From Thalassobius sp. Cn5-15 (GTDB lineage Bacteria; Pseudomonadota; Alphaproteobacteria; Rhodobacterales; Rhodobacteraceae), in the NCBI RefSeq assembly GCF_022347685.1, contig NZ_JAKRGF010000004.1:186001-250000 (forward strand): a stretch of 64,000 nucleotides of DNA, in the 5' to 3' direction. Positions 1 through 64,000 of the stretch are shown piece after piece. The notes under the pieces are model-generated. The model was not told the origin of the DNA. It ran no database searches and saw only the letters and a program-made list of their open reading frames with translations. Numbering within the stretch: the stretch's first letter is position 1; every line of letters begins with the position of its first letter. The translations under genes and the position numbers were made by a program.

Positions 1-2064
1 GCGGTGTTCGACCATTACCCCTTTGGGCCGCCCGGTGGAGCCAGAGGTATAGATCATATAAGCCAGATCGCTGCCTGCGACCACGACATCCAGATTGTCA
101 GTGGGCGCTGACAGGATGCGTGGATCCCTGTCCATCGCCAGCACCTCTGCCTGATGGGCCGGCAGATCGCCCAGCATGCCTTGTTGGGTGACGATAATCT
201 GGCAAGCGCTATCTTCAACATATAGTGCGATGCGATCCGGCGGGAACGCGGGGTCCAGCGGTACATAGGCGCCGCCAGCCTTTAGGATGCCAAGGGCACC
301 GATTATCAGATGTGGCGTGCGTTGAGTGTTGAGGCCGACGAGCGTTCCGGGTTTCACCCCCAAATCGCGCAAAACATGCGCCACCTGATTGGCGCGGGTG
401 TTCAGTTCCAGATAGGTGAAACTGTCGCCTTCCACCACCAATGCTGTAGCATGCGGAGTCTGCGCGACCTGCCGTTCAAACATCTGATGCAGGCAGAGGT
501 CAGCGTTATAATCGACCGCGGTCTGGTTCCAATCGCTTAGAACCATCTCTCGCTCTGCTGTGGCAAGACGGGGTAGGTCTGCAATGGCCCCGTCGGCGCT
601 GGCCAGCATGCCGACGCGGGCGGCCAGTGCGGTGAGCATCGGCTGCGGTACCTGTGCAGCGTCAGCCCGTAAGGTTGGTGCGGGCGACAGGCATAGTGTA
701 ACCAGTGCATCAGGGCAGGGATCTACGCTGTCACTGATGGCAAGCAGTGGCTGCGCTTGCAGCGCACCAGGCAGGCGGGCAGGAAGGTCTGCAGCGACAG
801 CGCCAAGGGAACGTGCCTGCGTTAGGGCGGCGTGTAATGTCTCATGTGCTTTCGTCACATCCGCGTCGGTGACCATGCGCAGTGGTGTCCACGGCAACAG
901 ATAGGCGTCCGCCGATGGACGCGACGCGTGATAGGCCAGATCGACACTTGCATTGCCGGTGATTTGCGCCGCGACCAGTCCCCATGCGGTGATTGCCTGA
1001 TCAGCGGGCAAGTCCAATGGTTGCTCCAGCAGACCGGTTGCTCCCGTAGGCATGGCGGGCAGGGTCGCTGGTGTCAGCGTTTCAAACAACGGGCGCAGCA
1101 TGGCCTCGGCCTGTGCGGCGGGTTGCAGGGCTGCGGAGATGTCAGCGGTTTCTGTCGCGTCAGGCTGCGTCAGGCGGGCGCCAACCACAGGCAGCGCGAT
1201 GTCAAAGGCGCGGTCATTTAGCGCGCTTAATTTGCTGAAGATCACCGCCCCATCGCCGCAGGCCACGGTCAGTGCGTCCGCATCCGCCGCGAGTACCGTG
1301 CCCGGCGCTGTGCCTGCGGGCACTGTCAGGGTTGCGGGTTGTGCGCTGCCAACCAGCGCTAGCCTGTCCGCCAGCGTGATCTTGGCGCAGCAGAGTGGGT
1401 TCCAGTATCCACCATGATCCAGCGCCCGTACCAAAGCGCTGATTTCACCTGCGCCTTGGGTGAAATCCAGGTGTCCACCGGCTGCGGGCCGATCGCTGAA
1501 CCCATAATAACTGCGCTGGGCGAAATCCTGCGGCTGCCCCGCGACGTCCCCTGTTTCCAGCAGGTCCATCAGATCGGGGAAGCTGTCCAGCGCTGCTTCA
1601 TAGCAGCGGGTGTTCAGGGTCAGAGCAGTGTCATTTGGGTGAATGTCAAACAGACGTTGCACCAGAATATTGCCGCGATCGGCGCCGCTGGTGATGTGGT
1701 GCCAGCTGATGCCATGGCGGGCCTCGCCATTTTTCAGCGCCCATACGGGGGCGTTTAGGCCGGCATAGGCGGGCAGCGGGCCATCGTGGAAATTGATTCC
1801 GCCGCGCTGCGGGCATGCCAGCACATCGGCGTCCAGCATGTCGAGGTTGGCAATCGACAGCAGCCAGTCGAAGGTCGCAGGCAGGTGCGTCACCAGATCC
1901 GGGCCGGGGGTAATGGTATGCAGCCCCTTTTCTGCTGCCCAGACGGCGACGTCTTTGGACCGTGTGACCACCGCCGCCACGCCATGTCCGCGCGTCAACA
2001 GCTGCTCGCCGCATTGGATCAAAAGGGATTCGTTTCCGATTAGAACGGTGGAGAAAGACGACAT
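1..2064 (-). CDS. Non-ribosomal peptide synthetase with N-terminal formyltransferase domain (partial, C-terminus outside window)
   Basis: The first 688 residues are present and the gene runs off the left edge. Residues 1 to about 190 are a methionyl-tRNA-formyltransferase-like fold: the catalytic triad N91, H93 and D129 sits in INFHDGPLP and SGADRGNIL with the same spacing as E. coli Fmt (N108/H110/D146). A formyltransferase C-terminal-like part follows, then a linker of about 200 residues without a condensation HHxxxDG motif. An adenylation domain starts near residue 500 (EMVLSDWNQT) and reaches core motif A3 (YTSGSTGRPKG) at the window edge. Formyltransferase-adenylation fusions act as initiation modules, as in LgrA of linear gramicidin, so a formylated aminoacyl starter is plausible (inference). 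The start is 1 nt after the stop of the glycosyltransferase gene, which is itself coupled to the polyketide synthase. Carrier domain and product cannot be seen. Confidence 0.88.
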   Translation of the reverse strand, partial: MSSFSTVLIGNESLLIQCGEQLLTRGHGVAAVVTRSKDVAVWAAEKGLHTITPGPDLVTHLPATFDWLLSIANLDMLDADVLACPQRGGINFHDGPLPAYAGLNAPVWALKNGEARHGISWHHITSGADRGNILVQRLFDIHPNDTALTLNTRCYEAALDSFPDLMDLLETGDVAGQPQDFAQRSYYGFSDRPAAGGHLDFTQGAGEISALVRALDHGGYWNPLCCAKITLADRLALVGSAQPATLTVPAGTAPGTVLAADADALTVACGDGAVIFSKLSALNDRAFDIALPVVGARLTQPDATETADISAALQPAAQAEAMLRPLFETLTPATLPAMPTGATGLLEQPLDLPADQAITAWGLVAAQITGNASVDLAYHASRPSADAYLLPWTPLRMVTDADVTKAHETLHAALTQARSLGAVAADLPARLPGALQAQPLLAISDSVDPCPDALVTLCLSPAPTLRADAAQVPQPMLTALAARVGMLASADGAIADLPRLATAEREMVLSDWNQTAVDYNADLCLHQMFERQVAQTPHATALVVEGDSFTYLELNTRANQVAHVLRDLGVKPGTLVGLNTQRTPHLIIGALGILKAGGAYVPLDPAFPPDRIALYVEDSACQIIVTQQGMLGDLPAHQAEVLAMDRDPRILSAPTDNLDVVVAGSDLAYMIYTSGSTGRPKGVMVEHR

Positions 2065-2065
2065 A

Positions 2066-3172
2066 TCAAACCTTGTTCAATGTATCGGATGGGGCGGATT
2101 GGGTGAGGTCGCTCGGGCAGTGAACTGCATGTGTCGCAGGCAGGTTCGGAATGCACGGTGAAGGCAAAGGGCGCAGCAGCGCCACCGCATCATTGCGCAA
2201 GAGATCGCGCAGGAAGTGATCAGGATCATCCGTGCGCTGCAGCCGGACCCAGCGGCGCAACCGGTGCACCACCCCACCCAAAAGGTGAAGCAGCGTGGCG
2301 CTGGTCGCTGTTATCCGTCCATGATTTTTCAGATAGTAATACCAGCGTGATCGAAACCAATACGCAGGCGTACGGTCCCAGCGGCCCATACCGGTGGACG
2401 CGGAGCCGATGTGCATCACCCGTGAGTGCGGCACAAAATCCACGTGATAGCCAGCGCGTTGGCCGCGCAGGCAAAGATCTGTTTCCTCAAAATAAAGAAA
2501 GTAGCGCTCATCAAAAAGGCCGATCCTCTCCAGCATTTCGCGCCGCATCAACAGGCTGGCGCCTGCCACCCAGTCCAGCGTGATGGGCTGACCTGCCTCG
2601 ATCACAGGGGCTGGAATATCCAGCGGCACCCGCGCCTCTGACAGCAGGCGCGACACAGGGCCAAAGCGCATCGCGCCCTCTAACTCACCCTTCAGGCTGG
2701 GAAACCGAAAGGTTGCCAGATGATTCGCGCCGTCTTCGCCATAGATCAGGCTGCCGGCAAATCCGGTGCTGGGGCTAGCTTGCATGTGATTGACCAGTGT
2801 GATGATCGCATCCGGTTCGGGAAAGGCGTCGGAGTTCAGGATATAGATAAAATCGGGCAGCTGTCCGATGGTTTCTGCGGCTTCCAGACCAACTTTGATG
2901 CCGTGGTTGTTGCCCGCACCAAAGCCGCCGTTACGTCCTGAGGCAGTGACAGTCACATCCGACCAGTCAGCCTGCGCGACGTGATCGCGCATTACTTCAA
3001 ATGATCCATCCTGCGAATCGTTGTCGACCACAACAATCAACCCGTTCAAGGGCGCCATCGCGATGCGGGCGCAGGCCACAGCACGTAGGGTCATCGCGGC
3101 AGTGCGGTAGTTCAGAACGATACACAGAACGGTTGTGGCAGACGGGGCTGGAGGGCTATTTTGATCGCTCAT
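2066..3172 (-). CDS. Glycosyltransferase family 2 (WbbL/rhamnosyltransferase-like)
   Basis: 368 residues with a GT-A fold of family 2. The N-terminal strand VLCIVLNYR, the nucleotide-binding VVVDNDSQDGS, the GGFGAGNNHGI loop and a metal-binding motif in the form ILNSDAFPEPD are all present. LFDERYFLYFEETDLCLR is the usual acceptor-side signature of rhamnosyltransferase-type members such as WbbL. No signal peptide or membrane span is seen, so it should work at the cytoplasmic membrane face. Its ATG overlaps the polyketide synthase stop by 4 nt and its stop lies 1 nt before the NRPS start. This coupling suggests that it glycosylates the polyketide/peptide product or the lipid carrying it (inference). 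Donor and acceptor sugars cannot be predicted. Confidence 0.9.
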   Translation of the reverse strand: MSDQNSPPAPSATTVLCIVLNYRTAAMTLRAVACARIAMAPLNGLIVVVDNDSQDGSFEVMRDHVAQADWSDVTVTASGRNGGFGAGNNHGIKVGLEAAETIGQLPDFIYILNSDAFPEPDAIITLVNHMQASPSTGFAGSLIYGEDGANHLATFRFPSLKGELEGAMRFGPVSRLLSEARVPLDIPAPVIEAGQPITLDWVAGASLLMRREMLERIGLFDERYFLYFEETDLCLRGQRAGYHVDFVPHSRVMHIGSASTGMGRWDRTPAYWFRSRWYYYLKNHGRITATSATLLHLLGGVVHRLRRWVRLQRTDDPDHFLRDLLRNDAVALLRPLPSPCIPNLPATHAVHCPSDLTQSAPSDTLNKV

Positions 3173-6100
3173 TCTGCGGCCTCCGTCTGTGTTGGCTGGT
3201 CTAAGTTGGTGTGCGTGTCTGCGTCGTTCAGCAGGCGGCGCAGATGGGTGGCCATCACCCGTACATTGGGTTCCAACACCATCGAGTCATGATCGCCCGG
3301 CACCTCAATCACCTGCATGTCAGGCACCCATTGACCCCAGTCATTGTCATGCAGCACATAGGCGCGTTCGCTGTTGATCAACCGACCCGGGGCCACCTGC
3401 CACTGACCGCGCATCGGTGGACGCAATAGGGTAAAGGGGCCGGACCATGGCTTCACCTGATAGCTGGCAACTGCGGTGAGGAATGCCGCTTCAATTGCCG
3501 CATTGTGGAACTGTACGGCTGCAAGACCGCCCTGCGCGGCGGCGTCATCGGGCGTTGCGCCACGGCGCTTGTCCAGTTCCCAGCGCAAGCGCCTTGTCAC
3601 CCAGCGGCTTAGGTAGGCGGGGCCTTCCTGACGGATATTCAGCGCCTGAATAGCCACGCGGTCACGCAGGCTGAGCGGACGGCGTTGTGGCAGCGGTGTG
3701 TCCAGCATGATCAGCGCCTGCACCTCTTCGCCCATTGCGCGCAGTTGCTGCGCCATTTCATAGGCGGTGATGCCGCCGCCGGAAAATCCGCCCAGCAGAT
3801 AGGGGCCATGTGGCTGAACCTGGCGCAGCTCCGCAATGTAATCCCGTGCGGCGTCAGGAATTTTGGTATGGGGGGTGGCGTCGCCTGACAGGCCCCGCGC
3901 TTGCAGGCCGTAAACAGGACGGTCGCGTCCCAGCATGCCAGCCAGATGGCGCAGATTCAGCACGTTGCCAAACATTCCCGCCACTAGGAAAAACGGCGTA
4001 CCTGTGGCGGACGCATTGTCGTGCATCGCCACCAGATGGGTGAAGCGCGGCGCAGGGGCCTCTGGCTGTTCTACGGGCGTATCTGCCTCTGCGCCTTTGA
4101 CCGCGTTCTGCGGGATTTGCGCGGCGATTTTCCGGACCGTCGGCGCCTCAAACAGCAGCGAGATGGGGAAGTCGCTGCCAAAGGTTTTCTTGATACGCGC
4201 AAAGAGCCGCACCGCGATCAGTGAATGACCACCAAGGTCAAAGAAACTGTCATCCAGCCCCACTTGATTGACGCCCAGTAACTCTTGGAAAAAGGTTGCC
4301 AGTTTTTGTTCCACCGGCGTTTCCGGCGCCGCATAATCGGTGTCGAGCGACGGGCGCTCGAAGCTTTGGTTGGTACTTTGTGTGGTGCCTGTGCTCTCTG
4401 CTTCGGCGATCAGCCCGTGCAGGTCGAGTGATGAGATTACGATCTGTGATTGCGGTTGCGCCAGCGCGCGCAGGAAGGCCTCCGCGCCGTCGGTGGGGCG
4501 GATGCCTTGGCTGACGTTATGGCGCAGTCGTTCCTCCGCAGGGGAAAGGGGGCGGGGTTCATTGGCGCTGGATTGCGCGGGGCGCAGGCCCTGCATCAGT
4601 CGGCGCAGGGTCAGGCCGGTGACCTTAATCAATACGGTGCCGTCTGGTGCTGCGATGGTGACATCAAACCGTGCGGTGCCGCTGCCATCGCTGTTGTCGT
4701 CGGCGCATCGGACCCAAGACATGATCTCTTGTTGCAACGGTGCGAAAACCTGTACCTGCTGATAGCTGACCGGCACCCACAAGTGATCACCCTTATAGCC
4801 ATCAATCAGCCCCATCGCCCACCCTGTCGCAATGTCGAGGAGGCCGGGGTGCAGGCCGTATGCGGTCAGATCGTTTGCAAATTTATCGGCAAGGCTGAGG
4901 CGGGCCAGACCTTCGCCTGCATGCAGCGAGGTGTTGCGCAGCACTTTCCAGCGCGGTCCAAAATTCAGGTGCACCTCTTGTGGGGCCTCTATCACGGTTG
5001 TGGGGATCGGGGCGTTGATCCATTCGCAGCCACAGCGCTGGGCAATCATTGAGATGTCCAGCGGTTCCGTCTCTGATGGCAGGATTTCCACCCACGCCTC
5101 TGCGTTCAGGTCGAAGGCACCGCTGGCGGCGCTTTGAACAGTGACGTTGTAGGTCATCGCATCCTTAGCCGTCAGTGACAGGCGCATGTCAGTGCTGCCG
5201 TTCTCGTCAACGGTGAGGGGGGATAGGAAGGTCAGATCATGCACCACATAGCCTGCCGCAATTTCCTGTGCCCGCATGGCTTGGTGGATCAGTTCCAGAT
5301 AGCCAGTGCCGGGCAGCAGGATCGCGCCATCCTTGGTACGGTGATCACCCAGCACCCAATCGCGGGGGCTGAGGGTGTTTTGATAACTGATTTCCGATTC
5401 CATACGCTCGCGTATAGTTCCCAGAAGGGACTGGCCGGAGACAGGCCCAGTGAGCGCTGTCCCGTCATTGCCCCGGCCAGCCATCGCGTCGGCGGCCATG
5501 CCGACCTCGGCCCATACACCCCAATTCAGCGCCAGCGTGCGGGTCTTAGCCCCCTTGCGGGCATTGGCAAAGGCGTTGAGGTAGGCGTTGGCGGCGACAT
5601 AATCCACCTGCCCCGCAGGCGTTGTTACGGTAGAGCTGGAGGAAAACAGAACCAGCCAGTCCAATGCGCCATCGGCGAAGATCTGATCCAGAATGCGGGT
5701 GCCGTACAGCTTGGGTGCAAAGACATCGGCCACGTCGCCCAGGGATTTGCCAGCGATCGGTGCGTCTTTGATTACACCAGCACCGTGAATGACGCCGTGG
5801 ATGGGGCCAAAGGCCTCTTCTGCCTCAAATTTCACCCGTTGCATGTCTTCGATGTTGGTGACGTCTGCGGCGACGGTCAGCACTTTGCCGTCCAGATTTT
5901 CCAACCGCTCAACAGCGCGGATGCGGCGGCTGATCGGATCATCGGAAGGATGGCTGTGCAGGTGATCGGCCCAGAGGTCGCGCTGCGGCAGGGCGCTGCG
6001 GGCCACCAGTACGATATTGGCGCTGTAGTTGCTTATCAGCATCTCGGCCAGCGTCAGGCCAATACCGCCGAAACCACCAGTGATCAGATAAGTCCCGCCA

Positions 6101-9100
6101 TCCCGCAGGTTTGTGCACATATCTGCGGGCAGAGCATCGTGCGGTACATCCGGCAAGGGGGCGCTGCCGTAGCTTTGTTGCAGGCGTTTGTTACCCCGCA
6201 GGGCGGCAGTATGATTGGCGGGTTTGGCCAGCACCTCTTCCAGCAGGGCGTCAGTTAGTTGCGCCCGTGCCGCCTGCGTCAGGGCAGGTAGACTTGGTGT
6301 TGGCAGTGGTAGGTCCAACCATGCGCAGGTCAGGCCGGGGTATTCGCGCGGGATCACTCGGACGGGGCCTTGCACAGTGGCTTTCTCTGGATAGGGCAGT
6401 GCCTCATCCCGCACTTGCAGCGCGCCAGATGTGGCGACAATCATATGCGCCTTTGGGTCGCAGTGGTCGGCCAAGGCCTGCGTTAAGTGCAGCAGCGCAT
6501 AAAATCCCTGTTCCAGATTGCGATGGAGGAAGGATGAACCGGGGCGGAACACCTCTGCTCCAGTGCTGAGCCAGAGATGTACAATACGATCCGGCAGCAT
6601 CTGATCCGCCGCCAATGTCTCGATCAGCTGTTCATAGCCCGTGCGACCCTGTTCCGGTGCCAGAACGAAGTCCTGACCGAGTTGAGCGAAGCCATCTCCC
6701 GCCCGTACTGTCACCACCAGATGCCCAGCCATACGTAGCCGTATGGTAAGATCAGCACCGAAGCCTGCCTCATCCTCAAAGATCAGCCATGTCTGTGGTG
6801 CCACTTCGCTAAGATCGCCGTGAATATCTGCCGCGCAGTCGGCGTAGCGTGGCATCCAGATGGGACGATAGCCCCAGCTATCAATGTCGTCGCGACGCAT
6901 TAATGGCGCGACCTCCGCTGTCTGCGTGCCCGCTGCGGGTTCGATGAAATAGTCCTGATGCTGCCAAGCATAGCTGGGTAAAACAACGCGGTGTCGCTGT
7001 GCTTCGCCCCAGAACTGGCCCCAGTCGAAATCCACACCGACAGCCCAGAGGCGCCCCAGCATGGTGGCGAAATAGACGTCATCGGCCACCTCATCCTGCG
7101 CATGGCGCAGGGTAGAGATGACGCGGTTTGCGGTTACGTTCGGTTGCACCTGTGTCAGGGATGACAGCGCCTTGCCTGGCCCAACCTCAAGGAACACCCG
7201 ATCCGGGGTCTGATCCAGCGTGGCGATACAGTCGGCAAACAGCACCGTGTGGCGCAGGTGATCTACCCAGTAGTCTGGGTCCGTCGCCTGCTGATCGGTG
7301 ATCATCTGGCCTGTGAGGTTGGAGGCAAAAGGGATCTGCGGCGCGCGCAGGTCCAGGCCCTGCAGGAAACTGCGGAAGCGTTCAAGGATCGGGTCCAGCA
7401 TACGGCTGTGCGCGGCGATGTTGATTGCCACATCCTGACAGTCGATGTCCTGCAGCCGCAGGTGATCGCGAAGGCGGTCCAGTGCCGCACGCGGACCGGT
7501 GGCGACCGACAGACTCGGCGCGTTGACGCTGGCCAGATCCAGATCGGATCCTAGATGTGTGCGCAGTTCCTCTGCCGATAGCGCGACCGACAGCATGCCG
7601 CCGGTGGGCACCGTGTCAAACAGTTGCCCGCGCAGATGCACAAGGTCGATGCAATCGGTAAATCCGATCACGCCCGCCAGGCAGGCGGCGGTGTTTTCGC
7701 CCATGGAATGACCGATCAGTGCCGCAGGTTGCACGCCCCAGCTGATCCACAGCTGCGCCAACGCATATTCGGTGATCATGATCAGTGGCAGTTGGACGGA
7801 GGGTTGCTTTAACGCCTCATGCGCCGTCACCTCATCATCTTTTTCGGGCAGCCAGAGCGCGCGGATGTCATAATCCAGCTTGGCCTGCAGATGCTCTAAC
7901 CCACGGTCCATCCAATCGGCAAAGACAGGCTCCACATCATAAAGATCGCGCGCCATGCCCGCATATTGCGCACCGCCGCCGGGGAACATGAAGACCACCT
8001 CTGGCCGGTCGAGTGCAGTGTGGGTGAAGACGCGACGGCGGTCATTTGCAGCCAGCAGCTTCGCTGCTTCTGCATGGGTTTCGGCCACGACCACGCGGCG
8101 GTGATCAAAGGCACGACGGCCTTCTTTTAGCGTATAGGCAACATCGGCCAGTGGCTGATCTGTGCGGCTGTTTAGGTGATCAGACAGTCTGTCACTGCCT
8201 GCTTCCAGCGCCTTTTTGTTGCGGGCCGAGAGGGTGAGGATCTGGAAAGGAAAATCGGCCTCTTCAGAAGTGGCGCGCATCGGCGCCTCTTCTAGCACCG
8301 CATGGGCGTTGGTGCCGCCCACGCCGAGCGAGTTCACGCCGGCACGGCGCGGCCCCTTGTGCGACACCCAATCCTGCAGGCGATCGTTCACCTGAAAGGG
8401 CGAGCCGTCGAAATCAATCGCTGGATTGGGCGCCTCATACCCCAGAGAGGCGGGCAGTTTGCGATTGTACAAGCTAAGACTGGTTTTGATCAGGCTGGCC
8501 ACACCCGCTGCCGTGTCCAGATGCCCGATGTTGGTTTTCACCGACCCGATGCGGCAATAGCCCACCTCATTGGTGGTTTCGCGGAACGCTTCGGTCAGGG
8601 CCGCGACCTCAATTGGATCGCCCAGATAGGTGCCGGTGCCGTGGCATTCGACGTAATCGATCGTATCTGCGCTGATGCCTGCCAGCGCGTGGGCCTCAGC
8701 CACTGCATCAGCCTGTCCCTCGACAGATGGTGCCAGATAGCCCGCCTTGGCCGCGCCGTCGTTGTTGACGGCGGTGGACTTGATCACCGCCCATATATGA
8801 TCGCCATCCGCCAGCGCATCGGAAAGGCGACGCAGCACGACGACGCCTGCGCCGGAGCCGAAAACCGTGCCTTGCGCGCGGTGGTCAAAGGCGTGGCATT
8901 CACCGTCGGGCGACAGAATTTCCCCTTCTTTGAACAGGTAGCCACGGCCCTGGGGCAGTTCAATCGTGACGCCGCCGGCCAGCGCCATATCGCATTCACC
9001 GTTGAGCAGCGACTGACAGGCGTAATGTGTCGCCACCAGCGAGGTGGAGCAAGCGGTCTGTACGTTCACCGATGGCCCTTTGAGGTCCAGCACATGGCTG

Positions 9101-9630
9101 AGGCGAGTGGTCATGAAATCCTTGTCATTGCCAGTGTGGCGCAACAGGAACATGCCTGTATCGTCGACCAGATCGCGGTTTGAGCAGATGTTGAAGTAGA
9201 AATAGCTACCCATGCCGCAACCACCAAAGACTCCGATGGAACCGTCGAAGTTTTCCGGCATGTGGCCAGCGTTTTCCAGCGCCTCCCACGATGCTTCCAG
9301 AAACTGGCGGTGCTGGGGGTCAAGGATGGCCGCCTCTTTGGGGGAGAAGCCGAAAAATTCGGGATCAAACGCCTTATAGCCCTGCAGCTCTGCCGCAAAG
9401 GGCACGTAATCTGCACGCTCCACCAGATGTGGCGCCTCACCATTGGCGATGAGCTGGTCGCGCTCCACTCGCCGAATGGCGCTGTTGCCCTGCAGCAGAT
9501 TGTCCCAATAGGTCGCAACATCCTCTGCGCCTGGCAACCTTGCAGCGATCCCGACGATGGCAATATCCGTCTCAGCTGGCGCGGCGGCGTCAGGCTGGAC
9601 CGTGCTGTGAGGGACACTTGGCTTGGTCAT
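3169..9630 (-). CDS. Type I polyketide synthase, KS-AT-KR-DH-ACP-TE
   Basis: A 2153-residue single-module synthase. Numbered from the TTG just before the chosen ATG, the order is: ketosynthase about 22-450 with the full C195 (TACSTS), H331 (ECHGTG) and H371 (NIGH) triad; acyltransferase about 545-850 with GHSMG (S643); ketoreductase about 1178-1375 with TGGFGGIG, SSSS and Y1345/N1349; dehydratase about 1425-1690 with H1431 (GDHRTKDGAILLPG) and D1600; acyl carrier protein with GGHSL (S1804); thioesterase about 1875-2150 with GFSGGG (S1951). All catalytic residues look intact. No enoylreductase or methyltransferase is visible. KR precedes DH, the reverse of the usual order, and a KR-type tail (SQGIRPTDG...QIVISSLD) lies after the DH. 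ATG at 9630 follows an in-frame TTG. The gene heads an operon with GT2 and NRPS. The C-terminal TE suggests release of a free or esterified acyl chain. Confidence 0.95.
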   Translation of the reverse strand: MTKPSVPHSTVQPDAAAPAETDIAIVGIAARLPGAEDVATYWDNLLQGNSAIRRVERDQLIANGEAPHLVERADYVPFAAELQGYKAFDPEFFGFSPKEAAILDPQHRQFLEASWEALENAGHMPENFDGSIGVFGGCGMGSYFYFNICSNRDLVDDTGMFLLRHTGNDKDFMTTRLSHVLDLKGPSVNVQTACSTSLVATHYACQSLLNGECDMALAGGVTIELPQGRGYLFKEGEILSPDGECHAFDHRAQGTVFGSGAGVVVLRRLSDALADGDHIWAVIKSTAVNNDGAAKAGYLAPSVEGQADAVAEAHALAGISADTIDYVECHGTGTYLGDPIEVAALTEAFRETTNEVGYCRIGSVKTNIGHLDTAAGVASLIKTSLSLYNRKLPASLGYEAPNPAIDFDGSPFQVNDRLQDWVSHKGPRRAGVNSLGVGGTNAHAVLEEAPMRATSEEADFPFQILTLSARNKKALEAGSDRLSDHLNSRTDQPLADVAYTLKEGRRAFDHRRVVVAETHAEAAKLLAANDRRRVFTHTALDRPEVVFMFPGGGAQYAGMARDLYDVEPVFADWMDRGLEHLQAKLDYDIRALWLPEKDDEVTAHEALKQPSVQLPLIMITEYALAQLWISWGVQPAALIGHSMGENTAACLAGVIGFTDCIDLVHLRGQLFDTVPTGGMLSVALSAEELRTHLGSDLDLASVNAPSLSVATGPRAALDRLRDHLRLQDIDCQDVAINIAAHSRMLDPILERFRSFLQGLDLRAPQIPFASNLTGQMITDQQATDPDYWVDHLRHTVLFADCIATLDQTPDRVFLEVGPGKALSSLTQVQPNVTANRVISTLRHAQDEVADDVYFATMLGRLWAVGVDFDWGQFWGEAQRHRVVLPSYAWQHQDYFIEPAAGTQTAEVAPLMRRDDIDSWGYRPIWMPRYADCAADIHGDLSEVAPQTWLIFEDEAGFGADLTIRLRMAGHLVVTVRAGDGFAQLGQDFVLAPEQGRTGYEQLIETLAADQMLPDRIVHLWLSTGAEVFRPGSSFLHRNLEQGFYALLHLTQALADHCDPKAHMIVATSGALQVRDEALPYPEKATVQGPVRVIPREYPGLTCAWLDLPLPTPSLPALTQAARAQLTDALLEEVLAKPANHTAALRGNKRLQQSYGSAPLPDVPHDALPADMCTNLRDGGTYLITGGFGGIGLTLAEMLISNYSANIVLVARSALPQRDLWADHLHSHPSDDPISRRIRAVERLENLDGKVLTVAADVTNIEDMQRVKFEAEEAFGPIHGVIHGAGVIKDAPIAGKSLGDVADVFAPKLYGTRILDQIFADGALDWLVLFSSSSTVTTPAGQVDYVAANAYLNAFANARKGAKTRTLALNWGVWAEVGMAADAMAGRGNDGTALTGPVSGQSLLGTIRERMESEISYQNTLSPRDWVLGDHRTKDGAILLPGTGYLELIHQAMRAQEIAAGYVVHDLTFLSPLTVDENGSTDMRLSLTAKDAMTYNVTVQSAASGAFDLNAEAWVEILPSETEPLDISMIAQRCGCEWINAPIPTTVIEAPQEVHLNFGPRWKVLRNTSLHAGEGLARLSLADKFANDLTAYGLHPGLLDIATGWAMGLIDGYKGDHLWVPVSYQQVQVFAPLQQEIMSWVRCADDNSDGSGTARFDVTIAAPDGTVLIKVTGLTLRRLMQGLRPAQSSANEPRPLSPAEERLRHNVSQGIRPTDGAEAFLRALAQPQSQIVISSLDLHGLIAEAESTGTTQSTNQSFERPSLDTDYAAPETPVEQKLATFFQELLGVNQVGLDDSFFDLGGHSLIAVRLFARIKKTFGSDFPISLLFEAPTVRKIAAQIPQNAVKGAEADTPVEQPEAPAPRFTHLVAMHDNASATGTPFFLVAGMFGNVLNLRHLAGMLGRDRPVYGLQARGLSGDATPHTKIPDAARDYIAELRQVQPHGPYLLGGFSGGGITAYEMAQQLRAMGEEVQALIMLDTPLPQRRPLSLRDRVAIQALNIRQEGPAYLSRWVTRRLRWELDKRRGATPDDAAAQGGLAAVQFHNAAIEAAFLTAVASYQVKPWSGPFTLLRPPMRGQWQVAPGRLINSERAYVLHDNDWGQWVPDMQVIEVPGDHDSMVLEPNVRVMATHLRRLLNDADTHTNLDQPTQTEAAE

Positions 9631-9775
9631 CAACAGAACTCATCTACACAAATCTACATAACGGACATACGGGGCAAATATGGATAGTTTGAGGCGTTAC
9701 CCCACTAAAATCGAATAAGTTTTCGAGTTTATTGACTAAAACGCCTCTGTCACCCTTTATTTTGGTCTGATGGGT
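9631..9775 (-). promoter_or_regulatory. Intergenic region upstream of the PKS operon, with inverted repeat
   Basis: A 145-nt AT-rich gap between the flippase stop and the PKS start, both on the minus strand. An 8-bp perfect inverted repeat GAGGCGTT/AACGCCTC lies at 9691-9698 and 9740-9747, with an AT-rich stretch between. It is the only sizeable gap in front of the PKS-GT2-NRPS operon, so a promoter here is likely. I could not identify convincing -35/-10 boxes, and whether the repeat is an operator or a transcript hairpin is open. Confidence 0.4.
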
Positions 9776-11134
9776 CTAGGGCAGCAGTGTTAGGATGCTA
9801 TGCCAGTGCCAATAAAGGACTGCAAAAGCCCCCAAACCACCCAAAAGTGTAAAAGCCAGATCGTGCAGCGGATCCCAAGCACCTTGGTGGCGGGCCAGCC
9901 AGACCACCACCGGATAGGCCAAGAGGCCAGAGAGGCCGATGCCGATGAGGCCACCGATCAGACCGTAATATTGCAGCCCCAGTGCCAGCGCCCCCAGCAG
10001 CAGTACCGCACGGGCCAGCGCCAGTACAAAGAATCGGCGGCTGTCGCCATTGGCCAAAGCTGCACGATCATAGGTCAGCACAATCACCTGCGGGATCTGC
10101 ATCGCGGCCAATAGGGTCACGATCCCCTTGGCCCCGGCATAACGATCATCATAAAGCAGACCGACCAGCCACGGCCCGAGGGCGGCCATCATCAGCAGCG
10201 TTGCCACCAGAAATGCCGTGGCTGTCAGCCGCATGCGTCGAAGCGCCAGAAAGTTTTCGCGCGACTGATCCGGCGGGCTTTGACGGTAGATTGGGATTAG
10301 CACCTTATGCGTGACCATTCCCCCCAGCATCAGCGGGAAAGAGGCTAAGAAATAGCCGATGTTATAAACCCCGAATTGATCAAGGCTGAGGTATTTTCCG
10401 ATCAGCAGCTTATCGCCCTGCGCCACCAGAAACCCGCAGATGGTCGACAGAAATATCCACTTGCCGAAATGCACCAGCTCCGCCGTTGCGCTCTGGTCCC
10501 AGCGCAGGCGGTTGCCGGGGCCGGGCAGCCACAGGTGTAGGAGGATCAGATTGATCACCGCACCCGCGATGCCGCTGATCACCAGCGCCCAGACGGATTG
10601 CAGCGCCCATGCGGCGGTGATGGCGATCAGCAGGGTGCAAGCCTGCACCGCCAGTTCGATCAATGTGACCCGCCCGGCGCGCAAGTGCCGGTTGGCGGTT
10701 TCCAGCTTCGTCGGGTTGAACCCACCGATCAGCAGGCTGAGCGCGGCAAAGGGCAGGATCTGGGTCAGCAACGGCTCGCCATAAAACTGGCCTATGGGAT
10801 AGGCCAGCACGCAGGCTGCCAGCCACAACCCGAAGCCGCGCAGGATTTGCAATGTCCACGCGGTGTTAAGGAAATCGGGTTCATCGCCGCGCTTGCTTTG
10901 CATGATCGCGGGGCTGGTGCCCATGTCGGAAAACATCGACAGGCCGATCATCACCACAGTGACCAGCGCCATTAGGCCAAAGGCCTCTGGGAACAACAGA
11001 CGGGTCAGAACCAGATTAGAGAGCAGGCGTAGAAACTGAAACGCGGCAAAGCCACCGGCGTTGATCACCGAACTGCGCAGGGCGCGGGACATCAGGCTGG
11101 TTTTTTCGGCGGTCTGTTTGGGGAGGTCTGTCAT
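9776..11134 (-). CDS. Oligosaccharide flippase (Wzx / MATE-like polysaccharide exporter)
   Basis: 452 residues, almost entirely hydrophobic with about 12 to 14 predicted membrane helices. The N-terminal part (SSVINAGGFAAFQFLRLLSNLVLTRLLFP) and GLMALVTVVMIGLSMFSDMG are typical of the WzxC/AmsL branch of lipopolysaccharide flippases. Family members move undecaprenyl-pyrophosphate-linked oligosaccharides from the cytoplasmic to the periplasmic face. The start overlaps the stop of the upstream GT2 gene by 4 nt (ATGA), so the two are translationally coupled. Together with the initiating transferase (17950-18639) and the Wzy/WaaL-like protein (16408-17841) it completes a Wzx/Wzy-type assembly set. 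Confidence 0.9.
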   Translation of the reverse strand: MTDLPKQTAEKTSLMSRALRSSVINAGGFAAFQFLRLLSNLVLTRLLFPEAFGLMALVTVVMIGLSMFSDMGTSPAIMQSKRGDEPDFLNTAWTLQILRGFGLWLAACVLAYPIGQFYGEPLLTQILPFAALSLLIGGFNPTKLETANRHLRAGRVTLIELAVQACTLLIAITAAWALQSVWALVISGIAGAVINLILLHLWLPGPGNRLRWDQSATAELVHFGKWIFLSTICGFLVAQGDKLLIGKYLSLDQFGVYNIGYFLASFPLMLGGMVTHKVLIPIYRQSPPDQSRENFLALRRMRLTATAFLVATLLMMAALGPWLVGLLYDDRYAGAKGIVTLLAAMQIPQVIVLTYDRAALANGDSRRFFVLALARAVLLLGALALGLQYYGLIGGLIGIGLSGLLAYPVVVWLARHQGAWDPLHDLAFTLLGGLGAFAVLYWHWHSILTLLP

Positions 11135-11946
11135 CGACCGCGACTCCAGCCTGTGTTGTTGCGCGCCAGTCGGCCGATCAGGCGGACGCCGCTGTAGACT
11201 GCAAAACTTAGCGGCATACGCACTATGTTGCGGAACAGGTCGGGCTTGGCATAAGGCAGCTTGTCATCATTGGCTAACAGCGCGGGGTACAGCGCGTTGA
11301 TTTCGCGCACCCCTTCATCCTGACGGCGGCGCACCTTGATCAGATTACGCAGCCCCGCGACCAGAGGCCAGACATAGCCGGCCGCGACCTTATGCCGTTC
11401 GGCGGCGTTGAACTGCAGGCGGACAAACGTGTCGTCGGCGATAATGTCTGGAAACTGTTCCCATCGCGCACGCCCCTTCGCATTGACCGCAAACAGGCCA
11501 CAGCCCGGCACCCCGTCGCGGATGAAGGGTACAGTGCGATAGAACCGGGCAAAGGCGCGGGTAATGGCGCTGGGGCTGTCGGGAATAACCATCGTGCCGC
11601 TGGCGTAGGCGGCGCTGTCCTGATCCAGCACGGTCACCAGTTCGGTCAGCATCATTGGTGTGATCTCGACATCTGCATCCAGATAAACGCGCATAATGCC
11701 TGTGGCCGCGCCGTCGCCCGCGTTCAAGGCTGCGGGTTTACCCCCCTGCGGCAGATCCAGAACCGTCATCGCAAAGGGCGCGGTCGCGGCGAACTGCCGG
11801 GCCAGATCAGCGGTGCTGTCGGTGCAGCCATTGGCTACAAACAGCACTTCAACCCCGCATTCGGGCTGTACCGCTGCCGCCAGTGCGTTGAGGCAGGGCA
11901 GCATCGTTGCGGCCTCATTATGGGCGGGAATGATGACAGAAATCAT
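11131..11946 (-). CDS. Glycosyltransferase family 2
   Basis: 271 residues. ISVIIPAHNEAATMLPCLNAL at the N-terminus, LFVANGCTDSTADLAR and the DxD motif VYLDADVEI are classic GT2 features. There are no obvious multiple membrane spans. It begins with ATG at 11946 at the left side of a 197-nt divergent region and is coupled by a 4-nt overlap to the flippase gene downstream. It probably adds one sugar to the repeat unit on the inner face of the membrane. Specificity is unknown. Confidence 0.9.
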   Translation of the reverse strand: MISVIIPAHNEAATMLPCLNALAAAVQPECGVEVLFVANGCTDSTADLARQFAATAPFAMTVLDLPQGGKPAALNAGDGAATGIMRVYLDADVEITPMMLTELVTVLDQDSAAYASGTMVIPDSPSAITRAFARFYRTVPFIRDGVPGCGLFAVNAKGRARWEQFPDIIADDTFVRLQFNAAERHKVAAGYVWPLVAGLRNLIKVRRRQDEGVREINALYPALLANDDKLPYAKPDLFRNIVRMPLSFAVYSGVRLIGRLARNNTGWSRGR

Positions 11947-12143
11947 GCGCGGATCGAATCGGGTCTAGGGCGAAATTCCATGCAGGGCAGGACGTGTGAC
12001 ATGACGACAACGTGAACTCGTGAACAGCGGTCGGATTAAAGTGACCATCATTTTTTACGTATTAGAGACTGTATTCCCTTTTATCTGGCCTTTGGGTCAA
12101 AAAACAATCTTCGGCTGATCTAAAACACAAAGGACCATCAGAC
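11947..12143. promoter_or_regulatory. Divergent intergenic region between GT2 (-) and GT4 (+)
   Basis: 197 nt separating two divergently read glycosyltransferase genes, so it must hold at least two start regions. The part 12040-12120 is AT-rich compared with its surroundings. A Shine-Dalgarno-like AAAGGA precedes the GTG start of the rightward gene. No clear consensus promoter or operator was found by eye. Confidence 0.4.
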
Positions 12144-13397
12144 GTGACCGAAATACCCAAGCTTGGTTACCTGCTTCCCGGTTTTCCGGCGCAGTCTCAC
12201 AGCCGCTACTGGCGTGAGATCCTGAAGCTCGAGTCGCTGGGTGTTGAGGTGGTGGTGTTTTCAGATCATCCAGATGAAACGGTGGTGCATTCCTGGGCCA
12301 AAGGGGCAGAACAGCGCACTCAGTATCTGACGCAAACCACGCTCAGTGCCCGCCTGGCGGCACTACCGCGCTTGCCTTGGCGGCATCTGCGACAGGGGCG
12401 TGGCGGTGTCGATCATTGGCGTGCGGTGACCCAGGCGGCGCCTTTGGCGCGGCATCTGGCGCATATGTGTGCGGATCAGGACATCTATCATGTGCATGTG
12501 CCCGGCTGTGGTGACATGGCGCTGGTTATGGCACTGGCGCAGCGGCTTTACGGTATCGACTATTCGCTGCATCTGGATCGCCCGCTGGCCGAGGCAGGAG
12601 TGGCCCAGCATGTGAAATGGGGCGGTGCGCGGTTTGCGTCGGTTGGGTCCCAAACCATTCTTGATGATCTCACGGTGCGGCTGGGGGCGGATATGCCATC
12701 GGATGTGACTGTGCATCCTCTTGGCGTCGATACAGCCTATCTGCGCCGTGATAGACCCTATCGCGCGCGCGAAGTGGGCAAACCCCTGCGTCTGATCGCC
12801 AGCGCGGATCTGGCTGCCGACAAAGGTCATGACGCGCTATTACAGGCGGTGCTACATCTGCAAAGCCGTGACATTGAAGTGCATCTGGAGATTTTGGGTG
12901 AGGACGCAGATGGCGGCGCAGGGTTCCGCGCCGAGCTGGAACATCAGGTGGCTGAGTTGGGCCTCATAGGTACTGTTTTTATTCCCGGTGCGATGTCTGA
13001 CGACACCCTGCGTGATCGGTTGTGCGCGGCTCATGTCTACGTGATGTCCAGTCCGGCAGAGATCACTGAAACCGCAGTGTTAGAAGCGATGAGCTGTGAA
13101 TGCCCTGTTGTCGCGGTGGAGTGTGAAAGTGTGAACCAAATGATCACAAACGGGTTGAATGGCATTTTGGTTGGGCCTGCGGATACCATCGCCCTTGCCT
13201 CTGCGCTGGAGTATCTGGCGTTTGACCCTGCCCGTGCCGCGCAGGTGGGGCAGGCGGGGCGCAAACGGGTGATGGAGGCCGCAGATGTGGCCGCAAGCGC
13301 GTCGCGTTTGATCACCCAAATTGGTCTGGAACTGCCTGAGGCCGAAGAGGGCGTGCAGGGCTGGAGCATGCCGGAAAAACAACTGGCCAAATTTTAG
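12144..13397 (+). CDS. Glycosyltransferase family 4 (GT-B fold)
   Basis: 417 residues starting at GTG (TEIPKLGYLLPGFP), with AAAGGA about 12 nt upstream. The C-terminal donor-binding half is clear: GKPLRLIASADLAADKGHDALLQA, then FIPGAMSDDTLRDRLCAAHVYVMSS and the EX7E-type region AEITETAVLEAMSCECPVVAVE of GT4 enzymes. The N-terminal half resembles exopolysaccharide glycosyltransferases of the colanic-acid type. It is the only rightward gene of the glycan locus and is expressed from the divergent region. It likely extends the lipid-linked sugar chain in the cytoplasm. Confidence 0.9.
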   Translation: MTEIPKLGYLLPGFPAQSHSRYWREILKLESLGVEVVVFSDHPDETVVHSWAKGAEQRTQYLTQTTLSARLAALPRLPWRHLRQGRGGVDHWRAVTQAAPLARHLAHMCADQDIYHVHVPGCGDMALVMALAQRLYGIDYSLHLDRPLAEAGVAQHVKWGGARFASVGSQTILDDLTVRLGADMPSDVTVHPLGVDTAYLRRDRPYRAREVGKPLRLIASADLAADKGHDALLQAVLHLQSRDIEVHLEILGEDADGGAGFRAELEHQVAELGLIGTVFIPGAMSDDTLRDRLCAAHVYVMSSPAEITETAVLEAMSCECPVVAVECESVNQMITNGLNGILVGPADTIALASALEYLAFDPARAAQVGQAGRKRVMEAADVAASASRLITQIGLELPEAEEGVQGWSMPEKQLAKF

Positions 13398-13417
13398 AGG
13401 CGTTTAGCCTGGCCTGC

Positions 13418-16303
13418 TCAAGGGGCACTTACACGGTAGATCCGGCCCTGTTCTGCTGCAAACTCCAACTGCTCAATCGCGTGCATATAGATCGTCGCGC
13501 GCTCGCTTTCGGCTATCAGAAAGCGCCCCCGCGGGCCATTGGTCCAGTTGAGTTGATAATCCGTTGCGGCACCGGGCAGAACGGCAGTATCGACGCCATC
13601 GCCCCCATGCAGCCGGTCGCCACCGCCGTTGCTGATCAGCCAGTCATTGCCGTTATGCGCGATCATCAGGTCCGGGCCGGTGCTGCCGGTCAGCAGATCA
13701 TCGCGGTCGCTGCCTGCCTGACTGCGTAGCTGTTGGAACACTGCGGAATCACGCGCCTCCCATGATGTGGGCAGGTTGGCATTTGCGGTATGCAGTACCT
13801 GCCAGCGGGGGTTGTCATCGCCCAGATGGCGCAGCCCCCCCCAGCTGCCCCATTTGCTGGGCGCGCCGACATCGACAAAGGCGTTGAACAGCGTGCCGCC
13901 TGCGGCCTGCCAGCCCTCGATCACTTGCTCATAGAGTGATGCGACCTCTTCACTGTAGTTCAGTGTAGCGAAAAAGGCTGTCAATTGCGTGTCCCCCTGC
14001 CATTCGCTGTCTGCCACGATATGCGTGCCGCCTTCGTACATGATCAGCGGCAGTCCGTGCTTGGCTGCGACATTAGCATGATAAGGGAAGGTTTCGTTGA
14101 CCAGAGAACGCACCTCACCGGATTTCAGCAGCGCATAGGCGCGTCGCTGTGCCTCTGTCTGACCAAGGCGCAGCCAGCCCTTTACCTGATCCGCCTGTGG
14201 TGAACTGCCAAGGGCGTGGCCGAAATAGCCGGTGACAGCATACGCATCAAACTGCGCCACCGGCGGTTGGTTGCTGCGATCTTCAGCGGTGTAGAGGGGC
14301 GCGGTTAGCAATGGCTCTTCCAACCCGGGCCAGCCGGTGTGCGTGGCAATCACACGGGTCAGCCGTGTCGGTGCATCGGCGCCGAATACATCGGCCCAGA
14401 TCGCCGCAACCTCTGCCGCGCGCAGGCCGGCCCATTGCATCCACGCATCGGTGTCGCGCACGCCCTCGCCCCAGCGGGCGACGGCCTGATCACCAGCATA
14501 TTCTGCCTGCGAAAAGATGAAGTTCCACACCTCGTTGGAATATTCCACATAGGCCTTCAGCTGCGGGTTCAGTCCTGCCTCCACCTGCGTGGCAAAGCGG
14601 CGGACATAGGTATCATCGGCGCGGTGGGGCATGTTGAACCACGGATCGGCGCCAATGCGATTGGCCAGATCCAGCATCACCTCCAGCGGCACACCGCGCC
14701 AACTGTAGCTGTAATCTTGCGGGAGCGGCCGGTCGCCCCATGTGCGAATCGGGCTGTCGTTGGTGCCCATCCAGTCCATGAAGCGGACAACGCGCATGTT
14801 CTCAATCCGGCTCAGCCAGTCGGGATTGAATGTTTCTCCCATCGCCCAGTAGGGCAGGTGGCGTTCATGGATCACCTCAATGTCGCGGATCGGGTCTGTT
14901 GTGTCCAGCGCCGCAATCGAAATGGCGACCAGCCCCTCACCGGGTGTGAAGTCAAACCACATTTCGCCCCTAGAGCCATCGTGGCGGGCGCTGACATTGC
15001 GGGCACGGCCCAGCAGCTGGATGCGGCCTTTGCCTGTATAGCGCATCCGGTAGCGACCGGCGGCCAGCGCTGCGTCTGGGGGCAAATCCGCCAGCACAAA
15101 GGTTTCCAGCCGCTCGACCCCCTCGGGCAGGCGCTGCGGCCAGCCTGCGGGCGAAAGCGCCCCAGCGGCCCGCAGCTGATCAGCGTCCATGCCACCCCAT
15201 TGTCCAGTCTTGTGTCCGATCCAGGGACGGGCGGATTTTATCTGGTCGATGAAGGGCATCTGTGTGGACCAGTCCGCAATGCCTTGCAGACCGATGCCTA
15301 ATGCGGGTGCTCGGTCGGGGGGCGTGGCATGTGCGGCAGGCTGCGGGTGTGTGGGTTGCGGCTCGCGGGCTTTGACCTTGAGCGGGCGCTGGGCATGCGC
15401 CATCCCAGCACCAATTGTGGCTGCGATCACACTGTAGTTCTGACGCACCAAGGGATGAATAGTAGCGGGCAGCTCCATGCGGGAGGGCAGTGTGTCCTGA
15501 AACATCGGCCCATAACTGATCATCGCTGCAAGGAAGTAGAGTGTTGGCGTCCCATGCGGCGCATCATCGCTGAACAGATCAATAGGCTCTAATGCTTCCA
15601 GCGCAGGCAGCTGCAGGATGTGGACAAGTGAGGTTGCGATGGGCAGCAGCTCAATCTGTAGTTCGGGTCGTGCCTCATGCAGGGTGGCGGCGTAGTCGTG
15701 ATACCATTGATCGTAGGCCCCGCCCTGCGCGTCCAGATAGGCTGTATAGCCCGCGCGGTCAGGGGGGAAGCTATTGACCACAGCCTCCATATCCGCCCAT
15801 CCCTGATAAAGGAAGAATCGCATTTCAGTGCTGCCGCGATCGGCATTTGCCCAATCCAGTACCGGCAGGCTGGCGGCTACCGCGCTGAGGTTTGCAGGAT
15901 TGTTGCCGGGCATCACGGCTTCGGGGGATTGATATTGCAAGTAGTTTTCAGCGCTCAGCACTACGGCAGAGATGCCCGATTGCCCCAATCCCCCACGCCG
16001 ACGTTCCCAGACGCCACGCACACCGTCGATTTTCCAGTTCGGATCGGGTGGCAGTTGGCGGGCGTGATCAGGCAGAAAGCCCCAGCTGCCATCCGCCTCC
16101 AGACGACTGCCGCGGGCCTTGGCGATTTGGTTCAGCCAATAGGGGGTCGAGGTCAGCGGCAAGCCTTCGCGGTGGTGCACCAGTGAGTTGCCGAAGAAGA
16201 ACGCCTTGAGCGGTGGCGTTTCTGCCTGCGCCGCGCTGGGCAAAGGGATGGCTGTCCAAAGGGTGCAGATCAGGGCAAGTGTCAGATGGAAGAGGCGCAT
16301 CAC
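13418..16303 (-). CDS. Secreted SGNH-like / clan-A glycoside-hydrolase-like protein with C-terminal RTX-type repeats
   Basis: 961 residues. A signal peptide is obvious (residues 1-27, ending SAAQAE). Residues about 30-300 begin with LKAFFFGNSLVHHREG, which resembles block I of SGNH hydrolases. Residues about 340-800 look like a TIM-barrel glycosidase of clan GH-A: EYSNEVWNF holds the expected acid/base Asn-Glu pair and LPLIMYEGGTHI a plausible nucleophile Glu. The C-terminus carries degenerate hemolysin-type calcium-binding nonapeptides (SNGGGDRLHGGDGVDTAVL), which suggests type I secretion or calcium-dependent folding outside the cell. It lies within the glycan locus between GT4 and the polymerase/ligase, so it may trim or release the polysaccharide (inference). 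Catalysis is not proven; it could instead bind glycan. Confidence 0.75.
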   Translation of the reverse strand: MMRLFHLTLALICTLWTAIPLPSAAQAETPPLKAFFFGNSLVHHREGLPLTSTPYWLNQIAKARGSRLEADGSWGFLPDHARQLPPDPNWKIDGVRGVWERRRGGLGQSGISAVVLSAENYLQYQSPEAVMPGNNPANLSAVAASLPVLDWANADRGSTEMRFFLYQGWADMEAVVNSFPPDRAGYTAYLDAQGGAYDQWYHDYAATLHEARPELQIELLPIATSLVHILQLPALEALEPIDLFSDDAPHGTPTLYFLAAMISYGPMFQDTLPSRMELPATIHPLVRQNYSVIAATIGAGMAHAQRPLKVKAREPQPTHPQPAAHATPPDRAPALGIGLQGIADWSTQMPFIDQIKSARPWIGHKTGQWGGMDADQLRAAGALSPAGWPQRLPEGVERLETFVLADLPPDAALAAGRYRMRYTGKGRIQLLGRARNVSARHDGSRGEMWFDFTPGEGLVAISIAALDTTDPIRDIEVIHERHLPYWAMGETFNPDWLSRIENMRVVRFMDWMGTNDSPIRTWGDRPLPQDYSYSWRGVPLEVMLDLANRIGADPWFNMPHRADDTYVRRFATQVEAGLNPQLKAYVEYSNEVWNFIFSQAEYAGDQAVARWGEGVRDTDAWMQWAGLRAAEVAAIWADVFGADAPTRLTRVIATHTGWPGLEEPLLTAPLYTAEDRSNQPPVAQFDAYAVTGYFGHALGSSPQADQVKGWLRLGQTEAQRRAYALLKSGEVRSLVNETFPYHANVAAKHGLPLIMYEGGTHIVADSEWQGDTQLTAFFATLNYSEEVASLYEQVIEGWQAAGGTLFNAFVDVGAPSKWGSWGGLRHLGDDNPRWQVLHTANANLPTSWEARDSAVFQQLRSQAGSDRDDLLTGSTGPDLMIAHNGNDWLISNGGGDRLHGGDGVDTAVLPGAATDYQLNWTNGPRGRFLIAESERATIYMHAIEQLEFAAEQGRIYRVSAP

Positions 16304-16407
16304 GCATCCTTTGCGGGCAAACGGGTCTTGGGTTTGGTCTGCTGCCTAGCCTAGCGGGTTTTGTCCTGCTTTGCCCACCATCTTTGCGGGTGGGATTGCG
16401 GTGCCCA

Positions 16408-17841
16408 TCAGATGACCGATTGCAGGCCCTTTTTGCGCGGCTCGTGCTGTGCGGCGCTTGCACTGCCTTCGGCGCGTGGGCCACGTTGGGTGATGTGTTC
16501 GCAATGCCCTAGCAGCGCGCCGGTCAGCAGCCATGTCAGCGGTGTCAGCGTGGCGTTTGGCAACAGGTCCAGGATGTTGATCGCCAGCGTCAATGCAATA
16601 GCGCCTGATAGCGGCGAGATCCCCGCCGCCTGCAGGGCACCAAACCGCCAGAACAGCACCAGAATGGGCGCGGCCAGCAACAACATCTCGGCTCCGAAGC
16701 CCAGCCAGCCGTAGAAACCCAACGCAATGATCCAGCGCCCGTCAGAAATTGTTTCGCGGCCGGTGATCGGGTTAAACACCTGATTACGCCCCCAACTGCC
16801 CCACCCTAGCAGCGGGCGTTCGTTCGCGCGTTCCAACAGGATCGCCTCATTGTTCAGACGGAATTGCAGTGATGCAGCGCGTTCCGGGCTGATGCGGGAA
16901 AACAGATCCAGCAGGGCCTGCTCCGGCAGCAGACCAGCCCCTTTCAGCAGCGGATAGGCCAATGCGACCAGCGCCACTGTCGTTGCTACTGCGACTTGCA
17001 ACCGTACCGACAGCCCCAACACCAGCGGTAGCAGCAGCAGTGCAAATAACAGCGCACCGACGGATTTGCACAGTACCAGCACCGCAAAGAGGTAGAGCGA
17101 CACCACGATCGCCCGCGCACGCTGTGGCCCGCTCTGATGGCGCGCCAGTGTCGCTGCGGCCACCATCGCTGTCATGGTAAAGAACGCAACCCAAATTCCG
17201 TGATAGAGGAACACCACAGGGCGGAAGCCGCCAAAGCGGATCGCCTGATCAAACAGGTGCTGGTAAAACCCGTAGATCCAATTGTTCAGCTGTGGTGACA
17301 GGCGAATTTCGACCAGCATCGGCAGGCTGTAGATCAGCCCGAACAGAGCAAAGGCCATCAACATCTCACGCAGATCGTCTTCTCGGCGCAGTAGGGAATA
17401 GGCCATCACCATCGGCACCACCATCACCAGTCTTGTCAGAACCAGAGATATCGCATCGCGCAGGCCTAACCCCGGCAGGCCGACACGGCCGGTGAATTGT
17501 GCATCGGTGTTCACAATCACCGTCAGCACCGGCGATAGCACGAAGATCAGCAGCACCATCCGCAGAACGACCGATTGCGGCAGCAGCGGGTGCTGCGCCA
17601 GATGATCACGCATCCGCGCCGAAAGCAGCGCGGCCAGCATGGTGAAGGCAGGCAGCGTGTCCTTGTCCAGCGGCGGCAGCAGCGGCAGGTCAAATTGGGT
17701 TGGGAAGGGGGGCAGGAATAGGTAGGACAGAAACAAGTTGGCCAAAAACGCACGTGCGGGCGGCAGCCATTGGAACAGGCCAATGCCGATCAGGGGCCAG
17801 AGCCCCAGTATCAGATATGCAAATGTGTTTGGATCCATCAC
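16408..17841 (-). CDS. O-antigen ligase / Wzy-type polymerase family membrane protein
   Basis: 477 residues with about 10 to 12 hydrophobic segments and a larger periplasmic loop (about 320-385) containing RLNNEAILLERANERPLLGWGSWGRN. The combination of E/R-rich loop residues with PLLGWG is typical of the WaaL/Wzy O-antigen ligase superfamily (PF04932-like). These proteins polymerise or ligate undecaprenyl-linked sugar chains in the periplasm. Sequence alone does not separate a polymerase from a ligase. Within this locus a Wzy polymerase role is likelier because flippase and initiating transferase are also present. About 108 nt separate it from the upstream transferase gene. Confidence 0.82.
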   Translation of the reverse strand: MMDPNTFAYLILGLWPLIGIGLFQWLPPARAFLANLFLSYLFLPPFPTQFDLPLLPPLDKDTLPAFTMLAALLSARMRDHLAQHPLLPQSVVLRMVLLIFVLSPVLTVIVNTDAQFTGRVGLPGLGLRDAISLVLTRLVMVVPMVMAYSLLRREDDLREMLMAFALFGLIYSLPMLVEIRLSPQLNNWIYGFYQHLFDQAIRFGGFRPVVFLYHGIWVAFFTMTAMVAAATLARHQSGPQRARAIVVSLYLFAVLVLCKSVGALLFALLLLPLVLGLSVRLQVAVATTVALVALAYPLLKGAGLLPEQALLDLFSRISPERAASLQFRLNNEAILLERANERPLLGWGSWGRNQVFNPITGRETISDGRWIIALGFYGWLGFGAEMLLLAAPILVLFWRFGALQAAGISPLSGAIALTLAINILDLLPNATLTPLTWLLTGALLGHCEHITQRGPRAEGSASAAQHEPRKKGLQSVI

Positions 17842-17949
17842 ATGCCGGCGGCGTTTGGTGTCCTGTTGAAAAATACGTTTCGGGAATCAGGCCTACGCCC
17901 GATCTCCTTCAGCATAACGCGTTCTTGCGGCATAAAAATGGCGAAGTGT

Positions 17950-18639
17950 TCAGCGGCCTGTTGCGCTCAGTACGACGCTAACGGTGGCGGCCAACAGGCG
18001 CAGATCGGTGCTGAAAGACAGGCTGCGATAATACTGCGCGTCAAAGGCAGCCCGATCAACAAAGCTAGCCTCATTACGGACGGAGGTTTGCCAGATGCCG
18101 GTGATTCCCGGCACCAGCGCGTAGTATTCCGAGCCGGGATAAAGGGCACGCTGGCTGGGCAAGAAAGGACGCGGGCCAACCAGCGACATCTCACCTTTTA
18201 GCACGTTCCATAACTGCGGCAGTTCATCCAACGAGGTGCGGCGGATCAGGGCACCAATACGGGTGACACGCGGATCGTTGGTCAGTTTCTGATCGCGGTC
18301 CCATTCGACGCGGGCCTCGGGGTTTTTGTCCAAATAGCGGGCCAGTTGCTGTTCGGCGTTGGGCACCATGCTGCGCAGTTTCCACATGTGGAACTCTTTG
18401 CCATGCAGGCCGACGCGACGCTGCCGATAGAACGGGGAAGCACCATCCAGTGCGATCATCACCATCAGAATGGTAACAACCACCAGAACGCCGGGTGCCA
18501 TCAGCAGCACCAACAGAATGTCGAAGCCGCGTTTCCACACAGTCTGATATCCTACAGCCACTGGCGCCTGAGGGGCGAAGTGCGCTTTCAGGTCGGCGGC
18601 ATCCAGCTTGGTGGACGTGGCTTGGACATGTGCATTCAT
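17950..18639 (-). CDS. Undecaprenyl-phosphate sugar-1-phosphate transferase (WbaP/ExoY/PglC family)
   Basis: 229 residues if the ATG at 18639 is used. This start has GGGGGAG about 7 nt upstream, better than the more distal in-frame ATG at 18699. One hydrophobic helix (FDILLVLLMAPGVLVVVTILMVM) anchors it, followed by the catalytic core: FYRQRRVGLHGKEFHMWKLR, then DPRVTRIGALIRRTSLDELP and the hallmark NVLKGEMSLVGPRP. Family members transfer a sugar-1-phosphate from a nucleotide sugar to undecaprenyl phosphate and so start repeat-unit synthesis. It sits at the start of the leftward part of the glycan locus and is preceded by about 1 kb of non-coding DNA. Confidence 0.92.
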   Translation of the reverse strand: MNAHVQATSTKLDAADLKAHFAPQAPVAVGYQTVWKRGFDILLVLLMAPGVLVVVTILMVMIALDGASPFYRQRRVGLHGKEFHMWKLRSMVPNAEQQLARYLDKNPEARVEWDRDQKLTNDPRVTRIGALIRRTSLDELPQLWNVLKGEMSLVGPRPFLPSQRALYPGSEYYALVPGITGIWQTSVRNEASFVDRAAFDAQYYRSLSFSTDLRLLAATVSVVLSATGR

Positions 18640-19172
18640 ATCAACGGCTCCCCCAGAAAATCTGGCGTAACTAACGGGTCGGCCGCCTAACGACGGCACG
18701 AGTGTAACACCCCTCTCCGAGTGAACTCGGAAAGAAATTGGTCAAACATTGTGTGCAACGCCGGGCAATTGGCAGACCATTGCCCGGTGCGGGTCTTCGA
18801 AGCTGGCCCGATGCCCCCACATCTTCCGATAAAACTCTTGTCGAGTTTTAGTGGAATTCACTGCAAGTTTTCCCCACAGATCAGCCAAACTTTCTTAACT
18901 TTTATGGCGATTTTGGCCTTTTGCGTCAATGAATTCAGGCGTTTTGCAACCCCTAGATGCCCTACCTACGAAGGTCCTAGCCCCTCCAAACGATTAGGTA
19001 TTTTGGTACCAAAAGGATAGGTGGGCCCCCTTTCGGCTTTTCCGACAAAAAGGCTCTGAAAGCAAAGATCGTGCCATGTTGCCCGTCGGGATTCAGGCAG
19101 GTGATTGTGTGAATTTCGGCGCCATTGTTTTCGTGCTGTTGATAATCAACTTTTGATCGCGCTTATTGTATG

Positions 19173-19197
19173 CAGGGCCTGAACGGAAAGGGCCCTG
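19173..19197. repeat. Hairpin-forming inverted repeat in the non-coding region
   Basis: CAGGGCC and GGCCCTG form a perfect 7-bp stem around an 11-nt loop. No T-tract follows on either strand, so a simple intrinsic terminator is unlikely. It could be a protein-binding dyad or part of a leader or small RNA. Confidence 0.4.
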
Positions 19198-19573
19198 TCG
19201 TGGTTCCGCAGGCGTTTGATTTTAGGCGTAGCGATGTGGATATTTTGACATTAAATCGCCCTCCCGACCGATTGACCGTTTGACGGGGTATTTCCGCGTG
19301 CAACGGTCGTGGTCACATTACTAGGACTTTTGTACAGGCCTTCGGATGGCAATCATGGTTAATGACGCAACCAATAAGTGTTTTGCAATTGCGACAAACG
19401 AAGTGATGTGGGGGCTATTGTTTGCAATTTTTGAACAAATCACCCGCTTGGATGATTCGTTTTTGTGTTAAAAACGGGGTGTTGGGCGGCAATACATCCT
19501 TTCGAGTCGGTCTTCATCTCGGATGTATGGCGCGGGTGTCAGGAAAATCCGATGGTGCCTGACAGGTATAGGT

Positions 19574-19595
19574 GGCGGGACTATAGCGCCCCGCC
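19574..19595 (-). terminator. GC-rich hairpin after the alcohol dehydrogenase gene
   Basis: GGCGGG (19574-19579) pairs with CCCGCC (19590-19595), 15 nt beyond the stop of the last operon gene. A T-tract is missing on the minus strand, so it may end transcription weakly or protect the 3' end of the transcript. Confidence 0.35.
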
Positions 19596-19610
19596 ATACG
19601 GCGTTTCGGT

Positions 19611-20759
19611 TTATTTGAAACAGGCGTCCAGTAGTTCAGCAGTGTTTTCCGCTGTCATTTCCACCGGATTGCCTCCGGTCGAAGGATCTGTCAACGCGCC
19701 CTTGATGATCGCCGCCTTATCGGGATTGGTCACGCCTAGTTCCGTCAGGTTGGCAGGAATGCCAAGCGATGCGTTCAATTCCCCGACAAAGGCGTAGAAC
19801 CCGTCAAAGCCACCTTCGATACCCAGATAGGCAGCGGCCTGTTCAATCCGCTCCTCAATCGCGGCGCGGTTATATTTCAGCACCGGCTGCATGACGACCG
19901 CGTTGGTGGTGCCGTGGTGGGTGTTGTACATTGCCCCGATGGGGTGCGACAGCGCATGGATCGCGCCCAAACCTTTCTGGAAGGCCACGGCGCCCATTGC
20001 AGCCGCTGCCATCATCTGACCACGGGCCTCAATATCAGTGCCATCTTTGTAGGCGCGGGGCAGGTATTCCTTGACGATGCGCAGCCCTTCAAGCGCGATG
20101 CCTTGCGACATAGGATGGAAATGCGGGCTGCAGAAGGCCTCCAGACAATGGGCGAAGGCATCCATGCCTGTGCCAGCGGTGATCATTGGCGGCATGCCAA
20201 CGGTTAGCTCTGGATCCGCGATGACTACGGTGGGCAGCACCTTGGGGTGGAAGATGATCTTCTTCTCATGGGTTGTCGAATTGGTCAGGACGGACGCGCG
20301 CCCCACCTCGGATCCGGTCCCTGCGGTGGTGGGCACGGCGATGATCGGCGCGATGGCGTCACTGTCGGCGCGGGTCCACCAATCGCCCACATCTTCAAAA
20401 TCCCAAACAGGGCGGGTTTGGCCGGCCATAAAGGCGACCATCTTACCCAGATCAAGGCCAGAGCCGCCACCAAAGGCAATCACCCCATCATGACCTCCTG
20501 CGCGGTAGACCTTTAGGCCTGCGTCCAGATTCACCTCGGTCGGATTTGGGTCCACCTCGGAAAAAATGCCACGGCCCAGACCGGCGGCTTCCATTATCTC
20601 TAGTGCCTGCGCTGTGATCGGCAGCGGCGCAAGGCCCTTGTCGGTGACGAGCAGGGGTTTCTTCATGCCAGCCGCGGCACAGGCGTCGGGCAGTTCATTG
20701 ATGCGGCCTGCGCCAAAACGGATGGCGTTGGGGTAAGACCAGTTTGCGGTGAGTGTCAT
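19611..20759 (-). CDS. Iron-containing alcohol dehydrogenase
   Basis: 382 residues of the group III (Fe-ADH, PF00465) family. The NAD-binding GVIAFGGGSGLDLGK (about residue 95), the DFEDVGDWW region and the metal-ligand stretch AFAHCLEAFCSPHFHP followed by ALSHPIGAMYNTHHGTTNAV are all present. Family members interconvert primary alcohols and aldehydes using NAD(P) and a divalent metal. The start has GAGGAA upstream. It is the last gene of the leftward operon, 27 nt after the aldehyde dehydrogenase. The pair would turn a hydroxyl into a carboxylate, here perhaps on a gamma-glutamylated amino alcohol (inference). Confidence 0.93.
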   Translation of the reverse strand: MTLTANWSYPNAIRFGAGRINELPDACAAAGMKKPLLVTDKGLAPLPITAQALEIMEAAGLGRGIFSEVDPNPTEVNLDAGLKVYRAGGHDGVIAFGGGSGLDLGKMVAFMAGQTRPVWDFEDVGDWWTRADSDAIAPIIAVPTTAGTGSEVGRASVLTNSTTHEKKIIFHPKVLPTVVIADPELTVGMPPMITAGTGMDAFAHCLEAFCSPHFHPMSQGIALEGLRIVKEYLPRAYKDGTDIEARGQMMAAAAMGAVAFQKGLGAIHALSHPIGAMYNTHHGTTNAVVMQPVLKYNRAAIEERIEQAAAYLGIEGGFDGFYAFVGELNASLGIPANLTELGVTNPDKAAIIKGALTDPSTGGNPVEMTAENTAELLDACFK

Positions 20760-20786
20760 GGTGTTATTCCTCTCGATTTGCCGGAC

Positions 20787-22172
20787 TTAGCCGGTCACCT
20801 TTTTCAGGTGGTAGGATTTGGGGCGGGTCAGGTTGTGATAGCCGATAACCGATAGGCCACCGCCGCGTCCGGTGTCTTTGCAGCCGGTCCAGCACAGACC
20901 CGGATCAAGATAATCGGCGCGGTTCATGAACACGGTGCCGGTTTCAATCTGGTCGCCAATCGCTTGCGCGCGTTCAACGTCCTGCGTCCACAGGGATGCG
21001 GTGAGGCCAAAGTCGCTGTCGTTCATCAGCGCGATCGCCTCGGCGTCGTCCTTCACCTTCATGATGCCGACCACGGGGCCAAAGCTCTCTTCGCGCATCA
21101 CCCGCATGTCGTGGGTCACGTCAATCAGGATCTGCGGGGCCAGATAGGCGCCGCCATCTTCGGGGAACAGGGCGGGGTCGATCAGCGGCTTGGCGCCTGC
21201 CGCCACCGCCTCGGCCACCTGTGCGCGGACCTCATCAGCGAAACGGATGTTGGCCATCGGGCCAATTGTTGTTTCTGGGTCCATCGGATTGCCCAGCTTG
21301 TAGCCCTCGACGATCTTCACTGCCTTGGCAACAAATTTGTCAAACAGACTCTCCACAACATAGATCCGTTCAATTCCGCAGCAGCACTGGCCGGAATTGA
21401 ACATTGCGCCGTCAATCAGCGTATCCACGGCAGCGTCCAGATCGGCGTCTTCCATCACATAGCCGGGATCCTTACCGCCCAGCTCCAGGCCAACACCAGT
21501 AAAGGTACCCGCGGCCGCGCGTTCAATGGCGCGGCCGCCGTTGACAGAACCGGTGAAGTTCACAAAGCCAAAGCTTTTTGCCGCGATGAGATCCGACGTC
21601 ACATCATGGCTGAGGAAGACGTTTTGGAACACATCCGCAGGCACACCCGCAGCAGTGAACGCCGCAACCATGCGTTCGCCTACCAACAGGGTCTGCGTAG
21701 CGTGCTTCAGTACCACGGCGTTGCCCGCGATCAGTGCGGGCGCGACAGTATTGATCGCGGTCATGTAGGGGTAGTTCCACGGCGCCACCACCAGCACCAC
21801 GCCATGGGGCACCCGTTTGATGTAGCGTTTGAAGGTGGCGTCTTCGCCCACCTCAATATCCGCCAGACTGTCGGCAGCGATCTGGCCCATGTAGCTGGCG
21901 CGTTCGTTGAACCCGCCAAATTCGCCACCATAGCGGACCGGACGGCCCATCTGCTGGGCAATCTCTGGCACAATCTCATCATTCATCTCGCCCACTTTGG
22001 CGACACCGGCCATGACCAGATCAATCCGTTCTTGTAGGGGGCGCGCGGCCCAGTTGGCCTGCGCGGCCTTGGCGCGGGTGACCACATCCGTCGCAGCCTC
22101 AAGCGACAGAACCTCACGTTCTGCCAGAACCGATCCGTCGATCGGCGAAATGCATGTCAGTTTTTGTCCCAT
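20787..22172 (-). CDS. NAD(P)-dependent aldehyde dehydrogenase
   Basis: 461 residues. VAPWNYPYMTAINTVAPALIAGN, the FTGSVNGGRAI cofactor loop, the general base Glu in GVGLELGGKDPGYV and the catalytic Cys in MFNSGQCCCGIERIYV are standard ALDH superfamily features. Two extra Cys follow the catalytic one. Length is near the family norm of 450-500. It has a Shine-Dalgarno GGAG in front of ATG and lies between the GS-like ligase and the iron alcohol dehydrogenase. Its context resembles PuuC-type enzymes that oxidise gamma-glutamyl-aminoaldehydes, but specificity is not established from sequence. Confidence 0.94.
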   Translation of the reverse strand: MGQKLTCISPIDGSVLAEREVLSLEAATDVVTRAKAAQANWAARPLQERIDLVMAGVAKVGEMNDEIVPEIAQQMGRPVRYGGEFGGFNERASYMGQIAADSLADIEVGEDATFKRYIKRVPHGVVLVVAPWNYPYMTAINTVAPALIAGNAVVLKHATQTLLVGERMVAAFTAAGVPADVFQNVFLSHDVTSDLIAAKSFGFVNFTGSVNGGRAIERAAAGTFTGVGLELGGKDPGYVMEDADLDAAVDTLIDGAMFNSGQCCCGIERIYVVESLFDKFVAKAVKIVEGYKLGNPMDPETTIGPMANIRFADEVRAQVAEAVAAGAKPLIDPALFPEDGGAYLAPQILIDVTHDMRVMREESFGPVVGIMKVKDDAEAIALMNDSDFGLTASLWTQDVERAQAIGDQIETGTVFMNRADYLDPGLCWTGCKDTGRGGGLSVIGYHNLTRPKSYHLKKVTG

Positions 22173-22265
22173 GCCTCAGACTCCAGTCAAAGGGGCGGGG
22201 CCCCGTTTCATCGTTTGTTTATTTTTGTGCTGGTGGCCTGAGACCACCGGCGTGAATTTCAGTGA

Positions 22266-23630
22266 TCAGGCGCGTTCAAACCCACGGGCCAGCTCCCAGT
22301 CGGTCACTGCATTGTCGAACTCTTCCTGTTCGACCTCTGCTGCACGGGTGTAGTGATCGACAACCCAATCCCCCATCGCCGCCCGTAACATTGCGGAGTT
22401 GCGCAGGGTTTCGGTTGCCTCGCGCAGGGAGTGCGGCACGTCGGTCACGCCGTCCATCTCGTAGACGTCACCCTGCAGCGGATCGGCCAGTTCCAGTCTT
22501 TCCTCAACACCTGCCAGACCGGCGGCGATCAGCGCGGCCATGGCCAGATAGGGATTCAGATCAGACCCACCGATGCGGCATTCGATGCGCACGGCTTTGC
22601 TGCCCGCGCCACACAGGCGGAAGGCGGCAGTGCGGTTGTCAACGGACCAGACCGCCTTGGTCGGGGCAAAGCTGCCTTTCTGGAAGCGTTTGTAGCTGTT
22701 CACATAAGGCGCGAGAAAATAGGTCAGGTCGCTGGCGTATTTGATCTGTCCTGCCACATAGGCGCGCATCAGATCCGACATGCCATAGGGTTTATCCGCG
22801 TCGAAAAAGACGTTCTGCCCGTCCTGCCACATCGACTGATGCACATGGCTGGACGACCCAACACGGTTCGGATGCCATTTCGGGATGAAGCTGGCGGCGT
22901 GGCCCTGTTGCCATGCGATCTCTTTGGTGGCGTGTTTCGCGATCGAGTGGTGATCGGCGGTCAGCATCGCAGGCGCATATTTGATATTAAGCTCTTCCTG
23001 ACCGGCCTCTGCTTCACCCTTGGTGTTTTCCACGGGAATGCCTGCGGCGTAGAGGTGATTGCGCAGAGGGCGCATCACATGCTCTTCCTTGGTGGTCTGG
23101 AAGATGTGGTAATCTTCGTTATAGTCAGAGATTGGCGTCAGATCGCGGTAGCCGCTGGCGGAAATCTCTTTCAGTGATTTTTCAAACAGGAAAAACTCCA
23201 GTTCCGTCGCGGTGACAGGATCCAACCCCATCGCCTGCGCGCGTTCGACCTGTTTTTTCAGGATCGCACGGGGGGAATGTTCGACGTCCTTGTGATGGTG
23301 GTGGTCCAGCACATCACATAGCACCAGCGCGGTGCCCTCCAGCCACGGCAGCGGGCGGATGGTGCCAAGGTCTGGCTTCATTACATAATCGCCATAGCCC
23401 TCACGCCAGCTGGTTGCAGCAAAGCCGTCCGGCGTGCCCATTTCCAAATCGGTGGCCAGCAGATAATTGCAGCAATGGGTTTCCTCCCAAGCGCTGTCCA
23501 CAAAATGGTGGCCCACAAATCGCTTGCCCATCAGGCGGCCCTGCATATCCACCATGCAGGCCAGAACGGTGTCGATCGTGCCGTCCGCAACGGCTGCTTT
23601 CAGCTGTTCAAAAGTCATCATGCCAGCCAT
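22266..23630 (-). CDS. Glutamine synthetase family protein (probable gamma-glutamyl amide ligase, GlnT/PuuA-like)
   Basis: 454 residues with the GS catalytic fold: the ATELEFFLF metal site, KGEAEAGQEELNIKYAP, the ATP-site IPKWHPNRVGSSSHVHQS, and the C-terminal AFRLCGAGSKAVRIECRIGGSDLNPYLAMAA. It is shorter than housekeeping GlnA, lacks the typical adenylylation loop, and resembles gamma-glutamyl-polyamine or gamma-glutamyl-amine synthetases. Such enzymes couple glutamate to an amine with ATP. AAGGAG precedes the ATG by 7 nt. Its place between a TRAP transporter and two dehydrogenases points to a catabolic role rather than ammonia assimilation. The amine substrate is unknown. Confidence 0.9.
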   Translation of the reverse strand: MAGMMTFEQLKAAVADGTIDTVLACMVDMQGRLMGKRFVGHHFVDSAWEETHCCNYLLATDLEMGTPDGFAATSWREGYGDYVMKPDLGTIRPLPWLEGTALVLCDVLDHHHHKDVEHSPRAILKKQVERAQAMGLDPVTATELEFFLFEKSLKEISASGYRDLTPISDYNEDYHIFQTTKEEHVMRPLRNHLYAAGIPVENTKGEAEAGQEELNIKYAPAMLTADHHSIAKHATKEIAWQQGHAASFIPKWHPNRVGSSSHVHQSMWQDGQNVFFDADKPYGMSDLMRAYVAGQIKYASDLTYFLAPYVNSYKRFQKGSFAPTKAVWSVDNRTAAFRLCGAGSKAVRIECRIGGSDLNPYLAMAALIAAGLAGVEERLELADPLQGDVYEMDGVTDVPHSLREATETLRNSAMLRAAMGDWVVDHYTRAAEVEQEEFDNAVTDWELARGFERA

Positions 23631-23663
23631 TTGCGGGCTCCTTTGCCTTACTTTACGTCCTAG

Positions 23664-23685
23664 GGCCCCGGTCGGTGCCGGGGCC
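23664..23685 (-). terminator. Strong hairpin between dctP-like and GS-like genes
   Basis: GGCCCCGG and CCGGGGCC form a perfect 8-bp stem with a 6-nt loop, just after the binding-protein gene in the direction of transcription. No T-tract follows. Such stems often stabilise the abundant binding-protein message or cause partial termination before downstream genes. Confidence 0.45.
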
Positions 23686-23730
23686 TCAGAGTGTTGTGTT
23701 TCGCGTGTTCAAGACGCGGGGCAGGGTGCC

Positions 23731-24759
23731 TTAACCGTAGCGGTAGGGGCGGCCCGCTTTTTGCATATCGGCGTTGTATTTCTTGATGATTTCGACAACC
23801 TTCGCCTTGGTCGGGCTTTCGGCCGCAACTTCATCCCAGAATTTATAAGCGGCCTCTTCCACGGTGGCCCATTCGGCATCGGGGATCGAGGTCAGTTCCA
23901 TTTTGGGGCCGTTGACGCGTAGGTCAGCTTCGCCGCCCCAATACCACCACTGGCGATAATAGTGAGACTGGTCACAGCAGACGCGGAACAAGGTTTGCAG
24001 ATCTTCGGGAATGCCGTCCCAGCTGCCCTGGTTGGCAAAGAACGACCCGGCCCAAGCGCCAGAGATGTTGTTGGTCAGGAAGTAGTTGGTCACATCGGCC
24101 CAGCCAACGGTGTAGTCTTCGGTGATGCCGGACCATGCGATGCCGTCCAACTCGCCGGTTTGCATCGCGACCTCGATATCTTCCCAAGGCAGGGTCACAG
24201 GCACCACGCCAAACTGGCTGAGGAAGCGACCGGCGGTTGGGAAGGTGAAGACGCGCTTACCTTTGAGGTCCGCCAGCGAACGGATCGGATCTTTGGTGGC
24301 GAAGTGGCAGGGATCCCACGCACCGGCAGAGATGTGTTTTACGCCAACTTTGGAATATTCCTCATCCCAGATCTCATTCAAGCCGTACTGGTTGAACAGC
24401 ACTGGCACATCGAGGCTGTAGCGCGAGGCAAAGGGGAAGTAGCCGCCGAACACAGTGACCTCGGTAGGGGACGCCATCGAGTCGTCATCGGATTGCACCG
24501 CATCAATAGTGCCACGCTGCATTGCCTGGAACAGCTCACCCGTGGGGACCAGCTGATCGGCATAGAACAATTCGATCTGCATGCGGTCGCCAGCGATTTT
24601 GTTGAACATGTCGATAGCGGGTTTTACCACATGTTCTGCCAGCGCAGGGCCGGCATAGGTTTGCATACGCCACTTGATGGTGCTGGACGCCAGCGCCGGG
24701 GTGGCAAGGGCGGCCGGTGCAGCTGCGGCACCGGCAAGAAACTTACGTCTTGTGGTCAT
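23731..24759 (-). CDS. TRAP transporter substrate-binding protein (DctP family)
   Basis: 342 residues from the ATG at 24759, chosen because GGAGAG lies 7 nt upstream and the protein then begins with a twin-arginine-type signal (MTTRRKFLAGAAAAPAALA). The upstream in-frame extension to 24858 is unlikely. The mature part has the DctP pattern: LVPTGELFQAMQRGTIDAV, then LADLKGKRVFTFPTAGRFLSQFG and LPWEDIEVAMQTGELDGIAW, the motif with the Arg that contacts the ligand carboxylate. It resembles the TakP/mannitol-chloroaromatic branch. It delivers the ligand to the DctQM permease encoded just upstream. The ligand is probably carboxylated, but this is a family-level expectation. Confidence 0.93.
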   Translation of the reverse strand: MTTRRKFLAGAAAAPAALATPALASSTIKWRMQTYAGPALAEHVVKPAIDMFNKIAGDRMQIELFYADQLVPTGELFQAMQRGTIDAVQSDDDSMASPTEVTVFGGYFPFASRYSLDVPVLFNQYGLNEIWDEEYSKVGVKHISAGAWDPCHFATKDPIRSLADLKGKRVFTFPTAGRFLSQFGVVPVTLPWEDIEVAMQTGELDGIAWSGITEDYTVGWADVTNYFLTNNISGAWAGSFFANQGSWDGIPEDLQTLFRVCCDQSHYYRQWWYWGGEADLRVNGPKMELTSIPDAEWATVEEAAYKFWDEVAAESPTKAKVVEIIKKYNADMQKAGRPYRYG

Positions 24760-24847
24760 GTCATACTCTCCAATTTTCTGTTGGCCTTTGTCAGGCGTTG
24801 ATGGGGTTATCCCCTTGTTATTGGACGCTCCCTTGGCAGGAGTTCTG

Positions 24848-26170
24848 TCATTTTCCATAAACGTATTCAGGCAGCCAAAGTGCGATCTGCGGGAAGGTCA
24901 TGATCAGGATCAGCGCCGAAACCATGATCATCACAAACGGCAGGATGGATCCGTAGATGTCCTGCAGCGTGATTTCTGGCGGTGCCATTGCCCGCATCAG
25001 GAACAGGTTGTAGCCGAACGGCGGGGTCATATAGGCGATCTGCGTGGTGATCGTATAAAGGACACCATACCAGATCAGATCGAACCCCAGTGTATGCACC
25101 AGCGGCACATAAAGCGGCGCGACGATTACAAGCATCGCAGTGTCATCCAGAAAGGTGCCCATCAGGATAAAACTCAGCTGCATCAGGATAAGGATCATCC
25201 ACGGATCAAGGCCCAGTTGTTCGGTGAATAAACCCTTGATCGCGTTCACCGCACCCAAGCCATCAAACACCGCGCCAAATCCCAAGGCGGCCAGAATGAT
25301 CCACATGAACATACAGGAAATGCCCAGCGTCTGACGGATCGAGTTTTCAAACACCTCGCGGGTCATCCGTCCCTTCAGCACGGCGGCCATAAAGGCGGTC
25401 ATGGCGCCGATGGCAGAACTTTCCACCAGCGAGGTCCAGCCATTGACAAAAGGCACCATCATTGCGGCAAAGATGATCAGCGGCAGTAGACCCGCGCCCA
25501 GTAGGCGGATTTTTTCCCCACGGGATACATTTCGCTCTTCTTCGCTCAGCGTCGGGCCAAGGGCGGGGTTCATTTTACAGCGGATATAGATGTAGAGGAT
25601 GAACAGCGTCGCCATCATCAGCCCCGGCACCACACCGGCCAGCCACAACTGCCCCACCGGCTGGCGCGCAATCATCGCGTATAGTACCAGAACCACCGAA
25701 GGCGGCACTAGGATCCCGAGGGAGGAACCTGCCTGAATGACCCCCGTTACCATGCGCTTGTCATAGCCGCGGCGCAGTAGCTCCGGTAGCGCGATGGTAG
25801 CACCAATGGCCATACCTGCAACGCTTAGGCCGTTCATCGCCGATACCAGCACCATCAAGCCGATGGTGCCAATGGCCAATCCACCGGACACTGGCCCCAT
25901 CCAGACGTGAAACATCTTGTACAGATCGTCCGCGATTTTGGACTCTGACAGCACGTAGCCCATAAAGATGAACATCGGCAGGGTCAGCAGCGGATACCAT
26001 TTCATCAGCTTCATCGCGGATGAAAACGGAATGGCCGATCCGCCATCCCCCCATAGGAACAGGGCGGCAACAGCCGCCACGCCGCCAATCGCGCCAAAGA
26101 CCCGCTGGCCGGTGAACAGCATCACCATCATGGTGGCGAACATGAAGATTGCGATCATTTCATAGGACAT
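24848..26170 (-). CDS. TRAP transporter large permease subunit (DctM family)
   Basis: 440 residues from ATG at 26170 (AGGAGAT upstream); the longer frame to 26296 would add a non-hydrophobic extension overlapping dctQ. About 12 membrane helices are predicted. Family features include VSAMNGLSVAGMAIGATIALPELLRRGYDKR, the GSSLGILVPPSVVLVLYAMIA region and TPPFGYNLFLMRAMAP near the C-terminus. DctM forms the sodium-driven elevator part of the transporter. The gene starts 5 nt after the dctQ stop. Confidence 0.93.
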   Translation of the reverse strand: MSYEMIAIFMFATMMVMLFTGQRVFGAIGGVAAVAALFLWGDGGSAIPFSSAMKLMKWYPLLTLPMFIFMGYVLSESKIADDLYKMFHVWMGPVSGGLAIGTIGLMVLVSAMNGLSVAGMAIGATIALPELLRRGYDKRMVTGVIQAGSSLGILVPPSVVLVLYAMIARQPVGQLWLAGVVPGLMMATLFILYIYIRCKMNPALGPTLSEEERNVSRGEKIRLLGAGLLPLIIFAAMMVPFVNGWTSLVESSAIGAMTAFMAAVLKGRMTREVFENSIRQTLGISCMFMWIILAALGFGAVFDGLGAVNAIKGLFTEQLGLDPWMILILMQLSFILMGTFLDDTAMLVIVAPLYVPLVHTLGFDLIWYGVLYTITTQIAYMTPPFGYNLFLMRAMAPPEITLQDIYGSILPFVMIMVSALILIMTFPQIALWLPEYVYGK

Positions 26171-26175
26171 TTTGA

Positions 26176-26772
26176 TCAGATCTCCTGTCCGCGCATGCGG
26201 GCGATATCTTTGAAGAATTCGGATAGTGCCTGTAGCAGCATCAAAAGGATGCCGAGTGTCATGATCATCTTGATCGGCCACAGGATCGGGCGCCACGCGG
26301 TCGGGCTGCGTTCCAGATAGCCCAGCAGTTCAGCCGCTGCCGTTGGGCCAGCGGTGAAGAAGGTGGTGACCAATTCCCACAGGAACGCAAAGGGTGTGCC
26401 GCGGAAATGACCCAGCGAATAGGCAAAGGAATCCACTGCTCCGTAAAAGAGGACGCCAAGGTAGAAGGCCAGGACCACCACCGTTGCGGCGTCAAACTGT
26501 GCTTTCTTGCGGTCCGACCAGTTGTGATAAAACAGGTCCATCCGCACGTTTGATCCCATCTGGATCGAATAGGGGCCACCAAGGATGTAGTAGGTGACCA
26601 TTGCAAACTGCGCCATTTCCAGCGTCCAGAGCGATGGCAGGAAAAACGTCTTCGATATCGATGACCACATCAGGATGCCAACCATGACAAAGATGCCATA
26701 CATCACGATCCGGCCCAGCCGGTAGTTGATGGCATCCACCCAGCGGACATATGCGCGGATCAGGCGGGGCAT
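26176..26772 (-). CDS. TRAP transporter small permease subunit (DctQ family)
   Basis: 198 residues with four hydrophobic helices and the usual pattern of the family, including a WTLEMAQFAMVTYYILGGPYSI motif after helix 2 and NVRMDLFYHNWSDRKKAQFD. It pairs with the DctM subunit encoded 5 nt downstream. Its start overlaps the end of the amidohydrolase-like gene by 13 nt, so the two are likely co-translated. Confidence 0.9.
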   Translation of the reverse strand: MPRLIRAYVRWVDAINYRLGRIVMYGIFVMVGILMWSSISKTFFLPSLWTLEMAQFAMVTYYILGGPYSIQMGSNVRMDLFYHNWSDRKKAQFDAATVVVLAFYLGVLFYGAVDSFAYSLGHFRGTPFAFLWELVTTFFTAGPTAAAELLGYLERSPTAWRPILWPIKMIMTLGILLMLLQALSEFFKDIARMRGQEI

Positions 26773-27545
26773 TGGGCGCCTCCTTCCTGTGGGATGTCAC
26801 AGGCGACCATCGCCGTGCGCAGCCAGATATCCATCATCGTGGCCATTGCGGCCTGTTGGTCGGCGGTGGCGATCAGGTCATTGCGCACCTCGATCATCAC
26901 ATTGTGGATGCCGCGGGGCAGGGCGTGTTTTTTCAGCGTATGGGTGACGCCATGTTCCGGCCCGTAAGGATCGTTGCGGCGCACCACATGCGCAGTGTGA
27001 TCAGCGGCGCAGGCCAGCAAAGCATCGGCAAAACGGCTGTCGTCGTCATGCAGAACGCCAATTTCGACCTCGCGCGGCTGACTGTTATAAGTGGCGGTGA
27101 AGCTATGCATGGTGATCATCAGCTGCGGGACCTGCGCGTCCAACAGCTTGACCATTGCAGCGTTGAACGGATCATGGAACCGGCGCACCCGCTCGGCACG
27201 GGCGGCATCGCTCAGGTTCTGATTGCCGGGAATCTCGAAGACTTCACTGTGGGGGGGCATAGCATCCACCGCTTCTGGCGGGCGGTTGCAATCAAACAGC
27301 AGGCGGGAGGCTGCACCCGCGATCAGCGGCGCGTGCAGGCTGGTGGCAATGGCGCGTGCCACAGGCAGCGCACCGGGATCCCAGGCAACATGGCTTTCCC
27401 GCGCCGCTCTATCCAGACCCAGCCCGCCAAATTCGGACGGCATGGCATTACTGGCATGTTCACACACCACCACGACCGGCGCTGCGTCTTGCGGCAGCGA
27501 GGCATGCACCGCCTCATTGTCAAAGATCGGATATCGATCTGCCAT
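26760..27545 (-). CDS. N-formylglutamate amidohydrolase family protein
   Basis: 261 residues from ATG at 27545 (MADRYPIFD); an in-frame extension to 27617 is less likely. VVVVCEHASNAMPSEFGGLGLD, HVAWDPGALPVARAIA, LIAGAASRLLFDCNRP and LMITMHSFTATYN match the zinc-dependent FGase family (PF05013). Known members hydrolyse N-formylglutamate in histidine breakdown or related N-acyl amides. No hut genes are near. In this operon, with a gamma-glutamyl ligase and two dehydrogenases, it is a good candidate to release glutamate from a gamma-glutamyl intermediate (inference). It is the first gene after the divergent promoter region. Confidence 0.88.
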   Translation of the reverse strand: MADRYPIFDNEAVHASLPQDAAPVVVVCEHASNAMPSEFGGLGLDRAARESHVAWDPGALPVARAIATSLHAPLIAGAASRLLFDCNRPPEAVDAMPPHSEVFEIPGNQNLSDAARAERVRRFHDPFNAAMVKLLDAQVPQLMITMHSFTATYNSQPREVEIGVLHDDDSRFADALLACAADHTAHVVRRNDPYGPEHGVTHTLKKHALPRGIHNVMIEVRNDLIATADQQAAMATMMDIWLRTAMVACDIPQEGGAQCPA

Positions 27546-27740
27546 GTCCCTAATCGTCCCCCACAGGTCGTTCGAGACACAGAGACTTTCGGTCCACTGT
27601 GCCAACTTTGTAAACAATTCTTCACATCGGTCTGGCCTGTCAACAATAATACTGAAAAAATATCTTCAGATCGAGCGCTATTGTTTATATCGTAATCAAA
27701 ACGGGTGTAGATCCAGATGCTTGTCCTGAGGGGGGCGCAA
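27546..27740. promoter_or_regulatory. Divergent control region between catabolic operon and RpiR regulator
   Basis: 195 nt, AT-rich from 27600 on. It contains two dyads: TAAACAAT (27611-27618) with ATTGTTTA (27680-27687), 61 nt apart, and CTGAA (27652-27656) with TTCAG (27665-27669), separated by 8 nt. RpiR-type regulators bind dyads in such gaps, so these are operator candidates for both directions. -35/-10 boxes were not assigned. Confidence 0.5.
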
Positions 27741-28613
27741 ATGACGCAACAACCGGAAACTATTGCCGAACGCCTACAGGGTGCTTTTGACAGTCTGACA
27801 CGGGCGGAACGCCAGCTGGCAGATTCGCTGTTGCAGAACTATCCGGTCTCGGGCCTTGCCTCGATCACACAGGTGGCCAAGGCGGCGGAGGTGTCGACGC
27901 CAACTGTTGTTCGGATGGTGCAGAAACTGGGCTTCTCCGGCTTTCCTGATTTCCAGAACGCCCTTCGGCGCGAGCTGGAGGCGCAAATCTCTGACCCGAT
28001 CAGCAAGCATGATACCTGGGTCGAAAGTGCGCCGGATGCGCATATCCTCAACCGCTTTACCGATGCGGTGATGGGCAACATCCGCCAGACCTTGACGCAG
28101 ATTGATCCGGCGCAGTTTGATCGCGCCTGCGAAATGCTGGCGGAAACGGATCATTCGGTGATGGTTGTGGGCGGGCGGATCACTCGCGCGCTGGCGGATT
28201 ACTTCTTTATGCACATGCAGGTGGCACGGCCTGGTGTGACTCACATTCAGTCGATGTCGAACGCTTGGGTGCACTACCTGTTAGAGATCAAGCCGGGCGA
28301 CACCTTGGTGATTTTCGATGTGCGCCGGTATGAAAATTCGACCCTGCGCATGGCCAAGATGGCGCGGGAGAAGGGCGCGCGGATCATTCTGTTCACCGAT
28401 CAATGGCGCAGTCCGGTGCATGAATTTGCCGACGTGACCTTCTGTGGGCGGATCACAGTGCCGTCTGCGTGGGATTCCAGCGCTGCCCTGATGCTGATTG
28501 TCGAAGCGATGATTGCGGAGGTGCAGGAACAGACGTGGGATATCACCCGCCAACGGATGGAAGAGCTGGAAGGCATGTTCGACCGAACCCGCTTCTTCCG
28601 CAAATTTACCTAA
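27741..28613 (+). CDS. MurR/RpiR family transcriptional regulator
   Basis: 290 residues from ATG at 27741, which has GAGGGGGG about 7 nt upstream; an in-frame ATG at 27717 is weaker. The N-terminal HTH_6 domain (about 1-80) includes LASITQVAKAAEVSTPTVVRMVQKLGFSGFPDFQ. Residues about 120-260 form a SIS sugar-isomerase-like effector domain (VMVVGGRITRALADYFFMHM, GDTLVIFDVRRYENSTLRMAKMA). Such proteins sense a phosphorylated or otherwise modified metabolite. It is divergent from the TRAP/dehydrogenase operon and is its likely local regulator. Confidence 0.92.
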   Translation: MTQQPETIAERLQGAFDSLTRAERQLADSLLQNYPVSGLASITQVAKAAEVSTPTVVRMVQKLGFSGFPDFQNALRRELEAQISDPISKHDTWVESAPDAHILNRFTDAVMGNIRQTLTQIDPAQFDRACEMLAETDHSVMVVGGRITRALADYFFMHMQVARPGVTHIQSMSNAWVHYLLEIKPGDTLVIFDVRRYENSTLRMAKMAREKGARIILFTDQWRSPVHEFADVTFCGRITVPSAWDSSAALMLIVEAMIAEVQEQTWDITRQRMEELEGMFDRTRFFRKFT

Positions 28614-28619
28614 GGCCAA

Positions 28620-29627
28620 TTACCGCCGCGCCATCATTGCCAGCCGGATCAAGGACCGTTCGACCAGCGCCATCGCAGGGGCGTTTTGGCCGGCGGAACG
28701 CAGTTGCAAATCAGTATCTAACAGCAGGGTTAGTGCCGCTTGCAGCTTGACCGGGCCCCACGTGCGGGCCTGTTTCTGACTGCGTTCTTTTTGCTTGAAT
28801 GAGCCGGGAATAAAGATGCGCCCGCCGTCATTGGCCGCGATATTGAATAGGGTCCTGAAATGGCGCGTGGTGCCGATGCACAGCGACACAGCGTTCACCC
28901 CCTGTGCTTTCAGCTTTTCCAGAATCGGGCCGATTTGGTCCGATCGTCCTTCGGCCACGACGTTCAAAATATCGTCCAGCGCCGCTTCAATCGTGGCAGG
29001 CGCGCAGGCGGTGACGTCTTCGGGGGTGACGGGCGTGGCGTCATTCAGTTTGTACAGCGCCAGCTTTTCCATCGTTTGACGGAAATCACCGGGCGACAGG
29101 TCTTTGCCCAGATCCATCAGGTCGGTCATCGCGGCGGTATCGACGTTTTTTACGCCGCTGCGCGCCAGCTCTGCCTCGATATCTTCGCGACTGGGAGGAT
29201 CATCGTAGAGGCCGACGGCATAGGCGTTTGGATGGGCCTCAAACAGTTTGCGCAGCTTTGACGTGGGTTTCAGCGCACCGCCGGTGACGATGACCTGCGC
29301 ATCGCCTGCTGCCCAATCGACCATCGCGTTGGTGATCGCGGGTGTGGCGCTGTCGTTGGCATCCTCAACAAACACCACACGCGGGCCGGGGAAGAAGCTG
29401 ACCGCCTTGATCGCATCCAGAAGCTGCGCCGGATCCTTGCGCAGCGATGCGCCTGACATGCGGGTCAGGCGCATTTCCTCTTCGCCGTTTGGGCCGATGA
29501 GGGCGGCGATCACCTCTTGCCGTTTGAGCGCTGCGCGCATCGCATCCGCTGAATAGATCAACAGGCCAGCGCGGTCTGCCTCTGGTTTGCGGAAGTATTT
29601 GTTGGCGTCGCGCGGGGACAGTTTCAT
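28620..29627 (-). CDS. holA: DNA polymerase III subunit delta
   Basis: 335 residues. The N-terminus MKLSPRDANKYFRKP and the ALIGPNGEEEMRLTRMSGASLRKDP region match alphaproteobacterial HolA, followed by FPGPRVVFVEDANDS and a C-terminal helical collar (SFKQKERSQKQARTWGPVKLQAALTLLLDTDLQLRS). The subunit opens the beta clamp within the clamp loader. It lies 4 nt after lptE, completing the leuS-lptE-holA order that is common in this group. Its 3' end is 6 nt from the convergent rpiR gene. Confidence 0.92.
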   Translation of the reverse strand: MKLSPRDANKYFRKPEADRAGLLIYSADAMRAALKRQEVIAALIGPNGEEEMRLTRMSGASLRKDPAQLLDAIKAVSFFPGPRVVFVEDANDSATPAITNAMVDWAAGDAQVIVTGGALKPTSKLRKLFEAHPNAYAVGLYDDPPSREDIEAELARSGVKNVDTAAMTDLMDLGKDLSPGDFRQTMEKLALYKLNDATPVTPEDVTACAPATIEAALDDILNVVAEGRSDQIGPILEKLKAQGVNAVSLCIGTTRHFRTLFNIAANDGGRIFIPGSFKQKERSQKQARTWGPVKLQAALTLLLDTDLQLRSAGQNAPAMALVERSLIRLAMMARR

Positions 29628-29631
29628 CGGG

Positions 29632-30123
29632 TCACTGCACCAGGTCGGCTGATTTGGCGAACAGATGTGCGACGATCTGATCCCCCAGAATCACCATTAG
29701 ACGAGCGCGCGCATCTTCATTCGCGGCGCGGGTGGCCACGGTGGTGCCGGTGGCGGAAAAACCGGTGAATTGTGTGGCGCTGCCACTGATCAGAACGGTT
29801 TCGCTGCTGGCATCAGTCACACGGTAGCGCACTTCGCCAATCAGGTTGAACCGTGCGGTGGTGTTGGTTTCTGTCACCGCAATCCGTCGTTGATCCACCG
29901 TCAGATCATAGCTGAGGCGATAGCGACCTGCTGTGGTATATCCCAGCCGCTGTTCCAGATGACGTACCAGCAATTGTTCGTCACGGCTGCTGGGGTCGGC
30001 AAAGGCGATCTGCCCCTCCAGATCCGAGGCCGCGCCGTCCGGTGCATAGACCGGGGTGAAGCCGCAGCCCATCAAGGCCACGGCACATGTCATCATCATC
30101 AGATGGCGTTTAGACAACCACAT
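29632..30123 (-). CDS. lptE: LPS assembly lipoprotein LptE
   Basis: 163 residues. A lipoprotein signal ends in ALMGC (Cys about 20) and is followed by [10 protein letters not shown], the conserved start of mature Lpt[31 protein letters not shown] is also typical. LptE plugs the LptD barrel in the outer membrane and helps to place lipopolysaccharide on the surface. The start overlaps the leuS stop by 14 nt. Size is normal for the family. Confidence 0.9.
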
Positions 30124-32656
30124 TCACGATACGTCCCGGAACCACGATCAGCTTTTTCGGTTGCCCCCCGTCGAGGGCCTTGACCACAGCTTCTTGCGCG
30201 AGGACGAGGTTTTCAACCTCTTCCTTTGCCATATCCTTGGACACGCTGATTTCCGCCCGACGTTTGCCGTTGATCTGGATCGGCATTGTGACGGTGTCAT
30301 CGACCAGCATTTTCTCATCTGCAACCGGCCATGCGGCCGCAGCGATCAGACCTTCGCCGCCCAGCACCTGCCAGCATTCTTCGGCCAAATGCGGTGTCAT
30401 CGGCGACATCAGCTGTGCCAGCACCTTGGCGGCCTGACGTTTGGCGCCAGCACCCGCCTTGGATTTCGACAGGGTGTTGGTGAAACCATACAGCTTCGCG
30501 ATGGACGCATTGAAGCCAAAGCTGTCAACGCCGCCAGTTACCTCTTGGATGGCTTTGTGCATGGCACGCAGCAGCGCTTCATCTTCTGTGGCATTGTCGG
30601 CAACATCAGAGGCGGCGATTTCCGCACAGATGCGATAGACGCGGCCCAGATGTTTATGCGCGGCCTCGGCGCCGGACGCGGTCCATTCGACGTCACGTTC
30701 GGGCGGGCTGTCGGACAGGACAAACCAACGGGCGGTATCGGCACCGTATTGGTCGATTATCTGCACTGGATCCACCACGTTGTTTTTTGATTTCGACATC
30801 TTGGCCGACGGCACGATGGTTACTTCGCGCCCGTCCTGCAGGAAGCCTTTGCCGTCGCGCAGTTCGACCTCTTCGGGGTAGTGATAGACCGGACGGCCAT
30901 CCTTGCCCTCGGTTTGGTAGATCGCGTGGGTCACCATGCCCTGCGTGAACAGCGCGTTGAACGGCTCTTTCGATTTCTCCGGCAGGTGGCCGCAGATGTT
31001 CATCGCGCGGGCAAAGAAGCGCGAGTAGAGCAGGTGCAAAATCGCGTGTTCAATGCCGCCGATGTACTGATCGACGTTCATCCAATATTCCGCCTCGGCC
31101 TGATCGGTCGGGGTGTCTGCCCGGGGTGCGGTGAAGCGGGCGAAATACCATGAGCTGTCGACGAAGGTGTCCATGGTATCGGTTTCGCGCTGCGCCGGCT
31201 TGCCACAGTTCGGGCAGGTGCAATTGCGCCATGACGGGTGACGGTCCAGCGGGTTGCCAGGGATGTCAAAGCTGACGTCCTCTGGCAATTCAACTGGCAG
31301 GTTTTCCTTTTTCTCGGGTACCACGCCGCAGTCCTCACAGTGGACAACCGGAATCGGGCAGCCCCAGTAGCGCTGGCGGCTAAGGCCCCAATCACGCAGG
31401 CGGAATTTGGTAACGCCTTCGCCAAAACCAGCCGCTTCGCAGTGATCTACGGCGGTGTTTACGCCCTCTTCACCGGTTTGCACCTCAGCACCTGCATAGC
31501 CTTTGATGTAGCGAACCTTCTCGGCCTTGGTCGGAACATAGGCTTTGCCCGCTTCTGCCTGACCTTCGACTGGTTCAAACACTGGAATGATCGGCAGGTC
31601 GTATTTGGTGGCAAACTCGTAGTCGCGTTCATCATGGGCCGGGCAGGCAAAGACCGCGCCGGTGCCGTAGTCCATCAAGATGAAGTTCGCGATCCACACC
31701 GGCAGCTCCCAATTTGGGTCCAGTGGGTGTTTTACGGTCAGGCCAGTGTCAAAGCCCAGCTTGTCGGCCTTTTCAATCGCTTCGGCGGTGGTGCCACCTT
31801 TGCGCGCCTCAGCACAGAAGACGGCGACATCTTCGCGCTCTGCCTCTAGCTGTTTGGCCAGCGGGTGATCGGGGGAGATGCCGACGAAGGACGCGCCCAT
31901 CAGCGTGTCGGGGCGGGTGGTGTAAACCTCAATCTTCTCGCCGCCATCAGTGCGTTCAAAGCCGAACTGCAGACCGCGCGATTTGCCGATCCAGTTTTCC
32001 TGCATCAGGCGCACCTTGGCAGGCCAATTGTCCAGGCCTGACAGACCGCCGAGCAATTCGTCAGAGAATTCCGAGATCTTGAAGAACCACTGGGTCAGTT
32101 CACGACGTTCCACCTCGGCGCCGGACCGCCAGCCTTTGCCGTCGATCACCTGTTCGTTGGCCAGAACGGTCATATCGACCGGATCCCAGTTCACAACCGC
32201 GTTCTTACGGTAAACCAGACCCTTTTCGATGAAGTCGATGAACATCGACTGCTGCTGGCCATAGTATTCGGGATCGCAGGTGGCAAACATGCGCGACCAG
32301 TCCAGACCAAAGCCCAGCGGTTTCATCTGGTTCACCATCGTGTCGATGTTGTCATAGGTCCAGGTTTTTGGGTGACCGCCCGATGCCATTGCGGCGTTTT
32401 CGGCAGGCATCCCAAAGGCGTCAAAACCCATCGGGTGCAGCACGTTGTGGCCCGTGGCGATTTTGTAGCGCGCGATCACGTCGCCCATCGTGTAGTTGCG
32501 CACGTGACCGATGTGGATGCGTCCTGACGGGTATGGGAACATCTCTAGCACGTAGTATTTGGGTTTGTCGTCGCTGCGGACGGCCTTGAAGATGTCGGCC
32601 TTGTCCCAGGCTTCCTGCCACTTGCCTTCGATTTCGGCTGCTACATAGCGGGTCAT
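30110..32656 (-). CDS. leuS: Leucyl-tRNA synthetase
   Basis: 848 residues, the normal length. The class I signatures are intact: the HIGH box in [14 protein letters not shown] near residue 45 and KMSKS in [14 protein letters not shown] near residue 620. The CP1 editing domain (about 220-420) includes [23 protein letters not shown], and a Zn-type insertion has CEDCGVVP with CTCPNCGKP. It charges tRNA-Leu in the cytosol and is the first gene of the leuS-lptE-holA operon. Confidence 0.97.
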
Positions 32657-32846
32657 GTCGCGCGGACCTTTCCTGGCGTTTTATAACTGTATCGCAGGGG
32701 TGATAGGGGGCTGCGACGCATTGGTCCAGTGTCTCCTCGCAAACCTGCGCGCAAAAATGCCATGTTGCTGCGTGGAAACGGGACCTGCGTTATAGCCTCA
32801 TCGTCAATGCGCGTTATAAGGGAGGTGTGGTTAGCCAAGGCGCGTT

Positions 32847-34106
32847 ATGAAGATCCTCTTTATCCATCAAAATTTCCCCGGACAATATAAACACCTTGCC
32901 CCTGCGCTGGCCGCAGCGGGTCATCAGTGCGTGGCGCTGACTCTTAGGGTGAAGGAGCCGACCACATGGCAGGGTGTGCGGGTGCTGCCCTACAGTATCC
33001 AGCGCAAGCAGGGCGGCGGCACCCATCCGTGGCTGTTGGATTTCGACACCAAGGTTATTCGTGGTGAGGCTTGTTTTAATGCCGCGCTGAAATTGCGGGA
33101 GGCTGGATTTCAGCCTGATGTGATCATTGGCCACCACGGTTGGGGTGAAACAATGTTTTTGCGCGACGTCTGGCCGACCGCGCGAATCGGTCTGTACTGT
33201 GAGCTGTATCATCGCAGCGATGACCAGCATTTGGGTTTCGATCCCGAATTTCAGCCCAAGGTGCCAGTGGCGGAATCTTTGCGCATCCGGCTGAAAAATA
33301 TCAACAATATGGTGCATTTTCCGGTTGCTGACGCGGGTATCAGTCCGACGTATTTTCAGGCCGATACATTCCCCGAAGAATGGCGTCGCAAGATTGATGT
33401 GATTCACGATGGGATCGACACCACTGCGATGACGGCGAATCCTGATGTGCGTTTCGCCTTGCCCGACGGATCAGAGGTCACGCGTCAGGATGAGGTTATC
33501 ACCTTTGTGAACCGAAATCTGGAACCCTACCGCGGCTATCACATCTTTATGCGCGCGCTGCCGCGTCTGCTGAAGGAACGTCCGAACGCGCAGGTGTTGA
33601 TCGTTGGTGGGGATGAGGTCAGCTATGGCGCGCGACCGCCCAAAGGACAAACGTGGAAACAGATATTCATCGATGAGGTGCGTGGTCAGATTCCCACGGC
33701 CAACTGGAATCGCGTACATTTTCTGGGCAAGATTCCCTACGATCAGTTCACCAGGCTGTTGCAGGTTAGCCGTGTGCACCTTTATCTGACCTATCCCTTT
33801 GTGCTCAGCTGGTCTCTGTTTGAAGCCATGAGTGCCGAGGCTGCGATTGTTGCCAGCGATACGGGCCCCCTGAAAGAAGCGATTCGCCATGGCGAGAACG
33901 GGTTGCTGGTTGATTTCTTTGATGGTGATGCGCTGGTTTCTGAATGTTGCCGCCTGCTGGAAGATGTGGACATGCGCCGCGCCTTTGGTCAGGCAGCCCG
34001 CCAGCACATCGTGCAGAATTATGATTTGCAGACCCACTGCCTGCCGCGCCAATTGGAATGGGTGAATCACCTTGCATCGCTGACGCCGCAACCAGTGAAA
34101 GACTGA
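32847..34106 (+). CDS. Glycosyltransferase family 4
   Basis: 419 residues with a GT-B fold. The N-terminus MKILFIHQNFPGQYKHLAPALAAAGHQ, FVNRNLEPYRGYHIFMRALPRLL at the start of the C-terminal domain, and LTYPFVLSWSLFEAMSAEAAIVASDTGPLKE with the expected EX7E-type donor site are visible. No signal peptide is seen. It is monocistronic, bounded by the divergent leuS operon and a bidirectional-looking terminator at 34143-34167, and is far from the glycan locus. Acceptor and product are unknown. Confidence 0.88.
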   Translation: MKILFIHQNFPGQYKHLAPALAAAGHQCVALTLRVKEPTTWQGVRVLPYSIQRKQGGGTHPWLLDFDTKVIRGEACFNAALKLREAGFQPDVIIGHHGWGETMFLRDVWPTARIGLYCELYHRSDDQHLGFDPEFQPKVPVAESLRIRLKNINNMVHFPVADAGISPTYFQADTFPEEWRRKIDVIHDGIDTTAMTANPDVRFALPDGSEVTRQDEVITFVNRNLEPYRGYHIFMRALPRLLKERPNAQVLIVGGDEVSYGARPPKGQTWKQIFIDEVRGQIPTANWNRVHFLGKIPYDQFTRLLQVSRVHLYLTYPFVLSWSLFEAMSAEAAIVASDTGPLKEAIRHGENGLLVDFFDGDALVSECCRLLEDVDMRRAFGQAARQHIVQNYDLQTHCLPRQLEWVNHLASLTPQPVKD

Positions 34107-34142
34107 GTCGACTGACGTTGCCTGCCTGCTGTTAAAATTAAA

Positions 34143-34167
34143 AAAGGCGCCCGTGTGAGGCGCCTTT
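34143..34167. terminator. Bidirectional intrinsic terminator
   Basis: AAAGGCGCC and GGCGCCTTT form a perfect 9-bp stem with a 7-nt loop, with A-rich sequence on the left and T-rich on the right. It lies between the convergent GT4 and DUF3576 genes and can serve both. Confidence 0.85.
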
Positions 34168-34191
34168 GTGATTCTTTGATGCCGGAGTGGC

Positions 34192-34662
34192 TTATAGGCG
34201 GCCATCTTCGATGCGCAGCTGACGTGCGCGGGACAGAATCGCGTCCTCAATCGCGCGCTGGGTGCTGGCTGAGACGGGTTTGCCATCGCGACCCTGCAGC
34301 GTCACGATCAGCGATCGTGCTGCCAGTGCCGGATCTTTTACATAAACAGTGGCACGATAGGCGCGATTGCCGCCGGGTGGGGTTCCGTAGCCTTTGACGA
34401 TCACACCAGTGAAGGGATCAATCGATTCGACGGGCATAAAGTTCAAAACTTCCAGCGAGGCGTTCCAGATGTATCGGTTCACCGACACATTTACGTCCTG
34501 ATCCTGATTGTTGAAAATATCCCAGATCGTTTCACGACGTTCTTCGGTGGTTTGCGCCTGTGCCTCGGGCGAAAGGGCCGCCGGCTGGACCAAACCACAG
34601 GCGCTGACAGCAATCAGTGCAGCAGCAGAAACCCCAAGTTTGATGCGGTTTTGAACGGTCAT
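34192..34662 (-). CDS. DUF3576 domain-containing lipoprotein
   Basis: 156 residues from ATG at 34662 (GGGGT about 7 nt upstream); a second ATG two codons earlier is possible. The signal ends with a lipobox, AVSAC, followed by GLVQPAAL. The conserved DUF3576 core includes ETIWDIFNNQDQDVNVSVNRYIWNASLEVLNFMPVESIDPFTGVI and ends with a DIT-like helix (AIEDAILSRARQLRI). The family is widespread in alphaproteobacteria and found next to leuS/lptE-type genes; its function is unknown but an outer-membrane or periplasmic place is likely. Confidence 0.85.
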   Translation of the reverse strand: MTVQNRIKLGVSAAALIAVSACGLVQPAALSPEAQAQTTEERRETIWDIFNNQDQDVNVSVNRYIWNASLEVLNFMPVESIDPFTGVIVKGYGTPPGGNRAYRATVYVKDPALAARSLIVTLQGRDGKPVSASTQRAIEDAILSRARQLRIEDGRL

Positions 34663-34963
34663 AAGCATACCCCAGCTTGCTAATTTCCATTCGTCCTACC
34701 GAAGGGCGCCTTTAGGGGCAAGGCTTTAGTCATGTGCACAGTATATATAAGGCGACTGTCGGCAGGGACTTGCCATTCGGCTTATCCTGGGCGGTAGATC
34801 TGTGGCTGAAACAGGTGTGGCAAAGCTGCACCATCCGGGGGACAGATTTGCAACGCCCCCCTCGCGCCGCTTGCAAACGCCCCCCGAAAAGAGCGAAAGA
34901 ACGGCCATGCCCAAACGGACAAACCGTTATGGGGCGCTTGATTGGAAATTCGAGGGAAAAACC

Positions 34964-35788
34964 ATGAAAAAGATTCTCTTCGCGACCACCGCACTGGTAG
35001 CAACCGCTGGTGTAGCTGCAGCTGAAATCAGCTTCAGCGGCTCCGCAAACTTCGGCGCAACCTACGACGGCGACAACACCGCCATCGAAAACGAAATCGA
35101 CTTCAACATTGAAGGCACCGGCGAAACTGACGGTGGCGTATCCTTCGGTGCATCGCTGGACATCGACGGCGGCTTCGACACCGAAGAAGCTACTCAAGAC
35201 AGCCAAGCTGAAGTTTCCTCCCCTGAAGTATTCGTTTCGGTTGCCGGCCTGACCGTAACCGTTGGTTCTTCGGACGCAGCAAACGACAACGAAGGTCTGT
35301 CGGACATCGGTTTCGACGGTCTGGGTGTTGACGACGTTGCAGAAATCTCCGGCAACGGTTCCACTTCCGTTCTGGTTGAGTACTCGCTGGGCGACATCGC
35401 AGTATCCGCATCGGTTGAAACTGGCTCCGTAGCTGGCGACGACTGGGCACTGGGCGCAACCGGTTCCTTCGGCGACATCTCCTTTGCAGCTGGCTACGGC
35501 GAAGCTGACAAAGAAGACGAGTACAACCTGTACGTAGGTTACTCGATGGGTGCGATCGCAGTTGGCGTTCAGTACTCCGAAACCGACGACAACACCGGTT
35601 ACGGCCTGCAAGCTTCGTACACTCAAGGTGACCTGACCGTAACCGGTCTGTTCGCTTCGAACGATAACGACGACGCATACGGCATCGGCGCATCCTACTC
35701 GCTGGGTGGCGGCGCAGCTGTTGCTGGCGGTATCGCCGAAGTTGCAGACGAGACCGTTGCAGAACTGGGCATGACCTTCTCGTTCTAA
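34964..35788 (+). CDS. Outer-membrane porin (Rhodobacter capsulatus-type)
   Basis: 274 residues from ATG at 34964, preceded by GAGGG. The frame remains open further upstream to 34802, but that part lacks a signal. A 20-residue signal peptide (MKKILFATTALVATAGVAAA) is followed by EISFSGSANFGATYDG and many short amphipathic strands. The protein is very acidic and ends with Phe (GMTFSF), as outer-membrane barrel proteins require for assembly. Codon use is strongly biased, as expected for a very abundant protein, which also creates long spurious antisense frames. A strong terminator follows. Confidence 0.92.
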   Translation: MKKILFATTALVATAGVAAAEISFSGSANFGATYDGDNTAIENEIDFNIEGTGETDGGVSFGASLDIDGGFDTEEATQDSQAEVSSPEVFVSVAGLTVTVGSSDAANDNEGLSDIGFDGLGVDDVAEISGNGSTSVLVEYSLGDIAVSASVETGSVAGDDWALGATGSFGDISFAAGYGEADKEDEYNLYVGYSMGAIAVGVQYSETDDNTGYGLQASYTQGDLTVTGLFASNDNDDAYGIGASYSLGGGAAVAGGIAEVADETVAELGMTFSF

Positions 35789-35798
35789 TTCAGAACGA

Positions 35799-35850
35799 CT
35801 TAGGACTACCTAAGAGAGGGGCAGGCGTTTCGCCTGTCCCTTTTCTTTTG
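35799..35850 (+). terminator. Porin terminator (two adjacent hairpins)
   Basis: First CTTAGG/CCTAAG with a 4-nt loop (35799-35814), then a longer stem GGGGCAGGCG/CGCCTGTCCC with the tract TTTTCTTTT directly after it. The second is a classic intrinsic terminator, fitting a highly expressed gene. Confidence 0.85.
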
Positions 35851-35961
35851 CGCATATCGTCCTTGTGATGCGCCATGGCCCCCTGACCTTTGCGGTCTGG
35901 GGTTTTCTTTTTCCTGAGGTTGGTGTTTTCTCCGCCGCGACGACAGCACCGGAGGCCGCCC

Positions 35962-36615
35962 ATGTCCCTAACCGAAATCACCGCGCGCCTGCGCAAAGCC
36001 GAAGAACAGGCCGGTCGCGCCATTGGCAGCACACAGCTGATCGCTGTCAGCAAAGTGCAACCGAACGAGCGGGTGGAGGCTGTGCTGTCCGAAGGTCACC
36101 GTCTGTTCGGCGAAAACAAGGTGCAGGAAGCGGCGGGCAAATGGCCTGATTTCCGCGAACAGTTTGACGGTGTGAACGTGCATCTGATCGGCCCGCTGCA
36201 GACCAACAAGGCCCGTCAGGCGATGCAGCTGTTCGAGGCGATCCATTCCGTTGATCGCCCGAAACTGGCTCATACGCTGGCCCGTCTGGCGCAGGAACTG
36301 GGCCATTGCCCCGATCTATTTGTTCAGGTGAACACCGGTGCCGAGGATCAGAAGGCTGGCGTTTTGCCGTCCGAAGCGGACGCCTTTATCGCTGAATGCC
36401 GTAGTCTGGACCTGCCAGTGCAGGGCCTAATGTGCATCCCGCCGGTGGAGGAGGAGGCATCTCTGCACTTCACTTTGTTGGCCAAGATCGCCGCACGCAA
36501 TGATCTGACCGGCCTGTCGATGGGGATGAGCAGCGATTTTGAGAAGGCGGTTAGTTTTGGCGCCACTCATGTGCGTGTTGGTTCCGCCATTTTTGGGGCC
36601 CGTGATTACGGCTAA
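35962..36615 (+). CDS. YggS family pyridoxal-phosphate homeostasis protein
   Basis: 217 residues from ATG at 35962, with GGAGG 8 nt upstream. The PLP lysine is K31 in LIAVSKVQP. ALGENKVQEA-like (LFGENKVQEAAGKWPD), HLIGPLQTNKARQA, VQVNTGAEDQKAGV, GLMCIPP and LSMGMSSDFEKAVSFGATHVRVGSAIFG are all hallmarks of the PLPBP family. It has no fold-type II/III enzyme domain beyond the single barrel; members buffer PLP and affect amino-acid metabolism. It stands alone between the porin and a convergent CoA-transferase gene. Confidence 0.94.
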   Translation: MSLTEITARLRKAEEQAGRAIGSTQLIAVSKVQPNERVEAVLSEGHRLFGENKVQEAAGKWPDFREQFDGVNVHLIGPLQTNKARQAMQLFEAIHSVDRPKLAHTLARLAQELGHCPDLFVQVNTGAEDQKAGVLPSEADAFIAECRSLDLPVQGLMCIPPVEEEASLHFTLLAKIAARNDLTGLSMGMSSDFEKAVSFGATHVRVGSAIFGARDYG

Positions 36616-36628
36616 GGCCTGAACGAAC

Positions 36629-36658
36629 ATCGCCCCGACACAGGGTCGGGGCGATTGT
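36629..36658. terminator. Intrinsic terminator between convergent genes
   Basis: ATCGCCCCGAC (36629-36639) pairs with GTCGGGGCGAT (36645-36655) over 11 bp around a 5-nt loop; TGTTT follows on the plus strand. It lies 13 nt after the YggS stop and 4 nt from the end of the CoA-transferase gene. Confidence 0.85.
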
Positions 36659-37798
36659 TTAGCTTTCGTTATGTTCACCCAGCTTGGGTGAGGCGCGATT
36701 CAGTTTCAGCTCCGCATCAGAGAAGGTGAAGGGCGCGCGCACACCGGGAATACCGTCCAGCTCCACCTTCATCCCGCGTGCTTTGACCTGCGGGTCTTCA
36801 AACACCTCGGACATGTCATTGATCGGACCTGCGGGAATGCCCTCTGCTTCACACCCGGACAGCAGCTCTGCCTTGCTGCGTTTGTGCGTTTCGGCCATCA
36901 AGAGGTCGATCATCCGATCCCGATTGGCGATCCTGTCGGCGTTTTTCAGAAATTCTGGCGCTCCTGCCATCCAATCAAGGCCCAGCAGGCGGCACAGGCG
37001 TTGGTACTGCCCGTCATTGCCTGTGGCGATGATGATGTGGCCATCGGCACAGTCAAACACTTGGTAAGGTGTCAGATTCGGATGGTAGTTTCCGGTACGC
37101 CCTGGTGGGTTACCGGTGCTGAGGTAGTTCATTGCCTGATTCGCGGTGACAGAGACCGCCACATCCATCAGGGCCATATCCACATGCTGGCCCACGCCGG
37201 TCATATGCCGCTGATGCAGCGCTGCCAGAATCCCGCTGACCGCATAAACGCCGGTAAAAATGTCCGTCACTGCAACGCCTACACGCTGCGGCTGGCCATC
37301 TGGATCACCGGTGATCGACATCAGGCCGGACATGCCCTGAATGATATAGTCATAGCCCGCACGATGCGCATAAGGTCCGGTTTGACCAAAGCCGGTGATC
37401 GAACAGTAGATCAGCCGAGGGTTAATTGCCTTCAGACTGGCGTAGTCGAGGCCGTATTTCTGCAGGCCGCCAACCTTGAAGTTTTCGATCAGAATGTCTG
37501 CATCCTGCACCAATTTGCGGATCTGTTCCTGACCCTCGGGCGTGCGGAAATCAACGGTGATGGAGGATTTGCCACGGTTGCAGCTGTGAAAGTAGGAGGC
37601 AGAAGTGTCGTCGTGACCTTCGCCATCCTCGCTAGTGCGTTCGATGAACGGGGGGCCCCATTGGCGCGTGTCGTCGCCAGCGGGGCTTTCGATCTTGATC
37701 ACATCGGCGCCAAGGTCGGACAGGGTTTGACCGGCCCAAGGGCCGGCCAAGATACGGGCGAGCTCAACAACCTTGAGCCCGGCAAGTGGTGCAGTCAT
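36659..37798 (-). CDS. CaiB/BaiF family CoA-transferase (class III)
   Basis: 379 residues. The N-terminus (LAGLKVVELARILAGPWAGQTLSDLGADVIKIE) and DTRQWGPPF are the standard class III CoA-transferase start. The catalytic Asp is in ALMDVAVSVTANQAMNYL, and SITGFGQTGPYAHRAGYDYIIQGMSGLMSITG is present. Members move CoA between carboxylic acids; substrates here (for example formyl, succinyl, carnitinyl) cannot be told. It overlaps the DsbA-like gene by 1 nt (TAATG) and so is probably co-transcribed with it, although the functions are unrelated. Confidence 0.92.
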   Translation of the reverse strand: MTAPLAGLKVVELARILAGPWAGQTLSDLGADVIKIESPAGDDTRQWGPPFIERTSEDGEGHDDTSASYFHSCNRGKSSITVDFRTPEGQEQIRKLVQDADILIENFKVGGLQKYGLDYASLKAINPRLIYCSITGFGQTGPYAHRAGYDYIIQGMSGLMSITGDPDGQPQRVGVAVTDIFTGVYAVSGILAALHQRHMTGVGQHVDMALMDVAVSVTANQAMNYLSTGNPPGRTGNYHPNLTPYQVFDCADGHIIIATGNDGQYQRLCRLLGLDWMAGAPEFLKNADRIANRDRMIDLLMAETHKRSKAELLSGCEAEGIPAGPINDMSEVFEDPQVKARGMKVELDGIPGVRAPFTFSDAELKLNRASPKLGEHNES

Positions 37799-38424
37799 TA
37801 CATTCCCAATTTTTCGTCAAGGATCTCTTTCAGATCCGTATAACTCATATTGGAATGTTTCACACCATCAATGAGAAGCGTCGGCGTTCCCTGCACGTCA
37901 TCTGCTTCGACGTTTTTCTGGAACCAGCCGTAAAGTGCCTGTGCGTTTTCCGCATCTGACATACAGGCGTCCAGCTTAGCTTTGTCCAGGCCTGCCACCA
38001 GACCAATTTTGCGCAGGTTCTGGTCAATCTCACCTAGATTACCGCCAGCGACCCAGGACTTCTGATCTGCATAGAGCATGTCGACGATGCCGAAAAACTT
38101 GCTGGGTTCACACCGCGCCATCATCGCCCCCCAAAGACCAGGACGGTCGAAATAGACATCGCGATAGATGAACTTCACCTTGCCGGTCTCCACATACTCG
38201 GCCTTGATTTTGCTCAGCACATTGTTGTGGAAGGTGGCGCAATGCGGACAGGTGAAGGAGGCGTATTCAATCAGTGTAACCGGTGCGTCATCAGCGCCAA
38301 GGGTCATCTCTACGATGCCGTTTTCTGCGGCCTCTTGCGCGGCGGCAAAGGACGGAATCAGCGCGCCAGCGGTTGCGGCGACAGCGGTGGCGCCCATCAG
38401 GTTTAGTGCATGTCTGCGGTTCAT
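37798..38424 (-). CDS. DsbA family periplasmic thiol oxidoreductase
   Basis: 208 residues. An export signal with paired Arg (MNRRHALNLMGATAVAATAG) is cleaved near AAAQEA. The thioredoxin-fold active site is CPHC (C59-C62) in ASFTCPHCATFHN, and the cis-Pro is in DDVQGTPTLLIDG. This matches the DsbA/BdbD-type proteins of alphaproteobacteria (PF13462). It introduces or shuffles disulfides in exported proteins. It lies 4 nt after the DciA-like gene. Confidence 0.92.
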   Translation of the reverse strand: MNRRHALNLMGATAVAATAGALIPSFAAAQEAAENGIVEMTLGADDAPVTLIEYASFTCPHCATFHNNVLSKIKAEYVETGKVKFIYRDVYFDRPGLWGAMMARCEPSKFFGIVDMLYADQKSWVAGGNLGEIDQNLRKIGLVAGLDKAKLDACMSDAENAQALYGWFQKNVEADDVQGTPTLLIDGVKHSNMSYTDLKEILDEKLGM

Positions 38425-38428
38425 CTGT

Positions 38429-38962
38429 TTACCTCTCTTGAGAATTCATTTTGGTCAGAACGCTCTGGGACAGCCGTTCCAGCGCCTGACGCAATCCGTC
38501 GTCCCCGACACCGGCGGCCAGCGTTGCGGCTTCGGCCCGTACTTCGGGGGTGGGTTCGGGTTTTGGTTGTTCTTTGCGGGCGTAACTGAAATCCGCCTGC
38601 CCCTCGGCAAAGCCGGTGGGTGCGGTTTGTGTCACGCGCACGCGGGAAATCGCATTGTAGCCGTAGACGCCGTTCACCTTGGCCCGCATCTGCTCTTTCT
38701 GCATTTCCACCATCGGGGCCATCGCGCCAGTGGTCAAAACGGTCAGCGTCGCGCCAAAGCCCTGGCGATTATATTTCACATCTACGGGACGGGCCATTGC
38801 GGCCAGATCTTCGCCCATGATGTCGGGCCAGTGGGTCAACAGGCGCGTCACGGCAAAACCACGCGACTCTCCAGCCTGCCGGATCTGCTGCTGTAACAGG
38901 GATCCAGTGCGAGCGAATCCACGTGTGAATTTGCGTGTGGTTTTAGAGCGCCGTTCGGCCAT
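38429..38962 (-). CDS. DUF721 domain-containing (DciA-like) protein
   Basis: 177 residues from ATG at 38962, with AAGGAAAG in front; the frame extends upstream but would overlap the divergent mutY gene. The DUF721 core (about 25-115) includes LTHWPDIMGEDLAAMARPVDVKY and GATLTVLTTGAMAPMVEMQKEQMRAKVNGVYGYNAISRVRVTQT. DciA proteins load or stimulate the replicative helicase DnaB in many bacteria that lack DnaC. Whether this member does so is inferred from family only. It is divergent from mutY and leads the DciA-DsbA-CaiB operon. Confidence 0.85.
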   Translation of the reverse strand: MAERRSKTTRKFTRGFARTGSLLQQQIRQAGESRGFAVTRLLTHWPDIMGEDLAAMARPVDVKYNRQGFGATLTVLTTGAMAPMVEMQKEQMRAKVNGVYGYNAISRVRVTQTAPTGFAEGQADFSYARKEQPKPEPTPEVRAEAATLAAGVGDDGLRQALERLSQSVLTKMNSQER

Positions 38963-39043
38963 GCTTTCTTTCCTTGGTCTTGGCTCTATTTTAGGTGTGC
39001 TGTAGGCGGATACCAGTGAATAGAACAATACGGGGCATAAAGA

Positions 39044-40120
39044 TTGCGTGACGACAGGCGGAAGCCCGCGAATTCTGAGGATTTGTTGACGTGGTATGAT
39101 GTGCATGCCCGTGACATGCCGTGGCGTGTGCCCCCTGCTGATAAGCTGTCGGGTGTGCGTCCTGATCCCTATCGGGTCTGGCTGTCAGAGGTGATGTTGC
39201 AGCAAACCACTGTGGCGGCCGTACGTGATTATTTCCAGCGGTTCGTTACCCGTTGGCCCACGGTGCAGGATCTGGCTGCGGCGGAGGATGGCGATGTTAT
39301 GGGCGAATGGGCAGGCCTTGGCTATTACGCCCGTGCGCGTAATTTGCTGAAATGTGCCCGTGTAGTGGCGATTGAACATGGCGGTGTGTTTCCAACCACG
39401 CTTGCTGGTTTGCTGAAGCTGCCGGGGATTGGGCCTTATACTGGCGCGGCCATTGCCTCTATCGCGTATGACCTGCCGGAGGTGGTGGTGGACGGCAACG
39501 TCGAACGTGTCATGGCGCGGCTGCATGATGTGCATGATCCTCTGCCGGGGTCCAAACCGCAGCTGACCAAATTGGCTGGTGCCCTGACGCCCGATAGCCG
39601 TCCCGGTGATTATGCTCAGGCGGTGATGGATCTGGGCGCGACCATCTGCACCCCGCGCAATCCGGCCTGTGGGATCTGCCCGTGGCGCGATCCATGTGTG
39701 GCGCGCGTGGAGGGTACAGCGGCGGAACTGCCCAAGAAAACCCCGAAGAAGCCGAAGCCCACCCGTCTGGGGATCGCCTACATCGCACGCCGCAGCGATG
39801 GTGCCTATCTGCTGGAGCGGCGACCGGATACAGGGCTGCTTGGTGGCATGCTGGGCTGGCCCGGTGGCGCGTGGTCCGAGGAGGGCGCGGCAGAGGCGCC
39901 GCCTATGGCCGCCAACTGGCAGCGTCTGGGCACAGAGGCGCGCCATACGTTTACCCATTTCCACCTGATCCTAGAGGTGCGGGTGGCAGAGGTGGCGATG
40001 GGTACGAACCCAGAGGTTGGGCAATTTATCGAGCCTGCGTCCTTTCGCCCATCCGATTTGCCCACTGTGATGCGAAAGGCATTTGACCTCGCGCTTGGGG
40101 CGTTCGACAATGCGTCATGA
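39044..40120 (+). CDS. mutY: A/G-specific adenine glycosylase
   Basis: 358 residues, read from TTG at 39044, the first start after an in-frame stop; a later TTG at 39083 would also fit the family's N-terminus. Key features are E49 (LSEVMLQQTTV), helix-hairpin-helix LPGIGPYTG, catalytic D150 (VVVDGNVERV), the [4Fe-4S] ligands C202, C209, C212 and C218 in exact C-x6-C-x2-C-x5-C spacing, and a C-terminal Nudix-like domain that recognises 8-oxoG. It removes A opposite 8-oxoG. Its stop overlaps the next gene by 4 nt. Confidence 0.94.
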   Translation: MRDDRRKPANSEDLLTWYDVHARDMPWRVPPADKLSGVRPDPYRVWLSEVMLQQTTVAAVRDYFQRFVTRWPTVQDLAAAEDGDVMGEWAGLGYYARARNLLKCARVVAIEHGGVFPTTLAGLLKLPGIGPYTGAAIASIAYDLPEVVVDGNVERVMARLHDVHDPLPGSKPQLTKLAGALTPDSRPGDYAQAVMDLGATICTPRNPACGICPWRDPCVARVEGTAAELPKKTPKKPKPTRLGIAYIARRSDGAYLLERRPDTGLLGGMLGWPGGAWSEEGAAEAPPMAANWQRLGTEARHTFTHFHLILEVRVAEVAMGTNPEVGQFIEPASFRPSDLPTVMRKAFDLALGAFDNAS

Positions 40121-41283
40121 CTGACCGTCCTGAGAACCCGCCGGTAGCCGACGCAACCCCCAAAAGATTGAGCCTGATCGGCGCCTTGCCCTTCTGGCTG
40201 TCGCTGACATTGATCCCGATTGCGTTGATCGCCGCGACGCAGGGGGGCTACTATACGCTGCTGCTGCCGTTGTGGGCGTGGTGGCTGTTTACCTTCCTTG
40301 ATTTCGTGACTGGGCTGAATCTGGATAACGCTGATCCCAACACGCCGGATGAGGCCCTGTTGTGGTATCGGATGATTACATGGATTTGGTTTCCGCTACA
40401 GGCGGCGGTGATCTTCGGAATGATCTACTATGCCACCCGGGCGGGGCATCTGGGCGTGGTTGAGAAACTGGTGCTGTTCTTCGGCATCGGGGTTATCTCT
40501 GGCACTGTGGGGATCAATTACAGCCATGAACTGATGCACCAGAAGAACAAGTGGGAGCGGTGGCTGGGCGATCTGCTGCTGTCCACTGTTCTCTATTCGC
40601 ATTTCCGTTCGGAACACCTGCTGGTGCATCACCGCCATGTGGGTACGCCAGCCGACGCAGTGACCGCGCGGTATAATGAGGGGTTCCATCGGTTCTTTTT
40701 TCGCGTGCTGCCGGAATGCTGGATATCGGCGTTCCGGGCGGAAAAGGCCCTGCTGGCGCGGGGAAAGCGGCCTGTTTGGTCGCGGCGCAATCCGTTCTGG
40801 CGCTATGCGGTGTTGCAGGTGGTTACAGTCTCGCTGGCGGTTGCCTTGGGCGGTGTCGAAGGTCTGGCGCTGTTCGCGGTGCAGGCCTTCAGCGCTATCT
40901 GGCAGCTGGAGCTGACGAATTACGTCGAACACTACGGTCTGACCCGCAAACATCTGGGCGGCGGCAAGTATGAACACGTCAAACCCCGCCACAGTTGGAA
41001 CGCGGCGCATAAGGCCACCAACTGGCTGCTGATCAATCTGCAACGTCATAGCGATCACCATTATAAACCTGATCGCCGTTTCCCGCTGCTGCAGAACTAT
41101 GATGCCGAGGAGGCGCCACAGTTTCCCTATGGCTATCCGATCATGACCGTGCTGGCGATGATCCCGCCTCTGTGGCGCCGCCGGATGAACCCGCGTGTGC
41201 GTGATTGGCGGCGGAAGTTCTATCCCGAGGTAGAGGATTGGACGCCCTACAAGCTGGGTAGCTTGCCCAAACCACGGCTCTGA
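40117..41283 (+). CDS. alkB: Alkane 1-monooxygenase / fatty-acid desaturase-type hydroxylase (AlkB family)
   Basis: 388 residues with six hydrophobic helices. The di-iron histidine boxes are complete: HELMH (137-141), EHLLVHHRH (166-174) and LQRHSDHH (308-315), plus the AlkB signature NYVEHYG (268-274). AlkB enzymes hydroxylate terminal carbons of medium-chain alkanes at the inner membrane with rubredoxin as electron donor. No rubredoxin gene is visible nearby. The ATG overlaps the mutY stop (ATGA), so it depends on the mutY transcript. Roseobacters often carry such a gene; true substrates may be other alkyl chains. Confidence 0.92.
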   Translation: MTDRPENPPVADATPKRLSLIGALPFWLSLTLIPIALIAATQGGYYTLLLPLWAWWLFTFLDFVTGLNLDNADPNTPDEALLWYRMITWIWFPLQAAVIFGMIYYATRAGHLGVVEKLVLFFGIGVISGTVGINYSHELMHQKNKWERWLGDLLLSTVLYSHFRSEHLLVHHRHVGTPADAVTARYNEGFHRFFFRVLPECWISAFRAEKALLARGKRPVWSRRNPFWRYAVLQVVTVSLAVALGGVEGLALFAVQAFSAIWQLELTNYVEHYGLTRKHLGGGKYEHVKPRHSWNAAHKATNWLLINLQRHSDHHYKPDRRFPLLQNYDAEEAPQFPYGYPIMTVLAMIPPLWRRRMNPRVRDWRRKFYPEVEDWTPYKLGSLPKPRL

Positions 41284-41370
41284 TCGGCAGGACTGCGGCG
41301 CTTCTGGCTGTAATTCTGGAGGGGCATCGACAGAGCGCCCCTGCGTGTGCCGTATGGCCCCGTGAGACGA

Positions 41371-41396
41371 AAAAAGCCCCGCCGGATGGGCGGGGC
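41371..41396. terminator. Intrinsic terminator between alkB and ccrM
   Basis: GCCCCGCC (41376-41383) and GGCGGGGC (41389-41396) form an 8-bp GC stem with a 5-nt loop. The A-tract on its left gives a T-tract for the leftward ccrM transcript; the right side is only partly T-rich. Confidence 0.8.
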
Positions 41397-41460
41397 AGTT
41401 TGTGCCGGCTGTCAGGCTACAGGCACCGGCGGTAACTAATGATTTTGAGTGTTGTCTGAC

Positions 41461-42639
<1,179 letters not shown>

Positions 42640-42671
42640 TCAATTTGTTTTTTGTATCAGCGCGTTAGATT

Positions 42672-43301
42672 TCACTCTTGATACAAGATATTGTGCACCG
42701 GTTTGAAGCTGTGTCTATGGTGCGGGGTGACCCCCAATTCAACCAATGCGGCCTTATGGGCAGGGGTCGGATAACCTGCGTTGGTTTCCCAGCCATAGCC
42801 CGGAAATTGGGCGGCCAACTGTTGCATGATCTCATCACGGGCGATTTTTGCCGCGATTGAGGCCGCAGCGATGGAAACAGAGCGCATATCGCCTTTGATT
42901 AGCGTTTTAGCGGGCATGTTCAGGCCGTCGGGAACCATGTTGCCGTCGATCAATGCCAGATCGGGCGGGGTTTGCAGGCCTTGTATCGCGCGGACCATCG
43001 CGATGTGACTGGCACGCAAGATGTTGTGTTGGTCAATTTCCTGAACGCTGGCATGAGCGACCGAAACGTCCGAATGTTGCAGCAGCTGTTCCAAAAGTGC
43101 CACGCGACGCTTCGGCGTCAACAGTTTTGAATCGTTCAACCCCTCAGGAATGTGCGCTGGATCCAGCACCACTGCAGCGGCCGTGACAGGGCCTGCTAGC
43201 GGGCCACGGCCCACCTCATCCACGCCAGCGACGCGCAGGAGGCCAGCTGCCTGCGCGTCGGTTTCAAAGCTATAATCGGGGAGTGTTTTGGGGTGTTGCA
43301 T
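42672..43301 (-). CDS. rnhB: Ribonuclease HII
   Basis: 209 residues. The catalytic DEVGRGP motif is in VAGVDEVGRGPLAGPVTAAAVVLD, with further acidic residues in LALIDGNMV and the ISIAAASIAAKIARDEIM region (here VSIAAASIAAKIARDEIM). It removes ribonucleotides from DNA-RNA hybrids. Length is normal. It is 80 nt downstream of nothing related on its strand and about 104 nt from ccrM, an order commonly seen in Rhodobacterales. Confidence 0.95.
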   Translation of the reverse strand: MQHPKTLPDYSFETDAQAAGLLRVAGVDEVGRGPLAGPVTAAAVVLDPAHIPEGLNDSKLLTPKRRVALLEQLLQHSDVSVAHASVQEIDQHNILRASHIAMVRAIQGLQTPPDLALIDGNMVPDGLNMPAKTLIKGDMRSVSIAAASIAAKIARDEIMQQLAAQFPGYGWETNAGYPTPAHKAALVELGVTPHHRHSFKPVHNILYQE

Positions 43302-43355
43302 GCCCCCCTATTTTTCTGGATTCGGCGCCGTAATCAAGGGGAGATCAAGAGTGTA

Positions 43356-43787
43356 TCAGTTCTTCTGCACGCGGTAGCCACGGTCACGCAGGCAGCGCAT
43401 CAGGTAGCCCGGTTTGCGGCCTTTGTTGGTCCAGTAAGGTAGGCGGCAGGCCTGAGGCAGACGATCGGCGCGGGCGAAGTGGCGGTTCAGGCATTTGGCG
43501 CGCATCACACGTTTGTGGCCGACAGCGGTTTCTGCGCGGGTCAGGCAGCGGCGCGGCAGGACCTTGCGCTTGTGAGGTTTGGGATAGGCTGTGACTTCGC
43601 GTTCGTGTTTGCGGCGGCGGTCAGCGCGGTCATGATCATCGATCGCTTTGCCTATGATGGCCAGCGTTGCAATGCCAAAGAGGAACTTGGCAACATCATC
43701 ATCACTGGCCGCTCGGGCCGGCGCAAAGGAGAAGGAAGTAATGGCGATAGAGGCGGCCAGTACGGTGGCGATAAATTTGCGGGACAT
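43356..43787 (-). CDS. Small exported basic protein of unknown function
   Basis: 143 residues from ATG at 43787 (AGGAA about 7 nt upstream). A signal peptide (MSRKFIATVLAASIAITSFSFAPARA) is followed by DDDVAKFLFGIATLAIIGKAIDDHDR and a strongly basic, Arg/Lys/His-rich tail with five Cys. Proteins with this layout are frequent in Rhodobacterales; none has a firm role. An envelope or periplasmic place is likely. Confidence 0.75.
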   Translation of the reverse strand: MSRKFIATVLAASIAITSFSFAPARAASDDDVAKFLFGIATLAIIGKAIDDHDRADRRRKHEREVTAYPKPHKRKVLPRRCLTRAETAVGHKRVMRAKCLNRHFARADRLPQACRLPYWTNKGRKPGYLMRCLRDRGYRVQKN

Positions 43788-43980
43788 GGCGTTTCCTGTC
43801 TGTATTAGGAGCGGTTTCGGTTTCAAGGCGCCTCATGCGGCGGGGGCCGCGTCAGGCTGTGATCCGAATTTGGGTCAGGGCCGTTCAGACAGGCAATAAC
43901 GACGCCCTGTTATCTAATATCAGGCGCCTCCGGCCCCTTTGGTTATTGAATAACGCGTGCCGGATGCGCATTGTGAGATC

Positions 43981-44271
43981 ATGAAACAGTTCCTTTCCAT
44001 ATCCCTCGCGCTTGGCCTATTGGCGGCGCTGCCGCAGGCTGCACAGGCCGGCTGTTATGCCGATTATAAAGCCAAACAGGACAACCCGCTGAAACTGCAC
44101 TATGGCGTTGCCGAATTGGGCGGTGGCTGCTCCAAAGGGGCTGCACAGGGTGAGTTGGCACCGCGTCTGGCGCGGGATGGCTGGACGCTGCTGAATGTGG
44201 TGTCGGTCTTTGGTGATGAGGGTCTGCAGGAAAGGAAAGACAGTGCAGGACGCTACTTCCTCCGCTACTGA
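43981..44271 (+). CDS. Small secreted protein of unknown function
   Basis: 96 residues from ATG at 43981. A clear signal peptide (MKQFLSISLALGLLAALPQAAQA) is followed by GCYADYKAKQDNPLKLHYGVAEL, with two Cys, and a short basic end (GRYFLRY). The mature part is only about 70 residues. Similar small proteins in the order are unstudied. Its 3' end overlaps the start of the next gene by about 29 nt, so the pair is probably one operon. Confidence 0.75.
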   Translation: MKQFLSISLALGLLAALPQAAQAGCYADYKAKQDNPLKLHYGVAELGGGCSKGAAQGELAPRLARDGWTLLNVVSVFGDEGLQERKDSAGRYFLRY

Positions 44272-44947
44272 TGCGCGCCGCTCTGGCACGCGAATTGTCA
44301 CCCTTGGAATTTCCGCGATTGTGCTGCTGCTGGTTTTGGCGGCACTGTTTTTGTTCCTGACCCTGCCGGATGCCAATGCGTTCAACATGCGGGTGGAACG
44401 GATTTTCGTTGAAAACGATGATCTGACCAATGCCGCTGATATTAAACTGCTGGAAATCCTTGCCCAATCCGGCACCGCCTTTTCCGATACGCTGACCAGC
44501 TACCGGATGGTGATCTTTGTGCTGTTGGTCTTTGCCACCGCGATGCTGGTGGCGGCCTTGGTGTTTTTGGTGATGCTGGTGCTGATGAATCGTCGCATGG
44601 CGCAGATCGAACAAGCAGGCATTCAGGTGTCGTCCCTGCTGATCAGCCGCGATGAGAACACCGTTTACCTCAACAACATGGGGTTCAAGCTGACCGGTGC
44701 CGCGATGGAAACCCTGTCCGTTCTGGCAGAAGCCCGCATGGACGAAGACCTGCTGTCAGGGGCCGAGATTGAGGCGATGGTGTCGGGCAAGGATGCCTCT
44801 GACTGTGAGGAGGCCGCAGGCGCCACCCGCATCAAACGGTTGCGCGACACGTTGGGCAATCAGATGGTCAGTGAGCTGCTGGTCAAGAACATCGCCCGCA
44901 AAGGCTATATGCTGGCGGTCGATAAAGATGTGATCCGCATGATTTGA
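44243..44947 (+). CDS. Membrane protein with C-terminal OmpR-type winged-helix-like domain
   Basis: 234 residues from the GTG at 44243, supported by AGGAAAGG about 7 nt upstream; in-frame starts at 44195 and 44216 are alternatives. Two membrane helices (about 17-40 and 88-115) flank a short periplasmic loop. The cytosolic C-terminus reads ISRDENTVYLNNMGFKLTG, then helix-rich sequence, TRIKRLRDTLGNQMVSELLVKNIARKGYMLAV; strand, turn and 'G-Y-x-L' wing match the winged helix of OmpR/PhoB regulators. In ToxR/CadC-type membrane regulators the winged helix is N-terminal, so the order here is inverted. It may be a membrane-bound transcription factor; the fold is inferred from pattern, not proven. 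Confidence 0.7.
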   Translation: MQDATSSATDARRSGTRIVTLGISAIVLLLVLAALFLFLTLPDANAFNMRVERIFVENDDLTNAADIKLLEILAQSGTAFSDTLTSYRMVIFVLLVFATAMLVAALVFLVMLVLMNRRMAQIEQAGIQVSSLLISRDENTVYLNNMGFKLTGAAMETLSVLAEARMDEDLLSGAEIEAMVSGKDASDCEEAAGATRIKRLRDTLGNQMVSELLVKNIARKGYMLAVDKDVIRMI

Positions 44948-44996
44948 GGGAGGAACGGACTGAGGCGCGTTGCTGCGCCTCAGGTATATCCGTCGC

Positions 44997-46022
44997 TCAG
45001 GACTGGCGCAGCGTATCGCCGAAGCTGAGGGTTGGCGTCAGTTCCACATGACCGCTGGCCGCTGTGTCTGGGTTGGCGATCCGCTTCACAATGATCTCTG
45101 CTGCTTTCTGGCCAATCTCGGCGCGACAGGCATCCATCGTGGCGAGTTGCTTGGGCAGGCCCTGTAGCAGCTCGACCCCGTTGAAACCCGCCAGACCAAT
45201 CTGACCCGGCACATCAATGCCTTGCTCCATCAGGTAGAGTAGGCCACCGGCGCCAATCATGTCGTTGGAATAGGCCAGGAAATCCAGATCCGGCGTGCGT
45301 TCCAGCATCGCGGCGGTCATCTCACGGCCCTTGGCCAGAGCGGAGCCGCCTGAATAGAATTCTTGATCTGCGACCTCAACGCCACCTTTGGCCAGTGCCT
45401 GAGTCATGCCCTCAAACCGTTTGCGGGCGCGGTGATCCAGCGGCATCTTGGTGCCCATGAAACCGATGCGCTTGTAGCCCGCAGCCAGTATCGCTTCGCC
45501 CAGCTGCTGACCGGCGCGGCGGTGTGAAATGCCGACGGCTGCGTCAATAGCATCACCGTCCACATCCATAATCTCGACCACTGGAATGCCCGCAGCGCGC
45601 AGCATGGCGCGGGAGGCGTCGGAATGCTCCAGTCCCGCGATGATCACGCCAGATGGCCGCCAAGAGAGCATTTCGAACAGAACCTTTTCTTCTTTCTCAG
45701 GCAGGTAATCGGTGATGCCTACGACAGGCTGCAGGTCGGTATCTTCGAGCACGCGGCTGATGCCGGTCATGACCTCGGGAAACACCATGTTTGACATAGA
45801 GGGGATGATTACTCCCACCAGATTGACCCGCTGACTGGCCAGCGCACCGGCAATTTTATTTGGCACGTAGCCCAGCTGTTTTGCGGCGGCTAGCACCTTT
45901 TCACGGGTGGCCTGACTGACATCACTGCGGTTGCGCAGTACGCGGCTGACGGTCATCTCCGACACACCCGAGGCCTCGGACACATCACGCAGGGTAAGGG
46001 GGCGGCTTTTGGTGTCGCTCAA
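44997..46022 (-). CDS. LacI family transcriptional regulator (gluconate-repressor-like)
   Basis: 341 residues. The N-terminal HTH (LTLRDVSEASGVSEMTVSRVLRNRSDVSQATREKVLAAA) and hinge helix (NKIAGALASQRVN) are classical. The effector domain (NLVGVIIPSMSNMVFPEVMTGI, YLMEQGIDVPGQIGLAGFNG) resembles GntR/IdnR-type repressors of sugar-acid use. It is a lone gene next to the tRNA; no sugar genes are within the window, so its targets lie elsewhere. A candidate operator is noted in its upstream region. Confidence 0.92.
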   Translation of the reverse strand: MSDTKSRPLTLRDVSEASGVSEMTVSRVLRNRSDVSQATREKVLAAAKQLGYVPNKIAGALASQRVNLVGVIIPSMSNMVFPEVMTGISRVLEDTDLQPVVGITDYLPEKEEKVLFEMLSWRPSGVIIAGLEHSDASRAMLRAAGIPVVEIMDVDGDAIDAAVGISHRRAGQQLGEAILAAGYKRIGFMGTKMPLDHRARKRFEGMTQALAKGGVEVADQEFYSGGSALAKGREMTAAMLERTPDLDFLAYSNDMIGAGGLLYLMEQGIDVPGQIGLAGFNGVELLQGLPKQLATMDACRAEIGQKAAEIIVKRIANPDTAASGHVELTPTLSFGDTLRQS

Positions 46023-46054
46023 TCGTATAATCCTAAATCAAAGATATGACTTGA

Positions 46055-46068
46055 TGTTAGCGCGATCC
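46055..46068. promoter_or_regulatory. Possible LacI-family operator upstream of the regulator
   Basis: TGTTAGCGCGATCC has a perfect left half and a partly matching right half of the palindrome TGTTAGCGCTAACA that GntR/IdnR-like members of the family prefer. It lies 33 nt before the regulator's start, in a place suited to autoregulation. The imperfect right half keeps this tentative. Confidence 0.3.
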
Positions 46069-46115
46069 CACGGCCTTGTTCAAGGGATCCGCAACGGCTA
46101 AGACGAGTCGCACGC

Positions 46116-46192
46116 GGCCCCGTGGCTCAACTGGATAGAGCAGCCCCCTCCTAAGGGGCAGGTTGCAGGTTCGAATCCTGCCGGGGTCGCCA
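46116..46192 (+). tRNA. tRNA-Arg (anticodon CCT)
   Basis: A full cloverleaf can be folded by eye. The 7-bp acceptor stem is GGCCCCG with CGGGGTC (one G-U pair), the D arm GCTC/GAGC, and the anticodon stem GCCCC/GGGGC with the loop CTCCTAA, giving anticodon CCT. The T arm is GCAGG TTCGAAT CCTGC, discriminator G and an encoded CCA (46190-46192). The gene decodes AGG. Its 3' end serves as the integration site of the mobile element to the right. Confidence 0.96.
46168..46192 (+). other. Attachment site (attL) at the tRNA-Arg 3' end
   Basis: The integrase gene ends only 8 nt after the encoded CCA, and tyrosine recombinases of this type insert into the T arm/3' end of tRNA genes, restoring the gene. 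The core should lie within the last about 25 nt of the tRNA. No second direct copy is found to the right within the window, so attR is beyond 64000 and the exact core length is unknown. Confidence 0.65.
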
Positions 46193-46200
46193 ACACTTTT

Positions 46201-47301
46201 TCAAGCATTTGATTCTCCTGTCTTTTTTGGTTGATTTGGAACTTTGGCCGCGGAAGTTGGAACTTTTTGTTCGTTTTTCGTACTGCTCAGAACCCTCCTT
46301 TTGCTGAAATTTCGAATGTAGCGCTCAATCTCCGACAGGCTTTCGTGACCTGTCCAAGCACCGATTTGGGCGGATGTACCACCTGCCTCAGCAAGCGCAC
46401 GCGCACGGCTTTTGCGAAGCCCGTGCGCGGATCGACCGTGTACGCCAGCGGCCCTTGCCTTTGCTGCCAGCCATTGTCCGGCGGCTTTCACGCTGCGTGA
46501 CCTCGAATGTGCGGTGGTGATCCATGTCATGTGACGACTCTCGCGAGCCTCCAGCGCGGCATGTAAGAGCGCCAAATCATCGGACATAGTTTCCGCAAAA
46601 TCCGGCAACGCGCGATCAAACGGAATCGCCACCTCACCGCCGGTCTTTTGCTGGCGGAACACAAGCCATCCGGCATGATCGACGTTACCCGGACCCAACC
46701 GTACTACGTCTGAAATGCGCGCGCCGGTCCAGAAGATCAACTCGAATGCCAGGCGTTCCGACGTGTTGATCGGCCAGTGCGCGCGGAAAGCCTCGATCTC
46801 GTCCTCTGACCACGGTGGATGACCCTCTGACTGCGCGACGTGCGCCTTCTTGGCGCCTGTGGTTGGATCAGCGATCTTGTATGTTTCAGCGAGCCATTTC
46901 CCAAAGCCCCGCCAAGCTTTCAGGTGGTTGTTTCGTGCGTGTCCCGTAAACCGGCTCAGGTCAGCCTCGATGTGCTTGGTCCGAAGGTCGAGCACCCGAC
47001 CATGCCCGTATCGTTCGCGGATATCATCCAACATACGCCGTCTGACGGCTCGCGTGCCTTCAGCAAGACCTACGAGAAAAACGTCCGATTTCAGGTATCC
47101 CTCAACTGCCAAAGCTAGGCTGCCGGAGCCTGGTCTTACCCGCGCAGGTTTGATGCTACCCGCAGCCTCTGCATAGGCCGCAAGGAAGTCAGGATGCCCG
47201 GGGGGAAGGTCGGGCATACGAATGCCCTTTTGCCCCTTTGGGCGGTAATAATAGCGAACATTGCCGCTTGGGAACCTCCCGGATGGGTTGAGATGTTTCA
47301 T
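46201..47301 (-). CDS. Tyrosine recombinase / integrase
   Basis: 366 residues from ATG at 47301 (a TTG four codons upstream is also in frame). The catalytic set is complete: R195 (FWTGARISDVVRLG), K219, H293-x-x-R296 (SAHGLRKSRA), H319 (WTGHES) and Y328 (IERYIRN). Residues about 60-150 form the core-binding helical domain. It cuts and joins the element at the tRNA-Arg site. Its 3' end faces the tRNA, and it is the last gene of an operon with the two small genes upstream; the preceding stop lies 5 nt before its start. Confidence 0.95.
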   Translation of the reverse strand: MKHLNPSGRFPSGNVRYYYRPKGQKGIRMPDLPPGHPDFLAAYAEAAGSIKPARVRPGSGSLALAVEGYLKSDVFLVGLAEGTRAVRRRMLDDIRERYGHGRVLDLRTKHIEADLSRFTGHARNNHLKAWRGFGKWLAETYKIADPTTGAKKAHVAQSEGHPPWSEDEIEAFRAHWPINTSERLAFELIFWTGARISDVVRLGPGNVDHAGWLVFRQQKTGGEVAIPFDRALPDFAETMSDDLALLHAALEARESRHMTWITTAHSRSRSVKAAGQWLAAKARAAGVHGRSAHGLRKSRARALAEAGGTSAQIGAWTGHESLSEIERYIRNFSKRRVLSSTKNEQKVPTSAAKVPNQPKKTGESNA

Positions 47302-47306
47302 CCTTG

Positions 47307-47561
47307 TCAGCAACCAAAGGCCTCGTCACAACTGTTTCCTTCGCTCCACATTTGTCCCCCAATGGTAGGCAAGTCGGCAAGCGCGGAATCCAACTCCCAT
47401 CGTAGCCACACAGCGACACCATCTGCGTTCCGTCCAGGTGGGTAGATTCCGCTTTTCACAAGTTTGTCGAAATGCCCTGGCGAATGACCGCAATATCGAG
47501 CTGCATCAGCGCGGCGCAGGGCTGCGCCCCAATCGACTGGAATCCGCGTCCCCTTTATCAT
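47307..47561 (-). CDS. Excisionase-like small HTH protein (AlpA/MerR-type)
   Basis: 84 residues. GAALRRADAARYCGHSPGHFDKLVKSGIYPPGRN followed by VWLRWELDSALADL follows the winged helix-turn-helix layout of AlpA/Xis proteins, which bend DNA at att sites and favour excision. The ATG overlaps the stop of the preceding small gene by 4 nt (ATGA), and the integrase starts 5 nt after its stop. This position is typical of recombination directionality factors. Confidence 0.75.
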   Translation of the reverse strand: MIKGTRIPVDWGAALRRADAARYCGHSPGHFDKLVKSGIYPPGRNADGVAVWLRWELDSALADLPTIGGQMWSEGNSCDEAFGC

Positions 47562-47800
47562 CTCAAAGTCCGTTCGGGTGTTTCTTCTACGTCGGAAGCG
47601 TTTTCGATCAGCCGTTCCATCTGTGCTGGCGTCAGTAGCATTAACCGCCCGAGTTGGTAAAACTGGCCCGTTGCACGAGCTTTGGTGCGGATCAAGCGCG
47701 GGGAGACATGGACGCCATGCGCGCGCAATTGCACGCTCCACGCTTCCGGTGTTTGTCCTTCTTTGAGCAACTCCGACATCAAACCCTCGTTCTTCTGCAA
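47558..47800 (-). CDS. Small DNA-binding-like protein upstream of the excisionase
   Basis: 80 residues. LKEGQTPEAWSVQLRAHGVHVSPRLIRTKARATGQFYQLGRLMLLTPAQMERLIE looks like a helix-turn-helix with a basic second helix, and the ending is acidic. Similar small proteins accompany integrases in Rhodobacterales islands. It is translationally coupled to the excisionase-like gene and read from the divergent region shared with the XRE regulator at 47899. Function unproven. Confidence 0.65.
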   Translation of the reverse strand: MQKNEGLMSELLKEGQTPEAWSVQLRAHGVHVSPRLIRTKARATGQFYQLGRLMLLTPAQMERLIENASDVEETPERTLR

Positions 47801-47857
47801 GTTCTTGCAAATATCCGACAGAAATGTGCATATGTCACCATATTCTTACAACAGGCA

Positions 47858-47880
47858 GAAAGTTCGGAACTTTCGTTCCG
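47858..47880. promoter_or_regulatory. Palindromic operator in front of the XRE regulator
   Basis: GAAAGTTCGGAACTTTC (47858-47874) is a perfect 17-nt palindrome with a single central G. A second, overlapping dyad CGGAAC/GTTCCG (47865-47880) shares its right half. It lies 25 nt before the regulator's ATG and 58 nt before the divergent int operon start, ideal for a repressor that controls both. Binding is inferred. Confidence 0.6.
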
Positions 47881-47898
47881 GTTTGAAAAGGAGAGGCG

Positions 47899-48555
47899 AT
47901 GTCACGGCTTGGAAAACTGCTCCCAAACACGACAACTTCGGAAGATACGCTACAGGCTAAACTAGAAGAGAATGAGCGTATGGCCCGAGAGGAAATGCAC
48001 AGACGATTCGCAGCTGAGGGTACAATACACGACAATCTTCGCAATTACCGAGTTCGGTTAGGCTTCACAAAACAGCAGATGGCTGAAATTTTGGAAGTGA
48101 CCCCGCGAACTTACTATGCCTATGAAGAAGGGCACCGGGCCGTGCCCACACCGGCCATCGCTCACTTGGCAATCCTGACCGGTGGCGATCTGAACGAGAT
48201 CATCTTAGGCCGTCCCGCGCCGCGCAGCGGTAAGGCTGCGCGAGTGGTGATTGACGAAGCCATAGTGGTTCTAAAATTCCTAGCCGTGAAATACCCCGAT
48301 ATGTCGTTGGAAGACCGTTACAAGGTTATCCGACTTCACGCTCTTGATGATCTCGATAGCTTTCCGCGAATGCATCCAGACATTATCCGAGACTTTGTAA
48401 AAATCGTGACCCGTTACAAATTTCATCCCGAAGATCTCCCTGCACCCCCGTTTCACGAAGACTACGGCGATGATCACGACGGCTGGAAGCGTGACATGGC
48501 TGAATGGCAACGAATGGTGGATGAGGATTTTCCAGATGACGAAAAGGATAAATAG
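47899..48555 (+). CDS. XRE family transcriptional regulator with C-terminal acidic domain
   Basis: 218 residues, with AAAGGAGAG about 6 nt upstream of ATG. Residues about 45-100 are a helix-turn-helix: NYRVRLGFTKQQMAEILEVTPRTYYAYEEGHRAVPTPAIAHLAIL. The rest is without known domain and ends very acidic (DEDFPDDEKDK). It is divergent from the integrase operon across a perfect palindrome and likely controls element excision or its own gene. Confidence 0.85.
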   Translation: MSRLGKLLPNTTTSEDTLQAKLEENERMAREEMHRRFAAEGTIHDNLRNYRVRLGFTKQQMAEILEVTPRTYYAYEEGHRAVPTPAIAHLAILTGGDLNEIILGRPAPRSGKAARVVIDEAIVVLKFLAVKYPDMSLEDRYKVIRLHALDDLDSFPRMHPDIIRDFVKIVTRYKFHPEDLPAPPFHEDYGDDHDGWKRDMAEWQRMVDEDFPDDEKDK

Positions 48556-48811
48556 CGCCGCTTGCCTGCTTCAGGCACGGGTAACCTTGTGCCTCGATGC
48601 AACGCGCAGAGCATCACGCAATGCGCGCCCCTAAAAGTGCGATGTGACCTTATTTCTGATCTCGGGGTCAGTGAGGATAATGTCGCGCATTTCGTCCTCA
48701 TTTGCCGCGAAGCTGGTAACAGCCTTTCGGATAAGCCCCTCTAGGAACTGTACTTCTCATGTTGGCTTGGAAGCTTGTGACGATATTTTTGCCTAGTACG
48801 CTGGCTGCGAG
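48556..48811. other. Intergenic stretch between convergent regulators
   Basis: 256 nt between the ends of two convergent HTH genes. I see no coding frame with support and no strong terminator stem. Confidence 0.3.
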
Positions 48812-49021
48812 TCAGTCTGGCTTAACCAATTCCACATGACTGACCCCAAGAGCCTGGGAAAGTTCGTAGAGTGTAATCACTGTGGGGTTGCGCTTTCCGC
48901 GCTCCAATCCACTTAAGTATTGCTGACTGAAGCCAGAACGCTCCTCAATCTGCTCCTGTGTAAGGCCTTTTTCTCTCCGTATCCGAGCGAAGTTTTGTCC
49001 GACTAATTTGCGCATATCCAT
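48812..49021 (-). CDS. Small XRE family repressor
   Basis: 69 residues, almost only a Cro/C1-type HTH: NFARIRREKGLTQEQIEERSGFSQQYLSGLERGKRNPTVITLYELSQALGVSHVELV. Such minimal repressors often control plasmid or element partition and conjugation genes. It is divergent from the ParA-like gene with only 75 nt between, and that gap has a dyad and a consensus -10 box. Confidence 0.88.
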   Translation of the reverse strand: MDMRKLVGQNFARIRREKGLTQEQIEERSGFSQQYLSGLERGKRNPTVITLYELSQALGVSHVELVKPD

Positions 49022-49041
49022 GCGCAGGACGATTGTGGATT

Positions 49042-49076
49042 ACATACTTTAATGTTATCAACTATAATATGTATTT
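49042..49076 (+). promoter_or_regulatory. Promoter and dyad in front of the ParA-like gene
   Basis: TATAAT at 49063-49068 is a perfect -10 box, placed about 28 nt before the ParA-like ATG; the -35 region is weak. TACATA (49041-49046) and TATGTA (49068-49073) form an inverted repeat around it, a likely operator for the divergent small XRE repressor. Confidence 0.45.
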
Positions 49077-49096
49077 GATTAACTAGGACATGCGTT

Positions 49097-49864
49097 ATGC
49101 ACACCATCACCATTCATGCAGCTAAAGGCGGGTCCGGGCGGACGACGGCAGTTATGGCGTTGGCGTCGGGATTTCTGGCTTTGGGCAAGCGTGTGATGGT
49201 GATGGATTGCACCAGTCAGACCTGCAGGGGCTCAAATTGTAAGGACCCCTCCACATTACAGACATGGCTGACTGCGATGGAGGCCTGTCGGTTACGGCCG
49301 CCTCAACTGGAATTGGTTGAATGCCCAACAGACGAGCGTGTGGAAGATGCTTTGGCTGCCGCCACCACGCGCGGCTTTGATATCGTCCTGATTGATACAC
49401 AGGTCTATCCTGAAGACGCCTTGTCGATGGCACTTGCGAAGGCTGATCTGATTGTGGTGCCCGCTACAGGTCCGATAGAGGCGCGTTTCTCATCAAAGAG
49501 CATCAATGAACAATTTGACTGCCCCGAGCATATCATTGGCCTGATCACCGGCCATCGTCACAGTGTTGCCGAAGCTGCTGAGATACGCGCAGCTTTTGGC
49601 GCGCTTCCCGTATTCCATTCAGAGCTCCCTGGCTCAGAAGCGCTGGCTAAACAGATCCTGCATGGCGATGTCGCACATTTCACCTCCATGCTGGCCTGCA
49701 AGTCCGGCCAACCCGGATACGCCCGCTACCGCGAGGCGCAGGCTGCCTGGTCCGAAGTGCTGGCGCTGACCATTGAGGTTCAATGGTCCCTACAAGGCCT
49801 GCGCCTTGAAGCCTTCGAAGGTGACACCTCTCCTTTTTCCTACATCAGAAAGTCCGTTGCATGA
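49097..49864 (+). CDS. ParA/MinD-like ATPase with altered P-loop
   Basis: 255 residues. The deviant Walker A has the signature Lys (K10) but reads KGGSGRTT, with Arg at position 15 where nearly all family members have Lys. DIVLIDTQVYPEDALSMALAKADLIVVP matches Walker B and the following region (D in IDTQ). Family members bind membranes or nucleoid and position plasmids, division sites or envelope machines. No ParB-like gene or obvious parS repeats were found. It is coupled by a 4-nt overlap with the exported protein next to it, so a role in envelope placement rather than plasmid partition is possible. The Arg may change nucleotide turnover. Confidence 0.8.
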   Translation: MHTITIHAAKGGSGRTTAVMALASGFLALGKRVMVMDCTSQTCRGSNCKDPSTLQTWLTAMEACRLRPPQLELVECPTDERVEDALAAATTRGFDIVLIDTQVYPEDALSMALAKADLIVVPATGPIEARFSSKSINEQFDCPEHIIGLITGHRHSVAEAAEIRAAFGALPVFHSELPGSEALAKQILHGDVAHFTSMLACKSGQPGYARYREAQAAWSEVLALTIEVQWSLQGLRLEAFEGDTSPFSYIRKSVA

Positions 49865-50706
49865 TCCGTTTTTCAATTGCGCTTGGATTTGTCCTGTCAC
49901 TTGCCTCAGCTGGCTTGGCTGAAGACACCCTGACCGCTATGCCCACGCCTGCAGAGCGCCCGTACCCTTACGAGATCCTCGGCTTGCAACCCGGCGATCC
50001 TCTTGGTGATGTTTTGGCCGTCTACGCGGAACGCAGCGACGCTGCCCCTACAAGCGAGAGCGAAGTTCTGCGGGTTCAATCTCCGGATGGCGCGGTGTTT
50101 GAGTTCACCTATCAGCTCTATTCCCGGATCGGCGATGTCGGCATCAATGGGCGACTGGCCAAAGCGCCTCAGGATCAGATGACCGCCCGTTTGTCTTCGG
50201 GTGTGATGGAACAGCGCCCCATGGCGATCTACCGCAGCATTCGCCAGCCCAGTGACGCACTGCCCGAACCGCTAGAACTGAAAGCCCAGATTGAGGAGAC
50301 CTATGGTCCGCCCTCTCGGGTCGAGATCAACGGGCGCGACATGGTGCTGACCTATGCCTGGAGTATGGACGGGTTCATTCCCGACCTTGATGCGCTCGGG
50401 CAAATCAGACGTGAGGAAACGACCAGCTCGGGCGGCAAGCTGATCACTGAATATGAGCTGTGCGGCTCAGCCCAGCATTACCGCAACACTGTTGAGTACC
50501 GGTTTGAACACCCGCGCGACAAGCTGATCAGACCCGGTTGCGTTGCCACCTTTAAAGTCAGCTATCGTGGTGAGCCGGGCATGACATCTATCAACTTCTC
50601 ACTGGAGGATTACGAGCTCGGCCGGATGCACACCGAAGAATTGGATCGTCAGATTGTGGAAGCGCTGACCGGCGAGGAGGTTGAAGCCTCGGACATGGAT
50701 CTGTGA
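49861..50706 (+). CDS. Exported protein of unknown function
   Basis: 281 residues with a signal peptide (MIRFSIALGFVLSLASAGLAED). The mature part starts PYPYEILGLQPGDPLGDVLAVY and has a repeat-like beta-strand pattern (EFTYQLYSRIGDVGI, VEYRFEHPRDKLI) and two Cys (CGSAQHY, GCVATF) that could pair. No known domain is recognised. The ATG overlaps the ParA-like stop (ATGA), so the two are translationally coupled, which is unusual for a cytosolic ATPase and a periplasmic protein unless they serve one system. Confidence 0.75.
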   Translation: MIRFSIALGFVLSLASAGLAEDTLTAMPTPAERPYPYEILGLQPGDPLGDVLAVYAERSDAAPTSESEVLRVQSPDGAVFEFTYQLYSRIGDVGINGRLAKAPQDQMTARLSSGVMEQRPMAIYRSIRQPSDALPEPLELKAQIEETYGPPSRVEINGRDMVLTYAWSMDGFIPDLDALGQIRREETTSSGGKLITEYELCGSAQHYRNTVEYRFEHPRDKLIRPGCVATFKVSYRGEPGMTSINFSLEDYELGRMHTEELDRQIVEALTGEEVEASDMDL

Positions 50707-50892
50707 ATTCCCGGATAGCCAGGCGGGCACAGAGCCGCTATGAACGCCGCATGATCACAGTACGCGCACATATCACCCTATTTTAGCGCCCGCAAAAATG
50801 GCGGGCGGCTTCGAGCTGTTCGCCATGAGATGATCCCCCATCCCTGCACTGTCTCTGACGCCGCCGCCATCGGGCATGACGGAGTTAAAGAC

Positions 50893-51459
50893 ATGACCAA
50901 TTGGTATACGGCAGACATCCATTTCGGGCACGAGAACATCATTAAGTTCTGTGACCGCCCTTTCCGCTCAGCGAACCATATGGATGCGGTTCTGATGCAG
51001 AACTTATGGGCTATGGTTGGCCCCAAGGATGCCCTGTGGATCGTTGGTGACTTTGCTTTCGGGCAGAAGGCAAAGGATCAGGACTGGCTGACCAAACTGT
51101 TTGCCAAGCTACCCGGCGCAGAGAAACACCTGATTGTCGGCAATCATGACCTGGAGCCTACACTGGCGCTGCCTTGGGACAGTATCTCTCACATGGCAGA
51201 AGTGAAGGATGGCACCGACAAGCAGATGCATACCCTCTGCCATTATCCCATGATCACCTGGAACCGCGCCCGACGTGGTGCGCTGCAGATCTTTGGGCAC
51301 GTCCACAAGAACTGGAAAGGCTCCAGCAACAGCGTCAATGCAGGCGTTGATGTCTGGGATTACATGCCCGTGCGGTTCGAAGATCTCGCACGACGCGCCA
51401 AGTCACTGCCCCAAAACAAGCACTGGGCCGATGTCGAGCACAATGCGAGGGAGTTTTGA
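50893..51459 (+). CDS. Metallophosphoesterase (calcineurin-like)
   Basis: 188 residues from ATG at 50893, with GGAG about 10 nt upstream. All metal-site motifs are present: D8-x-H10 (TADIHFGH), G-D53 (VGDFAFG), G-N84-H85-D (VGNHDLEP), H117 (CHYPM) and G-H136-x-H138 (FGHVHKNW). The layout matches short phosphodiesterase/phosphatase proteins often found in phages and mobile elements. It is cytosolic by sequence. Substrate unknown. Confidence 0.88.
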   Translation: MTNWYTADIHFGHENIIKFCDRPFRSANHMDAVLMQNLWAMVGPKDALWIVGDFAFGQKAKDQDWLTKLFAKLPGAEKHLIVGNHDLEPTLALPWDSISHMAEVKDGTDKQMHTLCHYPMITWNRARRGALQIFGHVHKNWKGSSNSVNAGVDVWDYMPVRFEDLARRAKSLPQNKHWADVEHNAREF

Positions 51460-51600
51460 AATAATTAGGTGAACTGGTTAGGCCTGATGCTCAATCGGGC
51501 CAAGTAGTATGAGAGAAACCACGACAGATGGACTACTCATCAATAGTGCATTAACAATGAAACCGAAGCGAACAAGTCTTTAAGATTATAAAGGTTTTTC

Positions 51601-52659
51601 ATGCGTAAGATTTTAGCAGCTATGGCATTTTTCTCTTCCCCGGTTATGGCCGAAGATATGGTTAAACCCGGTACATGTGAACTCATCGTTGCTTCGCGCC
51701 CAAGTTTGGATGCCGCCCGTGACTATGTTCGCACCCTGAGCGATAGGCGGTTTGCGAAGGTGTTTGAAGCAGACAATGGCTGGTATGCTGTCTCGATCGG
51801 GGCCTTGAAGCCTGCAGAGGAAAAACCGGTTCTGACCAAATGGAAGGCTTCAGGAAAAATCCCAAAAGACAGCTACTGTTCGACGGGCAAGACCTATGTA
51901 GCGCTGTATGACTGGAAGAGCGGCGAACAACTGTTACCCGCGCATAGCAAACCTGTTTCCGAGACGAAAGTGGCGCTAAGTGGCACAGCCTACCAGGGCT
52001 ACTTTTGCACGACGAGCCACACCCACTCTCCTGTGTTTTCTGCACCAAAAGGCGGGCGGGCCATGGGGGAATTCCTGAACGGGACACCCGCTATGGTATT
52101 GGGGGAGGTCGTCGGTGCAGGTGCCGTGTCACGAGTGCGGCTGGTTGACCCCGCCACCCGCAAGGAAATTGACGGATATGCATCCAGTGCCGTTCTGCGC
52201 GAGAAATGCCCAGCACCTATGACTCAGAAACTTGCGTTGAATCCTGATTTGATGGCTCCGCCCGGCATGTGCCACCTTGAATTGGCACAAGGCAGCTTAG
52301 ACGAAATCAATACTGCAGCCCGAAAGTATGCGCCCTGGTTTGGCGCGGTGATGCAAGTCGTGAAATCCACGAATGGCGTATACAGTCTGTACGGGGGTAT
52401 GCTTCAGATTTCGCGCGTGGAAAGCAAGTTAATGCGTATGCGCAGTGATGGATACAAACTGCCCAAGGATCCATACTGTGATCCGGGTGATTTCGCGGCG
52501 GTTTCTCTTGTGCCGATATGGAAAGACGGTGCGCCGAGTTTTTCCGATGACCACGAGCTAAAAAGCCCGAAAGAACATCGTGGGCCGACGCCGGATATTG
52601 TCCAAGTGCAAGGTGGCTGTGCGTTCGAATTTGCTGATTGGGGGGTCTACGACGCCTAG
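51601..52659 (+). CDS. Exported SPOR-like/SH3-like protein, N-terminal part of a gene interrupted by TAG
   Basis: 352 residues, signal peptide MRKILAAMAFFSSPVMAED. Two similar segments occur: about 24-103 (GTCELIVASRPSLDAARDYV... ending IPKDSYCSTG) and about 222-300 (GMCHLELAQGSLDEINTAAR... ending LPKDPYCDPG). Both resemble SPOR domains, which bind denuded peptidoglycan, with two conserved Cys each. Between them an SH3-like part (TAYQGYFCTTSHTHSPVFSAPKGGR...) is seen. The frame stops at TAG 52657-52659 but goes on open for 657 nt as apparently the same protein. The tail GGCAFEFADWGVYDA before the stop lacks a natural end. See the next entry. Confidence 0.75.
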   Translation: MRKILAAMAFFSSPVMAEDMVKPGTCELIVASRPSLDAARDYVRTLSDRRFAKVFEADNGWYAVSIGALKPAEEKPVLTKWKASGKIPKDSYCSTGKTYVALYDWKSGEQLLPAHSKPVSETKVALSGTAYQGYFCTTSHTHSPVFSAPKGGRAMGEFLNGTPAMVLGEVVGAGAVSRVRLVDPATRKEIDGYASSAVLREKCPAPMTQKLALNPDLMAPPGMCHLELAQGSLDEINTAARKYAPWFGAVMQVVKSTNGVYSLYGGMLQISRVESKLMRMRSDGYKLPKDPYCDPGDFAAVSLVPIWKDGAPSFSDDHELKSPKEHRGPTPDIVQVQGGCAFEFADWGVYDA

Positions 52660-52695
52660 CAGGATATTTATCTGCGCGGCTTAAATGGAAAACCG

Positions 52696-53316
52696 ATGCG
52701 AATTCTCAACAACGACATCTGCCGCACGCATCCGAATACAAACGTGCGCTTTGATGCTTATCTAGGCGCGAATGCAGAAGGCAATGAGCGCGAGTTCAAG
52801 ATCACCGCCAAAGGGGCCACGCGCACCTACCGCGTTACGTTCTTGCCTAACAACAACTATTCTTTTGCCGCGCTGATGCCGCCGCGTCCGGCCAACTCTT
52901 CTCGGCCCCAAGGCAATTTCGGTTTTGGAGATCTGTTTGGGTTTGCGGCGGGCATGTTCATGGATGGCATGGCTGGCATCTCCGGCACCACTCGGGAAGA
53001 AATGCTGTCTTCCATGGGAGATCTGGATAGTCGATGTTTCCAAATATCTGGCAATGATGACGCTGTTAATGCCTGCCTGAACGAGCCGTATCTGGTGAAG
53101 AACAAGAATGCTCAGAACATCCTACTCGGTTTCTGTCACCAATTGGATGATTGGGCTGAAGGAAATGGGCTGGATTATGTCTGTGATCGCGGAGGGAAGG
53201 ACAGCTGCCATCAGGTGCCTGACAGCGATCATTCCTATTCCTGCTACAGCTGCAATGGCACGCGCCGTTGGGCTGCTATTTACGCGACGGGAACAGTTCT
53301 GACCTGTTTCCAATAA
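52696..53316 (+). CDS. C-terminal part of the same interrupted gene (Cys-rich)
   Basis: 206 residues from an in-frame ATG at 52696. This ATG lies 36 nt after the TAG, exactly in the frame of the upstream part, and the codons between (read Q-D-I-Y-L-R-G-L-N-G-K-P) look like normal coding sequence. Neither a proper Shine-Dalgarno nor a signal peptide supports a separate gene of an exported protein. It includes a Gly/Phe-rich patch (FGFGDLFGFAAGMFMDGMAGI) and eight or more Cys, suited to disulfides. Either the whole is a recently broken 571-residue gene or TAG is read through. Confidence 0.6.
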   Translation: MRILNNDICRTHPNTNVRFDAYLGANAEGNEREFKITAKGATRTYRVTFLPNNNYSFAALMPPRPANSSRPQGNFGFGDLFGFAAGMFMDGMAGISGTTREEMLSSMGDLDSRCFQISGNDDAVNACLNEPYLVKNKNAQNILLGFCHQLDDWAEGNGLDYVCDRGGKDSCHQVPDSDHSYSCYSCNGTRRWAAIYATGTVLTCFQ

Positions 53317-53497
53317 TATCTGTTCACGTGGGCCTTCCGCAAAGGCCTTTGATAGACTTTGGGAAAACCATAGGCAGGTTTGGGGAGATTCACAAATCAA
53401 TTTCCTGGTCATTTAGTTGAACGGTTCAACTGTCTCTCAGTCCGCGCTGAGAGGCAGTTTCCGTTTCGCAATAACAAAAAATCTCAGCTAGAATCGG

Positions 53498-54148
53498 TTA
53501 TTGCGAAACCGCTTGCAAGGCATGACGAAGGGCCGTCAGTCGTTGAATTGCCCGTTCACCTGCCGCGCGCTCGGCTCGCAACTTTGCAAGGCGTTCCTTA
53601 CCTTCGGCACGGCGTTCCTTAGCTGCGGCAAGGTCTTGTTTAGCACGCGCTAAGCGTTCTTCATAGTCCGCATAGGCCTCAGCCTGAATATGCCGAACCT
53701 CGTCGCCAAAGCCTGCATCAAGCATTGCCTCCATCTGTGGAACAGCACGGAACGTACGTTCCATCTGCGATACTGCATCAGGTAGCTGCCCGTTCTCGGG
53801 GAAAGCCCCCGTCGCTGTAAAGATCAGCAGATCTTGCACATCTTGGAACAAGCCGCGCGAGCTAACGATCAATCGGCCATCCAATCGTTCGTCCCCGGTA
53901 CGAAATCGTGCGTAAAGATCAAGCAGGATGATTTGAGCTTCTGGCTCTAAATCAGGAAATACAGAAAGAGCCTCCGTCCGGTGGCGCACAGGGAGGCTGC
54001 GCGTGAGCGCATTATAGTCAGCAATGCTCTCTTCGGATGCCTGCAACTTTTCCCGGTCCAACGCTGACAACGCATCATCAAATTCGTCAGCATTGGATGT
54101 TGAGGCGCTGGTCAAGAAGAAAACCAGAAATAAGTATCGAAAGATCAT
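53498..54148 (-). CDS. Exported coiled-coil protein, paralogue of the 56706-57365 gene
   Basis: 216 residues from ATG at 54148, which places a signal peptide (MIFRYLFLVFFLTSASTSNADE) at the N-terminus; the frame extends a further 81 nt upstream without such a signal. Mature part helical, with SLPVRHRTEALSVFPDLEPEAQIILLDLYARF, and a C-terminal coiled coil rich in Ala, Glu, Arg (about 150-215). The same layout and several matching residues occur in the rightward gene at 56706. It is divergent from the 805-residue membrane protein gene. Confidence 0.75.
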   Translation of the reverse strand: MIFRYLFLVFFLTSASTSNADEFDDALSALDREKLQASEESIADYNALTRSLPVRHRTEALSVFPDLEPEAQIILLDLYARFRTGDERLDGRLIVSSRGLFQDVQDLLIFTATGAFPENGQLPDAVSQMERTFRAVPQMEAMLDAGFGDEVRHIQAEAYADYEERLARAKQDLAAAKERRAEGKERLAKLRAERAAGERAIQRLTALRHALQAVSQ

Positions 54149-54253
54149 GATACGCTTTCCAAACAATTTGCTCTGCATCCTCAATAGCTTTAATCCAAAA
54201 GGGCTTTCTGCGAAAAGGTAGTTGTCCAAATTTTGCCGTGAATATCAAGGTTT

Positions 54254-56671
54254 ATGAAATTGCTTACTGAACAAATTCATCGAATCCAACAGGTGCTAAG
54301 CGTGCCGTGGAAAGAGAGAACGGCGACCTTTGAGCGGACCTTCACCGATCCCATGACCCTGATTGAAGCGCGGCGGGGAGATCGGATCACTGGCAGCTTG
54401 GTTGCGTTGTGTGACGAAGAAATTGCCCCGCTCAAGACGACATTCTTGAAGCCGCCGGGTTTGTATAAATCGCCGGTTTCAATGCCGGACACTCAGATCA
54501 CGACGCGGCCCGTCACAATCGCGGAACTTTGCCATGCGTCTGACGCACGTGACCCGCGAAACGGAAATGCGCAGGAGGCGCTGAATGAGGAAATACTGCG
54601 CGATCTTCTAAAGCGTTTCGCACATCTGCAGGGCCATGATGTCAGTCAAGCTGAAAGCTGGGTCTGGCATAGTACAGAGCCTTATCCGATCATCGACGGA
54701 AAACTGCATTTCCGCCCCCGCAAATATCAGCACGCGGTTCGTGATGAGGATCTGTGGTTTGAAATGCCAATGCGGCACCGCAGAGAACTTTTGAACTATG
54801 CGATGGGAGAGCTTGATTTCCAGCCTCCGGATCGACTGGCCCTGACGCTACCCACAGGGAAAATGCAGGCATTTGTTGTTGCCGATGGCTTTGTCGGTCC
54901 AGAGGATTTTGTTTGGCTCCAGGTACTACCGACAAAATTTTCAGCACGTGCCACATACGAAGGCATTCGCGACAGCGACCTGCAATATATGCCGCGCAAT
55001 CTGGAAGAGGCCAATGCGCGCTGGGAGCTGGGCATCAAGCCCTATGGTACGGCCGCCTTTGACCGTGGGGATGAGCCTCCCCGTATTACTGGCACGCATG
55101 CCTACGGGCCGGGATGGGAAACTGGCTCGCTTATTCGCGTAACCAGACAGGGGTATTCTCTGATCCCCAATATTGTCAGGGCCGAGAAAGGTGCTGAACA
55201 TATGATCAGTCTGATCGTACGTGATGGGGATACTCTGAATGGTCCGTGGCATATTGCCAAAGATGGCGCCGTCCCTACCGGCCCCACTCTGGGCAAGGTG
55301 GGGGCACCATGGTGGGGATATGAGGTTCGTCTTGGGCATGATGATCGGGAACATGCGGTCGAGCATTGGCGGGTTGTTTTGGGATCAACCTGTGACTTTG
55401 CGGGCCCCAATTTTGTAGCCCCTCCCAAACTAGGCCCTCTCTCAAAGTCCTTGATCGGACGCGCAAAAGGTAAAGAGGGAACGGACGGAAAATGGGGTGC
55501 AATCTGTCCGCATACCGGACAAGAACTGGTGCCGTTCGAATTCGCGGCCTATGAAGATGCCCCATACGACAGTGAGTGCATGATATTCACGGATGATCAG
55601 GACAGGCATCATGTGTTCGACCCAACGGGTAAGCTGGTTCTTGGACCGCTAAAAACCTTTGATATCCCTAAAGTGTTTGGCCCACCTCAGCCCACGGCAT
55701 ATGAGACCCGAGAAAGCGAAAAGCAGCGGCGCTGGAGCTACATCCGACTTGATCTTCCAAGGTGGTACAAAAGGGCAACAGCACAGGAACGCTTTGGCGA
55801 CCTTGACCGACACGCCACCACTCTTGCCGCATTCGCCGGTCGTCTGACAGATGGTCGCAAAGATGCAGAGATGGCGGGGCTTTGGTACGCAAGTGTTGAA
55901 ATTGTGAAGGATGGCACCGCGCACGGTGTGGCGCTGAGCCAGGGAATGATAGGCCGCGTCGAATTCGGAGAGGCGGCTGCCTATGGCGGGTCATCCATGT
56001 TCAATTGGTTGAAAGAGCTACCAGTCGTAGGCTTGGTTCCGGGTAGTCCCGGGCGGGTTGTTGGGGTGCCGTTTGACTATTTGCACATCCCGCCGAGAGA
56101 GCGAAACACCCCTCCTGCGCCTAAGAAAACCCGTTGGACCGCAAAAGAATGGGCCGACCGCTTATGTGTCTTTCGCTGGGTCGCCTGGATCTTGGCAAGC
56201 CTGTCACTGGTTGCAAATTTGTTCTGGGAAGAATTGCCCGTCGGCAAGATCTGGATCGCTGCGATCCTGATTTTCATTGTTTGCTGGCTGATTGAAACCC
56301 AACTGAACCGCAGGGGTCGGGCAAATAGCCGTAATCAGGAAGCGCCCGAAGTCACGTCTACCGAAGTGATCTTTAAACAGGTGGATGAGGTTGAAGGCGG
56401 CAAGGAAACTGAAGAACTCACTCTGCGCCAGTATTCTGACGGCAAGGCCATCATCCAGCGCTATAGTGGAGGCCCCGCCACGAGACATGCGAGCGGCTAT
56501 TACGACAACGAGGCGTTTTTGGAAATTCCAGCGCATAGTCTCAGCACTATTGGGGAAGACGCACTGAAAGAGATGTTTGCCAATGGCTGGACTGCCGGAA
56601 AAGAAGCTTTGCAGGTTATGGAGCAGCGTGGTGAGATAGATTTCAAGATCACCATCTTGAACGGGTCATGA
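54254..56671 (+). CDS. Large membrane protein with WG-repeat-like segment, unknown function
   Basis: 805 residues. No N-terminal signal is present. Residues about 1-600 are soluble; around 430-500 DGKWGAICPHTGQELVPFEFAAYEDAPYD followed by HHVFDPTGKLVLGP fits one or two WG (KWG) repeats. Two membrane helices lie at about 645-680 (FRWVAWILASLSLVANLFW, IWIAAILIFIVCWLIE). The last about 110 residues (TEELTLRQYSDGKAIIQRYSGG...) are again soluble. With two helices both soluble parts would share one side, most likely the cytoplasm. The gene sits between two related exported coiled-coil genes. Confidence 0.75.
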   Translation: MKLLTEQIHRIQQVLSVPWKERTATFERTFTDPMTLIEARRGDRITGSLVALCDEEIAPLKTTFLKPPGLYKSPVSMPDTQITTRPVTIAELCHASDARDPRNGNAQEALNEEILRDLLKRFAHLQGHDVSQAESWVWHSTEPYPIIDGKLHFRPRKYQHAVRDEDLWFEMPMRHRRELLNYAMGELDFQPPDRLALTLPTGKMQAFVVADGFVGPEDFVWLQVLPTKFSARATYEGIRDSDLQYMPRNLEEANARWELGIKPYGTAAFDRGDEPPRITGTHAYGPGWETGSLIRVTRQGYSLIPNIVRAEKGAEHMISLIVRDGDTLNGPWHIAKDGAVPTGPTLGKVGAPWWGYEVRLGHDDREHAVEHWRVVLGSTCDFAGPNFVAPPKLGPLSKSLIGRAKGKEGTDGKWGAICPHTGQELVPFEFAAYEDAPYDSECMIFTDDQDRHHVFDPTGKLVLGPLKTFDIPKVFGPPQPTAYETRESEKQRRWSYIRLDLPRWYKRATAQERFGDLDRHATTLAAFAGRLTDGRKDAEMAGLWYASVEIVKDGTAHGVALSQGMIGRVEFGEAAAYGGSSMFNWLKELPVVGLVPGSPGRVVGVPFDYLHIPPRERNTPPAPKKTRWTAKEWADRLCVFRWVAWILASLSLVANLFWEELPVGKIWIAAILIFIVCWLIETQLNRRGRANSRNQEAPEVTSTEVIFKQVDEVEGGKETEELTLRQYSDGKAIIQRYSGGPATRHASGYYDNEAFLEIPAHSLSTIGEDALKEMFANGWTAGKEALQVMEQRGEIDFKITILNGS

Positions 56672-56705
56672 TCCTGACAGAGAGACAAGTAGGAAGGTAT
56701 GTTTG

Positions 56706-57365
56706 ATGCGTCTGATTTGGAGCGTCGTCTTGGTGTTCATCACAACTGGTGCCTTTGCCGAAGATGCCGATTTGCGTGCAGAAACTCCTCGCCTAGATTC
56801 GCATCTGGCAGAATGGGGGGCAAACTCTTTGGGAGACGCAGAAAGGGCTTTCGCCCACCACATGCGCTTTACTCCTGCTCCGCATCGCGGGGCGCTAATA
56901 GATGCATTTCTGGCGATGCCTTCAAAGAAACAGAAAATTGTGGTATCTGCTTTTTACGATATGCGCGGCGCTAAAGATGTCGCGGGGTTAGAATTTGCCA
57001 AGCGCATGCAAATGCCGGATCCTGCGCTGATTGACAGAATTCTTAACGAGGCTCGGGCAAATGGCGCCGATCTGGATTGGGATATTCCAGCATTTGAGCA
57101 GGCTTTGACAGAGGTCTGGACCGAGGGTGACACTGGCAGCCAAACCCTACGCGATCTTGCAGATTTTGCACCCGTTTCTATCAATGAATTGCCGCTTTGG
57201 CGGAAGTATACGCAATCTCTCATACAGAAGAAAATATCGCAGCAGCGGCTAGCAGAAAGCGAGGCGCAGCTGGCGGAAAGTGAAAACCGGTTAAAATCTA
57301 TCCGCCAAGCGATCCGAGCTGGTGATCAGCTCATCCAGTCCTTGCAGTCCTTGGAAGGGCAATGA
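56706..57365 (+). CDS. Exported coiled-coil protein, paralogue of the 53498-54148 gene
   Basis: 219 residues from ATG at 56706 (AGGAAGG upstream). Signal peptide MRLIWSVVLVFITTGAFAED. The segment RFTPAPHRGALIDAFLAMPSKKQKIVVSAFYDMRG lines up with the PVRHRTEALSVFPDLEPEAQ stretch of the leftward gene, and both proteins end in an Ala/Glu/Ser-rich coiled coil (here QQRLAESEAQLAESENRLK). It follows the 805-residue membrane protein gene by 34 nt and is probably in its operon. Confidence 0.78.
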   Translation: MRLIWSVVLVFITTGAFAEDADLRAETPRLDSHLAEWGANSLGDAERAFAHHMRFTPAPHRGALIDAFLAMPSKKQKIVVSAFYDMRGAKDVAGLEFAKRMQMPDPALIDRILNEARANGADLDWDIPAFEQALTEVWTEGDTGSQTLRDLADFAPVSINELPLWRKYTQSLIQKKISQQRLAESEAQLAESENRLKSIRQAIRAGDQLIQSLQSLEGQ

Positions 57366-57430
57366 CCGGTCAGCGCGGATGTTAAGAGCTATCTCGTTCG
57401 ATTTGCCCAGTTTTTACCCTACTACATTGG

Positions 57431-60400
57431 TCATTCCGGTTGCGGCTCGTACAAGTCTTCGCAGGCTGGGCTTGGCCAGTCGAAACTGTAATACTGCGCA
57501 ATCTCATGGCGGAGAGGATGTTGCACAGTCTTTTGGACAAACCCCTTTGCCGCCAAAAGCAGATATGCCGATGGCGGCTGATTGCGCCATTTTCGGCCAA
57601 TAGTCTCAAAGTCCAAATAAATTTGACCATCTAGCACTTGTGCGTCAATCGAACCAAGATCAAATGCTTGACGCAGGAATTTACGCGCTTGCGCCGAATG
57701 GAAGCTATAGAAATCACCAAAATTGTACTTCTCTTTTAGTTCCGCAGTTTGCTTGGCGTCATCCCACTCGGCGGACAGAATTTGCTCATACGATAAATCA
57801 CTGGTGCCACTGTAATAATCTAAGTTGCGTTTTTGCCATGCGCTTCTTTTCGTATCCAGAACGCATGAATATTCGAAAGAATCATTCATGTACGCAGCTT
57901 CGAACAAATATTCTAAACGACTTTGCGATCCCTCCATCTGTCGTCGATGGTGCTGGAATTGGGACGTCGCATTTTTTGTGAACACCTTGATCACTTCTTT
58001 TGCTGCTCTTGCCCCTTCTTTTGCTAGGGCAATCAATCCACCTTTGAAAGATTCACTCAATTCACCTTGTTCATTCACGGCCTCGGGCACGGAATTTCGC
58101 ATTGGCGTGCCATTGCTTGTTTCCGGCCTATATATCGGATGCAGGGCATTGGCCGTGTCATGTGCCAGTGTCATCGCGTCAACGGGATCCAAATTCAGCT
58201 GTTCTGCGACATCCTCATCGGTTCCGTTATATAAAAACGGAAGGTTTTCCCGCAGCAATTCGGCGCGGCGTATTACGCTTTTTGAAATCCGGTCCGCGAA
58301 AACTGGTGCAGCCATCGCGTCAATTGCGGGGTCAGTTAAGGTCGTCAAGGGCACGATCGTCCGCCAGTTTTCCGTAACTGGCTTGTAGGACCGCAACACA
58401 TTCAAATGATGTATCGTTGTAAAATAAGAAGCAAACAAAGCATCTACCGCCCCCCCGGGTGTCTTCATACTTGATAGTATAGTCCGTTTCTGCAATTGGG
58501 CGGCCTGTTCTTGGATCGCTGATTGAAAGAAAGAAGGATCGGCGCCGGTAATGAGAGGATCGAACAACGCGACAAGAACAATCGAGCTTATGTGAGTGGG
58601 GCGGCTCAACGTTGCAACCTTTGTAGGTTCTACAAGGTCCGAAAATTCTTTGTTGATGACATTGCCGAGATCATAAGCCGCACGGGATTTGCCGATCTTT
58701 GCCAAATAGGCGAAAACAGTTTTGAGCTTTTGCAATTCAATATGACGTGTTGATAATCCCCAGCCATCAGTAGGGTTAAGCGTGTTGTCTCGACTGCGCT
58801 TGATTTGGGCAAAGCTGTGCGCCGCATCCCGGGCCGCATCCATATCAGTGGAAAAGTCGGCACATTGGGCTGCGCCAGGTTCATGTAATCCGGCAAGGCA
58901 TTGCATCGCGATCTCATGAGCTTCCAGAAAATCAGTGTTTTCGTAATACCATGCGATGTTGCGAGAGACTGCATCCCCCCTTGAGAGGTCGAGTTTCACT
59001 TTGTATACAACGCGATCTTGGGCGGCGAAATTTCCATTCTCTGCCAACTCCGCGAGTTCGGCGTCGCTTGCGCCTATCAGCTCGATCTGATGGCGTAATG
59101 CGATCGAAACTGACGGGCTTTCCTGTAGAAAACGCCTTTGCTCGGTTTGGAATGAGTTCGGAAGAATCAGGTCTTCAAGATGGGCGCGGTCCTTGTAAAT
59201 TCTGGATTTGGTGAACCGAAGGTCCGAAGCTGTCGCACCTCGCCATTTGGCCTGCCGTTGCCAGAACTTGACCCAGCTTGTCTCCGGAACCTGCGGAAGA
59301 AGTCGCCCGGCATTATCTTCTTCGGGCGTGGATCGTTCGATACTTCGGCGTTCAAAAAGAGCCAGCATCAGCATGGCATCGGTATTTCCTAGCATCGCAA
59401 GCCCGAACAGAGCTTGTAAAGGAGTTGTCGTTTCTAACTCGGAGAAAATATATGTTTCGATGGAGGTGTTCTTGCCATACCCCAATTGATCAAAAACCCA
59501 CGGCGGCGCAGGCGACGGAGTGTATGAACAGAGTTTGGTCAATGCGCCCTCAAAGGCGCATTTCACAGGCTGTCTCAGCCCGGCTTCATACGCGGCCCAC
59601 CCGTCTTTCCGCGCCGTTTGTGCTGCGTTTTCGTGTCCCAGTGCGGTTGCTAATGCGACGCGCGCAAACTTCAGCCTGGCAACGGCAAGCGGGTTGTGAC
59701 CACCGTCTAGCGTGGCAATCCAATTCAGAACACTGTCTGCGCTATCGTATTGCTGATGACGCACATAACAATCCGAGGCACGCGCAGCGGTATTGGCCGG
59801 TGTGCCATACTTCCACAAGACCTCATCTCGCGTGAGCATTTCAAGAGCACGACAAACATATGCACCCGCATCGTCTTCCAGTCGATAGAAGTTCGTCGCG
59901 GAAATGAGGCCCTCTAACTGTTTGAAGCGACGATGCTGTTTGCGATTTTGGTACTGATTTCGCGCTATGACTTCTGTTTCGGCGTCTTCATCTGTAAGAA
60001 CGATTTTCTCATTTGACGTGCCGATATTCAGGTTTTGGATGCGGCGTGTCAGCTGTATGCCATCTTTTGCAGCAAAAATGGCCTCGCGTCCCGATTGGCT
60101 TTGGATAAAAATACCACCTTCGGGTCGTCCGTTCTGAAAAGTACCGTGGAGTTTTGCGACAACCTCCGAGCCCGATGCATCGCGGGAAAGGGTTGAAACG
60201 CCCGAGCCTTCGGCAAATCCATTCTCGCAATCCCCCAACCAGAAAAGATGGAGGTTGCGATCTCGTGAAACGAATGGATCTGGTAGCCAGATACTGCAGT
60301 CCACGGCCTGTTGGTGCGTGTCTTCAAAAACGTTATCCATGCCAACCCGAGTCGCGGTGGCAATACCCAATGTGTCAGCATTGTCGGCAATCGCGGACAG

Positions 60401-60442
60401 TGGACAAATCGCAAGGAGTGCTAAAAAACGTAGAAACATCAT
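57431..60442 (-). CDS. Very large exported protein with MORN-like and TPR/Sel1-like parts, unknown function
   Basis: 1003 residues. A signal peptide (MMFLRFLALLAICPLSAIAD) is followed by a MORN-like stretch (LGDCENGFAEGSGVSTLS, LHGTFQNGRPEGGIFI, about 70-115), then long helical regions with TPR/Sel1 character: about 190-290, and near the C-terminus AQARKFLRQAFDLGSIDAQVLDG. A coiled part is near 860. It has no transmembrane segment besides the signal. It is convergent with the paralogous coiled-coil gene and ends 66 nt from it. Base composition is AT-richer than the core genome. Such size and lack of homology features suggest a scaffold in the periplasm, but nothing proves this. Confidence 0.75.
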   Translation of the reverse strand: MMFLRFLALLAICPLSAIADNADTLGIATATRVGMDNVFEDTHQQAVDCSIWLPDPFVSRDRNLHLFWLGDCENGFAEGSGVSTLSRDASGSEVVAKLHGTFQNGRPEGGIFIQSQSGREAIFAAKDGIQLTRRIQNLNIGTSNEKIVLTDEDAETEVIARNQYQNRKQHRRFKQLEGLISATNFYRLEDDAGAYVCRALEMLTRDEVLWKYGTPANTAARASDCYVRHQQYDSADSVLNWIATLDGGHNPLAVARLKFARVALATALGHENAAQTARKDGWAAYEAGLRQPVKCAFEGALTKLCSYTPSPAPPWVFDQLGYGKNTSIETYIFSELETTTPLQALFGLAMLGNTDAMLMLALFERRSIERSTPEEDNAGRLLPQVPETSWVKFWQRQAKWRGATASDLRFTKSRIYKDRAHLEDLILPNSFQTEQRRFLQESPSVSIALRHQIELIGASDAELAELAENGNFAAQDRVVYKVKLDLSRGDAVSRNIAWYYENTDFLEAHEIAMQCLAGLHEPGAAQCADFSTDMDAARDAAHSFAQIKRSRDNTLNPTDGWGLSTRHIELQKLKTVFAYLAKIGKSRAAYDLGNVINKEFSDLVEPTKVATLSRPTHISSIVLVALFDPLITGADPSFFQSAIQEQAAQLQKRTILSSMKTPGGAVDALFASYFTTIHHLNVLRSYKPVTENWRTIVPLTTLTDPAIDAMAAPVFADRISKSVIRRAELLRENLPFLYNGTDEDVAEQLNLDPVDAMTLAHDTANALHPIYRPETSNGTPMRNSVPEAVNEQGELSESFKGGLIALAKEGARAAKEVIKVFTKNATSQFQHHRRQMEGSQSRLEYLFEAAYMNDSFEYSCVLDTKRSAWQKRNLDYYSGTSDLSYEQILSAEWDDAKQTAELKEKYNFGDFYSFHSAQARKFLRQAFDLGSIDAQVLDGQIYLDFETIGRKWRNQPPSAYLLLAAKGFVQKTVQHPLRHEIAQYYSFDWPSPACEDLYEPQPE

Positions 60443-60563
60443 AGTGAATTGCTATCCTTCGCTCCAATCATGGGCAAGCCGGTTTGCGAGAAACTGGCAA
60501 ACTTACTCGAAACGACCCCGGCACCTTGTTGTAGCTAAACTGGTGAAATGGGGCATTCACCTC

Positions 60564-61229
60564 TCAGTCTGAAAGTCGATACATACGCCCATTCAGGTGC
60601 GCAATTTCCGACAAACCTGCCGCACGCCAGCGGCGCAGTCTGGCACCCTCCGGCACCACAACAACGGTTCGCCCGCGAAACTCGACGAGCTTGATGCCAA
60701 CGCGCTCGCGCAGGGTTACAAAGTGCTCGAGCTCCTGACGCACCGCCTCTCTTTCCTCCAACATATTTTGGAGTTCGGCCCCGACGTCTAGAATCTTGGC
60801 TTCCGTTGCGCCAACTTTCTGTGCCAGGTCAGCGTGTACCCTCGTGAGTTCCGCCTCACCTTCCTCTCGCACCGCTTCGATTTCTGCCGCGTATGTTGCA
60901 CGCAGGAGATCAGCTTCGTTTTCGGCTGCTGCTTTCTCCTTCGCCCCAAACCAAATGGCGAAAGAGGCAATGATCAGCGAAATAAACAAAGCGGCAGCGA
61001 CTCCAACGCAGTTGAAGAGCCAAATTCGACGAAGGCGTTTTTCCAAGGCGTAAGTGCGCTCTTCGATTAGATCTGTTCGCGCATTCAATCCGCCAACAGA
61101 CAATGACGCCTGACGCACAGCACCTTTCAGATCTTCAACGGTCTGCCCGGCATCATTTACTGCTGCCTTACCGGTGGATCGCCGTCTCCCCTCAAGGTCC
61201 GCGATTCTGTCGTCGAGATTCTTTGTCAC
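60564..61229 (-). CDS. Membrane-anchored coiled-coil protein encoded after the relaxase
   Basis: 221 residues. Basic N-terminus with coiled coil (about 1-65), one membrane helix (IWLFNCVGVAAALFISLIIASFAIWFG, about 69-94), a long coiled coil (about 97-170), and a small beta-type end (GRTVVVVPEGARLRRW). The ATG overlaps the relaxase stop by 4 nt, so the two are coupled. Genes with this layout accompany MobV relaxases in related elements; a role in mobilisation is possible but not shown. Confidence 0.75.
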   Translation of the reverse strand: MTKNLDDRIADLEGRRRSTGKAAVNDAGQTVEDLKGAVRQASLSVGGLNARTDLIEERTYALEKRLRRIWLFNCVGVAAALFISLIIASFAIWFGAKEKAAAENEADLLRATYAAEIEAVREEGEAELTRVHADLAQKVGATEAKILDVGAELQNMLEEREAVRQELEHFVTLRERVGIKLVEFRGRTVVVVPEGARLRRWRAAGLSEIAHLNGRMYRLSD

Positions 61230-62578
61230 GGCTCAATACCTTTCGATACCGGTCTCACTACTGAACTCAAAGTCCTCGATTGGCGGTCCCGTTCGGATAT
61301 GATTTCTTCAGACGGCAAAAACTGCGTGAGTCTCGACCAAACCCTACTGACCACGACAACTGCGTTCTGAATGATTGGAGCTATCTCAAGCTTTTGAACT
61401 TCGCGTCCGAGCTCAGGGTCCTCGAAACAGAGTTTTGATTTCCGCCCATCGAACCGCACGCTTCCGGTCAAAACGCCCACCAGGACACGAGCTGTAATCG
61501 CAGCAACGTGCAAGACGGTATTTCTCAGCACCTCGCGCCTTTCCCGTTCAAGAGCACTGCGCTCGGATTGGATTTCCGCCGCCCGACGTTCTAGACGTTT
61601 GGCTTCTGTATCCAGCTTCGCTTGAACTTCTTGCTTCATCGCGGCAACGGTCTCATTTGTCCGTGCGCGAACTTCTTGAGCTTCTTCTTCGGCCTGGCTT
61701 TGCGCTGACAAAGCTTCTGCAAACAACGCCTCCGCAGCATCGAGTTTTCTGACTATCTCCTTCGCCCTCCGATCAGCATCAGCGTCGAGCTGTGCTTCAA
61801 TGTCGGCGATTTGTTCGATACGCTCGGTCATCTGCCGGATCTGCGCTGCATCTCGCCGCGCCTGCTCTTTGCGCTGCTTCCATTGCTCGCGCGATAGCCG
61901 TTCCCGTTTTGGACCGACGCGCGTCAGCCCTGCCGGGAGACCTACTTCGGCAAAGTACTGATCCTGCAATTCGCGGCCACGCGCGCGGTAGGCAAGGTTC
62001 CCGAGTTTGACCGCTTCCTTAGCGGGTTTGCCATTTTCTCTGGCAGATGCTTCGGCGTCTTGCTTGGCATTCCACGCGGGGTTCAGGTGGCGCGCAGAAC
62101 AACTGGGGTCATCGAATGGCAAGATGAACGCATGGATATGCGGATGTTCTTCATCCACATGCTCGACCACTGAAATCAGGCGATCACCAAAGGTTTCCTT
62201 AAGCCAACAGACGTTCAACTCGATCCAGTGCGCGTAGGCTTCCCGGTAAGCGGATTCAGCGGCGACCTGCTTTGTTAAAAGTGGGTACGATGCTACGGCC
62301 GTCAGCAATGTATGGCGGTCTTTTCGGATACCGCGACGCGCAGATGTGCCGTCTTTCAGCGCAACTTCGACATAGCCTGATTCAACAATCGCATCATGCT
62401 TTTCTCGCACTTGCTGAGGGGATAATCCATAGATCAGATTTGGCGGCTCTGGGTTCTCCACATGCTGGCAAAACTCGGGCGCTCGACCCGCTTCATCGAG
62501 GATCTGCTGCACACTTTGACCAATCTTGTTGGCTTTGCGCGAATAGCTTTGAATATGCAAAAACTGAGGGCCTGACAT
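61226..62578 (-). CDS. MobV-type relaxase (plasmid mobilisation / Mob-Pre family)
   Basis: 450 residues from ATG at 62578, which overlaps the stop of the upstream small gene (TAATG). The metal-binding motif III is H145-P-H147-I-H149 in VEHVDEEHPHIHAFILP. The N-terminal FLHIQSYSRK and ELNVCWLKETFGDRLISVVEH are usual for the group. After about residue 240 a long coiled coil follows, as in Mob proteins, then a C-terminal globular part. It would nick oriT and pilot the element through a helper conjugation system. oriT was not located. Confidence 0.9.
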   Translation of the reverse strand: MSGPQFLHIQSYSRKANKIGQSVQQILDEAGRAPEFCQHVENPEPPNLIYGLSPQQVREKHDAIVESGYVEVALKDGTSARRGIRKDRHTLLTAVASYPLLTKQVAAESAYREAYAHWIELNVCWLKETFGDRLISVVEHVDEEHPHIHAFILPFDDPSCSARHLNPAWNAKQDAEASARENGKPAKEAVKLGNLAYRARGRELQDQYFAEVGLPAGLTRVGPKRERLSREQWKQRKEQARRDAAQIRQMTERIEQIADIEAQLDADADRRAKEIVRKLDAAEALFAEALSAQSQAEEEAQEVRARTNETVAAMKQEVQAKLDTEAKRLERRAAEIQSERSALERERREVLRNTVLHVAAITARVLVGVLTGSVRFDGRKSKLCFEDPELGREVQKLEIAPIIQNAVVVVSRVWSRLTQFLPSEEIISERDRQSRTLSSVVRPVSKGIEP

Positions 62579-62844
62579 TATTGGCGACCCCAGTGAGATG
62601 AAACACAATATTGACCGACTATTGAGTTGATAAACAACTCGTCGGGCAAGACGCTGCGCCCCTGCACCCAGCCAGCGGCTTTGCCGCCGATCCGTTCCGG
62701 ATCGAAGCCACCGTTGGTGGCTGCAACCCCAGCCCGCGCCAGCCTTTTAGTGGGCGCGCGGTCTGATATTGCAAAGGGGGCTTTGAGTGAACAAAAAACC
62801 TGTGGAAGCCTTGCATCACGCATCATTTCTCTACCCGCCCACAT
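62578..62844 (-). CDS. Small protein encoded between replication initiator and relaxase
   Basis: 88 residues from ATG at 62844; ATGs at 62826 and 62823, just after the repC stop, are equally possible. It overlaps the repC end by 14 nt and its stop overlaps the relaxase ATG, the spacing of a true operon member. The middle (GGFDPERIGGKAAGWVQGRSVLPDELF) has no recognised domain, and there is no signal or membrane helix. Confidence 0.5.
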   Translation of the reverse strand: MWAGREMMRDARLPQVFCSLKAPFAISDRAPTKRLARAGVAATNGGFDPERIGGKAAGWVQGRSVLPDELFINSIVGQYCVSSHWGRQ

Positions 62845-63916
62845 GGCTGATCAGTTCCCCGAATAGGCTGTTGATGACAGCGCCCTGACGCGCTTCTGAT
62901 CGCGCCATACCGATGAACGCTCCGGCGGCGTCCCGAACGCGATAGCCGTCAGCGCGTTCAGAGTTGCGATCAGCGATCATGAGGCAGAGTGCTGTTCGCT
63001 CCGGCCCTAAAGCGTCACAATGACGCTGCCATACGCCCGTCTTGATCCCGAGCTGACCAGCCCTTTCCCGCACCGCCATCTGGATCGTTTGCCAACTGAG
63101 CTGGCCACGGTTGTCTAGCGCGTTCCAGTACAGCTCGATAATCTCTCGCAGTGGCGCGCTCGCTAGCAGCGCCACTTGGGCAGGCGTTGTGCGGACCGGC
63201 TGCGTGGTAGGCCGTTTTTCAGCGGTACAAGTTTTATTGATATTTTCTTTACTTGTATTGAGTGCGGGTGAAATGTCGCACTGGTGGGACTTTTCACCCC
63301 TACTGATCTCCGCAGAAAAATCCTCCCAGACCGCTTCGAGCGCTTCCGCCACCTGCCTGAGACGCTCGAAATTGTGGATCGTAGACGGCCGTCGATTGGG
63401 CAAGATGCCTTCGGCAGCTTCCATCGCCTCCTCGCTGCCGAGCCTTCGAATGTCTCCGAACAGTTTCTTGATTTGGATGCGCAACCGATCAAATTCAGTC
63501 TCTTCGAATATGGCCGTTTTTGCTGCTACTTGGATTTCGACCGCTTTGGTGATCAATGGGCCGAGATTGATCCCGAACTCATGACGGATTTCCCCATCTC
63601 TGCGGGTTCCTCCACGTCGGCTGTGGTCGGCGGCGGTCTTCGCCAAGAAGCCGCGCTCACAAAGTGACGCTTCGATACGGGCAATCTGACGAGGGTCCAG
63701 TTTCGCACGCGTTGCAATCTTGGTGACAGAAGTCCAAAAGCTGCAAATCCGGCCAGCGCTGAAATCCTCTTCCATTGTGTTTGTGAAGGCGACCTTCAGA
63801 TAGGCGATTGCGCCCTTACTCAGGCCGAGCTGGGATCGAGCGGTTTCGATCAGCCCAAAGAATTGCCAACGCGTCATTCCATCCGGCAAACCGCCATGTG
63901 TGAGGTACTGTGTCAT
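62831..63916 (-). CDS. RepC-like plasmid replication initiator
   Basis: 361 residues from ATG at 63916 (GGAGGTG 6 nt upstream). The N-terminal domain has winged-helix features (LTHGGLPDGMTRWQFFGLIETARSQLGLSKGAIAYLKVAF and CSFWTSVTKIATRAKLDPRQIARIEASLCERGFLAK). The C-terminal domain includes LASAPLREIIELYWNALDNRGQLSWQTIQMAVRERAGQLGI and ADRNSERADGYRVRDAAGAFIGM. Both match alphaproteobacterial RepC-type initiators. On an integrated element it may allow short-lived replication after excision. It starts inside the stop of an upstream gene (ATGA). Confidence 0.85.
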   Translation of the reverse strand: MTQYLTHGGLPDGMTRWQFFGLIETARSQLGLSKGAIAYLKVAFTNTMEEDFSAGRICSFWTSVTKIATRAKLDPRQIARIEASLCERGFLAKTAADHSRRGGTRRDGEIRHEFGINLGPLITKAVEIQVAAKTAIFEETEFDRLRIQIKKLFGDIRRLGSEEAMEAAEGILPNRRPSTIHNFERLRQVAEALEAVWEDFSAEISRGEKSHQCDISPALNTSKENINKTCTAEKRPTTQPVRTTPAQVALLASAPLREIIELYWNALDNRGQLSWQTIQMAVRERAGQLGIKTGVWQRHCDALGPERTALCLMIADRNSERADGYRVRDAAGAFIGMARSEARQGAVINSLFGELISHVGG

Positions 63917-63999
63917 GACCACACCTCCGGTCCGGAGCTTGCGGGATTCTGGGGTTTCTGGTAGTCAGGGAGGGCAATGAACTTTTGTTTGTCGTCGGA
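63913..63999 (-). CDS. C-terminal end of an upstream gene (partial)
   Basis: 29 codons (28 residues and a stop) read SDDKQKFIALPDYQKPQNPA and end VWS before TGA. The stop overlaps the RepC-like ATG in an ATGA, and the Shine-Dalgarno GGAGGTG for repC lies within it, as expected for a coupled operon. The rest of the gene is outside the window, so its identity is unknown. Confidence 0.5.
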   Translation of the reverse strand, partial: SDDKQKFIALPDYQKPQNPASSGPEVWS

Positions 64000-64000
64000 C

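Follow-up and report, generated by a model that had tools for sequence, protein, structure and literature searches.

An intact PKS gene, a GT2 gene and an NRPS gene were found to form a tight operon within a Wzx/Wzy-type polysaccharide locus of a Thalassovita-type genome. We consider it probable that the products of these genes and of the adjoining PPTase gene form an assembly line for a small formamido-acyl group, with which the repeat unit of the polysaccharide made by the same locus is decorated. This proposal builds on the domain architecture, the intact catalytic residues, the gene order and the co-inheritance with Wzx and Wzy, all of which were read from the sequence. A more far-reaching version, about which we are slightly more doubtful than confident, is that the group sits on every repeat unit of a Wzx/Wzy exopolysaccharide, that the flippase and polymerase subfamily evolved to accept the decorated unit, and that the role of the group is structural rather than one in signaling or antibiosis. 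If true, this would assign a structural role to a common Rhodobacteraceae PKS-NRPS cluster, widen the product range of PKS-NRPS systems to polymer building blocks and matter for how an abundant marine group attaches to surfaces and associates with algae.

Organization of the Polysaccharide Locus

The window, i.e., the whole stretch of 64,000 nucleotides that was analyzed, contains the following features of the locus:

1 to 2064, minus strand: 5′ part of the NRPS gene (FT, half-C-like stretch, start of the A domain; Pfam domains)
2066 to 3172, minus strand: GT2a, rhamnosyltransferase-like GT2 between PKS and NRPS (profile matches)
3169 to 9633, minus strand: PKS, type I, 2154 aa (Pfam/NCBIfam)
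9634 to 9775, minus strand: AT-rich gap 5′ of the PKS gene that may hold the promoter of the PKS-GT2a-NRPS-PPTase operon (sequence)
9776 to 11134, minus strand: Wzx-type flippase (PF13440, 178 bits)
11131 to 11946, minus strand: GT2b glycosyltransferase, 4-nt overlap with Wzx (PF00535)
12144 to 13397, plus strand: GT4 glycosyltransferase, EpsE-like (PF00534; NF041876 with 392 bits, narrowly missing the cut-off of 400)
13418 to 16303, minus strand: RTX protein, secreted-looking, 961 aa (PF00353, 25.8 bits, cut-off 23)
16408 to 17841, minus strand: p477, Wzy/WaaL-type integral membrane glycan polymerase or ligase
17950 to 18699, minus strand: PGT, initiating sugar-1-phosphate transferase with WbaP-type catalytic domain (PF02397, 192 bits, above cut-off)

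The original prediction of a tight PKS-GT2-NRPS operon with 4-nt and 1-nt junctions agrees with these coordinates, as GT2a and PKS overlap by 4 nt and the NRPS start (2064) lies 1 nt past the GT2a stop. The flippase, the two additional glycosyltransferases, the polymerase or ligase and the sugar-phosphate transferase named in it as neighbors were all recovered; position 18639, at which the stretch described there ended, falls within the PGT ORF (17950-18699). Extension of the locus to the left, suggested there as a check, completed the NRPS (monooxygenase in the A domain, PCP) and showed that the operon continues beyond the window with the genes for the PPTase, an SGNH-fold protein (p337) and Wzz. 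In the orthologs, a 4-nt overlap is the commonest form of the three junctions (43/96, 24/97, and 46/91), and because the catalytic residues are invariant as well (see below), neither the genes nor their junctions are due to chance. A promoter scan, which overall did not rise above shuffled sequence, gave one promoter-like match at 9753-9726.

Both the PF02397 match of the PGT and the PF13440 match of Wzx exceed the cut-offs; with TIGR03022, the PGT reached 244 bits, below the full-length cut-off of 403. The p477 protein has a WaaL/RodA-type fold, which polymerases and ligases have in common (38 relatives besides the window's own, 24 of them aligned with it). Wzz in the left flank barely passed the PF02706 cut-off (25.8 vs. 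25.5 bits) and stayed under that of TIGR03007 (92 bits), and a tyrosine-kinase-like ATPase was below the cut-offs of TIGR03018 (84 bits) and TIGR01007 (69 bits). The p337 protein, also encoded in the left flank, shows an SGNH fold with Ser and DxxH (40 relatives found, 33 aligned). Situated among the glycan genes, the RTX protein carries a C-terminal RTX repeat and an SGNH-like N-terminus linked to p337 through weak secondary matches, with an unassigned region between the two; a PDB search with this protein returned RTX repeats only. Its gene is present in 18 of 61 genomes, every one of which is NRPS-positive.

Domain Architecture of the NRPS and the PKS

The NRPS gene is cut by the window edge and encodes 1530 aa in full (G000:C12:183472-188064; L006:7472-12064). 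The protein consists of FT, a half-C-like stretch, an A domain with a luciferase-like monooxygenase (residues 759-1109) inserted between A4 and A5, and a PCP. The inserted domain scored 482.1 bits with TIGR04020 (cut-off 244.45) and matched PuwE (6ket, 341 bits) in the PDB. LgrA was the best PDB match of the whole NRPS; the FT is above the Pfam cut-off and weakly similar in sequence to that of LgrA (15 bits). Among 99 orthologs found, 96 were retained (93 distinct), and all 96 have kept N91, H93, and D129 of the FT, S1439 of the PCP and the A code D-I-L-Q-x-G-M-I-W-K, in which x is mostly M or L and a single V replaces I at 330. We take this to be a glycine code. The HHxxxDG motif upstream of the A domain was found in 0/96 rows, and according to Pfam domains and this motif check the FT-A-PCP protein has neither a C domain nor a TE. 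A basic tail is present in 86/96 rows, and no docking partner for it was found.

The PKS starts with TTG at 9633, followed by an in-frame ATG at 9630, and comprises KS (22-527), AT (547-824), KR (~950-1376), DH (1404-1681), ACP (1776-1839), and TE (~1882-2122). A complete synthase of this kind had been noted. The catalytic residues that were checked are invariant in all 93 aligned rows (90 distinct PKSs): C195, H331, and H371 of the KS, S643, R668, and H742 of the AT, Y1345 of the KR, H1431 and D1600 of the DH, S1804 of the ACP, and S1951, D1978, and H2115 of the TE. These rows were retained by length from 97 orthologs, and the duplicates in the PKS and NRPS alignments stem from three genomes entered twice. 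PKS matches of low identity (up to about 47%, with the query covered in part) were treated as other PKSs, except for the split genes of G017 and G036. The specificity motif of the AT (GHSMG … IAAHS) is ambiguous. No loading module and no ER were found in the Pfam/NCBIfam scan.

Since the NRPS is an FT-A-PCP protein without C domain and TE, and the PKS has an intact KS and a TE and is without a loading module, the sequences suggest a single direction, from the NRPS to the PKS with exit at the TE. It appears improbable that the PKS is instead an iterative enzyme producing a polyene-like acyl chain for a glycolipid that is flipped by Wzx. The intact KR and DH residues and the missing ER of a KS-AT-KR-DH enzyme would fit, as would the position of the KR before the DH, which differs from the usual modular order, but the NRPS loading module would then have no obvious function, and a polymer is indicated by the Wzy/WaaL-type genes, which are co-inherited, and by the frequent Wzz genes. 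An acylated polysaccharide and an exported glycolipid had both been envisaged as products of one pathway; the shared glycan pathway has stood, and as to the product, the co-inherited Wzy/WaaL-fold protein together with the frequent Wzz favors the polymer.

Proposed Pathway and Comparison with Known Systems

For the decoration of the repeat unit we propose that the PPTase would prime the PCP and the ACP, the A domain would load glycine and the FT would formylate it, whereupon the embedded monooxygenase would probably α-hydroxylate the bound formylglycine. The KS of the PKS would accept and extend the formylglycine unit, and KR and DH would give a C4-type formamido acyl chain that is reduced or unsaturated. 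The TE may release this chain or pass it to a sugar of the lipid-linked repeat unit. GT2a would help to build the latter, the co-inherited Wzx would flip the decorated unit, and the WaaL/Wzy-fold protein would polymerize it with Wzz in control; in loci that have the SGNH protein, its periplasmic task may be the editing of esters. Within this scheme, we infer which substrate is used, what the monooxygenase does, how many extensions follow, that the group is attached to the glycan and what role the SGNH protein plays. As caveats on the decoration of the polysaccharide, N-formyl-α-hydroxyglycine would be fragile and the KS could act iteratively.

The NRPS resembles the LgrA initiation module (F-A-T) of linear gramicidin in having an N-terminal FT with an N-H-D triad, an A domain and a PCP and in lacking a C domain. 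Unlike LgrA, it has a glycine-type code, a monooxygenase in the A domain and the half-C-like stretch, and it probably delivers to a PKS rather than to a further NRPS module. MupA, the namesake of TIGR04020, has been studied as an α-hydroxylase of an ACP-bound thioester in mupirocin biosynthesis (PMC10952193). The embedded domain belongs to the same family of MupA/PuwE-type (TIGR04020) monooxygenases, here with a putative reaction and placed within the loading A domain of a polysaccharide locus. With Wzx/Wzy-dependent exopolysaccharide loci, the locus shares PGT, Wzx, a Wzy/WaaL-fold protein, Wzz, glycosyltransferases, sugar enzymes and, at scores below the cut-offs, a putative tyrosine-kinase-like ATPase; no outer-membrane export protein Wza was among the genes covered by the profile scans. 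Unlike the usual loci of this type, it encloses an entire PKS-NRPS including a dedicated PPTase, which is inherited together with Wzx and Wzy. In the D-alanylation of teichoic acids by the Dlt system, an A domain and a carrier protein activate an acyl group for a surface polymer, and DltD is an SGNH-fold partner. The same combination is proposed here, but in contrast to Dlt no MBOAT partner was identified and a two-protein PKS-NRPS chain takes the place of a single amino acid.

The four-gene unit itself has already been described. The passages of two papers report, with attribution to Martens et al., a PKS/NRPS cluster that is conserved in the Roseobacter lineage and has no known product; they list genes for a polyketide synthase, a glycosyltransferase, an NRPS and a PPTase and place the cluster among the secondary-metabolite clusters (PMC5014874; PMC4337385); its frequency is given as 28/57 (PMC4337385). 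It has the same four adjacent genes and is, as in our sample, widely conserved: of the 150 genomes sampled from the family, 54 had the NRPS. The original prediction that such loci "rarely" hold a PKS and an NRPS was thus not supported. Leisingera sp. JC1 is the strain of one of these papers (PMC5014874), and its contig L100 includes GT2a, NRPS and PPTase, with the PKS represented by its end. New in this work are the link to the glycan, the arrangement FT-A(monooxygenase)-PCP and the occurrence outside Rhodobacterales. Polysaccharide genes are not mentioned in the published passages on the cluster, and titles, abstract openings and passages of the open-access literature gave no link of it to polysaccharide; likewise, no open-access record joined 'luciferase-like monooxygenase', 'exopolysaccharide', and 'polyketide synthase'. 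If the product of what has so far been listed, in the passages seen, as a widespread secondary-metabolite cluster is polymer-bound, it should be searched for in the polymer and not in culture extracts.

Conservation of Gene Order and Genomic Neighborhood

Gene order was compared in the best 80 of at least 575 stretches encoding a relative at E ≤ 1e-3, a set which is biased to close relatives; some of the at least 575 may encode other NRPSs. Within these best 80, the order PKS-GT2a-NRPS was found in 79 loci, with the PPTase next in line in 72; the PKS was present in 78 with a length filter and, counting fragments, in all 80 without it. At least one gene of the Wzx, Wzy, PGT, or Wzz classes was present in 76 of the best 80. 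The four other loci were L099 with glycosyltransferases and sugar enzymes, L069 with ManC and two acyltransferase-type genes, and two contig fragments, 9.9 and 18.5 kb long, so that no clear case was found of PKS-NRPS genes without glycan genes, which the original prediction had named as evidence against it. By class, the best 80 include 54 loci with Wzz, 47 with Wzx, 40 with p477 and 17 with PGT, numbers that are limited by contig ends and the 10-kb flank. With 33 of the best 80, p337 is not a fixed part of the unit, and a dedicated acyltransferase for attaching the group was not seen as a constant part of it either. In 20-kb control regions, taken at round rather than random coordinates from ten NRPS-positive relatives outside the genomes of the 80 loci, glycan matches (E ≤ 1e-6 over 100 residues) were found in 0/20. 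Chance adjacency was rejected on the basis of these 20 regions and the co-occurrence tables (see below).

The flanking glycan genes are rearranged among lineages, giving several flank layouts. In Shinella and Aminobacter, PKS and NRPS-PPTase are divergent, yet lie among flippase and PGT or Wzy genes, and the Aminobacter locus contains an annotated polysaccharide-export gene. Near the Shinella copy lies a pair of type I secretion genes, and a TolC-family gene lies close to that of Aminobacter. These could also export a small metabolite that is not bound to a polymer, such as a signal, an antibiotic or a siderophore-like compound, perhaps glycosylated by GT2a; the polysaccharide genes would then share only regulation or place with the assembly line. 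Such a product would agree with the secondary-metabolite classification in the published passages, with the PPTase of the unit's own and with the TE of the PKS, an enzyme that as a rule frees acids. We nevertheless regard it as unlikely, because the exact co-inheritance with Wzx and the Wzy/WaaL-fold subfamily suits a polymer better and four annotated neighborhoods contained no recurring small-molecule exporter, resistance or receptor gene.

Co-Inheritance with Wzx and Wzy

In 61 genomes, NRPS, Wzx (E ≤ 1e-40), and p477 had identical distributions, each being present in the same 19 (Fisher 3e-16; by genus 1e-11; not corrected for relatedness). GT2b was found in 20 of the 61, namely the 19 NRPS-positive genomes and G032, and is located on another contig than the PKS in G013, G034, and G036. 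In the 150 family genomes, 51 had both NRPS and Wzx, three NRPS only, six Wzx only and 90 neither, i.e., the two agreed in 141 (Fisher 2e-29). Of the 51 genomes having both, 43 have Wzx at most 25 kb from the NRPS, six have it on a separate contig and two have it more than 1 Mb away; the eight distant cases count against the decoration of the polysaccharide. With p477 counted as well, 51 of the 54 NRPS-positive genomes have at least one of the two genes at most 25 kb from the NRPS.

Glycan genes without PKS-NRPS were the converse finding that had been named as counter-evidence. None of the 61 genomes had the Wzx and Wzy subfamilies of this locus without the NRPS at the thresholds used. In the 150 family genomes, the loci lacking the PKS-NRPS in the 20-40 kb read were sister glycan loci with a Wzx of 30-47% identity (G105, G114, G124, G148, and G176), and glycans of this general type are therefore possible without the module. 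A further sister locus, G104, also lacked the module in the stretch read. G118 was a false negative, containing the whole module in a divergent form, and the NRPS match in G154 was rejected as a false positive, being part of a different large NRPS/PKS cluster. The exception G163 lies on a 6.9-kb contig, and in G091 the module occurs with glycosyltransferase, EpsE, RTX, and Wzz genes, Wzx being absent from the 20 kb read.

The rearranged glycan flanks, together with several plasmid-borne copies, might hint at a functionally separate cluster that merely hitch-hikes in a hot spot of glycan genes. Of the explanations considered, this seems to us the least probable, as the co-occurrence is specific for gene subfamilies even where Wzx is on another contig or more than 1 Mb off, and the association persists in Rhizobiales and after the presumed transfer to Hydrogenophaga. 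The nine plasmid matches of GT2a (E ≤ 1e-60) are all in records that also carry the NRPS.

In both the PKS and the NRPS tree (quick, midpoint-rooted trees of 33 and 32 picked loci), Hydrogenophaga is placed beside Paracoccus, Cypionkella, and G034 (SH-aLRT 99 and 93), and because of this identical placement PKS and NRPS probably moved together. H. pseudoflava, whose PKS is split into two ORFs, is absent from the PKS tree. For the 41 loci having Wzx, Spearman coefficients among the PKS, GT2a, and NRPS distances were 0.61-0.77, compared to 0.45-0.59 with Wzx; with GT2b they were 0.29-0.47 (GT2b set), and the PPTase distances were weakly correlated with the three (0.17-0.43), a looser fit that counts against the decoration of the polysaccharide. 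In its favor, Wzz distances correlated with those of PKS, NRPS, and GT2a (0.60-0.75) about as strongly as the three did among themselves (0.51-0.73).

Gene organization of the locus

The window spans positions 186001-250000 of a contig in a 3.5-Mb draft genome. The sequence and domain scans bore out the original prediction's description of the genes at window 2066-18699. Sequence of the left flank completed the operon in the order PKS, GT2a (the GT2 glycosyltransferase between PKS and NRPS), NRPS, PPTase, p337 and Wzz. The last four products are:

NRPS, 1530 aa, whole gene including the left flank
Sfp-type PPTase, 222 aa, left flank, same operon
p337, SGNH-fold protein, 337 aa, left flank, same operon
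Wzz, 482 aa, left flank, same operon

The opposite strand facing the operon encodes a CpsD-like ATPase, a two-domain oxidoreductase-epimerase, glycosyltransferases and more sugar enzymes; a WecG-type glycosyltransferase gene lies farther out, past these sugar genes. The 961-aa protein encoded at window 13418-16303 has an SGNH-like N-terminus, an RTX C-terminus and a middle part with no assigned family.

Domain architecture and proposed mechanism

The PKS has the domains KS-AT-KR-DH-ACP-TE. Its checked catalytic residues were invariant in 93 of 93 aligned rows (90 distinct), and the assembly line therefore appears to be under selection. In the PKS (3169-9633), KR stands ahead of DH, as in the 93 aligned rows; the common PKS order is DH-KR.

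The NRPS consists of an FT (N and C domains), a stretch without domain assignment, an A domain and a PCP. The stretch between FT and A resembles a condensation domain in its C-terminal half, by our reading, and HHxxxDG was found ahead of the A domain in 0 of 96 NRPS rows. A TIGR04020 luciferase-like monooxygenase (482 bits, cut-off 244) is inserted between the A4 and A5 motifs at NRPS positions 759-1109. The A-domain specificity residues of the 96 aligned rows (93 distinct) read D-I-L-Q-x-G-M-I-W-K, which we take to be near the published glycine code. Here x is M in 56 rows, L in 26, F in 10, Y in three and V in one; position 330 is I in 95 of 96, and the remaining code positions are identical in all 96. 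The top PDB match was LgrA for the whole NRPS and PuwE (6ket) for the monooxygenase domain. The alignment of the LgrA formyltransferase with the FT spans the catalytic N-H-D residues, at 15 bits only.

Since domain scans found no loading module on the PKS and neither a C domain nor a release domain on the NRPS, the sole collinear reading of the domains would be NRPS to PKS to TE. The sequence itself shows the domain architecture, intact residues, gene order and co-inheritance; the route that follows is proposed. The A domain would load glycine and the FT would N-formylate it; by analogy with MupA (PMC10952193), the embedded monooxygenase may alpha-hydroxylate the loaded unit. One extension by the PKS would give a C4-type formamido acid, and this acyl product would be transferred to a sugar. 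This attachment is the weakest step, because no acyltransferase was found to recur as a fixed member of the unit (the PKS, GT2a, NRPS and PPTase genes). It would fall to the TE alone, or the TE would free the acid for a later ligase.

Conservation and spread of the unit

A homologue search supplied 17 more relatives, and each of their loci has PKS, GT2a and NRPS together amid glycan genes; the unit genes are broken in one (G017) and the PPTase is located elsewhere in another (G031). A scan of named genomes gave at least 575 stretches encoding an NRPS relative at E ≤ 1e-3, and the best 80 were retained. Among these best 80 of at least 575, PKS-GT2a-NRPS are ordered on one strand in 79 (GT2a is displaced in L118) and the PPTase lies within 1.5 kb in 72; two of the other eight stop about 100 bases past the NRPS. 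Three of the best 80 come from Hydrogenophaga (Comamonadaceae). In both the NRPS and the PKS tree (quick method, midpoint root), Hydrogenophaga stands next to Paracoccus, Cypionkella and genome G034 (SH-aLRT 93 and 99, respectively). The locus of Hydrogenophaga pseudoflava (L080) also carries, after the unit and a GT4 gene, a second NRPS at 16607-22612 (AMP-binding, PP, C, A, PP, TE); its first AMP domain is possibly FAAL-like, and it possibly serves a second acyl decoration.

Eleven plasmid records have an NRPS relative covering at least 80% of the query. Of four annotated neighbourhoods inspected, two show PKS-GT2-NRPS in order: that of Ruegeria conchae and that of Paracoccus marcusii, where the FT is a separate gene. 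On the R. conchae plasmid (L141) the unit adjoins the rfbCBDA genes for rhamnose as well as a sugar transferase and exosortase XrtD. In Shinella and Aminobacter, PKS and NRPS-PPTase are divergent without GT2a in between, still flanked by flippase and PGT (initiating sugar-1-phosphate transferase) or O-antigen-ligase genes. In Neorhizobium, about 16 kb separate the NRPS from a GT2a relative.

Association with glycan genes

The original prediction joined PKS-NRPS and glycan genes in one locus, and we examined both ways whether either set occurs without the other. The 61 genomes searched comprise nine from the genus, 28 others from the family and 24 more distant ones. In this set the NRPS (E ≤ 1e-200), the flippase Wzx (E ≤ 1e-40) and the Wzy/WaaL-type membrane protein p477 (E ≤ 1e-20) were found in the same 19. 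The glycosyltransferase GT2b occurs in these 19 plus G032. Of the 19, 18 have the 961-aa RTX protein, against 0 of the 42 others, and 13 have the oxidoreductase-epimerase, which two distant genomes have as well. By genus, co-occurrence gave p = 1e-11 (11/53, from the 61 genomes), p-values here ignoring shared ancestry.

Among 150 family genomes, 54 have the NRPS, 57 Wzx and 59 p477. The NRPS and Wzx occur together in 51 genomes, and 90 have neither (52 and 89 for NRPS and p477); after inspection of the exceptions, the NRPS-Wzx table read 52 with both, 2 with the NRPS only, 5 with Wzx only and 91 with neither. Of the 51 genomes that have both, 43 carry Wzx no more than 25 kb from the NRPS, two carry it farther away on the same contig and six on another contig, so that the tie is partly linkage and partly shared presence without linkage. 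In 51 of the 54 genomes with the NRPS, either Wzx or p477 is no more than 25 kb away from it. Of the best 80 of at least 575 NRPS loci, 76 are accompanied by one or more of Wzx, Wzy, PGT and Wzz/Wza/Wzc. A 29-protein glycan library gave about 4.9 matches per 20 kb around these 80 loci, GT2a counted, and 0 in each of 20 control regions, which were taken from ten relatives that have the NRPS.

Loci L168-L174 and L179 (from G105, G114, G148, G176, G124 and G104) are sister glycan loci that have a related Wzx or Wzy-like gene and lack PKS-NRPS within the stretch read. They are useful natural controls for glycan chemistry.

Relation to described clusters

According to PMC5014874 and PMC4337385, roseobacters share a conserved PKS/NRPS/GT/PPTase cluster of unknown product, present in 28 of 57 genomes in PMC4337385. 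PMC8273931 reports a hybrid cluster on a Paracoccus marcusii plasmid, which carries the unit with a flippase, epsE and a sugar transferase as annotated neighbours. In PMC10584327, 18 of 37 species are reported to have an NRPS-like/T1PKS hybrid; judged by gene sizes, it is probably this unit. No polysaccharide link was found in the parts of these four papers that were read. Being described with neither product nor such a link, the unit is thus a known orphan; as far as the literature searched shows, its assignment to a glycan and the chemistry proposed for its loading module are new.

Other features of the window

At window 46116-47313 a tRNA-Arg(CCT) adjoins a phage-integrase-family gene, and the G+C content drops rightward from about 0.59 to 0.50-0.56, which together suggests an integrated element. 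Two ORFs inside this putative element, at 54254-56671 (805 aa) and 57431-60442 (1003 aa), matched no Pfam family at E ≤ 1e-5. A DNA methylase with a RAMA domain, which we read as CcrM-like, is encoded at window 41461-42591.
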